Below, piece by piece: positions 1 to 64,000 of a stretch of DNA of 64,000 nucleotides. The stretch lies in NCBI RefSeq assembly GCF_964222135.1, contig NZ_CAXQBR010000065.1, forward strand, positions 1 through 64,000, given 5' to 3'. The translations under genes and the position numbers were made by a program. The notes under the pieces are model-generated. The model saw only the letters and a list, made by a program, of their open reading frames with translations, did no database searches and was not told the origin of the DNA. This stretch comes from Euzebya sp. (GTDB lineage: Bacteria > Actinomycetota > Nitriliruptoria > Euzebyales > Euzebyaceae). Position 1 is the stretch's first letter; each line of letters starts with the position of its first letter.

Positions 1-20
1 GCGACGGCCGACCGGAGACC

Positions 21-848
21 TCAACGGATCCCCACGCCCTGCTCCGCCCGCACCAGACCGGCGGCGCGGTGCGCCCTCGCCACCAGCTGCGGGACGTCGT
101 CGGGAGGCGTCGTCGGGCACGCAGCCCGGTGCAGCGCCATCGCGCAGGCCTCGGCGGCCCGCGGGCGCCCCGTCCCGCCGGCGTGGCGGTAGCCCTCGCC
201 GAAGGCGGCGAGCGCGGTCGGGACACGGAGGTCCCAGGTGCGCGCCGCGGTGATGAGCGCGTCGACGACGCCGGCGAGATCCCAGGCGGCGGGACCCACC
301 CCGGCGCCGCCGCGGTCGATCAGGCGCACGCGGCACTCCTTCGCCCTGCAGCGCCCCACGCCCGTGTCCACCCACAGATCGTCCAACCGCACGTCGCCGT
401 GGACCCACCCCTCGGCCGTCCACCCGCGCTCGACGACCCGTACGGCGCGGCGCACGGTAGGGTCGGCGAGGGCGTCGCGGACGGCACCGGTCGCGCCGGT
501 CGGCAGTTCGCCGGAGAGCAGGGACGGCAGCGCGGCGGTCCGCTGCCCCGCGCGGACCGGGTGGCGGTGGAGCTCGGCGAGAGCCCGCCCGACCGCCCGG
601 CAGACCCGGAGCTGACCGGCCCGGCCGGTCCACAGCTCGCGCAGCGGGATGCCCTGGGCTGCCACGTCGGTCGTCGCCGGGGCGAGCGCTGTCGGGCGGT
701 CCGCCGCCGCCACGACGCCCGGGGCGGCGGGCAGGTCCAGCGCGCACGGGGTGGTCGGGCCCCCAGGTCCCCGGGGTGCCCACCCCCCGTCCAGGTCGCA
801 CGGCGTCCGGACGTCGGTGTCACGGACCAGCATCGCGGAGGCCGTCAT
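21..848 (-). CDS. APH/choline-kinase-fold phosphotransferase-like protein
   Basis: A 275-aa protein with a small-molecule kinase signature in its second half. VHGDVRLDDLWVD matches the Brenner loop HGDx4N, but the last position is Asp instead of Asn. LIDRGGAG, then WDLAGVVDAL, matches the metal-binding IDxxxxG segment and the following helix. The N-lobe is Ala/Pro/Thr-rich and has no clear glycine-rich loop. The start has a GAGG 8 nt upstream. It is divergent from the protease/sigma/CHAT operon at 1091-6343, which suggests a functional link (inference). The substrate is unknown, and given the altered loop the protein may be regulatory rather than catalytic. Confidence 0.6.
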   Translation of the reverse strand: MTASAMLVRDTDVRTPCDLDGGWAPRGPGGPTTPCALDLPAAPGVVAAADRPTALAPATTDVAAQGIPLRELWTGRAGQLRVCRAVGRALAELHRHPVRAGQRTAALPSLLSGELPTGATGAVRDALADPTVRRAVRVVERGWTAEGWVHGDVRLDDLWVDTGVGRCRAKECRVRLIDRGGAGVGPAAWDLAGVVDALITAARTWDLRVPTALAAFGEGYRHAGGTGRPRAAEACAMALHRAACPTTPPDDVPQLVARAHRAAGLVRAEQGVGIR

Positions 849-1090
849 CGCATGTCCTCGGTGGTGCGCATCTGCCCATCCCTGCCAGGTCGTCCAGCAC
901 CCGCCGCCGGAGGGCGGGTGCGGTGAGGAGGAGCGTGGCCGGATGGCGGTGATACATCCACCTCACACGGCGTATCAGCGCCGACCCCCGCCCCTCTTCC
1001 TCGTCGACGCACCGCCCTCTACGCTCGAGGTCGCGGGCAGCGGACGGCCGGACGACCGCCGGTGGCGGGCGACGCGAGTGTGGAGGACAG
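849..1090. promoter_or_regulatory. Divergent intergenic region of the protease cluster
   Basis: 242 bp between the kinase-like gene and the subtilase gene. It contains a 6-bp inverted repeat TGATAC (950-955) / GTATCA (972-977) with a 16-bp spacer, a plausible shared operator. A weak -10-like TACGCT lies at 1020-1025 before the subtilase, which has a good GGAGG Shine-Dalgarno just before 1091. No other gene was seen. Confidence 0.35.
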
Positions 1091-2680
1091 ATGTCGACGG
1101 ACGACCCGATCAGCCAGGCGAGGGCGACCGGCCTGCCGCGGGACGACGGGCGGCGCTGGCAGCTGCTGGACCCGGCCACCGCCGTGCGGGCGCCTGGTGC
1201 CCCGGAACCCCGCGCCACGGTGTACGAGCGGTCCACGGTGCTGGTCGGCGGCCTGCCCGGTGGGCGGGCCAGCGCCCGGCTCAGCCAGATCACCGAGGTC
1301 GCCGAGCAGATGGGGTGGTCCGCGACCGTCCTCGAGGACGAGCGCGCCCTCGCCGGCCGGGTCGCCGAGGCGACGGCGCAGGGCGAGCTGCGCGAGCTGG
1401 CTGAGGACACCTGGGTGACCCGCGTGCAGCTGGCGCCGGCCGGGCGGGCCCCGCAGGCACCCCCGGACGCCTGGCACCTGCTCCAGCAGCTGCTCGCCCG
1501 CGACGCGAAGGCCTCCGCTGACGTCGGGCTCGACCACCTCGTCCGCGCCTGCGAGATCGGCGGGGTGCCCTTCTGGGTCGGGCACCCGTTCTGGGTCGGG
1601 CACCCCTTCTGGGTCGGGCACCCGTTCTGGGTCGGGCACGGGGGCGGCTCGCCGGTGACCACCTACGCCCAGCCCGGCATGGGCGGCCGGTCACCGGTGG
1701 CGGTCGTCGCCGGGGACCCCTCCCGGCACGCACCGCGCCCCGACCGACCGCCCGTCGTCGCGGTCCCGGACACCGGCCTCGGCGCCCACCCCTGGTACGA
1801 CGGGCATCCCGGCGTCATCCGCGGGGTGACGTACGCCGGCCTGCCCATCGGCGGGGACGAAGCGGACCAGGGCGACGGCGCGGTCGAGGGACTCGACGGG
1901 ACCCTCGCCCCGCTGGCCGGTCACGGGACCTTCATCGCCGGTCTCCTCCGCCAGGGGGCGCCGGCCGCCTCGATCCTGCCCCTCGGCGTGATGGACGCGG
2001 GCGGATCCGTGAGCGAATCCGACCTGCTGCGCGCCCTCGCGCTGTTGCTGCTGCGCCACGTCGACGGCCAGCGCGGCGGCCGGCCCGACGAGGTCATCGA
2101 CGTGCTGAGCCTCTCCCTCGGCTACTACCACGAGACCCCGCAGGACGCGATCACGACGAGCTTCCTGCGCGTGCTGCTCGACCGGTACGGGGCGCACGGC
2201 GTCGTCGTCGTCGCGGCCGCCGGGAACGACGCCACGACCGAACCCCTGCTGCCCGCGGGCTTCGCCGCGGATCGTGACGCCCCCGACCACGTGGGCCACC
2301 GGGTGCCCCTCGTCAGCGTCGGGGCACTCAACCCCCCGGGGGACACGGCCGCGTTCTTCTCGAACGACGGCAGCCGGGTCAGCTGCTGGCGTCCGGGCGC
2401 GGCGCTCGTCTCGACGCTGCCCACGTCCTTCGAGGGCGCCGGGCAGGAGGGTGCGGAGACCGTCCCGACGGGGTTCCACCCGCGCGGCACGATCGACCTC
2501 GACGACTTCACGAGCGGGTTCGGCATCTGGTCCGGCACCTCCTTCGCCGCCCCGGTGCTGGCCGCCGAGGTGCTCGCGCACCTCACCGGCGCGGGGGACC
2601 TGGCCGACACGGACCCGGATGCGATGGTGGCCCGCGGCTGGGATGCGGTGCGCGCAGTGGTCAGGTGGGAGCGACCGTGA
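1091..2680 (+). CDS. S8 subtilisin-like serine protease with VGHPFW repeats
   Basis: A 529-aa subtilase with a complete catalytic set: Asp in VAVPDTGLGAHP, His in AGHGTFIAGLL, oxyanion Asn in VVVAAAGNDA and Ser in WSGTSFAAPVLAAE. No signal peptide is evident, so it is probably cytoplasmic. The first ~155 residues are non-catalytic and end in four exact copies of PFWVGH encoded at 1568-1639. ATG at 1091 follows GGAGGACAG. It is the first gene of an operon with an ECF sigma factor, a 155-aa protein and a CHAT protease. Having two proteases in one operon suggests a proteolytic signalling or conflict system (inference). Confidence 0.9.
   Translation: MSTDDPISQARATGLPRDDGRRWQLLDPATAVRAPGAPEPRATVYERSTVLVGGLPGGRASARLSQITEVAEQMGWSATVLEDERALAGRVAEATAQGELRELAEDTWVTRVQLAPAGRAPQAPPDAWHLLQQLLARDAKASADVGLDHLVRACEIGGVPFWVGHPFWVGHPFWVGHPFWVGHGGGSPVTTYAQPGMGGRSPVAVVAGDPSRHAPRPDRPPVVAVPDTGLGAHPWYDGHPGVIRGVTYAGLPIGGDEADQGDGAVEGLDGTLAPLAGHGTFIAGLLRQGAPAASILPLGVMDAGGSVSESDLLRALALLLLRHVDGQRGGRPDEVIDVLSLSLGYYHETPQDAITTSFLRVLLDRYGAHGVVVVAAAGNDATTEPLLPAGFAADRDAPDHVGHRVPLVSVGALNPPGDTAAFFSNDGSRVSCWRPGAALVSTLPTSFEGAGQEGAETVPTGFHPRGTIDLDDFTSGFGIWSGTSFAAPVLAAEVLAHLTGAGDLADTDPDAMVARGWDAVRAVVRWERP
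1568..1639 (+). repeat. 18-bp x 4 in-frame tandem repeat
   Basis: Four perfect in-frame copies of an 18-bp unit encode PFWVGH inside the subtilase gene. Proline codons alternate CCC/CCG, so the array can also be read as two 36-bp units, indicating recent duplication. It lies between the N-terminal region and the protease domain. Confidence 0.9.
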
Positions 2681-3282
2681 CGGCGCCCCGGCCGACCGGC
2701 GAGCGCGCCGCACCGGGCCTCATCGACACCGCCGCTGCCGCCTTCGACGCCTACCGCGCCGGCGACCGGGCGCAGATGGGGGAGCTCGTCGACCTGCTCA
2801 CCCCAATCCTGTGGCACACCGCCCGCAGCCAGGGCGTCGACGAGCGCCGCGCGGAGGACGTCCTGCAGACGGCGTGGCTCCGCCTGGTCGATCACGCCGA
2901 CCGCATCGAGGACCCGAGGCGCGTGCTCGCGTGGATGCTGACCACCGTCAAGCGAGAGGCCTGGCGCGTCCGTCGAGCCGGAGGACGCGAGGACGCCGAC
3001 CTCGACCGAGCCCCCGAGCCGATCAGCACCGCACCCGACCCGGAGGCCCACAGCCTCCTCACCGAGCGCCAGCAGGCCCTGTGGGGGCACGTGGGCGCCC
3101 TCTCCGAGCGCTGCCAGCAGCTGCTGCGGGTCATCGCGTTCGCGCAGAAGCCGGACTACGCCGGCATCTCAGAGGCACTCGGCATGCCGGTGGGCAGCAT
3201 CGGCCCCACCCGGGGCCGGTGCCTTGACAAGCTCAGGCGGCTGCTCGCCGCCGACGACGACTGGGGGACTGGCGATGGATGA
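2677..3282 (+). CDS. ECF-family RNA polymerase sigma factor
   Basis: About 201 aa. Sigma region 2 covers residues ~20-100 (VDERRAEDVLQTAWLRLVDH, then a helix with VLAWMLTTVKREAWRVRR). Region 4 lies near residues 135-195 (LSERCQQLLRVIAF, then YAGISEALGMPVGSIGPTRG, the recognition helix). The GTG start overlaps the subtilase stop (GTGA) and has GGTGGGAG upstream. A GTG 12 bp earlier is possible. No classical zinc-finger anti-sigma gene follows, so the 155-aa neighbour may play that part (inference). Confidence 0.85.
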   Translation: MTAPRPTGERAAPGLIDTAAAAFDAYRAGDRAQMGELVDLLTPILWHTARSQGVDERRAEDVLQTAWLRLVDHADRIEDPRRVLAWMLTTVKREAWRVRRAGGREDADLDRAPEPISTAPDPEAHSLLTERQQALWGHVGALSERCQQLLRVIAFAQKPDYAGISEALGMPVGSIGPTRGRCLDKLRRLLAADDDWGTGDG

Positions 3283-3742
3283 GACGATCGACGCGACGGA
3301 CCTCGTGATCCTGGATGCGCTCCGCGAGGTGCACAGCCACCTCGACCCCGCCCCGGCAGGGCTCGAGGAGCGGCTGAAGTTCGCGTTGACGGTCCACGGG
3401 CTCCACGCCGAGGTCGCCGAGCTGACCAGGACGCCGCTCAGCGTCGCCCGCGCTGACGAGGTCACCCACACCGAGAGCATCACCTTCGCGAGCGGCACGG
3501 TCAGCCTCATGGTCTCCTTCAGCGACCAGACCGCGGACAGCGTGACGGTCGACGGCTGGGTCACCCGCGGTGGTGCGGAGGTGGAGCTGCAGATCGGCAA
3601 CGGCATCCACGCCGCCCGAGCCGATGTCCACGGCAGGTTCACGTTGCGCGACGTGCCGCGGGGCCGCGGGAGCTTCGTGATCTGGCCGGACCCCGACACC
3701 GACGGATCGCGCCCCGTGGTGACCCCGGCCGTCGACCTCTAG
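3275..3742 (+). CDS. Hypothetical accessory protein of the CHAT/protease operon
   Basis: A 155-aa protein overlapping the sigma gene by 8 bp, with GGGGGA upstream of ATG 3275. The N-terminal ~60 residues are helical and acidic. The rest looks like a beta-sandwich resembling carboxypeptidase-regulatory-like folds (SVTVDGWVTRGGAEVELQI, then GRFTLRDVPRGRGSFVI). No catalytic motif or membrane segment is visible. Position suggests a regulator or substrate of the sigma factor or proteases (inference). Family not recognised. Confidence 0.6.
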   Translation: MDETIDATDLVILDALREVHSHLDPAPAGLEERLKFALTVHGLHAEVAELTRTPLSVARADEVTHTESITFASGTVSLMVSFSDQTADSVTVDGWVTRGGAEVELQIGNGIHAARADVHGRFTLRDVPRGRGSFVIWPDPDTDGSRPVVTPAVDL

Positions 3743-3757
3743 TTGGGCGGCCACCAG

Positions 3758-6343
3758 GTGGGCGGCGACGCCGACGCGCTCGACCGGGCGCGGGACCTCC
3801 ACCGGCGCGGGGTGGAGGCGAACTCGGCCGGTCGGCCCGCCGAGGCCGCGTCGATCCTCCGCGCGGCCCTCGACGTGCTGGATGGCCCGGACGACCCCGC
3901 CCCGGACGACCCTGCCCCGGACGACCCTGCCGGCATCCGACTGCGCGCGAGGGTCCTGATGGCCCTGGCGTTCGCGGTGTTCGAGGCCTCCGGGCTGCCC
4001 GCCGCCGAGGCCGTCCTCGCCGACGCGCTGACCGAGGCCGACGCGGTCGGTGATGCCGAGCTGAGCGCCCTGTGCCACTCCCAGCGCGCCAACCTGCTCG
4101 GCCGGGCCGGGCAGATGAGCGCCGCGCTCGACGAGCTCGACGCGGCCGTGGAGCGCCTCGACGCCCTGGACGCGCGTGACCAGTTCGTCCTCCTCAGCAA
4201 CCGGGGCGTCACCTACAGCCTGCTGGGTCGACTCACCGAGGCGGCAGCCGACGCGGCCCGGGCCGTGCGGATCGCCGCCGATGCCGGGTTGGTCCGCGAG
4301 GAGGCGATGGCGCTCCACAACGAGGGGTGGATCGCCTACCTCGTGGGGGATCTGCCGAGGGCGCTCGCGCTGATGCGCCGCAGCGAGGCCATGGGCGTCG
4401 ACGTGTCCGGCGCGGTCTCGCGCCTCGACCGCGGGCGGGTGCTGCTCGAGGCCGGACTGGGCCGCGAGGCGGTTGAGGTCCTCACGCAGGCGACCGCCGC
4501 CGCCGAGGAGCGCCACCAGCACCACGTGCTCGCGGAGATCGAGCTCGAGCTGGCCCGCGCGCACGCGGTCCGGGGTGACGTCGACGCGGCCGAGCGCATG
4601 GCCAGGGCCGCCGGGCAGCGCTTCCGGTCGGCCGACGCGGCGGGGTGGGCGGCCAGGGCCGATCTGGTCCTCGCCCAGATCACCGCCGGTCCGGGCGGAC
4701 GTCCCGGTGCGGTGGCCGAGGACGTGGAGGCGCTCATCGCCCGCGCCCAGGATGCGGACGACCCCCTGCTGGAGCTCGAGTCCCGCGTGCTGGCTGCGCA
4801 GGCAGCGCTCGACCGGGCTCTGACGGCAGCCGCGGTCGCGCACCTCGACGCCGCCGAGGACCTGGTGGCCAGCACCGGTGGCACCGGCCTGCTGAGCATC
4901 CGGTTGCAGCTGCGGCTGGGACGGGCGATGGCGGCGGCCGCCGCCGGTCGCGTGGCCGAGGTCCCGGCGGTGCTGGACCTCGCCGCTGACGACCTGGCCC
5001 GCGCCCAGGGCCTGAGCGCCAGCCTGGACCTGCGGACCGCCATCGCCGTCCACGGCACCAGGCTGGCCGAGCTCGACCTGGCGCTGGCGCTGCCATCCGG
5101 CCCGGACGCGGTGATCACGAGCACCGAGCGCTGGCGGTCGGTGACCGCGCGGCTCCCCCGCGTGCGCCCGCCGGGCTCCCCCGCGCTCGCATCCGCCCTC
5201 GCGGACCTGCGCCGCCTGCGCGAGGACCTGCGCGCGGACGTCGGTGCCGCTGCCCGGGCCGAGCTCCTGACCCGCATCGAGGCGGTGGAGGCGGACGTGA
5301 GCGAGCACGCGCGCGGCCAGCGGGACGTCGACGCGCGCGCTGCGCCGCTCGCCCCGCTCGACCCGGAGACCCTGCGGGAGGCCCTCGACGCCGTCGACGC
5401 GGACCTGCTGTCGCTGGTGGAGCACGACGGCGAGGTCCTCGCCGTGGTCGTCGCCAGCGGCCACGCCTCGATCCACCGCCTGGGCGCCGCGCGTGTGGTG
5501 GCCGAGACCTCCCGACGGCTGCGGGCCGACCTCCAGGCCGCGGCGACCCACGAGCTGGGCCCGATGCGCGCGGCCGTGTGGAGCTCCCTCCGCGCCGGGC
5601 TCGACGACCTCGACCGGACGGTCGTGCGGCCGTGCGGCCTGGCGCGCCCCCGCGTGGTGGTCGTCCCCCACCGCGGGACCGCGGCCCTGCCGTGGGGGAT
5701 GCTCCCGTCCCTCGCCGGCCGCGGGGTGGTGGTAGCGCGCTCGGCGACCGCCTGGGCGCGCGGCCTGTCGACCCCGGTCGCGACCCCCGACGTGGCGGCG
5801 ATCGGCGGTCCCGACCTCCCGGCGGCGGACGAGGAGGTCCGCCGGGTCGCCGACCGCTGGCCGCGCGCGGCGCTCGTGCCGGCCGGCAACTCGTCAGCCG
5901 CGGCGCTGCGGGACGCCCTCGTCGGCGCCGACGTCGTCCACGTCGCCGCCCACGGCCTGCACCACCAGGAGAGCCCGCTGTTCGCGTCCGTCCGGATGGC
6001 CGACGGCCCCCTCTTCGTCCACGACCTCGAGCTCAGCGGCGTCGGCGCAGCCCACGTGATCCTCTCCTCCTGCGACGTGGGCCGCTCCACCGTGCGGCCG
6101 GGCGACGAGCCCCTGGGGCTCGCCGCCGGGATGCTCGCGCTGGGGGCCCGCTCCGTCGTCGCCGCGGTGTGCCGCGTCCCCGACGCGGTGGCGGCGGCGG
6201 TGATGGACCGCTACCACCGGCGGCTCGCGGCGGGGGATCCGAGCGACGTGGCGCTCGCGGCGGCGGCGGGGGAGGGTGAGGAGCTGGGCCGTGCGTTCGT
6301 CGTCGCCGGGTCGCCCTGGCAGGTCGCCGTGGGCAGCGGGTAG
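3758..6343 (+). CDS. TPR-CHAT caspase-like cysteine protease
   Basis: About 861 aa. Residues ~10-430 are a long alpha-helical, TPR-like solenoid of repeated Ala/Leu-rich helix pairs. The C-terminal ~300 residues are a CHAT domain (caspase HetF associated with TPRs). Its catalytic dyad appears intact: His in VVHVAAHGLHH and Cys in VILSSCDVGRS. A short DDPAP repeat occurs near residue 50. The start is uncertain: GTG 3758 is chosen, but TTG 3743 directly follows the upstream stop. Known CHAT proteins act as effector proteases in bacterial immunity and signalling. The substrate here is unknown. Confidence 0.85.
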   Translation: MGGDADALDRARDLHRRGVEANSAGRPAEAASILRAALDVLDGPDDPAPDDPAPDDPAGIRLRARVLMALAFAVFEASGLPAAEAVLADALTEADAVGDAELSALCHSQRANLLGRAGQMSAALDELDAAVERLDALDARDQFVLLSNRGVTYSLLGRLTEAAADAARAVRIAADAGLVREEAMALHNEGWIAYLVGDLPRALALMRRSEAMGVDVSGAVSRLDRGRVLLEAGLGREAVEVLTQATAAAEERHQHHVLAEIELELARAHAVRGDVDAAERMARAAGQRFRSADAAGWAARADLVLAQITAGPGGRPGAVAEDVEALIARAQDADDPLLELESRVLAAQAALDRALTAAAVAHLDAAEDLVASTGGTGLLSIRLQLRLGRAMAAAAAGRVAEVPAVLDLAADDLARAQGLSASLDLRTAIAVHGTRLAELDLALALPSGPDAVITSTERWRSVTARLPRVRPPGSPALASALADLRRLREDLRADVGAAARAELLTRIEAVEADVSEHARGQRDVDARAAPLAPLDPETLREALDAVDADLLSLVEHDGEVLAVVVASGHASIHRLGAARVVAETSRRLRADLQAAATHELGPMRAAVWSSLRAGLDDLDRTVVRPCGLARPRVVVVPHRGTAALPWGMLPSLAGRGVVVARSATAWARGLSTPVATPDVAAIGGPDLPAADEEVRRVADRWPRAALVPAGNSSAAALRDALVGADVVHVAAHGLHHQESPLFASVRMADGPLFVHDLELSGVGAAHVILSSCDVGRSTVRPGDEPLGLAAGMLALGARSVVAAVCRVPDAVAAAVMDRYHRRLAAGDPSDVALAAAAGEGEELGRAFVVAGSPWQVAVGSG

Positions 6344-6344
6344 G

Positions 6345-6656
6345 TCAGCGCCGGCAGCCGCACGGGGTCTGCCCGCACCGGGGGCAGCCGTCGGCGTAGC
6401 GCTGGGCGGCCGTGGCGAGGTCGACGCCGGACTGCGCGGCCAGCGAGGCGAGCCACGCGAGGACGTCGGCGAACTCGTGCACCCGCTCGTCGTGCGTCCC
6501 CCGGAACAGCGCCCGGGAGAGCTCCCCGACCTCCTCGGTGAACCACGCGAAGGTCCGCGCCAGCCCTCGCTCGGCGTCGCGGTCGCCGTACAGGGCGACC
6601 ATCTGGTCCTGGAAGGTGGCGATGTCGGTGATCGCGCGCGGGGTCGTGTCGGCCAT
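6345..6656 (-). CDS. MazG-like nucleotide pyrophosphohydrolase
   Basis: A 103-aa protein with the all-alpha NTP-PPase metal motif: FTEEVGELSRAL (EExxE) followed by HEFADVLAWL (ExxD). It probably hydrolyses a (d)NTP to the monophosphate and pyrophosphate. The C-terminus CPRCGQTPCGCRR is a small cysteine cluster that may bind zinc. It is convergent with the CHAT gene, whose stop is 1 bp away. Confidence 0.8.
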   Translation of the reverse strand: MADTTPRAITDIATFQDQMVALYGDRDAERGLARTFAWFTEEVGELSRALFRGTHDERVHEFADVLAWLASLAAQSGVDLATAAQRYADGCPRCGQTPCGCRR

Positions 6657-6701
6657 GGTCCCGCACGCTAGCGCCGGCCCGTCGGCGTATGGTCGTCCCA
6701 C

Positions 6702-7133
6702 GTGGAACGACGTCGCCTCCTCCGCCGAGCGGCCGTCGCCGTGGCGGCCGTCGGGATCGGCGTGCAGCTCGTCCCCCTCGGCGCGTGGCAGTTCTCGAAC
6801 CCGCCGGTGGTCGACGCCGCGAGGTTCCCGACCGCGGAGGCCGAGGAGGTCGCGCGGGCGGCCTGCTTCGACTGCCACAGCCACGAGACGCGCTACCCGC
6901 CCTACGCCTACGTGGCCCCGGCCAGCTGGCTGCTCCAGCGCGACGTCGCCGAGGGCCGCGACGAGCTCAACTTCTCCGACTTCGGGGACTCCGACGCCGA
7001 CGACGCCGCCGATGCCGTGCGGGACGGGTCGATGCCGCCGAGCCGCTACACCCTCCTCCACCCGGGTGCGCGGCTGGACGAGGCGGAGGCGACCGTCCTG
7101 GTCGAGGCGCTCGAGCGCATGGCGAGGGACTGA
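6702..7133 (+). CDS. Membrane-anchored haem-binding domain protein
   Basis: A 143-aa protein with an N-terminal arginine-rich signal/anchor helix (~residues 5-28), then a c-type haem motif CFDCH with the context FDCHSHETRYPPY, and a distal Met segment GSMPPSRYTLLHP. This matches the Haem_bd (PF14376-like) family. A likely extracytoplasmic electron-transfer or sensory role is inference. The GTG start is 8 nt after TATGGT (6688-6693), so the mRNA may be leaderless. It is convergent with rlmN. Confidence 0.75.
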   Translation: MERRRLLRRAAVAVAAVGIGVQLVPLGAWQFSNPPVVDAARFPTAEAEEVARAACFDCHSHETRYPPYAYVAPASWLLQRDVAEGRDELNFSDFGDSDADDAADAVRDGSMPPSRYTLLHPGARLDEAEATVLVEALERMARD

Positions 7134-7142
7134 CCACCTCCG

Positions 7143-8177
7143 TCATCGCGGCACCGACCGCATCCGGCGGGCGCGCAGCTGCCCGCACGCGGCATCGACG
7201 TCGAGGCCCTGGGTGTCGCGGACGGCGGTGTCGACGCGTGCGTCGACCAGGGCACGGCGGAACCGGGCCAGCAGCCGGTCATCGGCCCGCAGGAAGCGCT
7301 GCTCCCCGTCGACCGGGTTCCAGCGCATCAGGTTGACCCGAGCAGGCCGGTCGGCGAACCAGCCGATGAGCCGGTCCAGGTCCTCGTCGGTGTCGTTGTG
7401 GCCCGGCAGGAGCAGGTACACGTAGGTGACCGGCCTGCCGTGCCGCTCGGCCCACGACTGGCTGCCGTCGATCACCTCCTCGATCCGGTGGGCACGGGCG
7501 CCGGGGATCAGCTCGCGCCGCACCGCGTCGTCCGTGGCGTGCAGCGAGATGGTCAGGTTGATGCCGAGGTGCTCCTCGCGGAGGCGCCGCAGCGCGGCCG
7601 GCGGGCCGATGGTGGAGATCGTGATGCCGCGGGTGCTGAGCCCGCGGCCTCGGCGGTCGCGCAGGATCCTGATCGCGGCGAGGACGTTGTCGTAGTTGTG
7701 CAGCGGCTCGCCGATCCCCATGAACACGACCCGGTTGATGCGGGTGCCCAGCTGGAGGACCTGCTGCACGATCTCGCCGGGGGACAGGTGGCGGGTCAGG
7801 CCGTCCTGGCCGGAGGCGCAGAACGCGCAGCGGAACGCACAGCCCACCTGTGAGGACACGCAGGCGGTCGTGCCGGTCCGGCGGGTGATCGCGACGGTCT
7901 CGACCGACGAGCCGTCGGGCAGGCCGAAGAGGTGCTTGGTGGTCATCGACCCCCGCTCCACCGCCTGCAGCGGCAGCGCGGACGTGGTCAGGTCGTGGGT
8001 CCGCGCCACCCGCCTGACGGTGGCGGTGGTGCGGCGGTGGCGGTAGAGGGACCGGTAGACGTCACCGGCGGTCTCGGGGTCCTCGAGGTCGGCGATCTCG
8101 TCGAAGGACAGGTCGAACAGGCTGCGACGGGGTGGTCGCGTGGCACGGCGTGGCCGGGCGCGGTCGGACGGTGGCAT
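7143..8177 (-). CDS. rlmN: 23S rRNA (adenine2503-C2)/tRNA A37 methyltransferase RlmN-like
   Basis: A 344-aa radical-SAM enzyme. The cluster motif is CAFRCAFC (Cx3Cx2C) and the second conserved Cys is in DVDAACGQL near the C-terminus, as required for the RlmN/Cfr two-step methyl transfer. GIGEP and the SLHATDD segment are also present. ATG 8177 has GGAGG 8 nt upstream, and a GTG lies 6 bp earlier. Cfr shares this architecture, but the housekeeping context favours RlmN. Confidence 0.88.
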   Translation of the reverse strand: MPPSDRARPRRATRPPRRSLFDLSFDEIADLEDPETAGDVYRSLYRHRRTTATVRRVARTHDLTTSALPLQAVERGSMTTKHLFGLPDGSSVETVAITRRTGTTACVSSQVGCAFRCAFCASGQDGLTRHLSPGEIVQQVLQLGTRINRVVFMGIGEPLHNYDNVLAAIRILRDRRGRGLSTRGITISTIGPPAALRRLREEHLGINLTISLHATDDAVRRELIPGARAHRIEEVIDGSQSWAERHGRPVTYVYLLLPGHNDTDEDLDRLIGWFADRPARVNLMRWNPVDGEQRFLRADDRLLARFRRALVDARVDTAVRDTQGLDVDAACGQLRARRMRSVPR

Positions 8178-8465
8178 GGGCACTCCTCCCGGGTGCGCGG
8201 ACGCGGGTGGCGTCCGGACTGAGCAGGTATGCCGACACCGCGCACCGCGGAGGGGTGCCTCGACGGGGTGTCAGCGGGGGCTCAGCGCAACCGGATGAAG
8301 AAGTCCATCGCAGAGGGACGGTACCGACCTCCCGATCTGCGATCAACCGCTGGGGACGCACCGAGATGACGAACGGGTGACGGCGGTTGTGCGCAGCGTC
8401 ACGCCGGGCCTAGGGTCCGAGCCGCCCGGGTGCCGCCGGCCCGGGCAGCACCCGGAGACCCGAGG
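8178..8465. promoter_or_regulatory. Divergent promoter region, rlmN / CWB2 protein
   Basis: 288 bp without a gene. A good plus-strand promoter is visible: TTGTGC (8387-8392), 18-bp spacer, TAGGGT (8411-8416), predicting a short leader of about 40 nt before ATG 8466, with GGAG at 8454-8457. The rest holds several short GC-rich inverted repeats but no riboswitch I can recognise. Confidence 0.5.
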
Positions 8466-10814
8466 ATGGTGTCGCTCGTGATGAAGAGGACCGCAGCTGC
8501 CCTGGTCGTCGTGGTGGCGGTGGCGCTCGTGCCCACCGCCGCCGTGGCCGCCCCGTTGCCCGGCGGGAGCCCCGCCGGCACACCCCAGGGCGATTTCACC
8601 TCGCCCGGGCAGGGACCGGGCGTCACCGGCCTGGAGTGGGTCGCGGTGCACCCGCAGCTGGGTCGCGACGGGAGCCACGCCCACCAGCTGATCCGTGACG
8701 CCGAGGGTCACGTCGTCCTCAACGCCTACGAGGCGCGCGGCGATGGTGACGTCGACGTGCTGGTCGCCATCGACCCCGACGACGGCTCGATCGCCTGGCA
8801 GCTCGAGGACATGGCCAGCGACTGCCTGCCGGTCGCGAGCGACGACGGGTTCGTCTACGCGTACACCACCGGCGGCGGCGGCCACACCGCGACGGACCTC
8901 CCGGGGATCCTCGAGATCGACGCCTCCGACGGCACGGTCGTGCGGTCGTGGGAGGAGCCGGTCGCCAACGCCCCCGGCGACCCTCGCGACGACGGCAACC
9001 CCCCGTGTTCGGGCAGCGCCCTCGACTCCGCCCACCTCACCCTGGCCGGGGACACCCTGCTGTTCACCCAGCGGCGCAACTTCGACCGGTGGCTCGTGGC
9101 CGTCGACCTGGCCGGACCCGACATGACCCTCGCGTGGGAGGAGTACTTCGACGGCTGGGAGAGCGCGTTCTTCCCCCGCATCATCGTCAGCCCCGAGGGT
9201 GACGTCGCCTACTACGCCCACCAGCGCGGGTCCGGTGACCAACCGCACCTGATCGGCGTGTACGCGGTCGACACCGGCGCCGAGCTGTCCACCGTCGAGG
9301 TCGGCGACGTCGCGCAGATGGCGGCGGTCCCCGGCGGGCTGGTCGTCCACACCGACGACGCCCCGCAGCGCCTGACGCGCTACGACCGGTCGGGTGACGA
9401 CCTGGTCCAGGACTGGTCGGTGGTCTACGAGCGCGACGACAGCGCCGACGAGTCGGGGCTCGGGATGTGGGTCGACCGCCTCGCCGTCGCCGGCGACCGC
9501 ATCGTGACCGCCGAGCCCAGCGGCGACGTGCTCTTCGCGATCTCCCTCGACGACGGTCGGCCCCTGTGGCAGCACGAGCCGGTGCCGTCGTTCGTCAACG
9601 CCGGTGAGCCCATCGTCGACGCCGCGGGTGCCGTCTGGTACACGACCTTCGGGTTCGGCCTGTCCGCGCTCGACGGCGCCACCGGTGCGCTCCTGACGAC
9701 GACCGGCGAGGACGCCGACGCGTTCTTCGGCGAGTTCCGCGGCGAGCGCATGGCCCCCGTCCTCGACGACGGGAGGGTGATCCTCGCCAACACCGCGTCC
9801 GCCGAGTCGGACAGCGGGGTGGGCCTGCAGCTCGCCGCCGTGGGGCAGGGGACCGCACGGCTCGACGGGGACACCCCCGACGACGTCGCCATCCAGATCT
9901 GCCAGCTCCTGTTCGCCGCCGACGACACCGCCGGGGAGGTGCTGCTGTCGCGGGACGACGCGTTCCCCGACGCGCTGGCCGGTGCACCCCTCGCGGGGGA
10001 CGACGGCTGCATCCTCTACACCGACGGCGGCCCTGACGCGCCGCTGGTCGACGAGACGCGCGCCGAGATCGACCGGGCCCTGCCCCCCGGTGGACGGGTG
10101 AACATCCTCGGCGGGACCAACGCCGTCTCGCAGGCCGTCGAGGACGAGCTCCGCGGGGCCGGCTACGAGGTCGTCCGCTTCGCCGGGGCCTCCCGGGTGG
10201 AGACCGCCGCCCAGGTGGCCACCGAGGTCCTGCGCCGCAACCCCGGCACGACCGACGTCCTGCTCGCGACCGGGGACAACTTCCCCGACTCGGTGCTCGG
10301 CGGAGCCTTCGGCGGGGCGGTCGGTCGCCCCATCCTGCTGACCGTGGGCGAGGTCCTGCACCCGGTGACCCGGGAGTTCATGGCCGAGCACGGCATCGCC
10401 GGCACGACCGCGCTGGGCGGGGAGGCGGTCGTCCCCGAGGGGGCGCTGGCGCAGTCCCCCGGCGGGGTCCGCATCGCCGGCCCCAACCGGTTCGCCACAG
10501 GCGCGCTGATCGCCGCCGAGCTGTGGCCCGAGGTGATCGGCTCGCCTGACCCGGAGGACCGGGAGTTCATCGTCGTCGACCTGTCGAACGCCCGGGACGG
10601 TGACGCCTGGACCTACGCCCTCGCGTCCGCGCCGCTGGCGGTCCGCCGCGGCGCCCCGCAGCTCGGCGTCGAGCCGACCCGCCTGCCGGCGGAGACCCTC
10701 GACTTCCTCACCTCCGTCGGGTTCACCGCCCCACCCGCGTTCACCGTGGTCGGCGGCGTGGCCGTGGTGTCCGAGGACGTGGTCATCCAGATCCAGCAGG
10801 GGACCGGTGGCTGA
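8466..10814 (+). CDS. Secreted beta-propeller protein with CWB2 cell-wall-binding repeats
   Basis: A 782-aa exported protein. The signal peptide covers residues 1-~32 (hydrophobic core AAALVVVVAVALVPTAAVA). Residues ~60-460 contain PQQ-like beta-propeller repeats with GSIAWQLE, PLWQHEP and DGATGALL strand motifs. Residues ~470-780 hold three cell-wall-binding repeat 2 (PF04122-like) units, recognisable by FPDALAGAPLA, NILGGTNAVS, ASRVETAAQVA, FPDSVLGGAF and PNRFATGALIA. CWB2 anchors proteins non-covalently to the wall. ATG 8466 is chosen for its ribosome-binding site. The arabinofuranosidase gene overlaps its stop. Confidence 0.85.
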   Translation: MVSLVMKRTAAALVVVVAVALVPTAAVAAPLPGGSPAGTPQGDFTSPGQGPGVTGLEWVAVHPQLGRDGSHAHQLIRDAEGHVVLNAYEARGDGDVDVLVAIDPDDGSIAWQLEDMASDCLPVASDDGFVYAYTTGGGGHTATDLPGILEIDASDGTVVRSWEEPVANAPGDPRDDGNPPCSGSALDSAHLTLAGDTLLFTQRRNFDRWLVAVDLAGPDMTLAWEEYFDGWESAFFPRIIVSPEGDVAYYAHQRGSGDQPHLIGVYAVDTGAELSTVEVGDVAQMAAVPGGLVVHTDDAPQRLTRYDRSGDDLVQDWSVVYERDDSADESGLGMWVDRLAVAGDRIVTAEPSGDVLFAISLDDGRPLWQHEPVPSFVNAGEPIVDAAGAVWYTTFGFGLSALDGATGALLTTTGEDADAFFGEFRGERMAPVLDDGRVILANTASAESDSGVGLQLAAVGQGTARLDGDTPDDVAIQICQLLFAADDTAGEVLLSRDDAFPDALAGAPLAGDDGCILYTDGGPDAPLVDETRAEIDRALPPGGRVNILGGTNAVSQAVEDELRGAGYEVVRFAGASRVETAAQVATEVLRRNPGTTDVLLATGDNFPDSVLGGAFGGAVGRPILLTVGEVLHPVTREFMAEHGIAGTTALGGEAVVPEGALAQSPGGVRIAGPNRFATGALIAAELWPEVIGSPDPEDREFIVVDLSNARDGDAWTYALASAPLAVRRGAPQLGVEPTRLPAETLDFLTSVGFTAPPAFTVVGGVAVVSEDVVIQIQQGTGG

Positions 10815-12327
10815 CCAGACCATGCTCGACGCGCGCCTGATCCTGGACCCGGACCTCCACGTCGCCGATGTGGACCGGCGGACGTTCGGCTCGTTCGTCG
10901 AGCACATGGGGCGCTGCGTCTACACCGGGATCTTCGAACCCGGGCACCCCGAGGCCGATGACGACGGCCACCGTCGCGATGTGCTGGCCCTCGCCCGCGA
11001 GATGGGGGTGACCCTGGTGCGCTACCCGGGCGGCAACTTCGTGTCCGGGTACCGCTGGGAGGACGGCGTCGGGCCCCGCGAGGACCGCCCGACGCGGCTC
11101 GACGCCGCGTGGCACTCCCTCGAGACCAATGCGCACGGGTTGGGGGAGTTCGTCACGTGGGCTCGAAAGGCCGACATCGAGGTGAACCTCGCCATGAACC
11201 TCGGCACCCGCGGGGTGCTGGAGGCCCTCGACCTCCACGAGTACTGCAACCACCCGGGCGGGACCTACTGGTCGGACCTCCGGATCGCGCACGGGCACCC
11301 CGAACCGTTCGGCATCAGGATGTGGTGCCTCGGCAACGAGATGGACGGCCCGTGGCAGATGGGTCACAAGACCGCCGAGGAGTACGGGCGGTTGGCCGCG
11401 GAGACCGCCCGGGCCCTGCGCATGGTCGACCCGGACCTCGAGCTGGTGGCCTGCGGCAGCTCGGGCCGCGGGATGCCGACGTTCGGGGAGTGGGAGGCGA
11501 CCGTCCTCGAGCTCGCCTACGACCAGGTGGACCGCATCTCCGCGCACGCCTACTACGACGAGGTCGACGCCGGTGACCTCGGCAGCTTCCTGGCCTCGGC
11601 CGTCGACATGGAGGCCTTCATCTCAGAGGTGGTCGCGACGGCCGATCACGTCGGCGCCAAGCTGCGCAGCTCCAAGCGCATCGACATCTCCTTCGACGAG
11701 TGGAACGTGTGGTACCAGCCCGACCTGGAAGTCCCGACCGAGGACTGGCCCGTCGCGCCGCGCATCGCCGAGGACACCTACGACGTCGCCGACGCGGTGG
11801 TCGTCGGCAGCCTGCTGATCACCTTGTTGCGCCGCAGCGATCGCGTGACGACCGCGTGCCAGGCGCAGCTGGTCAACGCCCTGGCGCCCATCCGCAGCGA
11901 GCCGGGCGGGCCGGCGTGGCGCCAGACGAGCTTCTACCCCTTCGCCCAGGCCGCCCGGTTCGCGAGGGGGAAGGTCCTGGCGGTGCAGGCGATCACCCCC
12001 TCCTACGAGTGCGCCCGGTTCGGCGCGACCCCCGTCGTCCACGCGGTCGCCACGCACGATCCCGACCGCGACGAGGTCGTGGTGTTCGTGGTCAACCGCC
12101 ACGTGGACGAGCCGGTCTCGCTGACCCTCGGCATCCGCGCGTTCCCCGACCACAGGGTGGTGGAGCACCTGACGCTGTCCGATCCCGACGTCCGCGCGGT
12201 GAACACCGAGGACGATCCGCTGCGGGTCGTCCCGCGCCAGGTCGAGGTCACCCAGCGCGACGGCGACGACGAACAGGTCCTGTTGCCACCGGTGTCCTGG
12301 AACGTCGTCCGCCTGCGCCGACCCTGA
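10807..12327 (+). CDS. GH51-family alpha-L-arabinofuranosidase
   Basis: 506 aa, matching the usual length of intracellular GH51 enzymes that release terminal alpha-L-arabinofuranosyl residues. The likely acid/base Glu is in WCLGNEMDGP and the nucleophile Glu in ISFDEWNVWY. RYPGGNFVSGYRWEDGVGP is the typical N-terminal barrel motif, and the last ~110 residues form the beta-sandwich. No signal peptide. GTG 10807 overlaps the upstream stop and ATG 10822 is an alternative. Possible targets are plant arabinans or the organism's own wall arabinose (inference). Confidence 0.88.
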   Translation: MADQTMLDARLILDPDLHVADVDRRTFGSFVEHMGRCVYTGIFEPGHPEADDDGHRRDVLALAREMGVTLVRYPGGNFVSGYRWEDGVGPREDRPTRLDAAWHSLETNAHGLGEFVTWARKADIEVNLAMNLGTRGVLEALDLHEYCNHPGGTYWSDLRIAHGHPEPFGIRMWCLGNEMDGPWQMGHKTAEEYGRLAAETARALRMVDPDLELVACGSSGRGMPTFGEWEATVLELAYDQVDRISAHAYYDEVDAGDLGSFLASAVDMEAFISEVVATADHVGAKLRSSKRIDISFDEWNVWYQPDLEVPTEDWPVAPRIAEDTYDVADAVVVGSLLITLLRRSDRVTTACQAQLVNALAPIRSEPGGPAWRQTSFYPFAQAARFARGKVLAVQAITPSYECARFGATPVVHAVATHDPDRDEVVVFVVNRHVDEPVSLTLGIRAFPDHRVVEHLTLSDPDVRAVNTEDDPLRVVPRQVEVTQRDGDDEQVLLPPVSWNVVRLRRP

Positions 12328-12387
12328 GCGACGTCGGGCGCCTCCGTCGTCGGCGGGTTCGCGGCGGCGGACTGGTCGCGCGTCAGC

Positions 12388-13125
12388 TCACCCGAGCTCG
12401 GCCAGCCAGGCCAGGACCCGGTCGAGCGCCGGACGACCGGCGGGGTCGAGCATCAGGTCGTGCCCGGCGCCGTCGACCACGACGGCGTCGGTCCCGTAGG
12501 CCACGGCCAGGGACCGCTCCTCGGCGACGGTGAAGATCCGGTCCTCGCCGGCCGCGAGGACCCGCACGGGGGTCCGGACCCGCGACGGTCGGGGTAGGAC
12601 CGCGAGCATCTGCAGGTAGGCGAGGTAGGACTCGTCCTGCAGCCGGTCGTGGCAGGCGTCCACGACCTCCGCAGGGGTGTCCGGGGTGAAGAAGGCCCGG
12701 CGTGTCAGCGCGGGGGTCCCCACGATCGGCCACATCGACACCGTGGCGTTCGCCTTGGCGAAGGGCAGGGGGATCGCCCGCGCCGTCCGGACCGTGGCCC
12801 CCCACACGCCGGACCGGGGGACCGACGCGACGAGGATGCCGAGGGCGGCCGACCGCTGCTCGAGCACCCGCTGGGTGACGAGCCCGCCCATCGAGTGGCC
12901 GATGACGACGGCCTCGGTCCCGAGGCGGTCGAGCTCCTGGCCGACGGCCGCGACGTAACCGCCGATCCGCGTCCAGATCCGGTGCCTGCTCCCCGGCGCG
13001 TCGTGGCCGGGCAGGTCGATGGCTCGAGGTCGGTGGCCCGCCTCGGCCAGGACGGCGGACCAGTCGTCCCAGCACCACGAGCCGTGCCAGGCACCGTGGA
13101 CGAGGAGGACGGAGCGGCCAGCCAT
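12388..13125 (-). CDS. Alpha/beta hydrolase
   Basis: 245 aa with the alpha/beta-hydrolase fold: LLVHGAWHGSWCWD (oxyanion HG), nucleophile elbow VIGHSMGGLV (Ser), acid region AAGEDRIF and catalytic His in VDGAGHDLML. It resembles the salicylate-esterase/pyrethroid-hydrolase-like branch. The substrate cannot be told from sequence. It is convergent with the arabinofuranosidase gene. Confidence 0.85.
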   Translation of the reverse strand: MAGRSVLLVHGAWHGSWCWDDWSAVLAEAGHRPRAIDLPGHDAPGSRHRIWTRIGGYVAAVGQELDRLGTEAVVIGHSMGGLVTQRVLEQRSAALGILVASVPRSGVWGATVRTARAIPLPFAKANATVSMWPIVGTPALTRRAFFTPDTPAEVVDACHDRLQDESYLAYLQMLAVLPRPSRVRTPVRVLAAGEDRIFTVAEERSLAVAYGTDAVVVDGAGHDLMLDPAGRPALDRVLAWLAELG

Positions 13126-13459
13126 GCCGCGACGCTACCAGCCGGCGGTGGGGCGCCCGTCGGGGGATGTCAGCACCTGCCCGCCATCGACACGACTGCC
13201 GGTCATCTGCCCGGCGAGGTCGGCAGCCACTCGCCGCAGGACCGGCGAGGGGTCGGTCAGCAGCTCGCGGCCAGCCGGTCGTGCTCCTGCACGTCCCGGG
13301 GTCGTGGCCGTCAGCGGATGCTCGATTCGGAGCCTGTGAGAGGCCTGGGTTCGCCTGGGAGTGAGGACCGCTCCCGGACACGCCCTACCGGAGAAGAGGG
13401 TCGTCAGGGAGTGGCTGTGGACGAATCGGATGGGTATCCGGGGGGGGGGTCGGAGCTTC
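13126..13459. other. Gene-poor stretch with a possible gene remnant
   Basis: 334 bp before the first cassette. A minus-strand frame ending at 13135 has coding-like composition in its last ~45 codons (LLTDPSPVLRRVAADLAGQM) but no sensible start or upstream domain. It may be the 3' remnant of a lost gene. A run of ten G lies at 13440-13449. Confidence 0.25.
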
Positions 13460-14065
13460 CTAGGAGGAGACCTCGTGCTGCGCCTCATCGATGAGCCTCC
13501 GAAAGGTCTCTGCCTGGTCGGGGTGCTCCCGGATGGCGTCCCGCAGCGCTGACTTCGCCTGGATCAGCCTCCAGCGGTCCCGGCCTTCCTCGACGACTGC
13601 CCGCCAACCGTCCTGAGAGTCGACTCCCAGGTCCTCCACCGCCATCTCGACGACGTCCTCAAGGCATGGACGGAAGCGACGGTCACCCACGGGCAGGTGG
13701 ACGTCGTATAGCTGCGCGGGTCCGTCCTTGCCAGCCTTCGCCAGCACATAGCCGTAGTCGGCACGTTCCGCGTGGACTTGGATGTGAGCCTGCGCCCACC
13801 TGCGTGCACGGACGTACTCGACGCGCAGGAGAGGGTTCCTCGTCACGGGGAACCCCACGGCGACGTTGGACTCGACCACGGCGAGGTATCGGCGTGCGTG
13901 GTCCCAAGTGCACCGCCACTCGACGTGCAGGTCCAGCAGGTGCTCCCCGCCGATGGTGAGCTCGACGGGGTGGTCGGTGCGCTTCCCCGGGGTGGAGATC
14001 ACCACGCGATCGCCCCGGACCGTGGACTCGATGACGGCCTCAGGGCTGACCGTGCCGCGGAGCAT
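13460..14065 (-). CDS. Cassette-1 large protein, conserved unknown family
   Basis: At least 201 aa. Paralogous to the gene at 14771-15442. Both share a beta-rich middle (RVEYVRARRWAQAHIQVHAE), the motif LPVGDRRFRPCLEDVVEM and a C-terminal helix with DGWRAVVEEGRDRW and REHPDQA. The homology extends ~18 codons upstream of ATG 14065, right up to the TGA that ends the small gene in the same frame, yet no ATG/GTG/TTG lies in between. Translation may therefore start at a non-standard codon or by coupling. Function unknown. The small-plus-large layout resembles a toxin-antitoxin module (inference). Confidence 0.65.
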   Translation of the reverse strand: MLRGTVSPEAVIESTVRGDRVVISTPGKRTDHPVELTIGGEHLLDLHVEWRCTWDHARRYLAVVESNVAVGFPVTRNPLLRVEYVRARRWAQAHIQVHAERADYGYVLAKAGKDGPAQLYDVHLPVGDRRFRPCLEDVVEMAVEDLGVDSQDGWRAVVEEGRDRWRLIQAKSALRDAIREHPDQAETFRRLIDEAQHEVSS

Positions 14066-14122
14066 CGCGGCTACGTCGTCGGCGAACTCCTGCGCCCTCC
14101 CTCGCAGTTGTTCGTCGATCGG

Positions 14123-14308
14123 TCAGTCCTCGTCTTCTCCGAGGAGGAAGTCGATGGACTGGACCTCTCTCCACACCCAGAAGTCCGGTCCACTCAGCAG
14201 GTTGCGCTCCGCGGCCTGCTGGGCTTCGGTGTAGGTCATCCCGATGGACGCGAGCAAGCGCTCACGCCGAGCGCGCAGGTCGGCGGCAGACGGCTCCAAG
14301 ACCTTCAT
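14123..14308 (-). CDS. Cassette-1 small helical protein
   Basis: A 61-aa acidic helical protein (MKVLEPSAADLRARRERLL, then VQSIDFLLGEDED) with a strong GAGGAGG 8 nt upstream of the ATG. It is the first gene of the two-gene cassette whose large partner follows in the same reading frame after one TGA. Composition and size fit an antitoxin- or adaptor-like protein. Family not recognised. Confidence 0.6.
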   Translation of the reverse strand: MKVLEPSAADLRARRERLLASIGMTYTEAQQAAERNLLSGPDFWVWREVQSIDFLLGEDED

Positions 14309-14611
14309 GGCGCGTTGCCTCCTCGTGGGTGTAGTCGTGTTCTACCCGGATCGACAACGATACGCATGGGGTGAGACAGTCCGGCCTTGCACCCAGCGGG
14401 CCCGTGTCGACGGTCGGGATCATCCCGGCTCGTCCAAGTTGGGTAGGACGGTCGCGGGCGTCGTCCAGGCATGAGGCTGGCCGCTCGTCGGTGGTAGCCG
14501 TTGGCGAGTGCGGCGTCCACGACGACGACGTCCTAGACGAAGTCGATGACGACGGTCTCAAATCTCACCTACACGTTGGTCGCGGAACCCCGCAGGATTC
14601 CGCGACCCGAG

Positions 14612-14635
14612 AGTCGGGATGCAGGGATTTGAACC
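14612..14635. repeat. attL core (24-bp direct repeat, left copy)
   Basis: Identical over 24 bp to 31561-31584, starting AGTCGGGATGCAGGG. It copies the 3' end of tRNA-Pro but is followed by unrelated sequence, so it is the partial att copy. Confidence 0.9.
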
Positions 14636-14650
14636 ATGCGCATCCCGTCC

Positions 14651-14745
14651 CGACTGGTCATGTCTGATGCCGCCTAATGGCCCTGACCTGCGCGTTTGCC
14701 ACCGACTGGTCACGTCTGGTGTCGCCTGCTCACGTGTGGTTTCGC
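14651..14745 (+). repeat. Three imperfect direct repeats beside attL
   Basis: The pattern CTGGTCAYGTCTGRTGYCGC occurs at 14654 and 14706, with a weaker third copy at 14726 (17 of 20 positions matching the second). Position just inside attL suggests arm-type integrase sites or excisionase sites (inference). Confidence 0.55.
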
Positions 14746-14770
14746 GTGGCTCGGTGACAACGCGGCTACA

Positions 14771-15442
14771 TCAATCCGGCGAACGGACCGTATAACCCAT
14801 CGCCTCCAGCTGCTCCACCGCGGCGTCGGGATGCCGGCGGACGGCTGCCCGTGTCTGGCGGTGCAGCCAGTCGCCACGAGACTCCCCGAGTGCCTGCCGC
14901 CAGCCCTGGTGGGTGTCGGTGATCAGGCGCTCCTGGTGGAGGAACTCGATGAAGTCCTCCAGCGTCGGCCGGAACCGCCGGTCGCCGAGGGGGATGTGGA
15001 GCTTGTGGAGCGGCCGGAGCTTGCTGCCAGCGGCGGCGTACGCGAAGCCCAAGCCGGCGGAGTCACCGGTGATGTGGAGGTGGGCGGCCTGCTTGCCGGG
15101 CTCGTCGCGGTCGTACTCGATGCGGATGGGGCAGAAGTTCGTCCGCGGGTCGACGCAGAGACCCATCACCGAGGAGTGCACCGCCAGGTGCTGGCCCTCG
15201 GCATCCATCGTCGTGGAGAACCGCACACGCAACCACAGCGGCGCCTGCTGCCGGTCTTCGACATCATCGGCAGTCGACAACGGCAGCAGCGGGTGGGTCT
15301 TCAACACCTCACCGGGAGGGCGAACGATCGCCAAGCCATCGACGAGCGTGACGTGGAACACGCAGTCGCGGGTGACCGTCGCGTTGACCAGGTCGGTCAG
15401 ACGGGCCGCGAACGCCTCGGCTTGATCCTCGAGCACCCCCAC
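14771..15442 (-). CDS. Cassette-2 large protein, paralogue of 13460-14065
   Basis: 223 aa, GTG start 11 bp after the stop of the small gene. Shared family features: IRIEYDRDEPGKQAAHLHI in the middle, LHIPLGDRRFRPTLEDFIEF, then HQGWRQALGESRGDWL and VRRHPDAA. The conserved His residues and the RRFRP-LED block could form an active or nucleic-acid-binding site, but I know of no characterised member. Lies just inside attL, while its paralogue lies just outside. Confidence 0.7.
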   Translation of the reverse strand: MGVLEDQAEAFAARLTDLVNATVTRDCVFHVTLVDGLAIVRPPGEVLKTHPLLPLSTADDVEDRQQAPLWLRVRFSTTMDAEGQHLAVHSSVMGLCVDPRTNFCPIRIEYDRDEPGKQAAHLHITGDSAGLGFAYAAAGSKLRPLHKLHIPLGDRRFRPTLEDFIEFLHQERLITDTHQGWRQALGESRGDWLHRQTRAAVRRHPDAAVEQLEAMGYTVRSPD

Positions 15443-15452
15443 GCGGGGGAAG

Positions 15453-15644
15453 CTACCGGAACAGCGGCGCCACCATCAGCCAGAGGTCGTCCAAGGGCTC
15501 CTCGAGGTCCCCGCTGCGACCCCGCTCGATGAACTCGTCAAGGGTCAGATCGGAGACGCTCGAGATGGCCTCACGGAGTTCCTCGTCGAACTCCTCGCGT
15601 GGCACGTGGTGGGTGACCACGCCTGCGGTGGCTGCCGGACTCAT
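15453..15644 (-). CDS. Cassette-2 small acidic protein
   Basis: A 63-aa protein (EEFDEELREAISSVSDLTLD, then LDDLWLMVAPLFR), ATG with GGGGAG upstream. It occupies the same slot as the 61-aa protein of cassette 1 but is not obviously similar to it. The promoter has CGGGTACAAC ~30 nt before the start. Possible antitoxin or chaperone of the 223-aa partner (inference). Confidence 0.6.
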   Translation of the reverse strand: MSPAATAGVVTHHVPREEFDEELREAISSVSDLTLDEFIERGRSGDLEEPLDDLWLMVAPLFR

Positions 15645-16054
15645 CACGTCTCCCCTTCCATGCACGTAGTTGTACCCGAACTCTTGACAGTAGGGAACGG
15701 GTGCGACATCAACCCCCGGCAAGGTCGCATCTAGTCCCGCCCCGTCCCATCCGGTACGATGGTGCGGCCCGAGGAGGCGGCAACCTCCCCGGGCCCGGCC
15801 GAAGCCGGCCGGATCCTCCCTAGAAGGACCCGACGCGATGAGCGTAGACGCACGTGGTGCACCCAGACCGTTCTTGGCGTGTCCGGAGCGGCCCCTGTAG
15901 GCCGCCGTGTCACTGCTGGGCCCGCGGGCCCCACCATGCTCCCCCCTCTCGCCGCGCAGGCCGGGGCATATCGCCCTGGCCGAGCGCACACACACTCGCC
16001 CGGACACGACCGCGGCAACGGTCACCGGGCTCCTGCCCTAGAGAGGAGCCAGCC
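15645..16054. promoter_or_regulatory. Divergent region between cassette 2 and the plus-strand HTH operon
   Basis: 410 bp. Plus-strand TACGAT (15754-15759) is a good -10. Two strong adjacent GC hairpins follow (about 15766-15795 and 15795-15811). A 20-codon open frame (15838-15900) with AGAAGGA upstream may be a leader peptide but has no other support. Confidence 0.4.
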
Positions 16055-16957
16055 ATGCCCACCCCGCACGCTCACGACCAGGACCACGTCGATGGTCCAC
16101 CAGCACCGCCCCTTGCCCATCCGCCGGTGGAGCCGCCGGCGCGGCCGTTCACGATGCAGCCGCCGCGGCGGGAGGGTGACCCTGCTTCCGCCCCCACCAC
16201 CGACCAGGACCGGCTGCAGATGGCCCTGCGGGCGCTGAACGACGCCCGGGCCGGCCTCGACAACCGGCATCCCGAGACGGTCCACAACCCGCACCCGAAC
16301 GACCTCGACCGCGCCCGCCAGGTCCTCGAGGCGGCCATCGATGTGGTGCGGGCCACGACGCGAAACGTGATCGAGCCCATCGATGTGCGCGATCCTGGCC
16401 GCGAGCGCGAGCTCGTGGAGGAACGCCTCGGTGTCCACGCGGCGCACGTGATGGACCTTCTCCCACCAGGCGCGGGTGCGGTCGTGGCCACGGCCGTGCG
16501 CGGCCACCGGTTCCGCGACGGCACCCCGGGGGTCTACGTCGAAGGCCGGTACGGCGCCGAATGGGAGCACCCCGAGGACATCAGCGAGTCCGGCTGGGCC
16601 ACGGTCACCTACTCAGTACAGGCCGAGCCGGACCCCGAGGCCCCTGACCAGATGCCCATCGCCCACATCGAGGGGTACGCCCCCCGGGCAGCCCTCGCAG
16701 GTCTGGCCGCGCACGTCAAGGGCCAGGACGACCGCCTCGACTCGATCGTCGAGCAACTGGACTACCTCCGCGCCGCACTCAGCCAGGGCACGACACAGCT
16801 GGCGCTGGCCGGCGTGGACCCGCGACGGCTGCCGCGCCGGAGCGTGCGGAGGATGATCCACGGCCCCGAGATCGCGGCCATGCTCGACCACGAGACCGAA
16901 TCGGGGACAGGCCAGCCGCTTCCCGAAGACGCCCTGACCCACGCCGAGGACCTGTGA
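16055..16957 (+). CDS. Hypothetical element protein
   Basis: 300 aa, ATG with GAGAGGAG upstream. The first ~55 residues are Pro/His-rich and disordered. Residues ~60-120 are helical. Residues ~125-215 include YVEGRYGAEWEHPEDI and a beta-rich stretch. The C-terminal third is helical with DDRLDSIVEQLDYLRAALSQ. No known domain recognised. It overlaps the next HTH gene by 4 bp, so the two are translationally coupled. Confidence 0.6.
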   Translation: MPTPHAHDQDHVDGPPAPPLAHPPVEPPARPFTMQPPRREGDPASAPTTDQDRLQMALRALNDARAGLDNRHPETVHNPHPNDLDRARQVLEAAIDVVRATTRNVIEPIDVRDPGRERELVEERLGVHAAHVMDLLPPGAGAVVATAVRGHRFRDGTPGVYVEGRYGAEWEHPEDISESGWATVTYSVQAEPDPEAPDQMPIAHIEGYAPRAALAGLAAHVKGQDDRLDSIVEQLDYLRAALSQGTTQLALAGVDPRRLPRRSVRRMIHGPEIAAMLDHETESGTGQPLPEDALTHAEDL

Positions 16958-17229
16958 CGCCTGAGGACATCCAGGCCGCCATGACGACGCTCGCCGAACT
17001 CATCGGCCACACCGTCGCCCGCGAGCTCCGTGGCGACGTGCAACGCCTGCTGGTGCCTGCGGAGAACGACGTGCTCGAGGGCATCGAGGACATCGCGACC
17101 TACCTGACCCTGTCGCCGGCACACGTCGCACGGCACCTCGGGTCCACGATCCCAGCCCGCAAGGTCGGCCGCTCCTGGCTCGCCTCGAAGGCCGCACTCA
17201 CCGCGTGGCTGGCCGGCCGGGACCCCTAG
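16954..17229 (+). CDS. HTH/excisionase-like DNA-binding protein A
   Basis: 91 aa, GTG overlapping the upstream stop. N-terminal helices, then a winged-HTH half: IATYLTLSPAHVARHLGSTI followed by the wing-like PARKVGRSWLASK. It is a clear paralogue of 17480-17752, with the shared block GSTIPxRKVGxxWLASKxA. Likely regulates excision or transcription in the element (inference). Confidence 0.6.
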   Translation: MTPEDIQAAMTTLAELIGHTVARELRGDVQRLLVPAENDVLEGIEDIATYLTLSPAHVARHLGSTIPARKVGRSWLASKAALTAWLAGRDP

Positions 17230-17240
17230 GGTCCGGTCGC

Positions 17241-17483
17241 ATGATCGAACTCACAACCAGCACTCGCGCCGTCGACGTCCGTCCGTACTGGGGCCACCCC
17301 CAGGTAGCCGACTACATCGGCGGCGTCTCCACCGACACCGTCCGGAACCTGGTCCTGGCCGGTTACCTCGACGGCCTCCGCCTCCCCGGAGTCAAGCGCA
17401 ACGTGGTGACCGCCGAGTCTCTCGACCGGTACCTCGCCAGGGCCCGCGAGACCGCGGAGCTCACCCGGATGGTCTCGCAGTGA
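17241..17483 (+). CDS. Excisionase-like (HTH_17) small protein
   Basis: 80 aa with a MerR/excisionase-type fold: HPQVADYIGGVSTDTVRNLV then GLRLPGVKRNVVTAESLDRY. The ATG is 8 nt downstream of TAGGGT (17227-17232), so it may also be made from a leaderless transcript. Middle gene of three tandem HTH genes. Confidence 0.6.
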   Translation: MIELTTSTRAVDVRPYWGHPQVADYIGGVSTDTVRNLVLAGYLDGLRLPGVKRNVVTAESLDRYLARARETAELTRMVSQ

Positions 17484-17752
17484 CCTTGCAGGACTCGCAC
17501 CCGGCCACAGCCGACTTCGCCAGCCTGGTCGGCCGCGCCGTCGCCGACGAACTCCGCGACGCCGTCGCCTCCGTCCTCACGCCAGTGGAGCACGACGTCC
17601 TCGCGGGCGTGGAGGCCATCGCCGTGTACTGCGGGCTGTCCGAGAGATTCGTCCGCGACCACATGGGCTCGACCATCCCGGGTCGGAAGGTCGGTACGAA
17701 GTGGCTCGCGTCGAAGGTCGCGATCACCGCCTGGCTGGCCCGCCCAACCTAA
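17480..17752 (+). CDS. HTH/excisionase-like DNA-binding protein B
   Basis: 90 aa, GTGA overlap with the previous gene. Paralogous to protein A: AVYCGLSERFVRDHMGSTIP then GRKVGTKWLASKVAITAWL. Two copies flanking an unrelated HTH gene imply duplication and divergent target sites (inference). Its end overlaps the convergent toxin gene by 4 bp. Confidence 0.6.
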   Translation: MTLQDSHPATADFASLVGRAVADELRDAVASVLTPVEHDVLAGVEAIAVYCGLSERFVRDHMGSTIPGRKVGTKWLASKVAITAWLARPT

Positions 17753-18162
17753 TCCGGGGGCTCGAGACCCTCGTCGGGCACGGGCTCGACGTGTCCCTTG
17801 AGTGATCCGGCGAGAGCTCCTACGGAGTAGGTTCCCTGGGCCACCTCAACGACGAGGTCAGCGAACTCGTCCTGATCGATGGTCATGCGGTAGCCGCATC
17901 GCCTGTAGAAGGCGACGCACGCGACCAGGGCCGTGCGCTTGTTGCCGTCGAGGAATGCGTGGCTGCGTGCGATGGCGTGGAGTGTGGCCGCGGCCTGGTC
18001 GTGGACCGTCTGGAACACAAGTTCCCCGAAGGCACTCGATGCCGGCCTAGCCAGCGCGCTCTCGAGTAGTGGTCGGTCACGGAGCCGGCCAGGGCCGATG
18101 ATGGCCTCGTTGATCTGGAGGACCTCGTCCACGCTGAGGAACGGCCAGGGCGGTCCGTTCAC
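17749..18162 (-). CDS. doc: Doc-family toxin (Fic fold)
   Basis: 137 aa with the Fic/Doc core HAFLDGNKRTALVAC (HxFxDGNKR). Doc kinases inactivate EF-Tu by phosphorylation. N-terminal LSVDEVLQINEAI and GRLRDRPLLESALARP are typical Doc motifs. The GTG start overlaps the antitoxin stop (GTGA). Probably stabilises the element or acts against phage. Confidence 0.88.
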   Translation of the reverse strand: MNGPPWPFLSVDEVLQINEAIIGPGRLRDRPLLESALARPASSAFGELVFQTVHDQAAATLHAIARSHAFLDGNKRTALVACVAFYRRCGYRMTIDQDEFADLVVEVAQGTYSVGALAGSLKGHVEPVPDEGLEPPD

Positions 18163-18386
18163 TCGTCGGCCAGGCGATCGAGGGCGGCCCGGTACTGGTC
18201 CTTGGCGTCGCTGACCAGCTGATCGAACTCTTCACGGCGACCGGGGCCCGCGAGGAAGTCACGGAGCGCCCGGCGGACGACGTCGTTGGCCGACGTGTTC
18301 GTGATCGAGGCGAACCGCTGCAGAGCGACGTGCTCCTCAGGTGTGAGGCGGACGAGGACCTGCTTCGACGTCGTGCTGGTAGCCAT
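18159..18386 (-). CDS. Ribbon-helix-helix antitoxin of the Doc module
   Basis: 75 aa. The N-terminus SKQVLVRLTPEEHVALQRFA is a ribbon-helix-helix DNA-binding motif, and the C-terminal acidic helix (EEFDQLVSDAKDQYRAAL) would wrap the toxin. It lies upstream of and overlaps doc. Palindromes in its promoter suit autoregulation. Confidence 0.8.
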   Translation of the reverse strand: MATSTTSKQVLVRLTPEEHVALQRFASITNTSANDVVRRALRDFLAGPGRREEFDQLVSDAKDQYRAALDRLADE

Positions 18387-18433
18387 GCGGCTATACTATC
18401 ACTGATATCATCATCTGAGGGAGGGCTGAACCC
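18387..18433. promoter_or_regulatory. TA / sce7725 divergent operator
   Basis: An AT-rich island in GC-rich DNA. TATCACTGATA (18397-18407) is a perfect palindrome and overlaps a second one, TGATATCA (18403-18410). Minus-strand TAGTAT can serve as the antitoxin -10. Probable binding site for the ribbon-helix-helix antitoxin (inference). Confidence 0.5.
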
Positions 18434-19480
18434 ATGAACCGCGACGACCTGCACTACGTGCCGATGCTGCGGGGCAAGCGCGCTGAACTCAGCGCCCTTT
18501 CCACCTCGGGTCACCTGACCACGATGACCCCGCTGGTCGAGCTGCAACCCATCGAGGGTGAGGTCCCGTCCACGGTTGTCGCCAAGCGCGTCAACGACAT
18601 CCTGCAGGCCTGGTACCGGCCCCTGTTCCTCGACGTCCAGGGGGCCTTCGACGACAGCGACGTGGACCTGGCCGACGGCTACAACCTCGTCCGCCGTGCG
18701 GCCCAGTCGATCGCTGAGGACCTGCCCGTCCCTGAGCCGATCCCGGTAGTCGACATCGCGTCACCCGACGGGTTCCTGGCCGCCGTCCGGGTGGCGCTGA
18801 GCGAGGATGCCGGTCCGGACGAGGTCTGCATCCGCCTGCGCGCCGATCACGTCGAGCGGCCGGTCCAACTGCGCAACCGTCTCGAGACCCTGGTGCACAC
18901 CTTGGGGGCTACGCCCGAGCAGGTGCACCTGGTCCTGGACCTGGAGAGCACGGTCAACGTCGCCTTCGCGGAGATGTTGACCATGGTGGTCCCTGCTGAG
19001 GAGTGGGGCGGCTACACCCTGGCCTGGGGCGCCTTCCCGACACAGCTGGGCTCAGAGGAGGAGCAGGTCCACGGCCGGCACGACTGGACGGGCTGGGTCG
19101 ACATCCACGATGCCCTGCGGATGGACAACTACCGCGCCCCAGGGTTCGGTGACTACTCGATCGTGGCCGCGAGCCCACCCCCATCGGTGCCGCGTGCCCC
19201 GAACCCGAACCTGCGTGTCACCCGTCATCTCGACTGGCTCGTCATGCGGGAACGGCGGACCGCCCTCGAGGGCAACGAGGCGATCTACCGGGTCGCCCAG
19301 CGTCTCGTCGGGCACGTCGATGAGGGTCTCTCTGCCGGTGACAGCTGGGTCATCGAGCACGCCCGCGGAGACGGCACGACTGGGAACGCGACAACATGGA
19401 TCACAGTCGGGCACCAGCGGCACTTCGCGTTCGTCACCGCACAGCTAGCCAGCCGCGGCGGTTCTTCAGTACCCCTGTGA
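18434..19480 (+). CDS. Beta-family / sce7725-like protein
   Basis: 348 aa. The start YVPMLRGKRAELSALS and TPLVELQPIEGEVPS match the 'beta' protein/sce7725 family first seen in phages and mobile islands. The family pairs with sce7726 proteins, and its role is unestablished. Family proteins have a TIM-barrel-like pattern, and repeated beta-alpha units are visible here (LFLDVQGAF, VHLVLDLES, YTLAWGAFP). It is convergent with and overlaps the sce7726-like gene by 47 bp. Confidence 0.7.
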   Translation: MNRDDLHYVPMLRGKRAELSALSTSGHLTTMTPLVELQPIEGEVPSTVVAKRVNDILQAWYRPLFLDVQGAFDDSDVDLADGYNLVRRAAQSIAEDLPVPEPIPVVDIASPDGFLAAVRVALSEDAGPDEVCIRLRADHVERPVQLRNRLETLVHTLGATPEQVHLVLDLESTVNVAFAEMLTMVVPAEEWGGYTLAWGAFPTQLGSEEEQVHGRHDWTGWVDIHDALRMDNYRAPGFGDYSIVAASPPPSVPRAPNPNLRVTRHLDWLVMRERRTALEGNEAIYRVAQRLVGHVDEGLSAGDSWVIEHARGDGTTGNATTWITVGHQRHFAFVTAQLASRGGSSVPL

Positions 19481-20075
19481 CCAGTGGCGAGAGCTCAGGG
19501 AGGTCGTAGACGTCGGCCAGCCGGCGCCACAGCACCCTCCGCGGCTTGCTGCGCACTCCAGTCACGCCCGCCAGGTCCAGCAGGCTCAGGCACTCGTCAC
19601 GCCACAGGAGTTGGGCGACCCACACGGACTCCTGATCGGGGTTCTCCGTTGCGGAGCGGACCTCGGCCAGGTCGACATGGACGCCGTCGCCGGTGGCTTC
19701 CCAGACGCCCCACCATGGCGGGACGACGTCCATGGCCTGGTCAAGGTGTCGAGGCGTGCACACGATCGTCATGCGGTCGACCACACGGCCGTAGGCCTGG
19801 ACCTGACCGTCGAGGCGGGCGAGGGTGTCCCGGTCGCTCTTGATCTCGTACCCCTCGAGGTGGCCGTTCAGCCGGGCTGCATCGAGGCGTGCGGTGCCGC
19901 CGCAGACCGGCATCTCGAACACGACGCGGTCGCCGTCGCTCAGCTGCTCGTCGAGGCGGCTGTGCAGCGCGGCGCGGATCGGCGGGTCGCTGAGCCGGGT
20001 CATGGCGCGCTCATCGTAGAGGGTGACACCCACAGAGCGCGTAGCGTCACCGGGAGGTAGCTGTGCGCTACTCAT
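19434..20075 (-). CDS. sce7726-family protein
   Basis: 213 aa. Conserved block DPPIRAALHSRLDEQL, followed by a nuclease-like core: LNGHLEGYEIKSDRDTLARL (E-x-K, reminiscent of PD-(D/E)xK folds), then QVQAYGRVVDRMTIVC. ATG 20075 overlaps the upstream stop (ATGA). An internal ATG at 20003 fits the usual family N-terminus. It is the last gene of the long minus-strand operon. A nuclease role is inference from the ExK motif. Confidence 0.7.
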   Translation of the reverse strand: MSSAQLPPGDATRSVGVTLYDERAMTRLSDPPIRAALHSRLDEQLSDGDRVVFEMPVCGGTARLDAARLNGHLEGYEIKSDRDTLARLDGQVQAYGRVVDRMTIVCTPRHLDQAMDVVPPWWGVWEATGDGVHVDLAEVRSATENPDQESVWVAQLLWRDECLSLLDLAGVTGVRSKPRRVLWRRLADVYDLPELSPLVTGVLKNRRGWLAVR

Positions 20076-20362
20076 GGGAACGGGATGACCCACGCGGAGT
20101 CGAGGTCGAAGCTGCCACCGATCGTCACGACCAGGCACGGCGTGTTCGCGGCGGGCGGGGCCGGACGGTCGTGGATGTGCCCTCCGGATCCGTCGTCGGT
20201 CTCGGCGGTAGCCGGCGAGGCGGGACGCAGGTAGCGGGCGGGCCCGCGGACACGGTCGGGCTGGTCGGCCAGCACGTAGTGGCACATGCCGTCGGTGGCG
20301 GCCGTCTTGATCCAGCCGGGCCGGAGTTCGGTGACCGAGGGCAGGCCGAGTGCGACTCGCAT
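20072..20362 (-). CDS. Small hypothetical protein downstream of tape measure
   Basis: 96 aa. N-terminal beta-like segment (VTELRPGWIKTAATDGMCHY), low-complexity Pro/Ala middle, C-terminal hydrophobic strand. Coupled by overlap to the sce7726 gene. Position after the tape-measure gene suggests a tail-associated or cargo role. Not recognised. Confidence 0.5.
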   Translation of the reverse strand: MRVALGLPSVTELRPGWIKTAATDGMCHYVLADQPDRVRGPARYLRPASPATAETDDGSGGHIHDRPAPPAANTPCLVVTIGGSFDLDSAWVIPFP

Positions 20363-20367
20363 GCCGG

Positions 20368-22344
20368 TCAGTTGCCCCTCGTGTTGTTGATCTCGATGCC
20401 GCGCTGCACCGCTTCGACCAGCTCGCGCTCGGACTCGCGGAACATGCGGAGCGCGTCCTCGCGGGTCATGTTGACGCCGAGGCGGTAGGTGGGCGCGACG
20501 GTCACCGTGGCAGTGGTGCCCTGGAAGGTGCCGGTCCCGGCGCCCACCGGACGGAAGCTGCCGGCGGCGACCGGGCTACCGCTGACCGCCGCGGCGGCGC
20601 GGGACCCGTACAGGTCCTCGACCAGGCCGACCGGTCCCGGGCTGCCGCCGCGCCCCAGCATGAGGTCGCCCTGGCTGATCGTCGGCATGCCCATGGCCTC
20701 GCGGGCCTGGTTGACCGACGCCAGCGCGTGCGCCTCATCGGGCGTCGTGGCGGCCCGGTCGACGGCTTCGCCGAGCTCGTCGGACAGGCCGAGGAAGCTG
20801 GTGGCCACGCCGGTACCGGCGGCGAGGAGGCCGGCGACGCCGGGGTTGCGTCCGAGGAAGCGGGCGAGGTTGCCGAGGGCGCCGAGGAGGCCGCGTCCGC
20901 CGCCGGTGCCGATGGCGGTGCGGACCGCGCCGACGCCGCCGGCGACGTTGCGGAAGGCGCCGGCCAGCCGGCTGATGCTGCGGATGGCCGACCCGGCGAT
21001 GAGGGTGGTCATGAGCGCTTCGGCGTAGGGGGCGAGCCGTTCGGCGTTGTCCGCCGCCCAGCCGAGCGCGTCGCCGAGGGCGGTCAGGGTGCCGCCCGCG
21101 ATCGGGCCCAGGGTCTCCTCTGCGCCCTGCCAGGCGGGGACGAGGATGTCGCGCCAGATGACGCCGATGTTCTCCGACGCCTCCCAGATGTCGTCCAGCA
21201 GCCCGGCGGCGCCGGCGCCGAACATGCCCTCGATGGTCTGCACGGTCCCCTGGCGGGTCCCGAGCTCACCGATGTTCGTCCGCAGGTCCTGCACCAGGTC
21301 GATGGCGCCGTTCAAGAACCCGCCGAACCGGGTGCCGAACACCTCTTCGATCTGCTCGTCGAACCCGGTCGTGTCGACCCGGCCGTTGCGGATCGTCCGG
21401 AACAGCCGGACCACGTCCTGCGCCCAGCCGCGGGTGCGCTCCTGCAGCGACGGGAGGTTGTCGTTCAGGTCCAACAGTACCCCGCGGAGGCCGCGCGTCA
21501 GCTCCGGGGTGATCTCCTGCACCGCAGGGAGCAGGGCCTCGCCCAGCTCGACGCGGATGTCGCGGAACACCCCGAGCAGGCTGCGCTGCTGGTTGGCGTA
21601 CCCCTCAGCGGTGCGGGCCAGGTCACCCTCGGCCGCACCGAGGTTGGCGAGGATGAACCGCTGACGCAGCAGGACCTTCTCCTGCTCGGTCATCTCCTCG
21701 GTCGTGGCCGAGATGCCCTCCGCGGCGGCGAAGGCGTTGAGGGAGGCGTCGGACAGGAAGATCCCAAACCGTCGGAGCGGCTCGGCCTCACCGGACAGGC
21801 CCGACCGGAGCGCGAGGAACGTGTCCTCCGGCGACTCGTTGTTGAACGAGGCGAGGTCGAGGCCGGCCTGGGCGAGCGCGGTGGAGAAGCCGGGCAGGTC
21901 GGACTGGGCGACACCGACGGCCTGGCCGAACACCCCGAACCCGGCGGTGGCGTCCTGCAGCTCCTGGGTGGCGATGTGGACGTTGCCCTGCACGCCCTGC
22001 GACCAGGCGTTGACCTGGGCGACGCCCTGGGGGCCGAACACGGTGTTGAACCGCGACTCGACCTCCTGGGCGTCCGACGCCATGTTGACGAGCGCCAGCC
22101 CGCCGGCGGCGGCCGCGCCGGTGAGGACGCCGACGCCGACCGCGGCGGTGCGGGCGACCGAGCCGACGAGGCTGATGCTGCCCCGCGCTCCTGACGCCAG
22201 CGTGCCGAGGGTGGAGAACTGCCGGCCCGTGCCGCCGGCGGTGCGGCCGAGCCGGCCGATGTCACCCTCGACGTCGCGGATGCCGCGGGAGAAGGGAGCG
22301 CGGTCCTTCAGGGTGAGCTTGGCGCCGACCTCTTCGACTGCCAT
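20368..22344 (-). CDS. Phage tail tape-measure protein
   Basis: 658 aa. N-terminus LTLKDRAPFSRGIRDVEGDI is the usual tape-measure coiled-coil start, followed by a Gly/Ala hydrophobic stretch (~45-80) and the PhageMin_Tail/TIGR01760-type core: MASDAQEVESRFNTVFGPQG, QELQDATAGFGVFGQAVG, EDTFLALRSGLSGEAEPLRR, NQQRSLLGVFRDIRVELGEA. Such proteins set tail length and enter the cell envelope during infection. The ATG overlaps the upstream stop by 1 bp. It is the only clear virion-type gene in the element. Confidence 0.85.
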   Translation of the reverse strand: MAVEEVGAKLTLKDRAPFSRGIRDVEGDIGRLGRTAGGTGRQFSTLGTLASGARGSISLVGSVARTAAVGVGVLTGAAAAGGLALVNMASDAQEVESRFNTVFGPQGVAQVNAWSQGVQGNVHIATQELQDATAGFGVFGQAVGVAQSDLPGFSTALAQAGLDLASFNNESPEDTFLALRSGLSGEAEPLRRFGIFLSDASLNAFAAAEGISATTEEMTEQEKVLLRQRFILANLGAAEGDLARTAEGYANQQRSLLGVFRDIRVELGEALLPAVQEITPELTRGLRGVLLDLNDNLPSLQERTRGWAQDVVRLFRTIRNGRVDTTGFDEQIEEVFGTRFGGFLNGAIDLVQDLRTNIGELGTRQGTVQTIEGMFGAGAAGLLDDIWEASENIGVIWRDILVPAWQGAEETLGPIAGGTLTALGDALGWAADNAERLAPYAEALMTTLIAGSAIRSISRLAGAFRNVAGGVGAVRTAIGTGGGRGLLGALGNLARFLGRNPGVAGLLAAGTGVATSFLGLSDELGEAVDRAATTPDEAHALASVNQAREAMGMPTISQGDLMLGRGGSPGPVGLVEDLYGSRAAAAVSGSPVAAGSFRPVGAGTGTFQGTTATVTVAPTYRLGVNMTREDALRMFRESERELVEAVQRGIEINNTRGN

Positions 22345-22736
22345 CAGCTGGCCTCCTGGTCCTTGAGGAGCCCGCAGAGCTCCAGCAGCTCGACGGCGCG
22401 GGCGTACTCGTCCGGGTTCATCGCCGCGAGCGCGTCGATGATCTGGCCACTCGGCGTCCAGTGGCGTCCGAGCAGGTCGTCGAGCTCGTGCCACCACTCG
22501 CCGCGCAGGCGCGCCTGGGCGGCGTCGGTCTGCAGCGTGGCCACGGCCAGCGCCCAGTCCTCCCAGCTGGCAGCCTCCACCGCGGCCCGCTGGGCGGCCG
22601 TCAGCCGCTGGCCGTCGATGGTCCGCCACCGGCTTGCCGGCCGGCGGATCCGCCGGCCACGTCGGTGGCTCTTGGCGACGTTGAACACGGTGTCGAGGTC
22701 GACCGTCGAGAGCACCTCGGCCCTGGTCGTGGTCAT
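22344..22736 (-). CDS. Putative tail-assembly-chaperone-position protein
   Basis: 130 aa, mostly helical (FNVAKSHRRGRRIRRPASRW, then LDDLLGRHWTPSGQIIDALA and YARAVELLELCGLL). It sits directly upstream of the tape-measure gene, where phages carry tail assembly chaperones. Sequence alone does not prove this. No slippery frameshift site was found. Confidence 0.5.
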   Translation of the reverse strand: MTTTRAEVLSTVDLDTVFNVAKSHRRGRRIRRPASRWRTIDGQRLTAAQRAAVEAASWEDWALAVATLQTDAAQARLRGEWWHELDDLLGRHWTPSGQIIDALAAMNPDEYARAVELLELCGLLKDQEAS

Positions 22737-23098
22737 GCCGTGCGGCCTCCTCGGCGGTAGACGTCGGTGAGGAGGTGTCGCAGGTAGCTGATCGTGTCGT
22801 CGAGCGCGACGTCGGTGCCGGTGAGGCGGTGGGTGAGCGTCCGGCCGGGATTGCCGGCGGGGAAGGTCGCGGTCGCGGTCATGGTGACGTCGTCGACGTC
22901 GGTGGCGAGGTGGGCGAGCAGCTCGAGGTCGACCCAGCCGTCCTCGGTGGGATGCCCGTACTCACAGTCGTCGCACAGGACCGGTTGGACGGTGACGGTC
23001 CAGCCGTCGGGGTCCTGGCCGGTGTGCAGGACGGTGGTGTCGTCGAGCTGGGCGAGCAGGTCGACCAGCACGACCAGGCGGGCGTCGACGGCGGTCAC
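22733..23098 (-). CDS. Small phage-like hypothetical protein
   Basis: 121 aa, GTG overlapping the HNH gene stop (GTGA). Acidic alpha/beta protein (LVVLVDLLAQLDDTTVLHTG, then VCDDCEYGHPTEDGWVDL-like CxxC) ending in LRHLLTDVYRRGGRTA. Possibly a tail-terminator-like or immunity protein, but unassigned. Confidence 0.5.
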   Translation of the reverse strand: MTAVDARLVVLVDLLAQLDDTTVLHTGQDPDGWTVTVQPVLCDDCEYGHPTEDGWVDLELLAHLATDVDDVTMTATATFPAGNPGRTLTHRLTGTDVALDDTISYLRHLLTDVYRRGGRTA

Positions 23099-23460
23099 GC
23101 GGCGGGCCTTCCGAACCCGGAGTCCTCGCGGACGGTCTTGGCGGAGTGGCAGGACTGGCAGCGGGGCTGCAGGTTCTCGTGGCGGTCCGATCCGCCATCC
23201 CGCCGGCGGATGATGTGGTCCGCGATCGTCGCCTCGCCCCCGCAGACGCCGGTGTGGCCGGGACGGCGGCGACTGGCCGGGCAGCCCGGGCAGGTGCAGA
23301 TCGGGTGGAGCTTGAGGACCTGAGCGCGGATCCGCCGCCACTTCCGGTCGTTGTAGCGCCACCGGTCCGCCGGCCGCCGGTCAGGCAGCCGGTGGGCGTC
23401 ACAGCGCGCCGTCCCCCGTTCGACCAGGGTCGGGCAGCCCGGCTCGGCGCAGACCTTCAC
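23095..23460 (-). CDS. HNH endonuclease
   Basis: 121 aa from GTG 23460. Two zinc-type pairs (VCAEPGCPTLVERG and CTCPGCPASRR), then the HNH core: ATIADHIIRRRDGG (DHI), ENLQPRCQSCHSAKT (N and the final His). It resembles the small HNH nucleases beside terminase genes in long-tailed phages that assist DNA packaging. No terminase is visible here, so its role may differ. Confidence 0.8.
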   Translation of the reverse strand: MKVCAEPGCPTLVERGTARCDAHRLPDRRPADRWRYNDRKWRRIRAQVLKLHPICTCPGCPASRRRPGHTGVCGGEATIADHIIRRRDGGSDRHENLQPRCQSCHSAKTVREDSGFGRPAA

Positions 23461-23615
23461 CGGTCGCCCGCGATCGCCGGGGAGGCCGGTCCCCGAGCCG
23501 CTGCAGAGGACGGCCCGGGGCGGCCGGTCGGGCTGGCATCGCGCCAGCCCGGGCGGAGGCGTCCCGGCAGGCTCTCGACCGCAGGCGAGAACAGCTGGAG
23601 GGCGATGGTGGCCAT
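23457..23615 (-). CDS. Possible 52-aa small protein
   Basis: ATG 23615 opens a 52-codon frame (begins MATIALQLFSPAVESLPG) whose TGA overlaps the HNH GTG start, continuing the chain of overlaps in this operon. High third-position GC. No family recognised. Confidence 0.35.
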   Translation of the reverse strand: MATIALQLFSPAVESLPGRLRPGWRDASPTGRPGPSSAAARGPASPAIAGDR

Positions 23616-23620
23616 GGGGG

Positions 23621-24049
23621 TCAGGCGGCCGGGTGGTGGGGGAGGCCGACGGCCTCACGCATCCGGGCGGCGGCGTCGCTGACCTGCTGGTCGACCGGCA
23701 CCGGCGCGGGGGCGAGGTGGGGCCGCTGGGTGGTGAGGGCGACCAGGTCGTCACGCAACCGCGCCTGTGCGGCGGCGTCGACGGTGCCGTACTCGTTGAC
23801 GTAGGAGGCCACGTCGAGATGGGCGGCGGCGTCGGTCGGGTCGACGAGGTGCCAGCCGGCGATCTTGGCGACCACCGGGTGCATCCCGTCGTCGGCCGGC
23901 GACGGCGGGGGCGCGTCAGCCGGCGGGTACTCCGGCCGGGTGCCGGCGGGCAGCCCGAAGGCGGCCGGGTCGGGCCGGCGGGTCCTGGTCTCGTCCGCCA
24001 TCCGACAGGCGGCGGCGAAGACGTGGAACGGGTGCGGTGTGGCGGGCAC
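23621..24049 (-). CDS. Hypothetical element protein
   Basis: 142 aa, GTG start. Helical N-terminus (PFHVFAAACRMADETRT), Pro-rich linker, then a folded part with VVAKIAGWHLVDPTDAAAHL and DDLVALTTQRPHL. Part of the overlapping minus-strand operon. Not recognised. Confidence 0.5.
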   Translation of the reverse strand: MPATPHPFHVFAAACRMADETRTRRPDPAAFGLPAGTRPEYPPADAPPPSPADDGMHPVVAKIAGWHLVDPTDAAAHLDVASYVNEYGTVDAAAQARLRDDLVALTTQRPHLAPAPVPVDQQVSDAAARMREAVGLPHHPAA

Positions 24050-24061
24050 GGTCAGGTCCTC

Positions 24062-24769
24062 TCAGGCGGGCACGTGCTGGCCGAAGGACGGGTGGGTGAG
24101 GTGACGGGCGAGCCAGCGGGGCGGCACGGTCCCTGCGGGCAGGGTCAACCGATCGGTCCACGTCTCTGAGCGGGCGGCGATGAACCGTCCGGCCACCGTC
24201 GGGTCGTACTTGGGTACCGCGCCGATGGCAGAGACCCGTGCCTGGGAGGCGAGCGGCGGCGGGGCGGGACGGGACCCGTGGTCCGCCGGATCGGCGCCGA
24301 GCTGGACCAGGGCCGCCTCGATCGCGTCGACCTCGGCCAGGGCACGGTCGTGCGCGAAGCTGGCCGCCTTCAGCGTCTCGTGCGCCCGATCCCGGGCGGT
24401 GACCGCCGTGGCGTACGCCAGCTCGATCTCCGCCGCCTCGATGCGCGACAGCGACGGTGGGATGCGGCCGGCGAGGGGCGTGCAGTCGGGGTCGTCACGG
24501 AGCGGCTCGTACACCGCCCGCGCCTCAGCCTCGACGGCGGCTGCCTCGTCGACGGCCGCCCAGGCCGCCGCGAGGTCGCCAGCGAGCACGTCGACGCGTG
24601 CCGCGGTCACCTCGCCGGGCAGCTCATCGGCCCGGGTCAGCAGCCGCATCCACTCCGCGGCGTCACCGACCCGGCGGGCCTCCGTCGTGGCGGCGGGCAG
24701 GTCGGCGAGCTCGGCCTCGAGGTCCGCCAGCCGGTCCTCAGCGGTGCGGGTTGTGGTTGCGGCGGCCAC
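24062..24769 (-). CDS. Coiled-coil hypothetical protein
   Basis: 235 aa. The first ~180 residues are strongly helical, with coiled-coil periodicity (EDRLADLEAELADLPAATTE and SRIEAAEIELAYATAVTARD). The C-terminus YDPTVAGRFIAARSETWTDR forms a small separate domain. Could be a scaffold- or tail-associated protein (inference from position upstream of the tape measure). Confidence 0.5.
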   Translation of the reverse strand: MAAATTTRTAEDRLADLEAELADLPAATTEARRVGDAAEWMRLLTRADELPGEVTAARVDVLAGDLAAAWAAVDEAAAVEAEARAVYEPLRDDPDCTPLAGRIPPSLSRIEAAEIELAYATAVTARDRAHETLKAASFAHDRALAEVDAIEAALVQLGADPADHGSRPAPPPLASQARVSAIGAVPKYDPTVAGRFIAARSETWTDRLTLPAGTVPPRWLARHLTHPSFGQHVPA

Positions 24770-24771
24770 GG

Positions 24772-24981
24772 TCAGCTCACCTCGGCGATCATGTTGCCGT
24801 CGAGCAGGTGTGCGATGCACTCCTCGGTGACGTCAGCGGGCAGCACGTCACCGCGACGGAACCCCGTCATGGGTGGCGAGGCGGCCGGGTTGGCCTGCCA
24901 GCGTGGCTGGCTGGCACGGGACACCTGCACGTAGGCGGCGGTCACGCGGTACGTCGGGCGGGCGGGCGCGTCGGTGGTCAT
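24772..24981 (-). CDS. Small hypothetical protein
   Basis: 69 aa, ATGA overlap with the previous gene. Basic N-terminal half, then FRRGDVLPADVTEECIAHLL and GNMIAEVS, a pattern seen in small phage proteins of unknown role. Confidence 0.5.
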   Translation of the reverse strand: MTTDAPARPTYRVTAAYVQVSRASQPRWQANPAASPPMTGFRRGDVLPADVTEECIAHLLDGNMIAEVS

Positions 24982-25388
24982 GAAGCCTCCGGGTAGTAGC
25001 TGGCGAACTCGGCGTCGTCGTCGGCCTGGCGCTGCTCGAAGCTGCGCGGGTCGGTGTCGGTCTCGTGCAGCCACCGCTGCATCCGCTGCCAGGCCTCGCC
25101 GAGCCGCGGATGGTCGATCTGGGCGTCGGGCACGTCGGCGTACAGCTCGACCAGCTCGAACACCTTCGCCCGGTCGGGCTCGGCCGCGGCGGCGTGCCGC
25201 AGACCGAACGGCAGCCGCATCAGCACCTGCGGGTCCACCCCGGACGCCGTCGTGGCCGGCAGGTCCGCCCGGCCGCCCTCGAACAGCCGCGGCGGCGGCG
25301 CCACGGCGGCCACCTCGGCGTACCGCTCGGGATGCAGGCGGGCCAACAGCGCGGCGTAGGGGTTGGGGGCGTACGGGTCAACGGTCAT
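24978..25388 (-). CDS. Hypothetical element protein
   Basis: 136 aa, ATGA overlap. Helical (NPYAALLARLHPERYAEVAA, then RAKVFELVELYADVPDAQID, EAWQRMQRWLHETDTDP). No motif recognised. Member of the same coupled operon. Confidence 0.5.
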   Translation of the reverse strand: MTVDPYAPNPYAALLARLHPERYAEVAAVAPPPRLFEGGRADLPATTASGVDPQVLMRLPFGLRHAAAAEPDRAKVFELVELYADVPDAQIDHPRLGEAWQRMQRWLHETDTDPRSFEQRQADDDAEFASYYPEAS

Positions 25389-25504
25389 GCGGGCACCTCT
25401 CGGCTGAGGTCCTGCTCGAGGCGGGCGAGGACGACCAGGTCCAGATCGGCGCGGGACAGCCCGACGGCCTCGAGGTACGCGTCCAGCGGAGTGGTGGTGG
25501 TCAT
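25385..25504 (-). CDS. 39-aa small protein
   Basis: A short acidic peptide (PLDAYLEAVGLSRADLDLVV) with ATGA overlaps at both ends, which is the main support. Function unknown. Confidence 0.45.
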   Translation of the reverse strand: MTTTTPLDAYLEAVGLSRADLDLVVLARLEQDLSREVPA

Positions 25505-25893
25505 GCCGCGGTCCCCTTCGCCCGCTCGATCGCGGCGTCCAGATCGGCAGGGTCGAAGCGAACCGCCCCGCCGAGCCGGACCGCCGGCAGCGACCCGTCC
25601 CGAACCCGGCGGCGCAGCGTCGACTCCGACAAGCCGGTCCGCGCCTCGGCGTCCGCGTAGGTCAGCAGTGTGGTCACACCGGCACCGTGCACCGCCGGCG
25701 GCGGCAGCGCCGGAACTTGACCGCTCCTGGCAGCAGATGACCGCAGTTGACCGATCACGTCGGCCAGACCGGCCGGATCCGGCAGCCCCGCGTCGACCAG
25801 CCGGCGCCGGTAGGCGGTGATCGCCGCGATCAGGTGGGCCGCCAGCGCGGGGGCGTGCTGGCCGGCGAGGAGCTCGAGGTCCAGGCGGCTCAC
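25501..25893 (-). CDS. MerR/excisionase-type HTH protein
   Basis: 130 aa. The N-terminal half is helical. The C-terminal ~55 residues are an HTH_17/excisionase domain: YADAEARTGLSESTLRRRVR, then GSLPAVRLGGAVRFDPADLD. GTG start overlaps the upstream stop. Likely an operon regulator rather than the excisionase, because another xis-like gene lies beside the integrase. Confidence 0.65.
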   Translation of the reverse strand: MSRLDLELLAGQHAPALAAHLIAAITAYRRRLVDAGLPDPAGLADVIGQLRSSAARSGQVPALPPPAVHGAGVTTLLTYADAEARTGLSESTLRRRVRDGSLPAVRLGGAVRFDPADLDAAIERAKGTAA

Positions 25894-26135
25894 GACGCAC
25901 CTGCCCGGCCAGGAACCACAGCAGCGGGGCGGGATGTCGGAACCTGTACGCGCATCTCCACTCCCACCCCGGCGGCATACGACCCCTCCCCCCGGAGGGG
26001 GGTCCCCCCACCCCTCTCGGCGGGCGCGGGTGTGGAGTCGGTGAACTGGCGGCACCAGCAGCGCCAGGCCGCGCACGGCTGTCCGAGAGCGGCGATCCAG
26101 TCGTGCTCGACGATGGTGTGGCCGCAAGTGCACAC
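25890..26135 (-). CDS. Zinc-ribbon-like small protein
   Basis: About 81 aa from GTG 26135: VCTCGHTIVEHDWIA then PCAAWRCWCRQF gives a CxCGH...C..CWC pattern suited to one metal site. Its stop overlaps the next GTG. The same frame stays open to an ATG at 26456 that overlaps the initiator gene stop, so a 188-aa form is possible. The extra part, however, lies antisense to a better-looking plus-strand gene. Confidence 0.45.
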   Translation of the reverse strand: MCTCGHTIVEHDWIAALGQPCAAWRCWCRQFTDSTPAPAERGGGTPLRGEGSYAAGVGVEMRVQVPTSRPAAVVPGRAGAS

Positions 26136-26198
26136 GGCCGGTCGCGGTGCCGTGGTGTGATCCGGGCGATCGGAAGCGTCGTGAGGAAGGACCTCGGC

Positions 26199-26378
26199 AT
26201 GTCGATCCTCTGGCTGTTCGCCGTCGCCCTGGGGCTGATCGTGGAGTACCTGCTGATCCGCGGGGCGGTGAAGGACGCACTCGGCCGGGCCCTGTATGAC
26301 AACCGGGAGTTCCTGCTGAGCCTGCTGCGCGAGGCCAACACTCTGGATGGCGAGCCGGGCGCGTCGGACCGGGAGTAG
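26199..26378 (+). CDS. Small single-pass membrane protein
   Basis: 59 aa, ATG with AAGGA 9 nt upstream. One transmembrane helix (SILWLFAVALGLIVEYLLI) followed by a charged helix. Codon use matches real genes here (nearly all codons end in G/C). It is the only plus-strand gene inside the minus-strand operon. Possible holin-like or superinfection-exclusion-type peptide (inference). Confidence 0.6.
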   Translation: MSILWLFAVALGLIVEYLLIRGAVKDALGRALYDNREFLLSLLREANTLDGEPGASDRE

Positions 26379-26452
26379 GCGTGCCGCTGACCGGTCATGG
26401 GTTTCATGCCCTGAGGGCGTCGGGGCGTCCGTGGTGACCGCCGGTTCGGTGG

Positions 26453-27493
26453 TCATGTGGTGCGCTCCTTCGGGTTGTTGCGGACCTTCGTGGCGTAGTG
26501 GAAGAGGCTGAGCGGGTCGGCGTTGTGGGGTGGGGTGAGACCGGCGCCGGACTCGACGGCGACGCGGATCGACTCGAGCGTGGCGATCGAGCCGGCTTCC
26601 TTGACGTGGCGGCCAAGGAGCGCCCAGCCCTCGGACGGCATGGGCTGGTCGGTGACGTACTCGAGGTAGTCGCCGATGACGACGCCGGCGCGGTTGCGGC
26701 CGCGGCGCTGCTGCTCGGGGGTGTCGGCGGGGAGCTCTCGGTGGAGGACGCCGATCAGCCAGCGGGCGACGTCGGAGCGGTTCTCGGTGTCGGGCGGCTC
26801 GTGGTCGTGGCGGATCGCCCACTCGGCGAGGGTTCGGCTGTAGGTCTGCCCGGTCCGGTTCCGCATCGGCAGCTCGTCGCCGCCGGCGGGGTCCTGGTCG
26901 GCGACGTCCTGGCGGTCGTCGTCGTCCGCGCCGTCGGCGCGATGGTCTTCTCGAGGGTCTTCTCGGTACTCCTCGGGTGGGGGGGTAGGGGTACCCCCCG
27001 GTTCCGGGGGGTGGGGGCACCCCCCGGTCGGTGGCTGTGCGACCCCCCGGGCGTCTGCCCGGGGGGCCAGGCCGCCCCCCTGGAGCGACAGGGGGGTCGT
27101 GTCGCCCCCCTGTCCGGGGTCAGACAGAGGGGTCAGGTCGCCCCCCTGTCCGGCTGGTGACAGGGGGGTGGTGTCGCCCCCCTGTGGGGGGAGGCCCACG
27201 ATGGAGCGGACCCGGCGGTGGCCACGGCGGGAGTGGCCGGGCTGGTAGCTGATCAGGCCGGCGTCGGCGAGGTCGTGGAGGGCGCGTCGGAGGTCGCGAC
27301 GGTCGATGCCGGTGAGCTGGCCGAGGCGGGCCTGGGAGACGGTGTCGGTGAGCCGGGACCAGGTCGCGGTCTCGTGCAGGATCGCGAGCAGCACCCGGTA
27401 CTGCCGTGGGGGCAGGGTCCGGGATGCGGCCGTGGCCATCACGGTGCGCATGGCGGCGCCCACCTCGGCGTAGGAGTCACGCGGTGGGGTCAT
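26453..27493 (-). CDS. Phage-type replication initiator (O-like), origin-bearing
   Basis: 346 aa. The N-terminal winged-helix (~10-90) resembles phage replication-protein-O N-domains: LPPRQYRVLLAILHETATWS, LGQLTGIDRRDLRRALHDLA, DAGLISYQPG. A repetitive linker (~100-200) carries GGDxTPLSxxGQ repeats. The C-terminal domain includes SRTLAEWAIRHDHEPP, RGRNRAGVVIGDYLEYVTDQ and LGRHVKEAGSIATLESI. The linker DNA is a hairpin array, recalling lambda O, whose gene contains the origin. ATG 27493 is chosen, and a GTG lies at 27508. Confidence 0.65.
   Translation of the reverse strand: MTPPRDSYAEVGAAMRTVMATAASRTLPPRQYRVLLAILHETATWSRLTDTVSQARLGQLTGIDRRDLRRALHDLADAGLISYQPGHSRRGHRRVRSIVGLPPQGGDTTPLSPAGQGGDLTPLSDPGQGGDTTPLSLQGGGLAPRADARGVAQPPTGGCPHPPEPGGTPTPPPEEYREDPREDHRADGADDDDRQDVADQDPAGGDELPMRNRTGQTYSRTLAEWAIRHDHEPPDTENRSDVARWLIGVLHRELPADTPEQQRRGRNRAGVVIGDYLEYVTDQPMPSEGWALLGRHVKEAGSIATLESIRVAVESGAGLTPPHNADPLSLFHYATKVRNNPKERTT
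26978..27186. repeat. Hairpin/G-tract array inside the initiator gene (candidate replication origin)
   Basis: Six inverted repeats with C6/G6 arms. Three 28-bp units at 27087-27114, 27123-27150 and 27159-27186 lie exactly 36 bp apart, each GACAGGGGGG / CCCCCCTGTC with an 8-nt loop ending GTCG (the second has one arm mismatch). Others: 26979-26998, 27004-27027 and 27043-27066 (10-bp arms, 4-nt loop). The 36-bp period keeps the reading frame. Confidence 0.75.
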
Positions 27494-27539
27494 GCGGGCC
27501 TCGGCCACGAACTCGGCGGTGGCATCGGGGTGTCAGCGG

Positions 27540-27830
27540 TCACGCCGCGGCGGGCTGGGCCCAGTGCTGGCGACCGTCGGCGTAGCCGCTGCTGTAGGCG
27601 GTGCGGAGCTTGGCCAGGTGCGTCAGCCACGCGGCCCGGACGTCGTCGGCCTGGTCGGTGCCGACGCCGGGCGCCGGCCGGGGCGTGGCGGGGTCGGGCA
27701 GCGTCTGGAGGAACCGGCGGGCGCGGTCGCCCATCTCGATCCGGTCCGGGAACGCGGCCGCGACGTCCTGACCGGCCCGGCGGGCGGCGGTGAGGGCGGG
27801 CAGGCCGGCGGTGTCGATCAGCCGCGTCAC
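27540..27830 (-). CDS. Small hypothetical protein
   Basis: 96 aa, GTGA overlap with the upstream gene. Helical, with MGDRARRFLQTLPDPATP and AAWLTHLAKLRTAYSSGYAD. Early-operon position before the initiator. Not recognised. Confidence 0.5.
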   Translation of the reverse strand: MTRLIDTAGLPALTAARRAGQDVAAAFPDRIEMGDRARRFLQTLPDPATPRPAPGVGTDQADDVRAAWLTHLAKLRTAYSSGYADGRQHWAQPAAA

Positions 27831-28192
27831 GGCTGCACCTCCCGGCCGATCCAGAGCCGGCAGACTCCGCGCCTCGCAGGGCGTCGGCTCACGGTGTAGC
27901 CGACAGGGCGGATGGTGCCCTCGCACTTGAGAGTGAGGAACACCCCGCCCATGGCCCACGGGCCGCCGGACAGCGTCGGCTGGTCCATGTCGAGACCCGC
28001 CTCGAGCGCGACCTCGCGAAGGTCGTCAGCGGTCCAGGGCGTCCGCCGGGTTCGGGCCAACTGGCGGCCGAGCTCGAGGAGTTGCGCTCGATCCGGAACG
28101 GACAGGGCCGCTAGGGCGTCGGCCGCCCGCTCGTCACGGACCGCAGCGGCAGACACTTCAACGGACGCGGTGTCAGCGCTACGCTGGCGCAT
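27827..28192 (-). CDS. Small hypothetical early protein
   Basis: 121 aa, ATG 28192 overlapping the previous gene by 14 bp. N-terminal helices with SVPDRAQLLELGRQLARTRR and a winged-helix-like WTADDLREVALEAGLDMDQP, then a beta part (GGVFLTLKCEGTIRPVGYTV). Possibly DNA-binding (inference). Confidence 0.5.
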   Translation of the reverse strand: MRQRSADTASVEVSAAAVRDERAADALAALSVPDRAQLLELGRQLARTRRTPWTADDLREVALEAGLDMDQPTLSGGPWAMGGVFLTLKCEGTIRPVGYTVSRRPARRGVCRLWIGREVQP

Positions 28193-28451
28193 GTCGACCC
28201 TCCTCGCCGGCCAGGTGAGTAGACGACTTCTCGCCCTCGCCGGTACCAGCGGCGGGGGCGTCGTCATGGACGGGGACACCCAGCAGGTGCAGCAGCCGAT
28301 GGGTCGGAACGACGAGCCGGCGGCCGATTCGGAGGGTCGGGATGTCGCCGGCGCGGGCGGCGTCGTAGGCGCTGTTGCGGCCGACGCCGAGGAGTTCGGC
28401 GGCCTCGGGCACGGTGATGGTGGCGCGTCCGCGGAGATCGGTCAGCGTCAT
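28179..28451 (-). CDS. Excisionase-family HTH protein
   Basis: 90 aa. TVPEAAELLGVGRNSAYDAA then GDIPTLRIGRRLVVPTHRLL is a textbook HTH_17 domain. The acidic C-terminal tail overlaps the next gene. The start overlaps the XRE gene stop (TGATG). Likely early regulator. Confidence 0.7.
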   Translation of the reverse strand: MTLTDLRGRATITVPEAAELLGVGRNSAYDAARAGDIPTLRIGRRLVVPTHRLLHLLGVPVHDDAPAAGTGEGEKSSTHLAGEEGRHAPA

Positions 28452-28699
28452 CACGCCGCGGTCACCTCCCGGAGGTCTGCCAGTAGGTCGACGTAGGCGA
28501 CCAGGTTCGTGGCGTTGGGCTGGGTCTTTCCGGTCTCCCAGGCCCACACAGCTTGCGGCGTCACCTGGATGGCTCGGGCGATCTCGGCGATGGACGCGCC
28601 GGCGGCCTCACGGATCCGCCGGCACTCCGCAGGAGGCGGAAGGGACTGACGTGCTCGGGTGCGCTTCATCAGCGCCGTTCGGGGTGTCATGAAGTGCAC
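28451..28699 (-). CDS. XRE-family transcriptional regulator
   Basis: About 82 aa (an internal ATG at 28669 is possible). Cro/CI-type HTH: CRRIREAAGASIAEIARAIQ, then VTPQAVWAWETGKTQPNATN. Too short for a self-cleaving CI repressor. It heads the minus-strand operon and is divergent from 28804-29520, with a candidate operator between. Confidence 0.75.
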   Translation of the reverse strand: MHFMTPRTALMKRTRARQSLPPPAECRRIREAAGASIAEIARAIQVTPQAVWAWETGKTQPNATNLVAYVDLLADLREVTAA

Positions 28700-28803
28700 G
28701 GTAAGGCCATGTCACCGCAGTGCCAACGTCCCAACATTGCCGTTCTTCTGTCCGGCAGGCAATGTAATTGACGCAGCATTACCTATGTGCGTATGGTCAC
28801 TGT
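28700..28803. promoter_or_regulatory. Regulatory switch region with operator and leaderless promoter
   Basis: Perfect inverted repeat ACATTGCC (28734-28741) / GGCAATGT (28758-28765), 16-bp spacer. Plus-strand promoter TTGACG (28768-28773), 18-bp spacer, TATGGT (28792-28797), ends 6 nt before ATG 28804, so transcription would begin at or near the A of the start codon. The repeat abuts the -35, a good place for repression by the XRE protein. Confidence 0.65.
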
Positions 28804-29520
28804 ATGGCCCGGTTTCAGTCCCAGCGCAGCGTCCCCGAGTTCACGCACCGCGAGGAGCACAGGGACGGCTACACCCACGTGCAGCTCCACTACGCGCTCC
28901 CGGGCGGCGTCGAACTGGGGATCCGCTATCGGAAGGAGTGGGGCGTGGAGGCCTACCCCCACCAGGAGTCGACGACCTTCCTGCCCCGGTTCTTCACCGC
29001 GGCCGTCGTCGACCCTGCGATCCCGTACGCCGTCAACGTTGAACTCTCATGGGACGGATCCGAGGTGGAGTGCACGGCCCTCAGCGTGCGGCCGCGCACC
29101 ATCCACCACGCGCCCGTGGCGTCTTCCGAAGACGAGGTGTACGACGACGGTGGGCCGATCTCGTCTGAGGGCCTCCGCCGAGTCCCGGTGAGCAGGGTCG
29201 TGAAGCTGGCCATCGAGGCGGCGACCCACACCGCCGAGAAGATCGACGGGGAGATGGTGCACGCCTTCTTCGCGACTCCGGACCTGCTGGCCACCTACGT
29301 CGCGGAAGGTCCGCGGACAGCCCGCGGCGTCGCCTTGGGCGATGACCACTACCGGGAGGTTGCCCAGGTGTACCTCGAGGCTGTGAAGGTCGGCGTGCCA
29401 CCCCGCCGCCAGGTGGCGGCGTGGGGATCCTGTTCGGAGTCGACGGCGTCGAAGTGGATTCGAGGCGCCCGCGACCGCGGGCACCTTCCAGCAACCACTC
29501 AGGGTCGAGCGTCTTCGTGA
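28804..29520 (+). CDS. HTH-containing regulator typical of actinobacterial integrative elements
   Basis: 238 aa. The first ~150 residues are beta-rich and unassigned (YTHVQLHYALPGGVELGIRY). The C-terminal part is an HTH: YREVAQVYLEAVKVGVPPRR, CSESTASKWIRGARDRGHLP. Similar proteins accompany XRE genes and tyrosine recombinases in actinobacteria (recalled, not checked). Likely leaderless mRNA. Its 3' end overlaps the convergent xis-like gene. Confidence 0.6.
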   Translation: MARFQSQRSVPEFTHREEHRDGYTHVQLHYALPGGVELGIRYRKEWGVEAYPHQESTTFLPRFFTAAVVDPAIPYAVNVELSWDGSEVECTALSVRPRTIHHAPVASSEDEVYDDGGPISSEGLRRVPVSRVVKLAIEAATHTAEKIDGEMVHAFFATPDLLATYVAEGPRTARGVALGDDHYREVAQVYLEAVKVGVPPRRQVAAWGSCSESTASKWIRGARDRGHLPATTQGRASS

Positions 29521-29723
29521 TCGGCGGCGTGCAACCAGCCCTGCAGGGGGACGCGGGGGATCAGGATCCGTCGTCCGGCGCGCCGGTTGGGCAGCTCGCC
29601 GCGGTGGATCATTCTGTAGACGACGCCGGGGGAGACGCGCAGGACCAGGGCGACCTCCTCGACGGTGAGGACGTCGGGGGCCGCGGCCAGGGAGAGAGGT
29701 TCGGTCGACATGATCGTGCCCAT
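29499..29723 (-). CDS. Excisionase (Xis-like)
   Basis: 74 aa. VLTVEEVALVLRVSPGVVYR then GELPNRRAGRRILIPRVPLQ is the excisionase HTH_17 domain. ATG 29723 directly follows the upstream stop (TAGATG), and ATG 29711 is an alternative. Position next to the integrase supports a role in excision directionality. Confidence 0.75.
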   Translation of the reverse strand: MGTIMSTEPLSLAAAPDVLTVEEVALVLRVSPGVVYRMIHRGELPNRRAGRRILIPRVPLQGWLHAADHEDARP

Positions 29724-30065
29724 CTACGAGAGTGGCTCGTCGAAGCGGACCTCGGGGTCCATCATCAGTTCGTTGTCCGGGAACCAGGGGTCGTCCTGGC
29801 CCTTGAGCACGATCTTGCGGACCGCGACGTGGCTGAGGCCGACAGCACGGCCGATCTCCCGGAAGCTGCCGCCGACTCGGTGGGCGTAGACGATCCAACG
29901 ATCGCGTGTCTCGACGGCACGGTCGGCGATAGCCGCCAGCTGGGCAGCGTGGGAGGCGTGGCTTTCGAGCTCCTCGGCCAGCGCAGGAGGCAGCGTCATG
30001 CCATCGAGCCTAGAAGCCGTCGCCTGGCTCCGTTCCTCGCCGGGAGCACCTGCATGAGTCGTCAT
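29724..30065 (-). CDS. HTH regulator beside integrase
   Basis: 113 aa. Central helix-turn-helix GGSFREIGRAVGLSHVAVRK (sigma-region-4/Hin-like), preceded by a long helix (LAEELESHASHAAQLAAIAD). Its ATG lies at the edge of a perfect 38-bp palindrome, so it may control itself and the divergent integrase. An internal ATG at 29999 is possible. Confidence 0.6.
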   Translation of the reverse strand: MTTHAGAPGEERSQATASRLDGMTLPPALAEELESHASHAAQLAAIADRAVETRDRWIVYAHRVGGSFREIGRAVGLSHVAVRKIVLKGQDDPWFPDNELMMDPEVRFDEPLS

Positions 30066-30102
30066 GGTAACCACGTTACCACATGTGGTAACGTGGTTAC
30101 CA
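30065..30102. promoter_or_regulatory. Perfect 38-bp palindromic operator
   Basis: Each half is TGGTAACCACGTTACCACA, itself two inverted GGTAAC half-sites, giving four half-sites in all. It sits between the HTH gene (29724-30065) and the integrase gene (30149). No other copy was seen in the window. Confidence 0.85.
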
Positions 30103-30148
30103 CAGGGCTTCTGCTGAAGGCCCTCAGGCAGACAGGTGAACCACGACC

Positions 30149-31471
30149 ATGAGCATCTACAAGCGCGGCAAGACCTACACGATCTCCATCGAGTTGGGCC
30201 GCGACGCCAACGGCAAGCGCCTCCGCCGGTACCGCCACGGCTTCCGCACCGTCAAGGAAGCCGGCGAGGCGCTGGTGCTGTGGAAGGCCGAGCTGATAGG
30301 GGGACGATTCGTCGACCCGACGAAGACCACGGTCGCCACGTACCTCCAACAGCACTGGCTGCCCTACAAGAAGCCCGCGCTGCTCCGACAGGCCGAAGAG
30401 GCGGTGGTGACGCGAGAGATCGACCCCCTAACCGACGCACCCGAACCCCAAGGCGGCGAGGTGGCCGTCACCTCCTACTGGGCCTACGAGCGGGCGGTCC
30501 GGATCCACCTCGTCCCTGCTCTAGGTGGCGCGCTGCTCCAGCAGCTGCGCGGCCGCCAGGTCGAGGACATGCTCCGCGGGATGCAGGACCGGGGCCTGTC
30601 ACCCAAGACCATGCACAACGTGTTCGGCGTACTGCACCGGTCGCTCGAGGATGCCGTCCGCTGGGAACTGATCGGCCGGAACCCTTGCGACACCGTCATG
30701 ATGCCGAAGGTGCCCAAGACGCCCATCACCAGCTGGAGCCTCCCTGAGCTCCGTGCCTTTCTGGCTGCGGTCAGGGACCACGAGTACGCCGGCGCGTTCA
30801 TGCTGCTGATCTCCACGGGCATCCGGCGCGGTGAGTTGAGCGGCCTCACCTGGCCGTGCGTCGACCTGGACCGCGAAGAGATCAGGGTCCGGTGGACCTT
30901 GACCCGCGGCAAGGGAGGCAGGATCTGGAAGGGTCCCAAGACCAGAGGCGGTGGCCGGACGATCGCGCTCGACTCCATGACGGTGCAGGCGCTGAAGGTG
31001 TGGCACATCCGGCAGGCCGCCATGCGACTGGCGGCCGGTCCCGCATGGCAGGTGCACAACGCCGACGACTTCGGCCAGGCCCTTCCCGACGTGGTCTTCA
31101 CCCACGCGGATGGAACACAGGTTGCGCCCGAGCGGTGGCTGAAGTGGTTGACGGACATCTGCGAAGCCAATGGCATCCGCAAGATCAGCGTCCACGACGT
31201 GCGACACACCTACGCCACCCTGGCGCTCGAGGCCGCCACCTCGATGGCCGACATGAAGCAGCTGTCCGACCGCCTCGGCCACGCGACGATCTCCTTCACC
31301 CTGGACAAGTACGCTCACGCGCTCCCCGACAAGGACCGGAAGCTCGCCCAGGACATCGCCGACCTCTACCACGGCGACGGGACGGTGCTCGACTTCAAGG
31401 AGGCGAAGCGCCGCCGTGACGCCGGCGACGAACTCGAGGATGGCACCGTCGAGGGCAACGCAGAACGGTGA
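30149..31471 (+). CDS. int: Tyrosine-type site-specific integrase
   Basis: 440 aa. N-terminal arm-binding domain (~1-60, GKTYTISIELGRDANGKRLR), SAM-like core-binding domain (~90-190), catalytic domain (~200-420). Catalytic residues: Arg in TGIRRGELSGL, HxxR in HDVRHTYATL, His in GHATISFTL and Tyr in LDKYAHAL. It catalyses integration into tRNA-Pro, ending ~90 bp from the right att core. Confidence 0.95.
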   Translation: MSIYKRGKTYTISIELGRDANGKRLRRYRHGFRTVKEAGEALVLWKAELIGGRFVDPTKTTVATYLQQHWLPYKKPALLRQAEEAVVTREIDPLTDAPEPQGGEVAVTSYWAYERAVRIHLVPALGGALLQQLRGRQVEDMLRGMQDRGLSPKTMHNVFGVLHRSLEDAVRWELIGRNPCDTVMMPKVPKTPITSWSLPELRAFLAAVRDHEYAGAFMLLISTGIRRGELSGLTWPCVDLDREEIRVRWTLTRGKGGRIWKGPKTRGGGRTIALDSMTVQALKVWHIRQAAMRLAAGPAWQVHNADDFGQALPDVVFTHADGTQVAPERWLKWLTDICEANGIRKISVHDVRHTYATLALEAATSMADMKQLSDRLGHATISFTLDKYAHALPDKDRKLAQDIADLYHGDGTVLDFKEAKRRRDAGDELEDGTVEGNAER

Positions 31472-31560
31472 GAGCCTCACTCGGCTACAGGATGGTGACA
31501 TGAACCGCCCCGAGTCCCCGCTCTGCGACAAGTTTTCGCAGGTCAGGGGCTCGGGGCTTA

Positions 31561-31584
31561 AGTCGGGATGCAGGGATTTGAACC
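31561..31584. repeat. attR core (24-bp direct repeat, right copy)
   Basis: Identical to 14612-14635. Here the repeat forms the 3' acceptor strand and T-arm of an intact tRNA-Pro, so integration left the tRNA functional. Confidence 0.9.
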
Positions 31585-31636
31585 CTGGACCTCCACGTCC
31601 CGAACGTGGCGCGCTGCCAAACTGCGCTACATCCCG
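31563..31636 (-). tRNA. tRNA-Pro (anticodon CGG)
   Basis: 73 nt of paired structure plus a discriminator A. The acceptor stem CGGGATG pairs with CATCCCG. The anticodon arm CCACG-TTCGGGA-CGTGG gives anticodon CGG. The T-arm includes GGTTCAAATCC. No encoded CCA. It is the integration target of the element. Confidence 0.95.
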
Positions 31637-31876
31637 GTGCCACGGCCTGGGCCGTGTGCGAACGACGAGGATAACCGCCCCGCCGAGGATGTGCCCAACT
31701 CGATCTGCGCGACAGCGGGGTCCACGGCAGTCGGCGGCCCGGCACCCGCACCGTTGTTCGCCCGTGGGTGGATGGCGGGGTCCTCGAGGCGGGTGAGTCC
31801 AGTGTCCTTCGCCCGTGGGTGGATGGCGGGGTCCTCGAGCGGGACGCGCGCGACCCACACCCGCCCTCGGCGACCC
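31637..31876. repeat. Upstream region of tRNA-Pro with two 32-bp direct repeats
   Basis: 240 bp without a gene. A 32-bp sequence beginning TTCGCCCGTGGGTGGATGG occurs exactly at 31757-31788 and 31808-31839. Its core, read as CCGCCAT..CCACGGGCG, resembles the hairpin repeats at 44959-45073, pointing to a dispersed intergenic repeat. Confidence 0.6.
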
Positions 31877-32788
31877 TCAGACCCCCGGTGCCCCCACCAG
31901 GTCGAGGACGCTCAGCTCGGGGCGGCAGGCGAAGCGGAACGGGAAGTAGATGCTGTGGCCGAGGCCGGCGGAGACGTGCAGGCGCAGGTCCACCCCGATC
32001 CTCGAGGTCCCCCTCGCCTGGGAGGGGGGCAGGTCGCAGTTGCTCACCAGCGCGCCCCACCACGGCACGGCCAGTTGGCCGCCGTGCGTGTGCCCCGACA
32101 GGGCGAGGTCGAACCCGGAGGCGTCGAAGGCGTGCAGCGCGCGCAGGTACGGCGCGTGCACCAGGCCCAGCCGGAGCACGGCGCCCGGATCGGCCGCCGG
32201 GACCACCCCGAGATCGTCGGCGTCGATGTGCGGGTCCCCCACGCCGACGACCTGCACCGCCCCCGCCGGGGTGTCGACGACCGTCCCCGCGTTCTCGAGC
32301 ACCTGCCACCCCCCGGCCGACAGCCCCTCCACCAGCCGGTCGGTGTCCAGCCGCTGACCCCGCGGTCCGCTGCTCGGCCCCAGCAGGTACGTCGCCGGGT
32401 TGCCCCGCGTCGGCCCGTAGCGGTCGTGGGCGCCCAGCACCGCCAGCCCGACCGCCCCCGTCGACGCGAGCACGTCGCGGTGCAGCGCGACGACGTCGTC
32501 GATGACCTCGCCGGACTCGAGGTTGTCGCCCGCGCTGACGATGACGTCGGGCTGCCACTCCTCCGCCGCGCGCCGCAAGTAGGCCAACCGGTGTCCCTGC
32601 CCGGGGGCCAGGTGCAGGTCCGCGAAGACCATCACGCGCAGCCGCCCGGGGCGGCGCAGCACGTCGAGCACCTCGTGGCGCGTCGCGTACCAGCGACGCT
32701 CGATGCCGACGGCGTACGCGACGGCCAGCCCGCTCGCGGCGACCACCCCGCCGGCCGCCCTGCCGGCACGGCGCCCGGCGGAGGTCAT
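31877..32788 (-). CDS. Calcineurin-like metallophosphoesterase (Rv3683-like)
   Basis: 303 aa with an N-terminal membrane anchor (GGVVAASGLAVAYAVG) and the metal motifs VFADLHL (DxH), VSAGDNLE (GDN), VLGAHDRYGP (replacing GNHD) and LSGHTHGGQL. It resembles YkuE-type phosphoesterases. Adjacent to the penicillin-binding protein, as in mycobacteria, so a wall or lipid role is possible (inference). Confidence 0.87.
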   Translation of the reverse strand: MTSAGRRAGRAAGGVVAASGLAVAYAVGIERRWYATRHEVLDVLRRPGRLRVMVFADLHLAPGQGHRLAYLRRAAEEWQPDVIVSAGDNLESGEVIDDVVALHRDVLASTGAVGLAVLGAHDRYGPTRGNPATYLLGPSSGPRGQRLDTDRLVEGLSAGGWQVLENAGTVVDTPAGAVQVVGVGDPHIDADDLGVVPAADPGAVLRLGLVHAPYLRALHAFDASGFDLALSGHTHGGQLAVPWWGALVSNCDLPPSQARGTSRIGVDLRLHVSAGLGHSIYFPFRFACRPELSVLDLVGAPGV

Positions 32789-32795
32789 CAGCGGC

Positions 32796-35468
32796 CTACC
32801 CGTCAGGCCGCTGCTGCGGTTCGGGCGGCTCGCCCGCCGCCGGGGTGGGTGGCGGGCCCTGGCCGGGGCCGGGGCCGTCGTCGTCGTCCGGCGGCTCCTC
32901 GGTCGGGTCGCCGTCGTCGGGCGGCGCGGTGGGCGCGCCGGGGGTCGGGCTCTCGGCCGGGTCGGGTGTGCCGTCGTCGTCGGGCTCGTCAGACGGGCTC
33001 GGCGACGCGGTCGGCGTCGGGTCGTCCGGGGTCCGCTCGCGCCCGACCTCGAGGGTCACGGTGCCCGTCTCCGGGTCGAAGCTCGCGGAGATCACCACGC
33101 CGTAGGAGTCCGGGTCGTCGACGGGCACCTCCACGACCGTGACGTCGAGCCCGTCGTTCTGGATGATCTGCTGGGCCTCCTCGGCGCTCAGCCCGATCAC
33201 GTCGGGCACCTCCGGCGGCTCGCCGGTGCCGTCGGACACGTCGAGGACGACCAACGTGCCCTTGGGCGCCTCCGACCCACCTGCCGGGCTCTGGGCGACC
33301 ACCGTCCCGGCCGGCCGGTAGTCGGGCACCGACACGCTCTCCGCCGAGTACTCCGCCTCGGCGAGCGTCGCGGTCGCCTGCTCCTCGGTCATGCCCACCA
33401 CCGAGGGGACGGTGTCCGAGGGCAGCCGGGGTGGCGGCGGGAAGTCCGCCACCTCGAGCTGGCGGTACTCGATCGCCGCGGTCATGAAGTTCCGCCAGAT
33501 CATGGTGGGCAGGCACCCGCCGGTCACCCGGCCGCAGCGGTTGTCCACCATCGTCGAGGGGGTCTCGTTCCCCACCCACACGGCGGTCGACATCTGCGGG
33601 ATGTACCCGACGAACCACGCGTCGCGCCAGTCCTGCGTGGTCCCGGTCTTGCCCGCGGCCGGGCGTCCGATCTGGCCGTTGCGGCTGGCCGTGCCGTTCT
33701 CGATCGGCCCGCGGAGCAGCGAGGTCGCGGCTGCCGCGTGGTCCGGCTGGATCGCCTGGTGGCAGTCGCCGCCGCCCTCGTAGATGACCTCGCCGTCGGC
33801 GTTCAGGATGCGGGTGATCGCGTACGGCTCGCAGAGGATGCCGCCGTTCGCCATCGTCCCGAACCCCGACGCCATGTCGAGCGGGTAGACCTCGGTCGCA
33901 CCGAGCACCGTCGAGCAGACCGGCGACTCCGCCGGTCCCGGCGGGTTGAAGAGGTCGGTGTTCACGATGCCCATCCGGGTGGCGGTGTCGGCCAGGCCCT
34001 CGGGGCCGGTGAACTCGTCGACCAGGTGGGCGAAGTACACGTTGGAGGACACCGCGGTCGCGCGGACCATGTTCATGGTCCCGCCCGAGCCGTCGGAGTA
34101 GTTGCCCGGCCGCCACCCGGAGTTGGCGCAGGCACCGCGGGGGGTGTAGGGCGAGGGGGTGTCGACGGTGTAGGCCGGGGTCACGCCGGCCTCCAGCGCG
34201 GCGACGATCTCGAAGGCCTTGAACGACGATCCCGGCTGGCGGCCGAAGGACGAGCCGACGCCGGGCACGGCCGGCAGCACCTCGGTCTGGCCGGGGCCGG
34301 AGCCGAACTCCTTCGGCCCGAACCCGATGGCGAGGATCTCCCCGGTGCGCGGATCGATCGAGGTCAGGGCGGACTGCGGCCCGTCGGGGTCGCTCAGGAC
34401 GTCGGTGATCGCGTCCTGTGCGATGTCCTGCATGTCGGGGTTGACCGTCGTCTCGATCGTCAACCCGCCGCGCAGGACGAAGTTCTCCCGCGCCTCTGCG
34501 TCGACGCCGAGCTCGGGGATGTCGCGCAGCAACGTGCGGATGTAGCTGACGAAGAACGGCTCGTCGGGCGACTCGATCGCGTTGATGCGCAACCCGAGCA
34601 GGTCGCGGACCTGGTCGTCGGACGCGGTGTCGGGCGCGTCCACCAGGATCTCCGCGGCCTCCGCGGCGGTGATGAAGTCAGCGTCGACCATCTGCTGGAC
34701 GACGATGTTGCGCCGGTCGAGGGCGTTGCGGGGGTTGTTGAGGGGGTCGTTCGCGTTGGGCGCCCGCAGCATCCCGGCGAGCATCGCCGCCTCGCCGACG
34801 GTCAGGTCGGTGATGTCCTTCGAGAAGTAGTACTCCGCCGCCGTCCCGAAGCCGTACACGCCGTTGGCCAGGTAGGCCTCGTTCATGTAGATCTCGAGGA
34901 TCTCGTCCTTGGTGGCGGTCCGCTCGAGCTCGATGGCGTAGACGGCCTCCTGCAGCTTCCGCTCGATCGTCGTCTCGGCGTTGCCCGTCAGGTTCTTGAT
35001 CAGCTGCTGGGTGATCGTCGACGCGCCCGACTCGATGTCGCCGGCGCGGATGTTCCCCGCGGCCGCGCGGGCGATGGCCTGCCAGTTCACCCCGCGGTGG
35101 TTGCGGAACTCCTGGTCCTCGGTGGCCAGCACGGCGTTCTGCACGTGCAGCGGGATGTCCTCGATCTCGACGTTGACCCGGTTGACCGCGCGGAGGATCG
35201 CGAGCTCGCCGCCCTGGGAGTCGAGCACGACGGACCGCTCGTCGGCCCGGTACCCCTCGATGATGTCGCCGAGGGGTGGGAAGTTGAGCACCTCGGAGTC
35301 CACCCGGTGGGTGAACTCGGCGACCGGGCCGACCGCGGGGACGATGCCCGCGCCGAACGCCGTGCCCGCCCCGATGATCAGCAGCGGGACGCCGATGACC
35401 GCCAGGAGGAGGCGGACGAGGACATGCAGCTCCTTGGGCTGCCGGGCGGGGAGGGACGGTGAGGCCAT
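32796..35468 (-). CDS. ponA2: Bifunctional class A penicillin-binding protein with PASTA domains
   Basis: 890 aa. TM helix near residues 10-32. GT51 transglycosylase: ATEDQEFRNHRGVN, GASTITQQLIKN, NGVYGFGTAAEYYF. Transpeptidase: active Ser in PGSSFKAFE (SxxK), SSNVYFAHL (SxN), AAGKTGTTQDW (KTG). Then two PASTA domains (VPSVVGMTEEQATATLAEAE and VPDVIGLSAEEAQQIIQNDG) and an acidic Pro-rich tail of ~90 residues. It builds and cross-links peptidoglycan. The symbol rests on synteny with the ArsA pair and the phosphoesterase gene. -10-like TATCCT at 35485-35480. Confidence 0.9.
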   Translation of the reverse strand: MASPSLPARQPKELHVLVRLLLAVIGVPLLIIGAGTAFGAGIVPAVGPVAEFTHRVDSEVLNFPPLGDIIEGYRADERSVVLDSQGGELAILRAVNRVNVEIEDIPLHVQNAVLATEDQEFRNHRGVNWQAIARAAAGNIRAGDIESGASTITQQLIKNLTGNAETTIERKLQEAVYAIELERTATKDEILEIYMNEAYLANGVYGFGTAAEYYFSKDITDLTVGEAAMLAGMLRAPNANDPLNNPRNALDRRNIVVQQMVDADFITAAEAAEILVDAPDTASDDQVRDLLGLRINAIESPDEPFFVSYIRTLLRDIPELGVDAEARENFVLRGGLTIETTVNPDMQDIAQDAITDVLSDPDGPQSALTSIDPRTGEILAIGFGPKEFGSGPGQTEVLPAVPGVGSSFGRQPGSSFKAFEIVAALEAGVTPAYTVDTPSPYTPRGACANSGWRPGNYSDGSGGTMNMVRATAVSSNVYFAHLVDEFTGPEGLADTATRMGIVNTDLFNPPGPAESPVCSTVLGATEVYPLDMASGFGTMANGGILCEPYAITRILNADGEVIYEGGGDCHQAIQPDHAAAATSLLRGPIENGTASRNGQIGRPAAGKTGTTQDWRDAWFVGYIPQMSTAVWVGNETPSTMVDNRCGRVTGGCLPTMIWRNFMTAAIEYRQLEVADFPPPPRLPSDTVPSVVGMTEEQATATLAEAEYSAESVSVPDYRPAGTVVAQSPAGGSEAPKGTLVVLDVSDGTGEPPEVPDVIGLSAEEAQQIIQNDGLDVTVVEVPVDDPDSYGVVISASFDPETGTVTLEVGRERTPDDPTPTASPSPSDEPDDDGTPDPAESPTPGAPTAPPDDGDPTEEPPDDDDGPGPGQGPPPTPAAGEPPEPQQRPDG

Positions 35469-35526
35469 GCTGCGGGTCGAGGATACGGCGCCCGCTGCGC
35501 CGCCTCACCTGTGCCCACCCGCCCGG

Positions 35527-36672
35527 TCAGGCGGCGACGAGGTGCGCGGCGATCGCCCGCAGGCCGTCGAGGTCGTGCACGTCCGAGGCCATCAGCGGCA
35601 CCTCGAGGCGGACCCCGACGTCCAGGCCGTGCAACCCGTTGCGGATCGCCCGCTGCTGGCGCGCCCGGACGTCGGCCTGCCGCCGCGCGAGCGCCAGGAG
35701 GCCCGCGACGGCCCGCTGCTGGTCGTCCCCCTCGGCCCACGCGCCCCGCTCGTCCTCGGTGGCCGCCACCAGCGCCTGGAGGTCATCGCTGATCGGCTCG
35801 GCGACCCGGTTCACGACCAGGCCGGCCATCGGCATGCCGTCCTTGGCCAGGCGCTGCACGAAGTACCGCGCCTCGCGCAGCGCCCCGGGGTCGGCGGTCG
35901 CGACCACCACGAACGCCGTGTCGCCGCTCGACAGCAGCCGGTAGACCGCCTGGGCGCGGTGCTTGAAGCCCTCGTACATGCCCTCGAAGGACTGGAAGAA
36001 CTCCCCGAGGTCGTCGAGGACCCCGGCCCCGGTGATGCGGCCGGCGGCCTTCATGAACAGGCTCGTGCCGAAGGCGGCCACCCGCCCGACGGCGCGGCCG
36101 GCGCTGACCCCCGTCGACAGGAACATCTTGAGGAAGCGGCCGTCGAGGAAGTCGGTCAGCCGCCGCGGGGCGTCGAGGAAGTCGAGCGCGTTCCGCGTCG
36201 GCGGGGTGTCGACGACGATGCAGTCGTAGTGGCCGGTCGAGTGCAGGTCGAAGAGCTTCTCCATCGCCATGTACTCCTGGGTGCCGGCCAGGGTGTCGCT
36301 CAGCTGCTGGTAGAAGCGGTTCGACTTGATCCGCTGGGCGCGGGCGGGGTCGTCGGCGTGGCGGTCGATCACCTCGTCGAAGGTCCGCTTCATGTCGAGC
36401 ATCATCGCGTCGAGCCCCTCGACGCCCGCCACCGGGCGAGGGGTGTTGTCGAGCTGCTCGAGGCCCATCGACTGGGCCAGCCGGCGGGCGGGGTCGATCG
36501 TGACGACGATCGTGCGCCGGCCCGCACGGGCGGCCGCCAGGGCGAGGGTCGCCGCGGTCGTGGTCTTGCCGACGCCGCCGGACCCCGTGCAGACGATGAT
36601 GTGGCGGGTGGCCACGACCTCGCGGAGGTCCCGGTCGTCGCGGTCCGGCTCGGCCACGGGTGCGTCAGCCAC
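35527..36672 (-). CDS. ArsA/GET3-like ATPase (second of pair)
   Basis: 381 aa. Walker A CTGSGGVGKTTTAATLAL (deviant, GKT type), switch motif VVDTPPTRNALDFL and the A-loop-like TIDPARRLAQS. Resembles mycobacterial Rv3680/Rv3679 anion-transporting-ATPase-type proteins. Overlaps the upstream paralogue by 8 bp. Probably forms a heterodimer with it (inference). Confidence 0.88.
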   Translation of the reverse strand: MADAPVAEPDRDDRDLREVVATRHIIVCTGSGGVGKTTTAATLALAAARAGRRTIVVTIDPARRLAQSMGLEQLDNTPRPVAGVEGLDAMMLDMKRTFDEVIDRHADDPARAQRIKSNRFYQQLSDTLAGTQEYMAMEKLFDLHSTGHYDCIVVDTPPTRNALDFLDAPRRLTDFLDGRFLKMFLSTGVSAGRAVGRVAAFGTSLFMKAAGRITGAGVLDDLGEFFQSFEGMYEGFKHRAQAVYRLLSSGDTAFVVVATADPGALREARYFVQRLAKDGMPMAGLVVNRVAEPISDDLQALVAATEDERGAWAEGDDQQRAVAGLLALARRQADVRARQQRAIRNGLHGLDVGVRLEVPLMASDVHDLDGLRAIAAHLVAA

Positions 36673-37639
36673 GGTCCAGGACCTCCTCGAGGACCCCCGC
36701 GAGCTCGGTGACGACGTCCTGGGCGGTGACCGCGTCCGCGACGAAGGGCAGCTCCACCGAGGGGAGGGCCGCCTGCTCGTCCAGGCGCGCGCGCATCCGC
36801 TCCTGCAGCTCGAGCCGTGACCGGTGCGCCGCGCCGAGGCCGAGCAGCTCCTCGACCACCGTCCCGGCGCGGTCGGCGCCGAGGACCGCGGCGAGGTCCT
36901 CGGCGGTCAGCGACTCCGACACCTTCTGCGCCTGCTGATCCCACGCCGGCCGGGCGACCCGGTTCACCATGATCGGCCCGAGGGGCACGCCGAGATCGCC
37001 TAGAGCGGTGATCGAGTCGACGGTCTCGGTGACGGGCATCTCCTCGAGCAGGGTCGTCAGGATGAGGGCCGTGCGGGCGTCGTCGGTCAGCATGTCGATC
37101 ACCGTCTGCGCCTGCTGGCGCACGGGCCCGACGTTCACCAGCTCGGTGGTGGCGTCCGGCGCGGCCAGGAAGTTCACGATGCGCCCGGTCGGCGGCGCGT
37201 CCACCACGACCAGGTCGTAGGCGAAGCGGCCGTCCGGCTCGCGGCGGCGCTCCATCTCCTTGACCTTGCCGATCAGGAGCACGTCCTTGATGCCGGGGGC
37301 GGCCTGGGTGGCGAACTCGACCGCCGGGGTCCGCGCGACGATGCGGGTCAGGCGCTGCGCGCCGTAGAACTGCGACAGGTACTCCGTCAGAGAGGCCTCG
37401 GGGTCGATCGACAACCCGAACAGCCCGGGTCGGAACTCGCGCTCGGTGAAGTCCCACGGCGCGGTCTCGAACAGCGAGGAGAACGTCTGGCGCCCCTCGA
37501 CCTCCACCAGGATGGTGCGGCGCCCGGCGCGGGCGGCCGCCACCGCGAGCGCGCCCGCGACCGTCGACTTGCCGACGCCGCCCTTCCCGGTCACCAGCAG
37601 CAGCCGTCGGTCGAGCAGGTCGAGGGCGTCCACGACCAC
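36665..37639 (-). CDS. ArsA/GET3-like ATPase (first of pair)
   Basis: 324 aa from GTG 37639 (GTG 37633 also possible). Walker A LLVTGKGGVGKSTVAGAL, VVDAPPTGRIVNFL and VEVEGRQTFSSLF. Paralogous to the downstream ATPase and translationally coupled to it. Divergent from nfeD. Confidence 0.87.
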   Translation of the reverse strand: MVVDALDLLDRRLLLVTGKGGVGKSTVAGALAVAAARAGRRTILVEVEGRQTFSSLFETAPWDFTEREFRPGLFGLSIDPEASLTEYLSQFYGAQRLTRIVARTPAVEFATQAAPGIKDVLLIGKVKEMERRREPDGRFAYDLVVVDAPPTGRIVNFLAAPDATTELVNVGPVRQQAQTVIDMLTDDARTALILTTLLEEMPVTETVDSITALGDLGVPLGPIMVNRVARPAWDQQAQKVSESLTAEDLAAVLGADRAGTVVEELLGLGAAHRSRLELQERMRARLDEQAALPSVELPFVADAVTAQDVVTELAGVLEEVLDRG

Positions 37640-37727
37640 AGTGGTACCCCATCGCCGCGACCGCGCAAGCACCGCCGCCCCACCTGCGCATTCGGCCATC
37701 CGGACGACCCGACCTACAATCCCCCGG

Positions 37728-39158
37728 ATGCCGCTCCCCCGTCTCGTGGGTGGGGTCCTGCTCGTCCTGGGGCTGCTCGCCGGGATCGCAGCGCCCACCC
37801 TCCTCCAGCCCGAGCCTGCCCTGGCCGCTGAGCAGACGCCCCAGGACACCGTCGACGTCGTCGAGGTCGTGGGGGTGCTCGACGCGCCCCTCACGGACTT
37901 CACCATCGGGGCGCTCGAGACCGCGGCGGAGGAGGGATCCGAGGCCGTCGTGATCCGCCTCGACACCCCCGGCGCGCTCGGCGGCGACATCGACGCCCTC
38001 GTCGACGCGATCGACCGCTCGCCGGTCCCCGTGGTGGTCTACGTCGGCCCGCCCGGTGCGCAGGCCCTCGGCGCCGGCGTGCGGGTCGCCGCGGCAGCGC
38101 ACGTCCTGGCGCTGGCGCCCGCCACCACCTTCGGCGTCGCGGTCCCCCAGGACCTCGGCGATCCCGACGCGCTGGACGTCGCGGCCACCGCGGCCCTGCT
38201 GCGCGACCTCGCCGAGGACCGCGGCCGCGACCCCGCGTTCGCCGACGCGGCCGCCGCGGGTGACGCGGTCGTGGCCGTCCCCGACGGCGAGGCCGGCACC
38301 GCCGTCGCCGAGGACGCCGACCTCGGGTCGGAGGTCGATCCCGACCGCGTCCGGACCCTCGACGAACCCGCCCTGGTCGACGCCGGGATCGCCGACGTGG
38401 TCGAGCCCACCCTCCAGGGGGTCCTCAGCCGGCTCAGCGACCTCGAGGTCGAGACCGCCGCCGGCCCGACCCCCCTGGACGTCGACCCGGTCACCGCCAA
38501 CGTCCGCTTCGTCAACGCGAACCTGCTGGTGCGCATCCTGCACACGGCGGCCAGCCCCACCCTCGCCTACCTCCTCCTGCTCGTCGGCCTGCTGACCCTC
38601 GCCTTCGAGATCTTCCAGCCCGGGTTCGGCGTGGCGGGGTTCTCCGCGATCGGCCTGCTCGGCCTGGGCGTGTACTCGCTGGTCCCGCTCCCGTTCGCCC
38701 CGCTGTGGGTGGTGGTGGCGATCGTCGGGTTGCTGCTGTTGGCCTACGACCTCGCCGTCGCGGGGCTGAGCTGGCCCACGGCCGTCGGCACCCTGCTGCT
38801 GGGGGCCGGCTCGTGGTGGATGTGGGCGGTGCCGGAGCTCGCGCCACCGCTCTGGCTGGTGATCGTCGGCACGCTCTCGGCGACGTTCTTCTTCGTCATC
38901 GTCATGACCACCGTCCTGCGTGCCCAGGGCAACACCGCCCAGCTCGGCGCCGAGCACGTCGAGGGGAAGGTCGGCGTGGTCCGGTCCGTGCTCAACCCCG
39001 AGGGGCACATCTTCGTGGGCGGGGCCCTGTGGCGGGCCCGCGCGCCGGAGGAGGCCGGTCGGGTCAAGACCGGCACCCGGGTCCGCGTCCTCGGCCTCAA
39101 CGACAAACTGACCCTGGACGTCTCGCCCGTGGACGATGAGGCTGACGTCTCGCACTGA
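37728..39158 (+). CDS. NfeD-family membrane protein with degenerate ClpP-like domain
   Basis: 476 aa. Signal/TM at 5-32. ClpP-like domain ~40-260 (VVIRLDTPGALGGDIDALVD, PVPVVVYVGPPGAQALGAG). Four TM helices ~275-400. C-terminal OB-like NfeD domain (GKVGVVRSVLNPEGHIFVGG). Active homologues have Ser in the GAxAASAG loop, but this one reads GAQALGAG, so the protease site is probably dead. TACAAT (37715-37720) ends 7 nt before the ATG, suggesting leaderless mRNA. A slipin gene two places downstream completes the usual NfeD-slipin pair. Confidence 0.85.
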   Translation: MPLPRLVGGVLLVLGLLAGIAAPTLLQPEPALAAEQTPQDTVDVVEVVGVLDAPLTDFTIGALETAAEEGSEAVVIRLDTPGALGGDIDALVDAIDRSPVPVVVYVGPPGAQALGAGVRVAAAAHVLALAPATTFGVAVPQDLGDPDALDVAATAALLRDLAEDRGRDPAFADAAAAGDAVVAVPDGEAGTAVAEDADLGSEVDPDRVRTLDEPALVDAGIADVVEPTLQGVLSRLSDLEVETAAGPTPLDVDPVTANVRFVNANLLVRILHTAASPTLAYLLLLVGLLTLAFEIFQPGFGVAGFSAIGLLGLGVYSLVPLPFAPLWVVVAIVGLLLLAYDLAVAGLSWPTAVGTLLLGAGSWWMWAVPELAPPLWLVIVGTLSATFFFVIVMTTVLRAQGNTAQLGAEHVEGKVGVVRSVLNPEGHIFVGGALWRARAPEEAGRVKTGTRVRVLGLNDKLTLDVSPVDDEADVSH

Positions 39159-41110
39159 TGTCCATCGATCACGTGACGGAGCCCGGCCCCCGCCCCGACA
39201 CCGTCGACCTGCTCCGTGACCTGCGGACGTCGGCGACGGCGGGTGGCCTGGCGCTCTTCGACCGCTTCGCCGACCGGGTCCACGACCTGGTCTTCTTCCT
39301 GACCCGGGACCCGGCGCCGGCGGCCGCCATCACGCGCGACGTGATCGTGATGACCGCGACCCAGCGGCGGAGCTTCGACGACGCCGAGGACGTCCGGGCG
39401 TGGATGTACGCCCAGGCCCGGACCGAGGCGTTCGCCCTGCTGCACAGCCGCGGCCGTCGACCCGCGGAGGACCGCGTCGTCGAGGTCGACGACCTGCCCG
39501 ACGCGCACACCCCGGCCGACCTGGCCGGGCTGGTCTGGACCGCCACGGCGGCGTTCACCGAGCGGGACCAAGCGCTGGTGACCCTCCACCTGCGCCACGG
39601 GCTCGAGGGGGCCGAGCTCGCCGACGCGCTGGGCGTCTCGAGCGGCGCGGTCGAGGTCCTGCTGCCCGGCACGCTCGAGCGGGTCAGCACCCAGATCCGC
39701 GCGCTCCTCGTGCTGGTCACCGACTGCGGGGCGGACCACCCCGAGCTCGACGCGCTCCGGGCGCGCTGGGACGGCACCTTCTCGCCGCTCGTGCGGCGAC
39801 GCGCCACCGAGCTCGAGACGACCTGCGCCGAGCTGTGGGACGACGACCGCACCGCGCCCCTCCAGCTGCTGCAGTCGATCCCCCTGGTCCCCGCGCCGGC
39901 CGGCTTGCGGGCGGCCGTGGCGGACCGGCTCGCGCTGGCCGAGGCGCTCGGGGACGTCCCCGCGGCCGCCACCGGATTGGACGAGACGGTCCCGCCGACC
40001 ACCCACGCGACCGTCCCACCACCCACCGTGCCCGCGTCCGCACCCGGACCTGACCAGCCCGAGGGCGGGGCTGCGACGCCTGCCGCGCCGCCGCCAGCGA
40101 CGCCAGGGCCGACCTCGACCCCCACCGCCGGCCTCGCGGCGGCGGAGGGTGCCGAGACGACGGTGGTGGAGGACGAGCGGCCCGGCTGGCGACGTCCCGC
40201 CTCCCGCGCCGGTCGCGTGAGCGGCTCGCGGCCCGGGATCCCCCGGCACCTCGCCATCGCCCTCGGCGTCGCCTTCGGGTTGGTCGTCGCCGCGTCGATC
40301 TTCCGCCTCGTCCTGGCCGCCGACCCGCCGACCGAGGCGGTCGTCACCGGTCCGCAGACCGCTGCGATGGCGTCGGACCTGGACGCGCCCGCGATCCCCG
40401 CGGCCACGGCGGGTGCGGACGACGGACCTGAGGGGTCGACGTCCTCCGCGGCCGCACCCGCGACGACGACCAGCGCCGTGCCCTCCAGCCCGCCCCCGCC
40501 GGGCAGCCTGACCGGTCCCGCCGGCCCCGTCGAGGTCCCCGCGGGCGCCGTCGCGGCACTCCGCGTGGCCAACTCGGGCGGCACGGCTGTGGAGTACCAG
40601 GTCATCACGTCGCCCGGGTGGCTCATGATCGAGCCCGTGCAGGGCAGCCTGGATCCCGGCGCTGCCGCGGAGCTCGAGATCGCCCAGGCCGACGGACTCG
40701 CGGAGGGGGACTACACCGGGCGCGTCGTCATCCAGTGGGACGGGTCACCGGGGGGCCGGATGGTGGTGGACGTGACCACCGCGGTCAACGAACCCCCCGT
40801 GCTCGAGAACGTCCAGATCGCCACCACCGCGCTGCAGGTCCAGGGGTGTCCGGTCACCCAGACCGAGATCGCCGTCGAGGTGGCGGACCCCAGTCCGCTC
40901 GACGAGGTCGTCGTGGTCGCCACGGGACCGGCGCCCGACGCCCAGGCCCAGACCGCCCTGGCCGCGGACCCGGACCAGCCGGGGCGCTACGTCGGCGTGC
41001 TGGGGCCCTTCACCGCGCCGGGGGAGGTCGGCCTCACGATCTCGGCCGTCGACCGGCGGGGGAACGAATCGGAGGCCGCCGCACCCGGGCTCGTCGTCCA
41101 GGGGTGCTGA
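39158..41110 (+). CDS. Membrane-anchored ECF-sigma-like protein with extracytoplasmic C-terminus
   Basis: 650 aa. N-terminal sigma region 2-like (~15-105: FADRVHDLVFFLTRDPAPAA, DAEDVRAWMYAQARTEAFAL) and region 4-like (~125-185: DQALVTLHLRHGLEGAELAD, ALGVSSGAVEVLLPG). Then a Cys-containing helical segment, a Pro/Ala linker (~270-360), one TM helix (~365-390, LAIALGVAFGLVVAASIFRL) and an outside part with a BACON/Ig-like domain (~450-545) and a second Ig-like domain ending in Cys. It overlaps the nfeD stop (TGATG). A sigma-like domain tethered to the membrane implies release by proteolysis or a structural role (inference). Confidence 0.7.
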   Translation: MSIDHVTEPGPRPDTVDLLRDLRTSATAGGLALFDRFADRVHDLVFFLTRDPAPAAAITRDVIVMTATQRRSFDDAEDVRAWMYAQARTEAFALLHSRGRRPAEDRVVEVDDLPDAHTPADLAGLVWTATAAFTERDQALVTLHLRHGLEGAELADALGVSSGAVEVLLPGTLERVSTQIRALLVLVTDCGADHPELDALRARWDGTFSPLVRRRATELETTCAELWDDDRTAPLQLLQSIPLVPAPAGLRAAVADRLALAEALGDVPAAATGLDETVPPTTHATVPPPTVPASAPGPDQPEGGAATPAAPPPATPGPTSTPTAGLAAAEGAETTVVEDERPGWRRPASRAGRVSGSRPGIPRHLAIALGVAFGLVVAASIFRLVLAADPPTEAVVTGPQTAAMASDLDAPAIPAATAGADDGPEGSTSSAAAPATTTSAVPSSPPPPGSLTGPAGPVEVPAGAVAALRVANSGGTAVEYQVITSPGWLMIEPVQGSLDPGAAAELEIAQADGLAEGDYTGRVVIQWDGSPGGRMVVDVTTAVNEPPVLENVQIATTALQVQGCPVTQTEIAVEVADPSPLDEVVVVATGPAPDAQAQTALAADPDQPGRYVGVLGPFTAPGEVGLTISAVDRRGNESEAAAPGLVVQGC

Positions 41111-41146
41111 GTCGTCCGGGGGTGCTGGGTCGTCCAGGGGCGCTGG
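41093..41146 (+). repeat. 18-bp x 3 tandem repeat over the stop codon
   Basis: Three near-identical units (GTCGTCCAGGGGTGCTGA and variants) span the 3' end of the sigma-like gene and the gap to the slipin gene. The first contains the stop codon. Probably slippage-derived. Confidence 0.8.
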
Positions 41147-41198
41147 GGCTGATCTAGGCTGATCGGGCACCCGCCGTGCACCGACCTCGGAGGCCGAA

Positions 41199-41969
41199 GT
41201 GGAAGCGCTCGCCGCGTTCTTGATCGTCATCGCCGCCGTCGGCACGATCCTGCTGTTCCAGTCGGTCAAGGTCGTGCAGGAGTACGAGCGGGGCGTCATC
41301 TTCCGCCTCGGCCGCGTGGTGTCCGGCGCCAAGGGCCCCGGCCTGTTCTTCATCATCCCGATCATCGACAAGATGGTGAAGGTCAACCTGCAGACGGTGA
41401 CGGTGAACGTCCCCTCCCAGGAGATCATCACGCGGGACAACGTCACCGTCAGGGTCGACGCGGTCGCCTACTTCAACGTCGTCGAGCCGGTCCGCGCGGT
41501 CATCAACATCCAGAACTACCTGTTCGCCACCAGCCAGGTCAGCCAGACCACCCTGCGGTCGGTGTGCGGCACCGCCGAGCTCGACGAGCTCCTCAGCGAG
41601 CGGGACCGCCTGAACGCCGAGATCCAGCGCATCGTCGACGAGCTGACCGAGCCGTGGGGCGTCAAGGTCACCCTGGTCGAGATCAAGGACGTGACCCTCC
41701 CCCCGGAGATGCAGCGGGCGATCGCCCGCCAGGCCGAGGCGGAGCGCGACCGGCGCGCGAAGATCATCTCCGCGGAGGGGGAGTTCCAGGCCTCCCAGAA
41801 GCTGTCGGACGCCGCGGCGGTCATCTCCCAGAACCCCGTGGCCTACCAGCTCCGCGTCCTCCAGACCGTGACGGAGGTGGCGGCGGAGAAGAACTCCACC
41901 CTGGTGCTGCCGTTCCCGATCGAGCTGCTCGGGCCGTTCAAGGCGGCGTTCGGCGACCTCGAGCGCTGA
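41199..41969 (+). CDS. SPFH/stomatin-family protein (slipin)
   Basis: 256 aa. N-terminal TM (EALAAFLIVIAAVGTILLF), SPFH domain (QEYERGVIFRLGRVVSGAKG, NVPSQEIITRDNVTVRVDAV, GVKVTLVEIKDVTLP), then a helical oligomerisation part (RAIARQAEAERDRRAKIISA). GTG with GGAGG upstream. Slipins form membrane microdomains with NfeD proteins, and here the sigma-like gene lies between the two. Confidence 0.92.
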   Translation: MEALAAFLIVIAAVGTILLFQSVKVVQEYERGVIFRLGRVVSGAKGPGLFFIIPIIDKMVKVNLQTVTVNVPSQEIITRDNVTVRVDAVAYFNVVEPVRAVINIQNYLFATSQVSQTTLRSVCGTAELDELLSERDRLNAEIQRIVDELTEPWGVKVTLVEIKDVTLPPEMQRAIARQAEAERDRRAKIISAEGEFQASQKLSDAAAVISQNPVAYQLRVLQTVTEVAAEKNSTLVLPFPIELLGPFKAAFGDLER

Positions 41970-42094
41970 GCCGACGCGGGGTCCGCCATGGCTGCCGCGT
42001 GCCAATTGGCCCTTCCGTTGTGCGCACATCGCACGTAGCCTCCGCCCGGTAGCACAACCGCACGACCCCGATCTGCACGGAGATCGCCAAGAAC

Positions 42095-42382
42095 ATGGCC
42101 ACACTGCCGTTGCTCGCAGGAGCTCCTCCGACGTCGTGGCAGGCACACGGGCTCTGCCGCGCCGTCGACTCCTCGATCTTCTTCCCCCCCGCGCACTTCG
42201 AGCACAAGCCGGAACGAGAGGCCCGCGAACGTCGGGCGAAGGCCGTCTGCAACGAGTGCCCGGTCCGCGCCGAGTGCCTCGACTGGGCGCTCAGCACCCG
42301 CGAACCCCACGGCGTCTGGGGCGGTCACGCCGAGGGTGAGCGCAAGCAGATGCTCCTCGGCAAGGCGCGCATCCCGGCCTGA
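42095..42382 (+). CDS. WhiB-family Fe-S regulator (WhiB4/WblA-like by synteny)
   Basis: 95 aa. Four cluster-binding cysteines: Cys21 in HGLCRAVD, then AVCNECPVRAECLDW (Cx2Cx5C). The GVWGG turn and basic C-terminus (GERKQMLLGKARI) complete the family pattern. Redox-sensing transcription factor. Neighbouring ponA2, ArsA pair, DUF4177 and RidA genes match the WhiB4/WblA locus of other actinobacteria. Confidence 0.93.
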   Translation: MATLPLLAGAPPTSWQAHGLCRAVDSSIFFPPAHFEHKPEREARERRAKAVCNECPVRAECLDWALSTREPHGVWGGHAEGERKQMLLGKARIPA

Positions 42383-42414
42383 CCATCGCGGCGCCAGCCG
42401 CTAGTGTCCCCCAC

Positions 42415-42570
42415 ATGCAGAAGTGGGAGTACTTCACCGCGCCCCTGTTGGATCACGCCCTCCAGGAGATCCTGAACAACTTCGGCGAGGACGGGTGGGA
42501 GCTCGTGGCGGTCGTCACGACCAACCCCGCCCAGCCCGTCGCGTACTTCAAGCGGCCCCTCGAGGGCTAG
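42415..42570 (+). CDS. DUF4177-like small protein (Rv3678A-like)
   Basis: 51 aa: begins MQKWEYFTAPLLDHALQEIL and contains FGEDGWELVAVV, the DUF4177 signature. TAGTGT (42402-42407) ends 7 nt before the ATG with a CTGACC 17 bp upstream, so the transcript may be leaderless. It lies between whiB and ridA, as in mycobacteria. Confidence 0.8.
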   Translation: MQKWEYFTAPLLDHALQEILNNFGEDGWELVAVVTTNPAQPVAYFKRPLEG

Positions 42571-42574
42571 CGCC

Positions 42575-43042
42575 GTGTCCACGCCCGAGCAGCGCCTCGC
42601 CGACGCCGGCATCGAGCTGCCGGAGGCCCCCGCCCCGGCAGCGGCCTACGTGCCGTGGCGCCGCAGCGGCGACCTCGTCTTCACTGCCGGGCAGATCCCG
42701 GTGCGCGGGGGGAGCCCGACCATCACCGGCCGGCTGGGTGAGGACGTGTCCCTCGCCCAGGGGCAGGACGCCGCCCGCGAGTGCGCGGTGAACGTGCTCG
42801 CCCAGCTCAAGGCGGCCGTGGGCGAGCTGACGTTCATCACCAAGCTCGTGAAGATCACCGTCTTCGTCGCCAGCGCGCCGGAGTTCACCGACCAGCACCT
42901 CGTCGCCAACGGCGCCTCCGAGCTGTTCGCCCAGGTCCTCGGTGAGGGGTGCGGCAGCCACGCGCGATCTGCGGTCGGGGTCGCGGTCCTGCCCCTCGGC
43001 GTGCCGGTCGAGGTCGAGGCCGTCGCCCAGGTCGAGGGCTAG
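42575..43042 (+). CDS. RidA family (YjgF/YER057c/UK114) protein
   Basis: 155 aa. RSGDLVFTAGQIPVRGG, a conserved helix with AVNVLAQLKAAVGELTFITK, and the ligand-binding Arg in HARSAVGVAVLPLGVPVEVE. RidA deaminates reactive enamine/imine intermediates. This resembles the Rv3678c subgroup. GTG start. Convergent with selB. Confidence 0.88.
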   Translation: MSTPEQRLADAGIELPEAPAPAAAYVPWRRSGDLVFTAGQIPVRGGSPTITGRLGEDVSLAQGQDAARECAVNVLAQLKAAVGELTFITKLVKITVFVASAPEFTDQHLVANGASELFAQVLGEGCGSHARSAVGVAVLPLGVPVEVEAVAQVEG

Positions 43043-44931
43043 CCGCGGTCGATCACGACCCGGTGGTCGCCGTCGCGCTCCGTCAGGCCCAGCGCGTCGG
43101 TGAGCTCGAGCAGCGGCAGCGCGTGCTTGCGGGAGGTGCCCCAGGCCTCGCGGGCCTGTGAGGCCGTGAACGGCCCCTGCTGGTCCTGCAACCGGCGGAG
43201 GGTGGCGACGGCCCCGTCGAGCGCGGTCCGGCTGAGGGCACGACCGACGCCGGGGAGGGGGACGAGCTGGCCCGCGCGCACGAGCGCATCGACCAGGTCC
43301 TGGTCCGCGCGCGTCCGCGCGGCCGCCTCGGTGAGCTCCGGCGGCGCCACCCCCGCGCCGTCGAGCAGTTCGAGCAGGTCGGTCCGCGCCGTCTGCTGGG
43401 CCACGGTCAGCCGCGCCTCGTGCCCCGGGACGCGCAGGCCGCCGGGCAGGCTCTCGAGCCGGCCGGTCGCCACCAGCCGGTCGAGGATCCCGTCGACGGC
43501 CGCCGGGTCGGCGCCGGCGGAGGCGAGCAGCGCCCGTGGCACGGACCGGTCGACGGCGCTGCGCGCTGGGCGGCGGTCGTGCTCGCCCCGCACCGCCCCC
43601 ACGGCCAGGTCGGCCAGGACCTGCCAGCGCGTCGGAGCCAGCACGTGGGCGCCAGCCGTCACCAGGTCGGCGGCTGCGAGGTCGTCAGGTCCCGCGTCGG
43701 CCAGCGCCAGGGCGCGCTCGGCGGCGACCTCGTCGTCGTGGGCGACGAGGGCCTCGAGGCGGGTGACCGGGTCGGTCGCCGCCGCGAGGGCCGTGAGCCG
43801 CGCCACCGCGGCGTCACGCCGGGCCCGTCCGCGCGGGCGGGGACCGGGGTCGGGGTGGATGACCTGGCCGCCGGCGCCGGTGCCGCCGGAGCCAGCGTCG
43901 CGCAGCACCACCCGGTCGCCGGCGGCGAGCGCCAGCCGCTCGGCCAGCTCGAGTCGGACCGGCCCCTCGCCGACGAGGTCCTCACCGCCGACGGGGTAGG
44001 GGCGGACGGGGACGGCCGCGGTGCCGACGTGCAGCTTCCACGCGCCGCGCCGGCTGAGCGGCCGGTCGCCCACGGTCCGGCACCACGCGTCGACGGTCGT
44101 GGTGGCGGTCCACTGCGACGGCCGGCCGAGCATGGCCCCCCGGGGGACGTCGTCGAGGTCGACGCCGGCGAGGTTCACCGCGACTCGGCAGCCGGGCGGG
44201 GCGTGGGCGACGTCCGCGCCGAGGACCTGCAGGCCCCGCACCCGCGCCTCGGGCCCGTCAGGCCAGATCGCGAGGACGTCCCCGACCGCGAGCCCGCCGC
44301 CGGTCAGCGTGCCGGTGACGACCGTGCCGGCTCCTCGGATCGTGAACCCGCGGTCGATCCACAGCCGTGGGCGCCCACGGTCCGCGGGTGCGGGGGCGGC
44401 GACGATGACGTCGGAGAGGGCGCGGCGCAGGTCGTCGAGACCCGCCCCGGTCGCCGCGGACACCGCCACGATCGGCGCGTCCGCCAAGCCGCTGCCGGCG
44501 AGCTCGTCGCGGGTCAGCTCGATGGCGAGCTCCGCGGTCTCGTCGTCCACCAGGTCGGTCCGGGTGACGGCGACCACGCCGTGGCGGACGTCGAGGAGCC
44601 GGAGGATGTCCAGGTGCTCGGCGCTCTGGGGCATCCACCCCTCGTCCGCGGCGACCACGAGCAGGGCGATCTGGACCGGTCCGGCGCCGGCGAGCATGTT
44701 CGGGACGAACCGCTCGTGGCCGGGCAGGTCCACGAAGGCCACCCGCACGTCGCCGACCTCGGTCCAGGCGAACCCGAGGTCGATGGTCAGGCCCCGCCGC
44801 TTCTCCTCGGCCAGCCGGTCGGGGTCGGTGCCGGTCAGCGCGGCGACGAGGGTCGACTTGCCGTGGTCGACGTGGCCCGCGGTGCACACCACCCGGACGG
44901 GGAGGTCGCGCGCGCCGGCGTGGTCGGTCAT
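43039..44931 (-). CDS. selB: Selenocysteine-specific elongation factor SelB
   Basis: 630 aa. EF-Tu-like GTPase: CTAGHVDHGKSTLVAAL (G1), DLPGHERFVPNMLAG (G3), TRTDLVD (G4). Two beta-barrels, then ~280 residues of winged-helix repeats that bind SECIS RNA (ending SRKHALPLLELTDALGLTER). Delivers Sec-tRNA to UGA codons. selA lies 1.3 kb upstream, separated by an M23 peptidase gene. No tRNA-Sec or selD is visible here. Confidence 0.93.
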   Translation of the reverse strand: MTDHAGARDLPVRVVCTAGHVDHGKSTLVAALTGTDPDRLAEEKRRGLTIDLGFAWTEVGDVRVAFVDLPGHERFVPNMLAGAGPVQIALLVVAADEGWMPQSAEHLDILRLLDVRHGVVAVTRTDLVDDETAELAIELTRDELAGSGLADAPIVAVSAATGAGLDDLRRALSDVIVAAPAPADRGRPRLWIDRGFTIRGAGTVVTGTLTGGGLAVGDVLAIWPDGPEARVRGLQVLGADVAHAPPGCRVAVNLAGVDLDDVPRGAMLGRPSQWTATTTVDAWCRTVGDRPLSRRGAWKLHVGTAAVPVRPYPVGGEDLVGEGPVRLELAERLALAAGDRVVLRDAGSGGTGAGGQVIHPDPGPRPRGRARRDAAVARLTALAAATDPVTRLEALVAHDDEVAAERALALADAGPDDLAAADLVTAGAHVLAPTRWQVLADLAVGAVRGEHDRRPARSAVDRSVPRALLASAGADPAAVDGILDRLVATGRLESLPGGLRVPGHEARLTVAQQTARTDLLELLDGAGVAPPELTEAAARTRADQDLVDALVRAGQLVPLPGVGRALSRTALDGAVATLRRLQDQQGPFTASQAREAWGTSRKHALPLLELTDALGLTERDGDHRVVIDRG

Positions 44932-44958
44932 GTGGCCGCGAAGGGTAGTCCGCCCGCT

Positions 44959-45073
44959 CGCAGTGGGTGCGCCGCCATGCTCCACGGGCGGCGACCGCAC
45001 CCACGTGAGCGCGCGGCGTTCGCAGTGGGTGCGCCGCCATGCGCCACGGGCGGGGACCGCACCCACGTGAGCG
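44959..45073. repeat. Two 53-bp hairpin repeats
   Basis: Near-identical copies at 44959-45011 and 45021-45073. Each has 9-bp inverted arms GTGGGTGCG / CGCACCCAC (44963-44971/44996-45004 and 45025-45033/45058-45066) around CCGCCATGC.CCACGGGCGG. They fill the gap between the 5' end of selB and the 3' end of the M23 gene. Possible transcription terminator or attenuator, or copies of a dispersed repeat family. Confidence 0.8.
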
Positions 45074-45083
45074 GTCCCTCGCG

Positions 45084-46187
45084 TCAGGACCCGAACGCGG
45101 CCGTCCACGTCGCCGGTCCGACCACGCCGTCGACGCCGAGCCCCCGCTCCTGCTGGAACAACCGCGCGGCCCGGTCTGAGTCCGGTCCGAAGATGCCGTC
45201 CACGGCCAGCGCCGCGCCGTCGGCGCCGCGCCACCCCCGGTCGCGCATGCGCTGCTGCCACGCGCGGACGTCGTCCCCCCGCAACGGCGGGTCGGTCAGC
45301 CGGAGCAGCCGTCCCGGGAAGCCCGTGCCGACACGGCCGGCCGGCGTGGCCGGTCTGCGGCCGAGGTCGGACAGCACGTCGGCCATCGCCCCCCGCGTGG
45401 CCGGCCCGACCACCCCGTCGACGGCCAGACCGCGGTCGCGCTGGAAGCGGCGGGTCGCGGAGTCCGTCGCCGGCCCGAAGTCGCCGTCCACGGTGAGCCC
45501 GGCCGCGATCGCCGCGTTGAGGTCCTGCTGCCACGCCCGGACCTCCGGACCTCGGTGACCCGCCCGCATGGCGCCGGCGACCACGTCCCCGCGCCGCTGG
45601 GCGGCGACCAGGCTCGGGTAGGGGTTGCGCTGGTGCTGGCGCCACGGGGCACGCGTCAGCGCGGGGTCGACGAGCGACCCGTCGTGGATGGCGTAGTGGA
45701 GGTGCGGCGGGGTGTCCTCGGCGTTCCCCGAGTCGCCGAGGTAGCCGATCACCTGGCCTCGCGCGACCGCCACGCCCTCGCGGATCCCGGGTGCGTAGGC
45801 CGCGCGGTGCCCACCCCGCCCGTCGTCGGTCCCGGGCGTGTCGTTGTCGAGGTGGATGAAGGAGTGCACCTCGTCGCCTCGGCAGATCCGCAGCATGTAC
45901 CCGTAGCTCGGCATCGGCTCGTCGATGCCGGGGGCGAAGCAGATCGTCCCCGCGACCGAGGCCAGGACCGGTTGCCCCTTGACCCCGAAGACGTCGGTGG
46001 CCTGGTGCCGCCGACGGCCGCCGTCGCGGTTCGCGTCGTAGGTGTCGGTGTACGTGACGGGTCCGGCGACGGGGAAGGTCAGCTCGATCACGGCGTTCCG
46101 GTCCGTGGCCCCCAGCGCGGGGGACGATCCCACCACGGCGACGAGCCCCCACACCAGCACCCAGACCGTGACAGCGGTGCGGCGCAT
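45084..46187 (-). CDS. Secreted M23 endopeptidase with two peptidoglycan-binding domains
   Basis: 367 aa. Signal peptide 1-~27. M23 (LytM) zinc motifs HQATDVFG and HLHYAIHDG intact. Two PG_binding_1 domains: EVRAWQQDLNAAIAAGLTVD with GDFGPATDSATRRFQ, and DVRAWQQRMRDRGWRG with GIFGPDSDRAARLFQ. Cleaves peptide cross-bridges in the wall. It lies between selA and selB, which is unusual. Inverted repeats upstream suggest specific control. Confidence 0.9.
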   Translation of the reverse strand: MRRTAVTVWVLVWGLVAVVGSSPALGATDRNAVIELTFPVAGPVTYTDTYDANRDGGRRRHQATDVFGVKGQPVLASVAGTICFAPGIDEPMPSYGYMLRICRGDEVHSFIHLDNDTPGTDDGRGGHRAAYAPGIREGVAVARGQVIGYLGDSGNAEDTPPHLHYAIHDGSLVDPALTRAPWRQHQRNPYPSLVAAQRRGDVVAGAMRAGHRGPEVRAWQQDLNAAIAAGLTVDGDFGPATDSATRRFQRDRGLAVDGVVGPATRGAMADVLSDLGRRPATPAGRVGTGFPGRLLRLTDPPLRGDDVRAWQQRMRDRGWRGADGAALAVDGIFGPDSDRAARLFQQERGLGVDGVVGPATWTAAFGS

Positions 46188-46227
46188 GACGCTGAGGGTA
46201 CGAGCGCTGAACTCAGTTCCGGTGGAG

Positions 46228-46257
46228 GTGACACAAAGTCACATGAATTGCCATGTG
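46228..46257. promoter_or_regulatory. Overlapping inverted repeats upstream of the M23 gene
   Basis: GTGAC-ACAAA-GTCAC (46228-46242) overlaps CACATG-AATTGC-CATGTG (46240-46257), 41-70 bp upstream of the start. The first also reads as GTGACA N4 GTCACA, two direct hexamers 10 bp apart, similar to MtrA-type sites reported upstream of wall-hydrolase genes (inference). Confidence 0.55.
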
Positions 46258-46281
46258 GGGTGGGCCCGGCCCGTCGCGCCC

Positions 46282-47601
46282 TCAGGCCCTGCCCAGCGCC
46301 CGGATGATCGTGTCGTCGTCGACGGGATCGACCGTGCGGAGGTCGAGGAGCACCCGGTCGTCGACCACCCGGCCGATGATCGGCGGGTCGTGGCGCCGCA
46401 GGGCCTCGGCGACGGCGCGGCCGCCTGGGACCGAGACGACCGGGGAGGCCACGCCCACCCCCGGTGCGCTCCCGCCGCCGACCATCGTGGTCGCCTCGAC
46501 GACCTCCCCCCCGACCGACGTGGCGAGCGCTCGGCAGCGGTCCTCGAGCGACCCGTCGGGGGCGAGGACCGCGGCCACGGTCGACGGCTCGCCGCGGAGG
46601 TGGGCGCGCAGCGTCGCGTTGAGGGCGGCCAGTCGCAGCTTGTCCACCCGCAGCGCCCGCGAGAGCGGGGCGGTGCGGAGCCGCGCGACCAGGTCCGCCC
46701 GCCCCGCGATGAGGCCGGCCTGCGGCCCGCCGAGCAGCTTGTCGCCGCTGGCGAGCACCAGGTCCGCGCCGCGGGCCAGGGCGGCCGCCATGCTCAGCTC
46801 CCCGGCCAGGGGCCCCTCGGCGTCCCGCGGCAACCCCGACCCGGCGTCGTGGACCAGCGGCACACCCCGGCGCCGGGCCACCTTCGCGACCGCTGGCAGG
46901 TCGGGGCTGGCGACGAACCCGGACTGGGTGAAGTTGGAGGGGTGGACGGTCAGCAGCAGCGCCACGTCGTCGCCGGCCTCGTAGTCCGCCGCGCGGGTCC
47001 GGTTCGTGGTCCCCACCTCGAGGAGGCGCGCGCCGGAGGCCGCCATGATCTCCGGCAGGCGGAACGACCCCCCGATCTCGACCAGCTGCCCCCTGCTCAC
47101 GGGCACCTGCCGCCCGGCGGCCAGCACCGACAGGACCAGCACCAGCGCCGCGGCGCAGTTGTTCACCACCATCGCGTCCTCGGCGCCGACGAGGTCGGCC
47201 AGCAGCCCGTCGACGTGCGCGCCGCGGGACCCCCGACGACCGTCCGCGAGGTCGTACTCGAGGTCGCACCACCCGGTCGCGCCCACGACCGCCGCGACGG
47301 CCTCCGCGCTGAGCGGGGCCCGACCGAGGTTGGTGTGCACGACGACGCCGGCGGCGTTGACGACCCGACGGGGACCGCCCCGTCGGCGCGCGGCGAGATC
47401 GGTCGAGGCCGTCGCGAGCACCCACCCCTCCACGTCGTCGGCGTCGGCGAGCCCGCCGTCCGCGATCGCCGCCCGCGCCGCGTCGAGCCCGCGGCCGAGC
47501 GCCGTCTTCACGTCGTCGTACCCGTACGTCTCCCGCAGGTCCTGCGCCCGGTCCAGCAGGTCGTCGGTGCGCGGCAGGGCGGCGAACGGGTTGGCGTCCA
47601 T
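46282..47601 (-). CDS. selA: L-seryl-tRNA(Sec) selenium transferase SelA
   Basis: 439 aa, PLP enzyme converting Ser-tRNA(Sec) to Sec-tRNA(Sec). VVNAAGVVVHTNLGRAPLS, WCDLEYDLADGRRGSRG, NNCAAALVLVLS and the PLP-Lys segment LASGDKLLGGPQAGLI are hallmark motifs. Near-standard length. Divergent from the NUDIX gene. Confidence 0.95.
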   Translation of the reverse strand: MDANPFAALPRTDDLLDRAQDLRETYGYDDVKTALGRGLDAARAAIADGGLADADDVEGWVLATASTDLAARRRGGPRRVVNAAGVVVHTNLGRAPLSAEAVAAVVGATGWCDLEYDLADGRRGSRGAHVDGLLADLVGAEDAMVVNNCAAALVLVLSVLAAGRQVPVSRGQLVEIGGSFRLPEIMAASGARLLEVGTTNRTRAADYEAGDDVALLLTVHPSNFTQSGFVASPDLPAVAKVARRRGVPLVHDAGSGLPRDAEGPLAGELSMAAALARGADLVLASGDKLLGGPQAGLIAGRADLVARLRTAPLSRALRVDKLRLAALNATLRAHLRGEPSTVAAVLAPDGSLEDRCRALATSVGGEVVEATTMVGGGSAPGVGVASPVVSVPGGRAVAEALRRHDPPIIGRVVDDRVLLDLRTVDPVDDDTIIRALGRA

Positions 47602-47658
47602 CGCCCGCAGGATCGCACACGGCCACCCGCGCAGCCGGGGCTCACTAGGATCACGGCC

Positions 47659-48486
47659 ATGTCCGCCGCGCCGCCCGAAGGACCGAGCCCCCGTCCCGCC
47701 GCCACGATCGTGCTCATGCGCGAGGCCGACACCCCACCCTTCGAGGTCCTGCTGCTGCGCCGGCACGCGCGGTCCGGGTTCGCCGCCAGCGCCTGGGTCT
47801 TCCCCGGCGGGGTGGTGGACGCGGCCGACGCCGACCTCGACGACGCCCTCTGGTCGGGGATCGACCCCGAGGTGCTGGCCGGCCGGTTCGACCTGCCGGC
47901 CGCCGACGTCCTGGCGCTGCACGTCGCGGCCGTGCGGGAGACCTTCGAGGAGGCCGGCGTGCTGCTCGCCCACCGCCGGGACGGCGAACCCGTCGACGTG
48001 ACCGCCGCCCCGTTCGTCGAGGTCCGCCGCACCCTGAACGACCGGACCGTCGACGAAAGCGACCGGGCCGTCGACTGGCCGGCGTTCCTGCGCGAGCAGG
48101 ACCTGGTCCTCGACCTCGGCGCGGTCACCTACCTCAGCCGGTGGATCACCCCCGTCCAGGAGCCCCGCCGCTACGACACCTCCTTCTTCGTCGCCCGCAT
48201 GCCCGCCGGGGTCACCGCCGCGGCGGACAACGTGGAGATGACCGAGTCGCGGTGGCTCACCCCGCGCCAGGCCCTCGACGACGACGGCACCCAGGTCATC
48301 TTCCCGACCGAGAAGACCCTCGAGCTGCTCGCGGGCTTCGAGAGCCCCGACGCCGTCGTCGCCCACGCGACCGCCCAGGAGGTCGTCGACGTCATCCAGC
48401 CGCACATCCTGGTGCGCGACGACGGCAGCTACGAGGCGATCGTGCTCCCCGACGACCCCCGCCACCCCGACGGGGCGGCCCGATGA
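47659..48486 (+). CDS. NUDIX hydrolase
   Basis: 275 aa. Nudix box core AAVRETFEEAGVLL (RExxEExG), preceded by SAWVFPGGVVDAAD. A long insertion and C-terminal extension resemble the NUDT19/CoA-diphosphatase-like branch. TAGGAT (47645-47650) lies 8 nt before the ATG, so it may be leaderless. ATGA overlap with the MBL gene. Confidence 0.87.
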   Translation: MSAAPPEGPSPRPAATIVLMREADTPPFEVLLLRRHARSGFAASAWVFPGGVVDAADADLDDALWSGIDPEVLAGRFDLPAADVLALHVAAVRETFEEAGVLLAHRRDGEPVDVTAAPFVEVRRTLNDRTVDESDRAVDWPAFLREQDLVLDLGAVTYLSRWITPVQEPRRYDTSFFVARMPAGVTAAADNVEMTESRWLTPRQALDDDGTQVIFPTEKTLELLAGFESPDAVVAHATAQEVVDVIQPHILVRDDGSYEAIVLPDDPRHPDGAAR

Positions 48487-49322
48487 GCGACCCACGGACC
48501 CTCGACGAGGTGGCCCGCCTGGTGCTGGCGCCGAACCCCTCCCCGATGACGCTCGACGGGACCAACACCTACCTGCTGGGCGACCCCGCCCACGGGGCCG
48601 TCACCATCGTGGACCCCGGACCCGATGACGCCGACCACCGCCGGGCGGTCGAGGCCGCGCTCGACGGCGCGGAGGTCGCTGCGGTCGTGATCACCCACCA
48701 CCACCACGACCACTCCGCTGCCGCGGGCTGGGCGGGGGAGTGGGGTGCGGACCTGCGGGCCTTCGACCCGGGCCTGGTGCCGGGCGCGACCCCGCTGGCC
48801 GACGGCGAGGAGCTGCGGATCGGCGGCATCACGATCGCGGCGGTCCACACCCCCGGGCACGCCTCGGACCACCTGTGCCTGCGGATCGTCGAGACCGACG
48901 TCGTGCTCACCGGCGACCACGTGCTCGGCCGCGGGTCGACGGTGGTGAACTGGCCCGACGGGGACATGTCCGCCTACATGCGGTCCCTGGACCGGCTGGC
49001 CGCCGCGCCCGGCCGGCGCATCTACCCCGGTCACGGCGACGTGGTCGACCGGCCTGCCGAGAAGGTCGCCGAGTACATCGCCCACCGCCGCGAGCGGGAG
49101 CGGCAGGTGCTGGACGCGATCGCCTCCGGGGCGGCGTCCACGCCGGCGATCGTCGAGGTGGTCTACACCGACGTGCCGGCCCACCTCCACCCGGCGGCGG
49201 CGCGCAGCGTGAACGCGGTCCTCGAGAAGCTCGTCGCCCAGGGGCGGGTCGACCCCGCCCTGTCACCCGGCGGGGGAGGGGTCGGATCCGATCCCTCCGG
49301 CATCGGGGGCGGTTCGGGCTAG
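48483..49322 (+). CDS. Metallo-beta-lactamase-fold hydrolase (LACTB2/Rv3677c-like)
   Basis: 279 aa. Metal motif ITHHHHDHSAAAGW (HxHxDH), VHTPGHASDHLCL, VVLTGDHVLGRG and IYPGHGDVVDRP. C-terminal winged-helix-like domain (HLHPAAARSVNAVLEKLVAQ). Similar proteins hydrolyse RNA or thioesters. A Gly-rich tail is present. Coupled to the NUDIX gene. Confidence 0.9.
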   Translation: MSDPRTLDEVARLVLAPNPSPMTLDGTNTYLLGDPAHGAVTIVDPGPDDADHRRAVEAALDGAEVAAVVITHHHHDHSAAAGWAGEWGADLRAFDPGLVPGATPLADGEELRIGGITIAAVHTPGHASDHLCLRIVETDVVLTGDHVLGRGSTVVNWPDGDMSAYMRSLDRLAAAPGRRIYPGHGDVVDRPAEKVAEYIAHRRERERQVLDAIASGAASTPAIVEVVYTDVPAHLHPAAARSVNAVLEKLVAQGRVDPALSPGGGGVGSDPSGIGGGSG

Positions 49323-49381
49323 TCCGGCCGGGTTAGGGCCCTGCCGAGCCGGTCGTCTACGATCCGGCGCACCCCGCAGTA

Positions 49382-49401
49382 CTTGTGAGCGGGTTCACAA
49401 G
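49382..49401. promoter_or_regulatory. Consensus CRP/FNR-type palindrome upstream of pckA
   Basis: CTTGTGA-GCGGGT-TCACAAG, a perfect 7-bp inverted repeat containing TGTGA-N6-TCACA, 41 bp before the pckA start. TACGAT (49358-49363) is a possible -10 just upstream. If that is used, the site lies downstream of the transcription start, suggesting repression. Confidence 0.7.
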
Positions 49402-49442
49402 GTCACTCGGGCTTCCACGTCGCCACAGCCAGGAGAGACACC

Positions 49443-50984
49443 GTGAGCATCGAGCTCCCACAGGCGAAGTCCGTGCTTCGCAACCCCTCGCAGGACGAGC
49501 TCCGCGACATCGTCGCGGAGATGCCGAACGCCGAGCTGACCGAGTTCGGCAACTACAACGTCACCACGCGCGTGACCGCCCGGTCCGCCGGGTCGACGTT
49601 CCTGGTCACCGACGACCCGGGATCGACGCAGGTCCAGACCATGTCGACGTCGGAGTACGCCGACAACGTGGCGCGGCAGGAGGCCTACATCGCCGAGGCG
49701 GACATGATCCTCGTCGAGGGCTACATCGGGCCGGAGAACTCCCCGATGCGCCGTGCGGCGCGCGTCTTCATCGAGCGCAGCGCCGCGAACATCCCCGCGA
49801 TGCAGCAGCAGCTGTACTTCGAGAAGGACGCCGACTGGGACGAGTCGGACGCGCTCACGATCATCTACACGCCGAACTGCCCGGCCGAGGGGTACCCGGG
49901 CGAGCGGTTGGTGACCATCGACCTCGAGGCCGAGGTGACCCGCGTCTTCAACATCGACTACTTCGGCGAGTCGAAGATGGGCGGCCTCAGGATGTGGATG
50001 GACTGGGTCTACGGCCAGGGGGCGCTGGCCATGCACTCCGGTGCCAAGGTCATCCCGACCGCGGAGGGGGACAAGGTCGCCCTGATCGTCGGGCTGTCCG
50101 GCACGGGCAAGACGACGACGACGTTCCAGCAGCAGAACAACTCCCTGCCGGTCCAGGACGACATCGTCGCGCTGGTCGAGGGTGGCGACGTGTACTCCAC
50201 CGAGGACGGCTGCTTCGCGAAGACGATCGGTCTCGACCCCGACTACGAGCCGACGATCCACAAGGCCCTGACCAGCCCCGACTCCTGGCTCGAGAACGTG
50301 AAGGTGACCGACGGCGCCGTCGACTTCCACGACGACTCCTACACGGCGAACGGGAGGGGGACCTTCTCGCTCGCGAACATCCCCCACCACGACCCGCGGA
50401 AGCTCGGCAAGGCCAGCTTCCTCCTCATCCTCAACCGGAACGAGTCCATCATCCCGGGTGTCGCCCGGATGACGTCGCCGGAGCAGGCCGCCGCCTACTT
50501 CATGCTGGGGGAGACCAAGGGCACCTCGGCGGGCGGCGCCGCGGAGGCCGGGAAGTTCCTGCGCGTCCCCGGCACCAACCCGTTCTTCATGCGCTTCGAC
50601 TACATGCAGGGCAACCGCCTCGTCGAGATGATCGAGTCGATGGACTACGACTTCGGCGTCTACCTGCTGTCGACCGGTCGCGTCGGCGGCGGCGCCGACG
50701 TCGAGGGCTCGAAGAAGATCACGATCCCCCACTCCTCGGCGATCGTGAAGGGCATCGCGGAGGACACCATCACCTGGGAGGTCGATCCCGACTTCGGCTA
50801 CGAGATCGCCACCGAGGTGCCGGGCATCGACGACATCGAGATCCTCCAGCCCCGGCGCCTCTACGAGCGCCTCGGCCGCGCCGACGAGTACGCGCAGTCC
50901 GTGGCACGGGTCAAGGAGGAGCGGACGGCCTTCATGGCCACCCACGAGGGGCTCGACCCGGCGATCGTCGCGGCGCTCGGCTGA
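49443..50984 (+). CDS. pckA: Phosphoenolpyruvate carboxykinase (ATP)
   Basis: 513 aa. Kinase-1a P-loop IVGLSGTGKTTTTFQ and upstream MHSGAKVIPTAEGD. Also YTPNCPAEGYPGERLVTIDL and NIDYFGESKMGGLRMWMDW. Family hallmarks indicate the ATP-dependent type, which converts oxaloacetate to PEP in gluconeogenesis. GTG with AGGAGA upstream. Most actinobacteria carry the GTP-type enzyme instead. Confidence 0.9.
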   Translation: MSIELPQAKSVLRNPSQDELRDIVAEMPNAELTEFGNYNVTTRVTARSAGSTFLVTDDPGSTQVQTMSTSEYADNVARQEAYIAEADMILVEGYIGPENSPMRRAARVFIERSAANIPAMQQQLYFEKDADWDESDALTIIYTPNCPAEGYPGERLVTIDLEAEVTRVFNIDYFGESKMGGLRMWMDWVYGQGALAMHSGAKVIPTAEGDKVALIVGLSGTGKTTTTFQQQNNSLPVQDDIVALVEGGDVYSTEDGCFAKTIGLDPDYEPTIHKALTSPDSWLENVKVTDGAVDFHDDSYTANGRGTFSLANIPHHDPRKLGKASFLLILNRNESIIPGVARMTSPEQAAAYFMLGETKGTSAGGAAEAGKFLRVPGTNPFFMRFDYMQGNRLVEMIESMDYDFGVYLLSTGRVGGGADVEGSKKITIPHSSAIVKGIAEDTITWEVDPDFGYEIATEVPGIDDIEILQPRRLYERLGRADEYAQSVARVKEERTAFMATHEGLDPAIVAALG

Positions 50985-51054
50985 CGTCGGTGCGGGGTGC
51001 GACGCCCGCCGCGCCGCGCCCCGTCCCCGCACGCCCTCTAGGCTCCTGCAGGTC
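50985..51054 (+). terminator. Possible hairpin after pckA
   Basis: GTGCGGGG (50990-50997) can pair with CCCCGCAC (51025-51032) around a 27-nt GC-rich loop. No U-tract follows, so a terminator role is only possible. TAGGCT (51039-51044) is a likely -10 for the next gene. Confidence 0.3.
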
Positions 51055-52851
51055 ATGGTCGACTCCGAGGGCGAGCAGGACGCCCCGACGCGGGCGGACG
51101 CCGTCGCGCCCGCGGGCGACCACGCAGGACGACCACCGGGCCCACGTCCGGGGATCGCCCGCCTGCTGTGGGGACCCGACCGCCCGGCGACCGACGAGAT
51201 CGCGGCCGGGCGCGCACGGGCGACGGTGGGCGTCCTGGCGGTCCTGGTCGTCTTCCTCGCGGCCGGGGCCCTGCACGCCTACGCGACGCCACCGTTCGCC
51301 CCGCCGGACGAGACCGCGCACGTCGCCTACGCCCTCGCCCTGGCGGAGGGGGAGATCCCGCGGATCGACGAGTTCCCGGAGGACCTGCCGATCCCCGGCA
51401 TGCCGGAGGGGCTGTCGATCTGGACGGCCAACCACCCGCCCGGCAGCTACGCGATCCTCAGCCTGCCGCTGCGGATCGGCATCGCGCAGGGCGACCCCCT
51501 GGACGGGTTCTGGTGGGCCCGTCTGACCAACGTGGCCGCCGCCGGCCTGGCGCTGGTGCTGGTGGGTCGCATCGCCGCGACGGTGCTGCCGCACCGGCCG
51601 CGGGTGGTGGTGGGCGCCACGGCGCTGGCGGGGCTGTGGCCCTACTCCGTGCAGGTCGCCGGCACCGCCTACACCGACGGGATCGCCCTCGCGGGGACCA
51701 TGTCGTTGACCTGCGCGGCCGTGGCCGTGCTCTGCCGGGGCCCGAGCCGCTGGCGGCTCCTCGGGCTCGTGGTCCTGTCCGCCGTGGCGGCGCTGATGCG
51801 CGCGCCCTCGGCGGTCATGGTGGTCCTCGCGGGGCTCGCCTGGGGCGTCGCCAACCTCGTCCACGGGAGGAACGGGCTGGCCCGCCGGTGGCTCCGCGGC
51901 ATCGGGGGAGGCCTGCTGATCGGCGCGGCGGCCGCGGCGGCGGCCGGGTGGTTCTACCTCCACAACCTCGACGTGTACGGCGATCCCACGGGCTCTGCGG
52001 CGCTGTTCGAGCTCCACCTGCGCGAACCCCGCGGCGAGTTCGCCGACATCCTCTTCAGAGCCCACGACTACCGCTTCCACGTCTACCAGCTGTGGAACCG
52101 CTACGAGGGCCTGCCCCCGCTGCCCCGGTCGCTGATGCCGCCCGACACGATCCTCGCGGTCTACCGGGCGGTCGGGCTGGCGCTGATCGGCGCGGTCGTC
52201 GCCGGCACCCACCGGGTCGTCGCGTCGATCCCGGCACTCGCCACCAGGGCGCGCGTGCGCCCGCGCGCCCTCGACGGGGGTCGGGTGGCTGCCTGGACGC
52301 TCCTCATCACGTGGTGGGCGGCGCTGTTCGCCATGATGATCCAGTTCGTCAGCGGTGGCGGTGCGCCGCACGCGCGGTACCTGTGGCCGGGTGCCGCGGG
52401 GTTCGGGCTGGTCCTGGCCGTGGGCGCCGAGGTGATCCGGATGCCCCGGATCGAACCGCCCGCGGGGATCCGCAGGTGGCGGGACCAGGCGATCCCCTCG
52501 GTGCCGATCGCCCTGCCCCTGGCAGTGGCCGGCCTGCTGTGGGGCAACGCCGACACCTGGCTGCGCTACCTCGAGCTCGCGGGGCTGCGGTCGGGACCGG
52601 ACCTGCCGTCCGCCGCGACGGCCGTGCTCGCCGACGCCGGCTTCGCCGCACCCGGCTGGCTGGGTCTGCTGGCGTGCGCCGCCGCGGTCGTGGGGTCGGC
52701 GGTCGTCCTGTGGAGCATCGCCACGACGCCGTCGCACGTCGACGTGGACGAGGCGCCCCCCCTCGGCGCCTCGACCTGGTCAGGCCCGCTTGTAGAGCGT
52801 CGGCGCGCGCCCCGGCCCGCTGTGGTCGGGGTCGGGTCCGAGGTCGGATAG
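51055..52851 (+). CDS. Polytopic membrane protein, DUF2142/GT-C-like
   Basis: 598 aa with ~10-12 TM helices. After the first helix comes TPPFAPPDETAHVAYALALA, the loop with acidic residues typical of DUF2142 and GT-C glycosyltransferase-like proteins. Later HARYLWPGAAGFGL resembles the conserved R-Y-x-x-P segment. Likely moves or transfers lipid-linked sugars for the cell envelope (inference). Its 3' end overlaps the convergent DNA-binding gene by 72 bp. Confidence 0.7.
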   Translation: MVDSEGEQDAPTRADAVAPAGDHAGRPPGPRPGIARLLWGPDRPATDEIAAGRARATVGVLAVLVVFLAAGALHAYATPPFAPPDETAHVAYALALAEGEIPRIDEFPEDLPIPGMPEGLSIWTANHPPGSYAILSLPLRIGIAQGDPLDGFWWARLTNVAAAGLALVLVGRIAATVLPHRPRVVVGATALAGLWPYSVQVAGTAYTDGIALAGTMSLTCAAVAVLCRGPSRWRLLGLVVLSAVAALMRAPSAVMVVLAGLAWGVANLVHGRNGLARRWLRGIGGGLLIGAAAAAAAGWFYLHNLDVYGDPTGSAALFELHLREPRGEFADILFRAHDYRFHVYQLWNRYEGLPPLPRSLMPPDTILAVYRAVGLALIGAVVAGTHRVVASIPALATRARVRPRALDGGRVAAWTLLITWWAALFAMMIQFVSGGGAPHARYLWPGAAGFGLVLAVGAEVIRMPRIEPPAGIRRWRDQAIPSVPIALPLAVAGLLWGNADTWLRYLELAGLRSGPDLPSAATAVLADAGFAAPGWLGLLACAAAVVGSAVVLWSIATTPSHVDVDEAPPLGASTWSGPLVERRRAPRPAVVGVGSEVG

Positions 52852-53385
52852 CCGGCCGGCCTCCTGCTCGGCCGAGATGGCCTTGCGGACCACGGCCGGG
52901 GATGCGCCGGAGATCTCGCGCAGCTGCTTGACGGTGAACGCCGTGGAGGGGATCGACTCGATGACCTCCTCCGTCGTCACGCGGGTGCCGGAGCTCCGAC
53001 GGGTGCCGGAGGCGCTGCGCCGCTGCCGGCGACCACCACGGCCACCGCCGACCTGGAAGCCCGCACGGCGCAGCACCGCGGTCGGGACACCCTCTGCGGC
53101 GAAGGCCTCTGCGCTGATGCCGGATTCGTCCGCCCACGACTTGGCGTGGACGACGAAGTCCTCCTCGACCGCTTCGAGGGACGGTGCGGACAGCTTCCTC
53201 AGCTCCTCCTGGAGTTGCAACCGCGAGATCACGTCCTCTGCGGCATCGAGCTCGGCCTGCTTCGATTCGATCGCGTCATCGTCCTTCAACGAATCAGGAT
53301 CGCGCAGAGCGGTTAGGTAGGTACGGACGAGTTCTTCCGCAGTCGCCATGGAAGTGGTGCATTCCCTGTGATCGGTGGTGGTCAT
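52780..53385 (-). CDS. Basic winged-helix DNA-binding protein, nucleoid-associated type
   Basis: 201 aa from ATG 53385 (ATG 53349 possible). N-terminal coiled-coil helices (KQAELDAAEDVISRLQLQEE), a conserved-looking middle (SWADESGISAEAFAAEGVPT), an Arg/Gly-rich AT-hook-like linker (GGGRGGRRQRRSASGTRRSS), then a winged helix (TAFTVKQLREISGASPAVVR, GRAPTLYKRA). The layout resembles oligomeric nucleoid proteins such as Lsr2/H-NS, but the family is not recognised. TATTCT (53406-53401) is the likely -10. Confidence 0.6.
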   Translation of the reverse strand: MTTTDHRECTTSMATAEELVRTYLTALRDPDSLKDDDAIESKQAELDAAEDVISRLQLQEELRKLSAPSLEAVEEDFVVHAKSWADESGISAEAFAAEGVPTAVLRRAGFQVGGGRGGRRQRRSASGTRRSSGTRVTTEEVIESIPSTAFTVKQLREISGASPAVVRKAISAEQEAGRLSDLGPDPDHSGPGRAPTLYKRA

Positions 53386-53411
53386 GCCCCCCTGCACAGG
53401 AGAATAGACCA

Positions 53412-53496
53412 CATGACCTCTCACCGCCCCGGTGAGAATCACAAATCGCAACTCGTGTGGAACAAACCACCCCTCGACGGAGTCAGAGAGGTCATG
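53412..53496. repeat. Nested inverted repeats
   Basis: Outer arms CATGACCTCTC (53412-53422) / GAGAGGTCATG (53486-53496). An overlapping hairpin TCTCACC-GCCCC-GGTGAGA lies at 53419-53437. It lies between the stop of the 75-aa gene and the promoter of the winged-helix gene, and could act as operator or terminator. Confidence 0.5.
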
Positions 53497-53724
53497 TCAG
53501 GACACGTTCACCGATCGCGCGACGTCGTACAGCTTGGCCGCCCGCGCCTCGAGCGCCTGCGCCTGGTGGATGTCCCCGCGGGAGCGGGCGGACCGGGCGC
53601 GGGCCGCCGTCGTGGCCGCGCGCTGCAGCAGCTGCACGCGGAGCTCGCGCAGGGACTGCGTCGAGACGGGCGTGTAGTCGGCCGCAGGCCCAGCGGCCGC
53701 GCGGTCAGCTGCAGAGGTGGTCAC
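53497..53724 (-). CDS. Small helical hypothetical protein
   Basis: 75 aa, GTG start. One long Arg/Ala-rich helix (SLRELRVQLLQRAATTAARA, then ALEARAAKLYDVARSVNVS). Divergent from the ECF sigma gene. Not recognised. Confidence 0.5.
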   Translation of the reverse strand: MTTSAADRAAAGPAADYTPVSTQSLRELRVQLLQRAATTAARARSARSRGDIHQAQALEARAAKLYDVARSVNVS

Positions 53725-53918
53725 GGCACTCCAGTCGGATGGGTGGACGGTGGACCCGCCGCCGACGCGCCGGACGCGTTACCCTCGGGCGTCGACGTGC
53801 TGAGCGGATCTCCCGTCCCTCCGACGCCACGGAGCACACGATCGGTGTTGGCCATCCGGACAGATGTCGCAGAACCACGGGGCGAGGCCCCCGCCACCCT
53901 CCGCAGAGGTCGTGGCGC

Positions 53919-54539
53919 ATGACGCTGTTCAGCGATGACGTCGCCGAGGGCGTGCGCCGCGGCGATCCGGACGCGGTCGGCGAGGTCTACGTGCACCTCG
54001 CGGACCGGCTGCTCGGCTACCTCGTCGCCCGCGTCCGCGACCGGGCGACGGCCGAGGACCTGCTCGAGGCCACGTTCATCGAGCTGCTCCGGAAGGGGCA
54101 CACCATCCAGGGCGGTCCGGCGGCCATCAAGGTGTGGCTGTTCCGCTCTGCCTACTTCAACGCGCTCGACCACATCAGGAAGGTCAAGCGGCGCGGCGAG
54201 GACATCACCGACGACTTCTCCGGCTTCGACATCGAGGAGCCAGCGGCCGGCCCCGACGAGATCGCGCTGCGGAACGAGCGCCGCCGGGTGGTCCGCGCGG
54301 CGATGGCCCACCTCTCGGAGGACCAGCGGGCCGTGCTGCAGATGCGCTACGTCGCGGAGCTGTCCGCCCCCGAGGTCGCCGACATCCTCGGCAAGACCGA
54401 GGGCGCGATCCGCAGCCTCCAGCACCGGGGGGAGCGCGCCCTCGCCCGGTTGCTCGAGGGTAACCCGTCCGCCCCCCAGATGACTAGTTCCAGGGATTTG
54501 CCGCCGGGCGCACCGCCGGGCGGTCGCGGGACGTCCTAG
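53919..54539 (+). CDS. ECF RNA polymerase sigma factor
   Basis: 206 aa. Region 2: DPDAVGEVYVHLADRLLGYL, DRATAEDLLEATFIELLRKG, KVWLFRSAYFNALDHIRKVK. Region 4: SEDQRAVLQMRYVAELSAPE, VADILGKTEGAIRSLQHRGE. Followed by a membrane protein whose N-terminus probably acts as anti-sigma, forming an envelope-signal pair. Confidence 0.88.
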   Translation: MTLFSDDVAEGVRRGDPDAVGEVYVHLADRLLGYLVARVRDRATAEDLLEATFIELLRKGHTIQGGPAAIKVWLFRSAYFNALDHIRKVKRRGEDITDDFSGFDIEEPAAGPDEIALRNERRRVVRAAMAHLSEDQRAVLQMRYVAELSAPEVADILGKTEGAIRSLQHRGERALARLLEGNPSAPQMTSSRDLPPGAPPGGRGTS

Positions 54540-54593
54540 CCCGAGGGCTGTCCCCGCCACCCAGACCACCCCACGACCACCGCCCAGCCGCCC

Positions 54594-55751
54594 ATGGACC
54601 ACAGCGATCGAGGAGACCGCACCCCGGCCGTCGCCGAGGTGCTGGAGGATGCCTACGTGGCGCCGGTCGACGTCGAGACGGCGGCCAGGCACCTGTGGGT
54701 CATCCACTCCGAGGCCGAGCGCATCGCCCGGGAGGTCGAGGCGGACGAGCGCAGCGGCGAGCTGGTCGGTGCGGGGGCGGGCGCGGGCCACGACCGCGCA
54801 CGTCGGGCGCTGCCGCGGGCGGCGGCACCGCTGCTGGTGCTCGTCCTGATGCTCTCGAGCTCCGGCGTGGCGCTCGCGGCCAGCCAGGGCTCGCTGCCCG
54901 GCGACGTCCTCTACCCCGTGAAGCGGGGCACCGAGCAGGCGCAGCTGATCTTCACCCGCAACCCCGAGGCTCGTGCGCAGCTGCAGCTGGCCTTCGCCCG
55001 CAACCGGCTCGAGGAGATCCGCAGGCTGGGGGACAGCCGCCCGGAGCACATCGCCGCGCTGGTCGCCGACATCTCGACGTCGCTGTCGGAGGTCGAGGCG
55101 TCGGCCCCGGAGATCGCGCCCGCCAGCGAGCAGATCCGCCAGCAGACCTCCGAGGAGATCGCCCAGCTGTCCCTGCCGCAGGCGGTCACCGAGGCCGTCG
55201 GCCAGGCGATGACGGCCCCGCCGACCGCCAGCGCCCCCACGACCACGACCCCCTCGGCGCCGGGCGAGCCGACCCGCACCCCCATCGCGGACGACGCCGT
55301 CGCGGCGGCAGGTGGCCAGGGTGCTGCTGCATCGACGTCGCCCACCCCCGCGTCGTCGACGTCCGCAGAGCCGACCGCCTCCGCGTCGGACCGGCCGAGC
55401 TCCTCGCCGAGCCCGAGCGCGTCGCCCAGCACCGGGGCATCGGCACCCGCGACGGCCCCGTCGTCGCCGGACGGCGACGCGCCGGCCAGCCCGTCCACCC
55501 CGCCCAGCCCGACCGCCACGCCGACGCCGACGCCGACCCCGTCGCCGACGACCGGTGGCGGTGCGTCGGAGGGCCCGGTCGTGACCTCACGCCCCCACCC
55601 GAGCGAGGGCGGCGGGTCCTCGCGCTCCGACGACGGGTCGGAGGAGCCCTCCACCGCGCCGACGGAGGACCCGTCGACGGCGCCGACCACCGCACCGTCG
55701 GAGGAGCAGGCCCCCGAGGGCGACGTCGCCCCGTTCAGCCGCCCGGACTGA
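54594..55751 (+). CDS. DUF5667-like membrane protein, probable sigma partner
   Basis: 385 aa. Cytoplasmic N-terminus (~75 aa, AARHLWVIHSEAERIAREVE), one TM (AAPLLVLVLMLSSSGVALAA), then the DUF5667 motif SLPGDVLYPVKRGTEQAQLI and NPEARAQLQLAFARNRLEEI. The rest (~200 aa) is a Ser/Thr/Pro-rich, acidic extracellular tail of low complexity. Such genes commonly follow ECF sigma genes in actinobacteria. Confidence 0.75.
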   Translation: MDHSDRGDRTPAVAEVLEDAYVAPVDVETAARHLWVIHSEAERIAREVEADERSGELVGAGAGAGHDRARRALPRAAAPLLVLVLMLSSSGVALAASQGSLPGDVLYPVKRGTEQAQLIFTRNPEARAQLQLAFARNRLEEIRRLGDSRPEHIAALVADISTSLSEVEASAPEIAPASEQIRQQTSEEIAQLSLPQAVTEAVGQAMTAPPTASAPTTTTPSAPGEPTRTPIADDAVAAAGGQGAAASTSPTPASSTSAEPTASASDRPSSSPSPSASPSTGASAPATAPSSPDGDAPASPSTPPSPTATPTPTPTPSPTTGGGASEGPVVTSRPHPSEGGGSSRSDDGSEEPSTAPTEDPSTAPTTAPSEEQAPEGDVAPFSRPD

Positions 55752-55778
55752 CGCACCGGACGTGCGACACTGCCGGCC

Positions 55779-56159
55779 ATGAGAGGGCTGGACGTCGGCC
55801 TCACGCTGCAGACCTACAGGGTGTGGAAGGCCGTGTGCCACGGGTTGGGCCTCGAGTGGGACCGCCTGAGCACCTCGGTCTCGGATCCGCGCTCCATCTG
55901 GGCGTGGTCCGAGCACGAGGTCGTCGTGGAGCGGTTCCACCCGTCGATCCTCCGCCGCCTGGCCGAGCGGGCGCTGCAGGCCGGCCAGCCCACCGGATCC
56001 GGGGAGGCGTGGACCGCGGCCGGCGGCACCGAAGGCCACTGGCTCGAGCTCGACGACTTCCTCCGCACCCTCCGCGCCCACCGCGAGATCGACGAGTGCG
56101 CCCTGATGGTCACCGGTGGCTCACGATCGCAGCCAGGCCGCGACCCATCGGAGCAGTGA
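55779..56159 (+). CDS. Hypothetical protein
   Basis: 126 aa alpha/beta protein: LDVGLTLQTYRVWKAVCHGL, SIWAWSEHEVVVERFHPSIL, HWLELDDFLRTLRAHREIDE. No signal peptide or known motif. Convergent with metH. Confidence 0.6.
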   Translation: MRGLDVGLTLQTYRVWKAVCHGLGLEWDRLSTSVSDPRSIWAWSEHEVVVERFHPSILRRLAERALQAGQPTGSGEAWTAAGGTEGHWLELDDFLRTLRAHREIDECALMVTGGSRSQPGRDPSEQ

Positions 56160-56174
56160 CGCGCGCCGGGGCGC

Positions 56175-56252
56175 AGCGAGCGTCAGCGAGCGTTGAAGTA
56201 CGTCGCACCGGGAGGTGCGCTGAGGAAGGGTGCGAAGTCGTCGACGCGAGCG

Positions 56253-56269
<17 letters not shown>
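56175..56269. repeat. Duplicated metH 3' end
   Basis: A 25-bp sequence (CGAGCGTCAGCGAGCGTTGA...) including the metH stop region at 56245-56269 is repeated at 56175-56199, 70 bp away. It encodes the C-terminal YFNAR-stop of MetH, so the copy looks like a partial duplication of the gene end. Confidence 0.7.
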
Positions 56270-59729
<3,460 letters not shown>

Positions 59730-59759
59730 CCACGCCACCCTAGTCGTGGCCGGGGCGGT

Positions 59760-60524
59760 TCAGGCCCGGGCCGGCTCGGCCAGGTCGTCGATGGCCTCGA
59801 AGCGCTCGTTCCAGTCCGTCACGGTGCCGGTCTCGAGCCCTCGGACCACCCAGAAGAAGTACAGCCCCGCCGGCACGCCGATCCAGTCGACCCACAACCC
59901 GTGGTAGTCGGGGCTGAACAGGGCGGTCGCCGCGTACATGACGTACACGCCGTGCATCAGCGCGCAGGTCGGGAAGATCATCATCAGGCTGAGGCCCGAC
60001 GCGGACCAGCCGCCGTACACCTGCCGGTTGCGGCGCTGCCCGCGCCACAGGTACGCCCCGATGCCGATGTACAGGGCGACGAGCACGAGGTTCGGGAGCA
60101 GCCGCGGGTCGGTGTAGCGGAGGTCGCGGAGGGCGAGCAGGCTCCCCCCCACCACGACGGCGGCCCCGGCGCCGCACACGGCCGCGCCGGCGCGCATCCA
60201 GGTCGGGGTGCCGGGGATGAACCGGTCACCCCGCCCGCCGCGCGACGCCTCGACGCGCAGCGCCGCCCAGACGATCCCGGCGGGCAGGCCGATGGCGGTG
60301 GCGAGGAGGTCCAGCCCGCCGACCTGACGGCCCTCCGCGAGGAGGTGCGTGGCATGGACCAGGTGGTGGGCCCCGCAGGTGAACATGATCGACAGCCACG
60401 CGACGCCGAAGTGGCTGTAGCCGCGGCGTCGCATCGCCCCCTCGAGGTCGATGGCGATCAGCACCCCGATGCCGAGGTAGACCAGGCCGAGGCCGAGGTT
60501 CGCCAGGCCCGTCAGCACCGTCAC
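59760..60524 (-). CDS. Seven-helix-like integral membrane protein
   Basis: 254 aa with ~7 TM segments and His-rich membrane motifs (FTCGAHHLVHATHLL, ALMHGVYVMYA). The GTG start overlaps the histidine kinase stop, so the two are co-translated and probably work together. It may sense a ligand or bind haem or metal (inference). Confidence 0.7.
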   Translation of the reverse strand: MTVLTGLANLGLGLVYLGIGVLIAIDLEGAMRRRGYSHFGVAWLSIMFTCGAHHLVHATHLLAEGRQVGGLDLLATAIGLPAGIVWAALRVEASRGGRGDRFIPGTPTWMRAGAAVCGAGAAVVVGGSLLALRDLRYTDPRLLPNLVLVALYIGIGAYLWRGQRRNRQVYGGWSASGLSLMMIFPTCALMHGVYVMYAATALFSPDYHGLWVDWIGVPAGLYFFWVVRGLETGTVTDWNERFEAIDDLAEPARA

Positions 60525-62209
60525 GTCCCCGTCCCCGAGGTGAGCCCGAGCTGCTGCATGAACTCGTCGACGGACCCGCGCGGCACGACGCGGTCGCCGT
60601 GGCGGCCGGAGCTGTCGGGCGGTCTGCTCACGTCCGGCGACGCGGCCGCCACCAGCGCCACCGTGACGGTCGTCCCGACCCCCAGCGTCGAGTCGATCGT
60701 GACCTGGCCGCCCATCGCCTCGACCAGGGACCGGACGATGTACAGGCCGATGCCGGTCCCCCCGAACCGGCGCACGTCCGTCGACTCGGCCTGCCAGAAC
60801 TTCTCGAAGCAGTGGGCGACCTGCTCCGGGGTCATGCCCACGCCCTCGTCGGCGACCGAGACGAGCACGCGGCCCTCGACCGCGTCGGCGCGGACGACCA
60901 CCGGCGGTCCGTCGGGGGAGTACTTGACGGCGTTGTCGACCAGGTGGTCGAGCACCGTGATGAACGCGTCGGCGGAGATGCGGGCGTGCAACCCCTCCGC
61001 GACGTCTGCGCGCACCGCCCGGCCGAAGGTCGCCTGCACCTCGGCGACGCGATCGCGCAGCAGCGCGGACACGTCGTGGGTCGTGGTGGACAGCTCCACG
61101 CGCCCCGCGTCGATGCGGCTCGAGAGGAGCAGCCGGTCGATGATGGCCGAGAGCTGCGCCGACCTGGCGTCGATCACGTCGAGGGCCTCGGCGGCGCGCT
61201 CGTCGGTGGTGGCGCGCAGCAGCTGGGCGTAGCCCCGGATGACGGTCAGCGGGGTCTTCAGCTCGTGGGACGCAGTGGCGAGGAACATCGTCTTCGCCTC
61301 CTCCGCCTGCTTCAGCCGCGTGATGTCCCGGAAGCTGTGGAGGTGGGCGGTCTGCCCGTTCGGCCCGGTGATGGCGGTGGCGCTGGCCAGCAGCGGCTGG
61401 GACTCCCCGCCCACCTGGCGGCGCACCTCGACCGCCTCGTCATCGACGCACAGGGCCGCCAGGGCGCAACCGGTGCGGCAGTCGAGTGGCTGCCCCGAGT
61501 GCGTGCGCAGCGCCAGGCGCTCCTCGCACCCGGCGCCGACCAGCGGACGCCCGTCGGCGTCGGCCAGCACGCGCTCTGCGGCGGGGTTGGCGTGCCGGAC
61601 GACGCCGTCGAGGTCGGTCAGGACGATGCCCTCGGTCGACCGGGCGATGATCGTCTCGCTGGCGTCGGCGAAGGCCCGCACGCTGCGGGCGTCGCGGCGC
61701 TGGACGTTCAGGGCCCGCTGCAGCAGCAGCACGACGGCGATCGCGACCACCACGATCGCGCCCTCCTGCGCCGCGTCGAAGGAGGCGTCGGGGTGGGCCG
61801 CGCCGGCCAGCCACCGGGCGCCCAGCGCGACAGCGCCCATCGTGGCCCCGAGGCGCACGCCCCCCTGGTACGTCACGGCACCGGCGAGGGCGACGAGCAG
61901 CAGCAGCGCGGTGGTCGCGTGGGCGGGCGCGATCCACATCACGGTCGTCAGCACGACGAGGTCCAACCCGATCGCCACCAGGGACCGGACCTGGCTGGGC
62001 GGCCCCTCCTCGGCGAACCACAGGAGGGACGTGGCGGGCAGCCACACGAGGCCGGCGGCCCACACGAACCACGACGGCAGGTCGACGGCGTCGACCGACG
62101 CCAGGGCGACGAGGCCGAAGGCCAGCACGACGCGCGCCAGCGCCGTGATCCGGCGGGCGGCGAGGTCTCCCACGGCGATCGTGCCGGAGAGGTCGAGGGT
62201 CGTGGGCAT
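60521..62209 (-). CDS. Sensor histidine kinase with Cys-rich PAS domain
   Basis: 562 aa. Four to five N-terminal TM helices (~20-170), PAS domain (~185-310), HisKA (SHELKTPLTVIRGYAQLL, phospho-His), HATPase (DNAVKYSPDG N-box, VADEGVGMT, GGTGIGLYIVRSL). The PAS contains four cysteines (GCEERL..., then CRTGCALAALC), unusual and suited to an Fe-S cluster or a redox or metal sensor (inference). No response regulator is adjacent in the window. Confidence 0.88.
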   Translation of the reverse strand: MPTTLDLSGTIAVGDLAARRITALARVVLAFGLVALASVDAVDLPSWFVWAAGLVWLPATSLLWFAEEGPPSQVRSLVAIGLDLVVLTTVMWIAPAHATTALLLLVALAGAVTYQGGVRLGATMGAVALGARWLAGAAHPDASFDAAQEGAIVVVAIAVVLLLQRALNVQRRDARSVRAFADASETIIARSTEGIVLTDLDGVVRHANPAAERVLADADGRPLVGAGCEERLALRTHSGQPLDCRTGCALAALCVDDEAVEVRRQVGGESQPLLASATAITGPNGQTAHLHSFRDITRLKQAEEAKTMFLATASHELKTPLTVIRGYAQLLRATTDERAAEALDVIDARSAQLSAIIDRLLLSSRIDAGRVELSTTTHDVSALLRDRVAEVQATFGRAVRADVAEGLHARISADAFITVLDHLVDNAVKYSPDGPPVVVRADAVEGRVLVSVADEGVGMTPEQVAHCFEKFWQAESTDVRRFGGTGIGLYIVRSLVEAMGGQVTIDSTLGVGTTVTVALVAAASPDVSRPPDSSGRHGDRVVPRGSVDEFMQQLGLTSGTGT

Positions 62210-62308
62210 CTACCCGATCCAATCGGCCGTCACCGACCGAGCGTAAGCCCGTCGGGGAGGCGGGCACGCACGATCTTGGGCCCCCGCGGCCCCCGGGTCC
62301 ACCTCGCG

Positions 62309-64000
62309 CTACTCGAGCAGCGGATCCCGCGCCCGCCGACCGGGGGTGAGCCGGATCCGCGCATCGACGACGGAGACGCCGTGGCGGCGCACGAAGACGG
62401 GGTTCAGGTCGAGCGACTCGAGCTCGGGGACGGCTTCGACGAGGGCGCCGACGCGCAGCAGCAGGGCCCGCAGGGAGCGGACGTCCACCGCCGGGTTGCC
62501 CCTGTACCCCGTCAGGAGCGGGTAGCCCTTCAGCTGCAGCAGCATGTCGTCGACGTCGGTGTCGGTCAGCGGGTGGATCCGCATCGACACGTCGCCGAGC
62601 AGCTCGACCAGCGCACCCCCGAACCCCGCGAGGACGATCGGTCCGAAGGTGGGGTCCTGGCGGACGCCGACGACCATCTCGACGCCGTCGGGGATCATCT
62701 GCTGGACCAGCCAGCCCTGCTCGCACACGTCGTCCCCTCCCTCGGCCCGGAGGGTGCGGTCCAGCTCGGTGACCGCGTCGGCGACCGCGTCGGCGTCGGG
62801 CAGGGCGAGGCGGACCAACCCGCGGTCGGCCTTCTCGATCGGGGCGGCCGGCTTCACCACGAACGGGCCGTCGAGTGCCCCGGCGTGGGCGCGCGCCTCC
62901 TCGGCGTCGGCGGCGACGCGGCTCGGGGCCGTGGCGATCCCGACCGCGGTGAGCAGGTCGGTGGCGTCCGCGGCCGCGAGTGCGGTCGTCGCCGACGTGG
63001 CGGCGAGCACCCGGTCGGCCACGCGCCGGGCGGCGGTCTCGTCGATGTCGTCGAACGTGACCACGTGGCCGAGGTCCCGCTCCCTCCAGGCGGCGTAGCG
63101 GGTGGCGTGGGACAGCGCCTCGGCGGCGCTCTCGGGGAACACGTACAGCGGGATCCCGGTGCCGGCCAGCGAGTCCGGCGGGGTGTCCATCGACATGAAC
63201 ACGACCGCGACCGGCTTGTCCGCCCCGGTGGTCGCCGCGGCGATCGCGGAGCCCACGGCCTCGGGGTCGAGGGTCACCGGCGGGATGAAGATGGCGATGA
63301 CCGAGTCGACGGCGTCGTCGGCCACGAGAGCCCGGAGCACGTCGCCGTAGTCCTCGGGCGCGGTGGTGGGGTGGACGGTCACGGGGGCGAGGTCGTAGGC
63401 GGCGGCACCCTCCGCGGTGGTGCGGGTGTCCGAGCCGAGCTCGGCCAGGCGCATCCCGCCGGCGAGGCACGCGTCGGCGGCGAGCGCCCCGGGACCGCCG
63501 CCGTTGGACAGGACCGCCACCCGGTTCCCCCGGGGGAGGGGTTGCTTCGCGAGCAGCTTCGCGGTGTTGAACATCTGGTCGAGGGTCCCGACGCGCACCA
63601 CGCCGGCCTGCTCGAACAGCGCGCGCACCGGGCCTTCGTCTCTGCGGCCGGACTTGACCGCGACGATGGGCTTGGTCCGGCCGATGCGCCGGGCGAGCCG
63701 GGCGAACTTCCGCGGGTTCCCGAAGGACTCGAGGTACAGCAGGATGACGCCGGTCTCGTCGTCGGACTCCCAGTACTGCAGCAGGTCGTTCGAGGAGATG
63801 TCGGCCTTGTTCCCGATCGACGCGAACGACGAGAGCCCGACGTCGAGTCGCTCGGCGGCCGCCAGGATCGTGAGCCCCAGCGCCCCGGACTGGCTGGACA
63901 GCGACACCCGGCCGCTGGAGGGGAAGATCGGGCTCAGGCTGCCGTTCAACCGGACCACCCCGGCGGTGTTCATCACCCCCATGCAGTTGGGGCCGATCAG
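62309..64000 (-). CDS. ADP-forming acyl-CoA synthetase family protein (5' end beyond window)
   Basis: At least 563 residues, open at the window edge (IGPNCMGVMN at the boundary, the CoA-ligase segment after the missing CoA-binding domain). Visible parts: succinyl-CoA-ligase-like domains (VSLSSQSGALGLTILAAAER, AVLSNGGGPGALAADACLAG) and a C-terminal ATP-grasp domain (DGPFVVKPAAPIEKADRG, GPIVLAGFGGALVELLGDVS). Likely converts an acyl-CoA to acid plus ATP, or the reverse. Confidence 0.88.
   Translation of the reverse strand: MIGPNCMGVMNTAGVVRLNGSLSPIFPSSGRVSLSSQSGALGLTILAAAERLDVGLSSFASIGNKADISSNDLLQYWESDDETGVILLYLESFGNPRKFARLARRIGRTKPIVAVKSGRRDEGPVRALFEQAGVVRVGTLDQMFNTAKLLAKQPLPRGNRVAVLSNGGGPGALAADACLAGGMRLAELGSDTRTTAEGAAAYDLAPVTVHPTTAPEDYGDVLRALVADDAVDSVIAIFIPPVTLDPEAVGSAIAAATTGADKPVAVVFMSMDTPPDSLAGTGIPLYVFPESAAEALSHATRYAAWRERDLGHVVTFDDIDETAARRVADRVLAATSATTALAAADATDLLTAVGIATAPSRVAADAEEARAHAGALDGPFVVKPAAPIEKADRGLVRLALPDADAVADAVTELDRTLRAEGGDDVCEQGWLVQQMIPDGVEMVVGVRQDPTFGPIVLAGFGGALVELLGDVSMRIHPLTDTDVDDMLLQLKGYPLLTGYRGNPAVDVRSLRALLLRVGALVEAVPELESLDLNPVFVRRHGVSVVDARIRLTPGRRARDPLLE

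What the first reader, a model, noticed from the sequence alone, without database searches (positions are those of the whole stretch)
14612..31584. 17-kb tRNA-Pro element with tape-measure and HNH genes but no head genes
The boundaries are exact (24-bp repeat, integrase at one end, intact tRNA-Pro). The element has regulation, replication and one clear tail gene, yet no recognisable terminase, portal, capsid or lysis gene. The long overlapping operon shows little sign of decay: no frameshifts and tight ATGA overlaps. That favours a functional satellite or other reduced element over a rotting prophage.
Basis: partly seen in the sequence, partly recalled or inferred. Interest (0 to 1): 0.72.

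Follow-up and report, generated by a model that had tools for sequence, protein, structure and literature searches.

The report
Headless phage-like element carrying tail genes
A 17-kb DNA element in an unnamed high-GC bacterium has the genes to insert, cut itself out and copy itself and no recognisable genes for a virus head, yet keeps the gene that sets phage tail length, so it may be a parasite of phages that builds hybrid tails, as was recently shown for cholera phage satellites.

Summary
The element is real and its edges are as stated: exact 24-nt repeats at 14612-14635 and 31561-31584, an intact tRNA-Pro and an adjacent tyrosine integrase. Among 29 proteins searched no large terminase, portal, capsid or lysis family appeared, and apart from a 300-aa gene (c) no unassigned coding ORF reaches 290 aa. 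TMP (658 aa, both ends kept) is 42% identical over 363 aa to the TMP of a contractile prophage in the same genome. Gene k resembles that prophage's gene between hub and gp25. Gene m sits in the tail-chaperone slot, with weak similarity to Phage_Gp15. The O-type replication gene holds palindromic iterons. Beta-family, sce7726-family and Doc genes sit beside the tail genes. The parts recall the TAC-TMP-hub set with which V. cholerae PLEs build chimeric tails (PMC12987554). A separate low-GC group of headless IMG/VR records also keeps a TMP (dN/dS 0.11 and 0.17). Best reading: a tail-hijacking satellite, probably actinobacterial (0.55); a deleted prophage remains possible. No relative of the whole element was found. 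Excision, packaging and helper use are untested.

The parts
14612..14635 (+). attR: distal copy of the tRNA-Pro 3'-end repeat (24 nt exact)
31561..31584 (+). attL: copy at the tRNA-Pro 3' end
31562..31636 (-). intact tRNA-Pro (cgg), integration site
   Evidence: ARAGORN; Rfam
30149..31471 (+). tyrosine integrase, 440 aa
   Evidence: phrog_1 E 3.7e-57
29499..29723 (-). excisionase-like HTH, 74 aa
   Evidence: TIGR01764 E 6.8e-13, above cut-off
28768..29520 (+). unknown, 250 aa
   Evidence: no PHROG or Pfam match
28451..28699 (-). XRE/Cro-like regulator, first gene of the long operon
   Evidence: phrog_2104, phrog_4836, phrog_3
28179..28451 (-). HTH_17 DNA-binding protein (y)
   Evidence: PF12728 E 2.4e-10
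27827..28192 (-). gene x; homologue in a 12-kb element of a same-genus genome (L025)
   Evidence: tblastn 50% over 44 aa, E 1.4e-7; 36% in alignment
27540..27830 (-). gene w, unknown
26453..27493 (-). phage O-type replication initiator (rep), 346 aa
   Evidence: phrog_678 E 2.3e-8; TIGR01610 E 8e-8, below cut-off
27057..27185 (-). palindromic iterons inside rep: three good copies (ACAGGGGGG-N8-CCCCCCTGT type) and a weaker fourth; candidate replication origin
26103..26378 (+). possible small membrane protein on the opposite strand, in the 559-nt gap of the operon
   Evidence: ORF composition, translation; no Pfam match
25501..25893 (-). HTH_17 protein u, 130 aa
   Evidence: PF12728 E 8.4e-10
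24062..24769 (-). gene q, 235 aa, predicted long helices with a low-confidence C-terminus
   Evidence: AlphaFold, single sequence: pLDDT blocks 67-98 over residues 11-160, below 50 after; no family match
23095..23460 (-). HNH endonuclease, 121 aa, of a type found in phages
   Evidence: phrog_144 E 3.8e-20; PF01844; 37% to the phi105 HNH gene
22733..23098 (-). gene n, 121 aa, orphan
   Evidence: only a sub-threshold Pfam hit (E 0.038), no PHROG
22344..22736 (-). gene m, 130 aa, in the tail-assembly-chaperone position; 1-nt stop/start overlap with TMP
   Evidence: weak similarity to the Phage_Gp15 group: hhalign E 0.0023, 33% over 49 columns; 8 of 5000 shuffles score as high
20368..22344 (-). 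tail tape-measure protein, 658 aa, both ends kept
   Evidence: phrog_1535 E 7.2e-23; 42% over 363 aa to the TMP of prophage C30, alignment
20072..20362 (-). gene k, 96 aa, homologue of the small gene between hub and gp25-like gene in the contractile prophage C30
   Evidence: 33% over 94 aa, E 2e-8 against 48 C30 proteins; slot
19434..20075 (-). sce7726 family protein (PADLOC 'cll'), start overlaps the stop of k
   Evidence: NF033832 E 1.8e-42; PDLC02989 E 1.5e-26; also phrog_984 E 5e-30
18434..19480 (+). Beta protein family, defence-associated
   Evidence: PF14350 E 2e-41; PADLOC PD-Lambda-2_C E 4.6e-18, beta E 0.007
17749..18386 (-). Doc toxin and ribbon-helix-helix-like antitoxin candidate
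   Evidence: TIGR01550 E 9e-17; PF02661; antitoxin hits all below cut-off
16055..17752 (+). gene c (300 aa, unknown) and three small HTH proteins d, e, f
14771..15647 (-). genes a and b; a is related to a gene just outside the element

Best explanation
An integrative phage satellite that supplies part of a tail. Integrase and Xis excise it from tRNA-Pro; the O-type Rep starts replication at iterons inside its own gene and recruits the host helicase. It makes no head, sheath or tube, and takes these from a contractile-tailed helper of the kind of the C30 prophage. Its own TMP, with a chaperone candidate (m) and a baseplate piece (k), replaces the helper's, giving chimeric and probably shorter tails (658 against 788 aa). 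HNH and other genes may steer packaging; beta, sce7726 and Doc protect the host or block rivals. Shown here: element boundaries, gene content, absence of recognisable head genes, homology of TMP and k, iterons. Inferred: excision, replication, helper use, chimeric tails, role of m, packaging.
For: Exact att pair and tRNA integration with a likely empty site in a same-genus genome. int, xis-like and XRE genes present. O-type rep with dyad iterons; rep homologues of two other genomes of the class carry their own palindromic arrays in the corresponding region. TMP is full length. k is homologous to a baseplate-region gene of a contractile prophage. HNH-n-m-TMP overlap by 4, 4 and 1 nt, k follows TMP after 5 nt and overlaps sce7726 by 4 nt. 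m is in the TAC slot and scores best of the 31 window proteins given to a Gp15-like model, 17 of which were scored. PLEs use TAC+TMP+BhuB for chimeric tails, and a TMP that differs by 95 aa goes with tails 10 nm shorter (PMC12987554, section 8). A separate group of headless IMG/VR records keeps a TMP next to a conserved phrog_11299 gene: 10 of 15 examined loci have a TMP match; TMP dN/dS 0.11 and 0.17 in the two pairs of six that were not saturated. A 12.1-kb element in a same-genus genome has an integrase and an x homologue but, by my reading of its ORFs, no head or tail genes.
Against: No relative of the whole element was found: TMP in genome and viral contigs, int, k and rep in viral contigs and m, k and rep in phage records gave nothing; the wider TMP profile scans found TMP homologues only; m, q and rep-w-x in other genomes gave chance or partial matches. 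So selection on its TMP is unmeasured. TMP homologues elsewhere are usually in phage-like surroundings. m's similarity is not significant in an open search (rank 2 of 2274 ORFs, E 11); the model family was picked by motif after a first look; its structure model gave no reliable match. No shared word of 20 nt or more with C30 lies outside the TMP gene. No clear small terminase, capsid-size factor or confirmed helper. Open frames are weak evidence at about 73% GC. One member of the analogue group (L147) has its TMP frame broken in two.
Confidence: 0.55

Rival explanations
1. A defective prophage: a contractile-tailed temperate phage that lost its head block (between HNH and TMP), hub/wedge genes and lysis genes by deletion, and gained defence genes. 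It is a passive remnant whose remaining genes have not yet decayed.
For: HNH, TMP and k stand in the relative order they have in the C30 prophage, where an HNH-like gene (43491-43778, my reading) lies before terminase and the k homologue after the hub. TMP homologues elsewhere usually have large phage-like genes upstream and head genes where checked.
Against: Random deletions would not be expected to leave 4-, 4-, 1-, 5- and 4-nt coupled junctions along HNH-n-m-TMP-k-sce7726, with two intact orphan genes (n, m) in place of the head block. Apart from the integrases and small HTH genes, early genes do not resemble those of C30.
Confidence: 0.27
2. A satellite whose TMP and k are not built into its own particles but act as decoys: excess partial tail parts poison assembly of an incoming phage's tails and protect the host together with beta, sce7726 and Doc.
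For: Tail genes are followed, with a 4-nt overlap, by the sce7726 gene, with beta and Doc beside it. Interference with tail or virion assembly is a described defence strategy (PMC11364771 and PMC10884400, titles and abstract starts in the listing only; PLE11 Rta in PMC12987554).
Against: In PLEs the satellite TMP is needed for efficient transduction (PMC12987554); a full-length TMP with both ends kept is more than a decoy needs.
Confidence: 0.1
3. A non-phage integrative element (for example an actinomycete conjugative or mobilisable element) that picked up single phage genes by chance.
For: tRNA integration, Int/Xis/Rep organisation and defence cargo also occur in such elements (recalled).
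Against: No TraB/FtsK or relaxase family matched among the proteins searched; one weak NikA-like hit of the 75-aa antitoxin candidate is below cut-off. Rep is phage O-like.
Confidence: 0.05

Closest known systems
PLE satellites of Vibrio cholerae (PLE11, PLE1, PLE4), PMC12987554 (section 8 and passages read)
   Same: Integrated element with a TMP, an adjacent chaperone (or candidate) and one baseplate-type gene, without complete tail or head modules; its TMP differs in length from that of a phage in the same host.
   Different: Sequence homology to PLE genes was not tested; tyrosine integrase here; no known helper; the role of m is a weak inference and k is not shown to be a hub protein; no Rta or capsid-remodelling gene identified.
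Headless TMP-bearing IMG/VR records (L117, L132, L135, L136, L137, L142, L143, L144, L146, L147; phrog_32441 and phrog_11299 genes)
   Same: Integrase (in several), replication genes, TMP of the same broad family (phrog_1535 for L117) with a small conserved gene just upstream, no head family among the proteins searched in three of them, save a weak small-terminase hit in L117.
   Different: Low GC (0.38-0.43), probably Clostridia-type hosts (inferred); different replication genes (DnaC-like loader, primase); only part of the TMP matches the window's (31-39%, in 8 of the 10).
P4-like satellites (gop-beta-cII cargo), PMC9122126 (passages read)
   Same: A Beta-family and a 'cll'-model protein, small integrative element, own replication gene.
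   Different: No P4 alpha primase, Sid, Psu or Delta family matched; no gop found; carries TMP.
Pseudomonas AH14b (16.8 kb satellite of AH14a), PMC4936722 (passages read)
   Same: Similar size; prophage-like; own replication gene; a single tail-related gene (tail assembly protein I); no terminase or lytic genes.
   Different: Tail assembly protein I rather than TMP; primase-type replication; co-packaging with the helper was reported there.
Streptomyces satellites Mulch and Flayer, PMC10690885 (abstract and outline read)
   Same: Satellites of actinobacterial phages.
   Different: They encode encapsidation machinery and lack key replication genes; the reverse of this element.

Membership tests
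Phage satellite (general) | Integrates and carries its own excision and replication genes | tested here: met
   int, xis-like, O-type rep with iterons; activity not tested
Phage satellite (general) | Lacks a complete set of structural genes | tested here: met
   no capsid, portal, large terminase, sheath or tube match among the proteins searched; ORF size census
Phage satellite (general) | Is packaged in particles made by a helper phage | not testable with these tools
   needs induction or infection; no shared word of 20 nt or more with C30 outside TMP
V. cholerae PLE | Encodes TMP, TAC and a baseplate hub protein | tested here: inconclusive
   TMP met; k is a baseplate-region homologue but not shown to be BhuB; m only suggestive
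V. cholerae PLE | Large serine recombinase integration (recalled) | tested here: not met
   the integrase is a tyrosine recombinase
V. cholerae PLE | Induced by and transferred with phage ICP1 in Vibrio | not testable with these tools
PICI / cf-PICI | int, divergent regulator pair, replication module, small terminase or (cf-PICI) capsid genes (recalled) | tested here: inconclusive
   int, XRE and rep present; no capsid; only weak hits to terminase small subunit families; SatelliteFinder not available
P4-like satellite | alpha primase, Sid, Psu, Delta (recalled) | tested here: not met
   no such family matched among the proteins searched
Defective prophage | Truncated or frame-shifted genes | tested here: inconclusive
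   TMP full length against C30 and operon genes open, but genes were picked as open frames and most have no relative to measure against
Defective prophage | Intact phage relatives with the same early genes | tested here: not met
   none found for int and rep in the collections scanned; TMP alone has phage relatives
Actinomycete integrative conjugative element | TraB/FtsK-type transfer protein | tested here: not met
   no match among the 29 proteins searched in Pfam and/or PHROGs
Phage_Gp15 (PF06854) for gene m | Significant profile match | tested here: not met
   no Pfam hit at E 0.1; home-made model 4.3 bits, 8 of 5000 shuffles as high

The most novel reading that the evidence does not exclude
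Tail piracy with a satellite-encoded tape measure has arisen independently in several satellite lineages: in the Vibrio PLEs, in this high-GC, probably actinobacterial element with a chaperone-TMP-baseplate cassette aimed at contractile phages, and in a so far unnamed group of headless low-GC elements that keep a phrog_11299-TMP pair under purifying selection. Setting its own tail length is then a general satellite strategy, not a cholera speciality.
Probability: 0.4. Interest if true: 0.78.

Novelty: new variant of a known kind. Interest (0 to 1): 0.62.

Why it matters
[quoted passage not shown] its extended data show putative tmp genes in PLE-like elements and cf-PICIs. A headless element with TMP, a chaperone candidate and a baseplate gene in a distant high-GC lineage, plus a conserved headless TMP group in low-GC records, makes it testable whether tail reprogramming is widespread and why a satellite needs its own tail ruler. 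It also warns that small 'prophage remnants' with only tail genes may be working satellites.

Tried and rejected
Hidden head genes: Pfam, PHROGs and NCBIfam on element proteins gave no large terminase, portal or capsid. The largest unassigned operon gene q was modelled as long helices with a low-confidence tail; its fold was not searched. Fold search of m in PDB and BFVD gave nothing reliable (best Z 4.2 over 47 residues), so its fold is unassigned; that is no evidence against a chaperone.

Relatives of m: two weak genome hits look like chance. The G064 hit lies inside a 914-aa frame that reads as a CoA-ligase/acetyltransferase-like protein, and the G009 hit in a region of housekeeping-type genes (my reading). 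Relatives of q in 2 of 65 other genomes were weak (E 5e-5 and 1e-4); only short stretches around them were compared with the element, without another match.

Helper test by shared k-mers with C30: words above 18 nt all lie in the TMP gene. A Phage_portal (PF04860) search of the own genome gave 0 matches, though C30 has a Mu-type portal, so other prophages are not excluded. SatelliteFinder and HHpred were not available.

An actinomycete conjugative element and a P4-like satellite were considered and set aside (membership table). The library lacks most subscription papers and preprints. Read: PMC12987554 (section 8 whole, passages elsewhere), PMC4936722, PMC9122126 and PMC10023795 (passages), PMC10690885 (abstract and outline). 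My guess that the host is a Euzebya-like actinobacterium is recalled knowledge; no call names it.

The low-GC group was found because L044 was the only one of 50 loci with no large ORF upstream of TMP (recounts), so it was picked after the fact; the family searches then covered 10 proteins of L117, 4 of L131 and 6 of L132, not the other records.


Full report
Observation. The element exists as described. The 24-nt repeats at 14612-14635 and 31561-31584 are exact, the 18-nt core is found at these two places only in the window (up to 3 mismatches), tRNA-Pro is intact and the integrase is adjacent. In G003 of the same genus the tRNA-Pro has the same right flank nearby, and sequence next to it aligns with the window's distal repeat and the 54 nt outside it (74.7%, E 4e-9), as expected of an empty site.

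Anatomy. From the tRNA inward: integrase (+), xis-like (-), an unknown 250-aa gene (+), then a minus-strand operon XRE, HTH, x, w, rep, u, t, s, r, q, p, HNH, n, m, TMP, k and sce7726. An accessory arm follows: beta (+), Doc with antitoxin candidate (-), small HTH genes and gene c (+), b and a (-). Ten of 16 operon junctions overlap by 1-14 nt; three more are gaps of 2, 5 and 12 nt; the others are 46, 559 and 160 nt. None of the 17 genes has an internal stop, but they were picked as open frames and stops are rare at this GC, so this says little alone. sce7726, a 'cll'-model protein, overlaps the stop of k by 4 nt, so a defence-type gene is coupled to the tail genes.

Replication. Rep is a phage O-type initiator (phrog_678 E 2.3e-8; TIGR01610 E 8e-8, below its cut-off); no helicase gene was recognised. 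Its gene holds palindromic iterons, three good and one weaker, 30-36 nt apart. Rep homologues in two other genomes of the class (L024 34% over 213 aa, L026 30% over 162 aa) carry palindromic arrays of other sequence in the corresponding region. The arrangement resembles lambda ori inside gene O (recalled). I read it as an origin; activity is untested.

Tail genes. TMP matches tape-measure families (phrog_1535 E 7e-23) and is 42% identical over 363 aa to the TMP of a prophage on contig C30 of the same genome; the global alignment runs to both ends. C30 has a Mu-type portal, capsid, LysM and NlpC hub protein above Pfam cut-offs, and sheath, gp25 and terminase hits below them, so it is a contractile phage that looks complete. 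Gene k is 33% identical over 94 aa (E 2e-8 against 48 C30 proteins) to the C30 gene between hub and gp25-like gene. Gene m lies directly upstream of TMP, where phages keep tail chaperones (two named examples). Among 67 proteins collected from just upstream of TMP homologues, the best hits of m were Gp15-type proteins; the two of them searched are Phage_Gp15 in Pfam. A model of 17 of these, picked by motif after that first look, gives m 4.3 bits, the best of the 31 window proteins given to it (17 scored); 8 of 5000 shuffles do as well (4050 of them scored). hhalign gives E 0.0023, 33% over 49 columns; the best of the eight other proteins tried, q, has E 0.08. In an open search of 2274 ORFs m ranks second with E 11. 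So m as chaperone is suggestive, not shown.

No head genes. Twenty-nine proteins were searched in Pfam and/or PHROGs (not every protein in both). No large terminase, portal, capsid, sheath, tube or lysis family appeared; HNH and u have weak hits to terminase-small-subunit families and p an E 0.093 hit to Herpes_UL35, which I take as shared domains or chance. ORFs of 290 aa or more with coding-like composition are c, beta, TMP, rep and int, so a terminase or portal of normal size cannot be hidden in one intact gene, unless gene c (300 aa) is one.

Relatives. None of the element as a whole was found. TMP and int scans, k and rep alignments, m in 396 genomes of the phylum, q and rep-w-x in 66 of the class gave no syntenic match. 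The TMP profile found four places in three other genomes among 396 (G079 twice, G303, G387). Three neighbourhoods, one per genome, were fetched; by my reading two (L126, L127) have terminase, portal and capsid-type genes and the third (L125) is phage-like. Of 76 TMP loci with a clear frame, 50 have at least 7.5 kb upstream; 38 of these have two or more upstream ORFs of 300 aa or more, 11 have one, and 1 has none (size only). Two named Microbacterium phages show ordinary phage order.

Analogues. The one without large upstream ORFs, L044 (whole record L117, 14.8 kb; from the 63 IMG/VR loci), has a tRNA-Glu pair and integrase at one end, a repressor, DnaC-like loader, a weak small-terminase-like gene (E 2e-4), a 298-aa unknown, a 182-aa phrog_11299 protein and a 1001-aa TMP, with no large terminase, portal or capsid among 10 proteins searched. 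The record ends 0.3 kb after TMP, so what follows is unseen. Its genes led to further records. Of 15 loci examined (14 of the 15, without the short L134, plus L117), 10 have a TMP match: L117, L132, L135, L136, L137, L142, L143, L144, L146, L147 (records of 8.7 to 26 kb, some fragments). L147's TMP frame is broken into 702 and 250 aa; L141, L145, L140, L138 and L139 showed no TMP. Family searches covered L117 (10 proteins), L131 (=L136; 4) and L132 (6) only: primase, DnaC-like loader, sigma factor and unknowns, no capsid, portal or large terminase. TMP dN/dS is 0.106 for L132/L135 and 0.174 for L117/L131 (dS 1.9, near saturation); the other four pairs are saturated. For the phrog_11299 gene it is 0.088 and 0.075. 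So TMP is kept under purifying selection in elements without recognisable head genes. Hosts are unnamed; GC 0.38-0.43 and the names of TMP relatives suggest Clostridia.

A same-genus genome (G002) holds a 12.1-kb element between tRNA-Cys repeats with an integrase (31-32% over 295 aa to the window's) and an x homologue; by my reading of its ORFs, not by search, it also has an excisionase, an amidase and membrane proteins and no head or tail genes. Reduced elements with differing late cargo therefore seem to occur in this genus.

Mechanism. PMC12987554 (section 8) shows that V. cholerae PLEs encode TAC and TMP, PLE11 also a baseplate hub protein; that PLE11 virions carry the satellite TMP and hub protein in tails otherwise from ICP1; that these tails are 10 nm shorter with a TMP differing by 95 aa; and that deleting tmp cuts PLE11 transduction by about 99.9%. 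The present genes m, TMP and k are the same kinds of parts, in so far as m and k are read rightly, and the rest of the tail is absent. By analogy I propose chimeric tails built on a C30-type contractile helper, with a TMP 130 aa shorter than C30's. k is not shown to be a hub protein, and a shared packaging signal with C30 was not seen, so C30 itself may not be the helper.

Defence cargo. Beta matches PF14350 and PADLOC's PD-Lambda-2_C model, more weakly 'beta'; the adjacent gene matches sce7726/cll. PMC9122126 (passages) reports gop-beta-cII of P4 as an anti-phage system. No gop was found here. A Doc module is next to it.

Verdict. Observation confirmed; interpretation partly supported and extended. 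Most likely a tail-hijacking satellite of a new lineage (0.55); a recently deleted prophage is the main rival (0.27). Kind: new variant of a known kind.

Noticed in passing
L117, L132, L135, L136, L137, L142, L143, L144, L146, L147 (IMG/VR records): A group of records marked by phrog_11299-type and (most) phrog_32441-type genes that keep a TMP, mostly 900-1000 aa, with no capsid, portal or large terminase in the three searched; it may be an undescribed satellite family.
   Followed up: partly
L144:1-663 and L144:10598-10896: The TMP C-terminus lies at the start of this 10.9-kb record and the gene that precedes TMP lies at its end, as if the contig came from a circular or head-to-tail molecule with roughly 2.4 kb missing.
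   Followed up: no
L141:6205-7161: A member of the same low-GC group without TMP has a 318-aa gene whose start resembles a phage baseplate hub protein (my reading, not searched).
   Followed up: no
L147:8540-11511: The TMP frame is broken into ORFs of 702 and 250 aa in this record, a sign of decay or of a sequence error.
   Followed up: no
window 13460-14065 (-): A 201-aa gene outside the distal repeat is 31% identical (E 1.5e-20) to element gene a (14771-15442), hinting at an older integration at the same site.
   Followed up: partly
L025:4747-16855: 12.1-kb element at tRNA-Cys in a same-genus genome with an integrase, an x homologue and, by reading only, an amidase and membrane proteins, no visible head or tail genes: possibly a lysis-carrying satellite.
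   Followed up: partly
window 31757-31839: Two exact 32-nt repeats 51 nt apart just beyond the tRNA; similar sequences occur at many places of the own genome, with an array at G000:C67:4269-4653.
   Followed up: no
window 16954-17752: Paralogous HTH genes d and f (55% identical), both related to an HTH gene near the integrase of prophage C30 (47% and 44%).
   Followed up: no
G000:C30:27988-70009: Complete-looking contractile prophage near a tRNA-Met (27845-27920), candidate type of helper.
   Followed up: partly

Follow-up and report, generated by a model that had tools for sequence, protein, structure and literature searches.

A G-tract palindrome array inside an O-like initiator gene as a candidate replication origin of a Euzebya prophage-like element

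The stretch of Euzebya sp. DNA analysed in this work (64,000 nucleotides, hereafter the window) carries an array of six palindromic iterons of the form G6-N8-C6 at 26978..27191. The array is probably a replication origin of the lambda type that belongs to a prophage-like element and is situated inside the element's own initiator gene. The palindromes are kept at the DNA level and are not a by-product of the encoded protein. The design of the array is the long-known layout of phage lambda in a new lineage and is not new in kind.

The initiator gene, its palindromes and the host element

The gene at 26453..27508 on the minus strand encodes an O-like replication initiator of 351 aa, with an N-terminal winged helix, a disordered linker and a helical C-terminus. 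Judged by sequence, it is a homologue of lambda O. Among the PHROG families annotated as replication initiation O-like, PHROG 678 (E 2.4e-8) and PHROG 345 (E 1.1e-6) were matched, and PHROG 277 was matched as well; the match to Pfam Phage_rep_O fell below the gathering score used as cut-off. When a four-sequence profile was compared by hhalign, residues 26-92 aligned to residues 40-106 of lambda O over 67 columns with 28% identity (E 7.6e-6, prob 84). The N-terminal winged-helix domain thus shows the homology to lambda O that marks an initiator of the lambda O type by both hhalign and PHROG, and the phage-O-like initiator proposed in the sequence-only reading was borne out. In the AlphaFold model only residues 11-90, the winged helix, reached a pLDDT of about 80-90, while the linker, residues 91-225, stayed below 50 and is predicted to be disordered. 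A fold search of the PDB with the initiator returned generic MarR/CodY-type winged helices alone, none of them below E 0.001.

The six inverted repeats span 26980-27182, five of them exact and one with a single mismatch; the array and its sites are given without strand. Three are extended to units of 28 bp. Site 3 (27087..27114, GACAGGGGGGTCGTGTCGCCCCCCTGTC) is the only perfect inverted repeat among these, site 2 (27123..27150) has one mismatch in an arm, GAGGGG, and site 1 (27159..27186) has its one mismatch at the outermost base. Beside them lie site 4 (GGGGGGCCAGGCCGCCCCCC, 27061..27080), site 5 (GGGGGGTGGGGGCACCCCCC, 27006..27025) and site 6 (GGGGGGTAGGGGTACCCCCC, 26980..26999). On the plus strand the G6 runs start at 26980, 27006, 27061, 27091, 27127 (the GAGGGG site) and 27163, and consecutive spacings are 26, 55, 30, 36 and 36 bp. 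In each of the six sites of the window the G and C runs are separated by 8 nt, and the G6/C6 arms are near perfect throughout, with variable site centres. The sequence-only reading had described three 28-bp units exactly 36 bp apart, with three more G6/C6 hairpins beside them, in the linker-coding part of the gene. The units indeed start at 27087, 27123 and 27159 and the additional G6-N8-C6 hairpins at 26980, 27006 and 27061; the array codes for approximately residues 104-176, within the predicted disordered segment 91-225.

Directly 3' of the array on the coding (minus) strand, a local GC minimum at 26940..26979 is a candidate strand-opening element, containing the direct repeat CGAGAAGACC(C/A)TCG. 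These 40 bp have 60% GC within a gene of 74% GC, and A prevails over T on the coding strand. For the window alone the dip is not significant (p 0.115). When 14 non-lambda genes were pooled, the dip adjoining the array gave p 7e-5, with genes picked after the fact for having arrays; most of the 14 have the minimum after the array, in the position of the AT-rich region of lambda. GC skew did not turn cleanly at the array.

The gene is carried by an integrated element of about 17 kb (14612..31584, given without strand), bounded by the 24-bp direct repeat AGTCGGGATGCAGGGATTTGAACC at 14612 and 31561, the right copy of which lies in a tRNA-Pro gene (31562-31636). An integrase (30149-31471) and a tape measure gene (20368-22629) were recognised, together with genes for an excisionase-like HTH protein and an HNH endonuclease, and several small HTH proteins are encoded near the array. 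Genes for a terminase large subunit, a portal or a capsid were not recognised among the ORFs scanned in the element, nor was a helicase or loader of the DnaB, DnaC or P-like kind among those scanned at 14.6-31.6 kb. We read the element as a decayed prophage or a satellite-like element. Among the ORFs scanned, a lambda-like P loader or helicase was thus not recognised beside its O-like gene; this lambda feature was not treated as defining, and in the phages sampled a helicase adjoins the initiator in some and not in others. The element also encodes a Doc-like toxin (17749-18162, minus strand; PHROG 577, E 1.5e-26). Between a divergent gene at 29724-30074 and the integrase lies a perfect 38-bp palindrome, TGGTAACCACGTTACCACATGTGGTAACGTGGTTACCA, at 30065-30102, which is composed of two smaller dyads and looks like a repressor operator pair.

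Maintenance of the palindromes in the window and in relatives

Codons were shuffled synonymously within the gene, so that protein and codon pool were kept, and the palindrome score was taken for the best 200 bp. The window gene scored 23 against 4.8±2.0 in shuffles, and none of 200 shuffles reached the observed value. The array is also the strongest palindrome cluster in the 64-kb window (next separate cluster, 12), and its ORF ranked first among 151 ORFs of at least 200 aa against synonymous shuffles (z 9.5). GGG makes up 8 of the 17 Gly codons in the array and 1 of 19 in the rest of the gene (Fisher p 0.006), and the sites are read in two reading frames, the codon phase of site 5 (27006) differing from that of the other five. 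The palindromes therefore go beyond what the protein needs, and since one DNA motif occurs in different reading frames, selection on the protein cannot account for the array. The pattern GGGGGGN8CCCCCC had no other copy in the 5.06-Mb genome, homopolymer contig ends excepted, so the array is not a dispersed repeat. Repeated inverted-repeat iterons under DNA-level selection in the linker-coding part, as in initiators of the lambda O type, are thus found here.

No close homologue of the protein was found in genome contigs, viral contigs, phages or plasmids. Relatives were obtained from a whole-genome search and a DNA-pattern scan, and the wider sample of initiators is a hand-assembled collection rather than a census. 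The two nearest relatives, L002 from the same genus and L003 from the same class, share about 30-37% identity with the window protein, and each has an array of this kind in the corresponding position. In L002, four sites of the AAGGGGGTCAATCGCCCCCCTT type have spacers of 7-8 nt and lie in two reading frames, so that the same DNA is translated as EGGQSPPF in one frame and as SRGSIAPLQ in another. The four sites of L003, such as GGGGGTCCCCGGACCCCC, all have 8-nt spacers and occupy all three frames. Palindrome scores were 12 against 2.5 in shuffles for L002 (0/200; p 0.005, the lowest value the test can give) and 11 against 3.8 for L003 (p 0.015). The L002 gene has a copy, L072, whose predicted protein is the same and which is located on an IMG/VR viral contig. 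The sequence-only reading had asked for repeats conserved beyond protein need, and the shuffles together with the same palindrome type in both nearest relatives agree with this. It had also named homologues with the same protein and no palindromes as a refuting case; the two nearest relatives do have them, but the more distant L004 has none, only short TGACCCCTC direct repeats.

Three HTH proteins found by DNA pattern only, L035, L064 and L115, show linker palindromes of the G-tract type. Of these, L035 clearly belongs to the replication initiators (PHROG 270, E 7.9e-33; shuffle p 0.005), L115 is weakly initiator-like (E 1.6e-5; shuffle p 0.095), and L064 had no PHROG match (shuffle p 0.08). 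Linker palindromes of other sequence occur in Pseudomonas phage JBD68 (GGTGCAACGGTTGCACC), in phages Purky and PFR1 (CTCGCGAG type) and in L149 (GCAGAATCTGC type). The same test showed no palindrome excess in the O-like genes of phages Kepler, RedFox, Asapag and PSonyx, and gave 4 against 1.2 (p 0.065) for the lambda O gene. Most matches of the DNA-pattern scan were chance or other palindromes. L005 and L007 were rejected as initiators, and several weak PHROG 678 matches turned out to be ordinary regulators.

Two kinds of cluster were recorded in other settings. In one genome of the phylum (G059), a G-run palindrome cluster beside a sequence like a tRNA 3' end is present in two copies about 2.5 kb apart (L194 1500-1550 and L210 1500-1550), with no connection to an initiator gene. 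On two related IMG/VR contigs (L030 1656-1735, L056 8684-8738), AGGGGGNNNNNNNCCCCCCT-type repeats form arrays, apparently outside an initiator gene.

Other readings of the array

Several small HTH proteins are encoded nearby, and initiators of such a kind can use the same sites for two purposes, so the palindromes could be operators or regulatory sites within the gene, serving autoregulation by the initiator or an HTH regulator of the element. We consider this unlikely, since the array sits where the lambda origin does, in the linker-coding part with a GC dip after it, and the element has a separate, obvious operator-like palindrome by divergent promoters, the one at 30065-30102. Once transcribed, any DNA palindrome yields a hairpin in the RNA as well, here a very stable one, which could act in translation, mRNA stability or attenuation. 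Such a role for the repeats appears very unlikely: both arms are near perfect in six sites whose centres vary, the constant 8-nt spacer suits a protein site of two half-sites better than a stem of free length, and lambda provides a precedent for an origin at the same place (PMC7466680).

Two explanations by repeat origin seem highly improbable. Three copies spaced at 36 bp point to tandem duplication, as expected if slippage had expanded a Gly/Pro linker of low complexity in a GC-rich genome, yet the synonymous shuffles, the switch of Gly codons and the differing frames in the window gene and its relatives contradict a mere by-product; on the shuffles, the codon switch and the multiple frames we also rejected an artefact of codon usage. 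A dispersed selfish palindrome of the REP/MITE-like kind, inserted in frame, has in its favour the general point that such elements can enter linkers without breaking the frame. It is contradicted for this genome by the lack of further G6-N8-C6 copies outside homopolymer contig ends, and when 396 genomes of the phylum were sampled, none of the 8 non-homopolymer cluster matches inspected lay in an initiator gene. The suggestion that the hairpins may form G-quadruplexes proved weak. One canonical G4 motif, at 26975-26991, touches the edge of the array, against 16 such motifs in the whole 64-kb window; clustered canonical motifs were absent, and a G-quadruplex array was rejected.

Comparison with known origins and proposed mechanism

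The iterons of lambda are imperfect 19-bp inverted repeats with G-tracts contacted by O (PMC7466680). Because the lambda iterons are themselves G-tract inverted repeats, the array is as expected of a lambda-type origin, with longer G/C arms. The sequence-only reading had regarded long palindromes in place of simple iterons as an unusual design, a view that does not hold against the lambda iterons and the linker palindromes of other O-like genes. Its placement of the origin inside the initiator gene, as in lambda, is supported by the linker-coding position and the GC minimum after the array, from which we infer origin use. The window and the lambda origin in gene O share an O-homologous N-terminal domain, repeated G-tract inverted-repeat sites in the linker-coding part and, less certainly, a less GC-rich, A-biased segment directly downstream on the coding strand. 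They differ in the number of sites (four in lambda, six in the window), in their sequence (ATCCCTCAAAACGAGGGA in lambda, against G6/C6 arms of up to 10 bp with an 8-nt spacer), in spacing (20-24 bp against 26-55 bp) and in the opening region (20% GC against 60%), and the window element has no recognised lambda P-like loader. Six iterons in gene O are also found in Stx phages P27 and 933W, which have a dimeric O protein (PMC7466680), but these differ in iteron sequence and have Escherichia hosts.

In JBD68, Purky, PFR1, Dardanus, L149 and L035 palindromes in the linker-coding part are likewise followed by a local GC minimum. Among the sampled O-like and HTH initiators the palindrome sequences differ by lineage; the G-tract type is common to the window, L002, L003, L035, L064 and L115. 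It is conceivable, and we offer it as a rather doubtful idea, that palindromes of G-runs and C-runs with a fixed spacer of 7-8 nt make up an iteron class of their own that recurs in GC-rich phages, with the window, L002, L003 and two HTH proteins, L035 and L064, as members. Winged-helix initiators would recognise such iterons through the G-tracts, and strand opening would be possible at an unusually GC-rich element, about 60%.

Dimer binding, unwinding, helicase recruitment and actual use of the origin at the array are proposed by analogy with lambda. Each G6-N8-C6 palindrome would be occupied by an initiator dimer, every subunit contacting one G6 half-site with its N-terminal winged helix, and the dimers on the six sites would come together in a nucleoprotein complex resembling the lambda O-some. 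The resulting strain could open the adjoining less GC-rich segment, 26940-26979, where the replicative helicase would be loaded after induction. Since neither a helicase nor a loader for one was recognised among the genes of the element, it is a guess that the C-terminal domain or host factors do the loading. With the sites located within the coding sequence, their translation product would be no more than a flexible, Gly/Pro-rich linker.

In mycobacterial prophages with repA an origin was suggested inside or just upstream of that gene, where repeats were not found (PMC7157519). No report of the array or of the G6-N8-C6 class was found in the literature searched, which was covered in part. The array offers a candidate origin open to testing, on a prophage-like element from a lineage without one in that literature, and it adds sequence support to the idea of an in-gene origin, raised and not settled for the mycobacterial repA prophages (PMC7157519). 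The signature itself, O-like linker palindromes kept against synonymous drift in several frames and followed by a GC dip, flags candidate phage origins from sequence alone.
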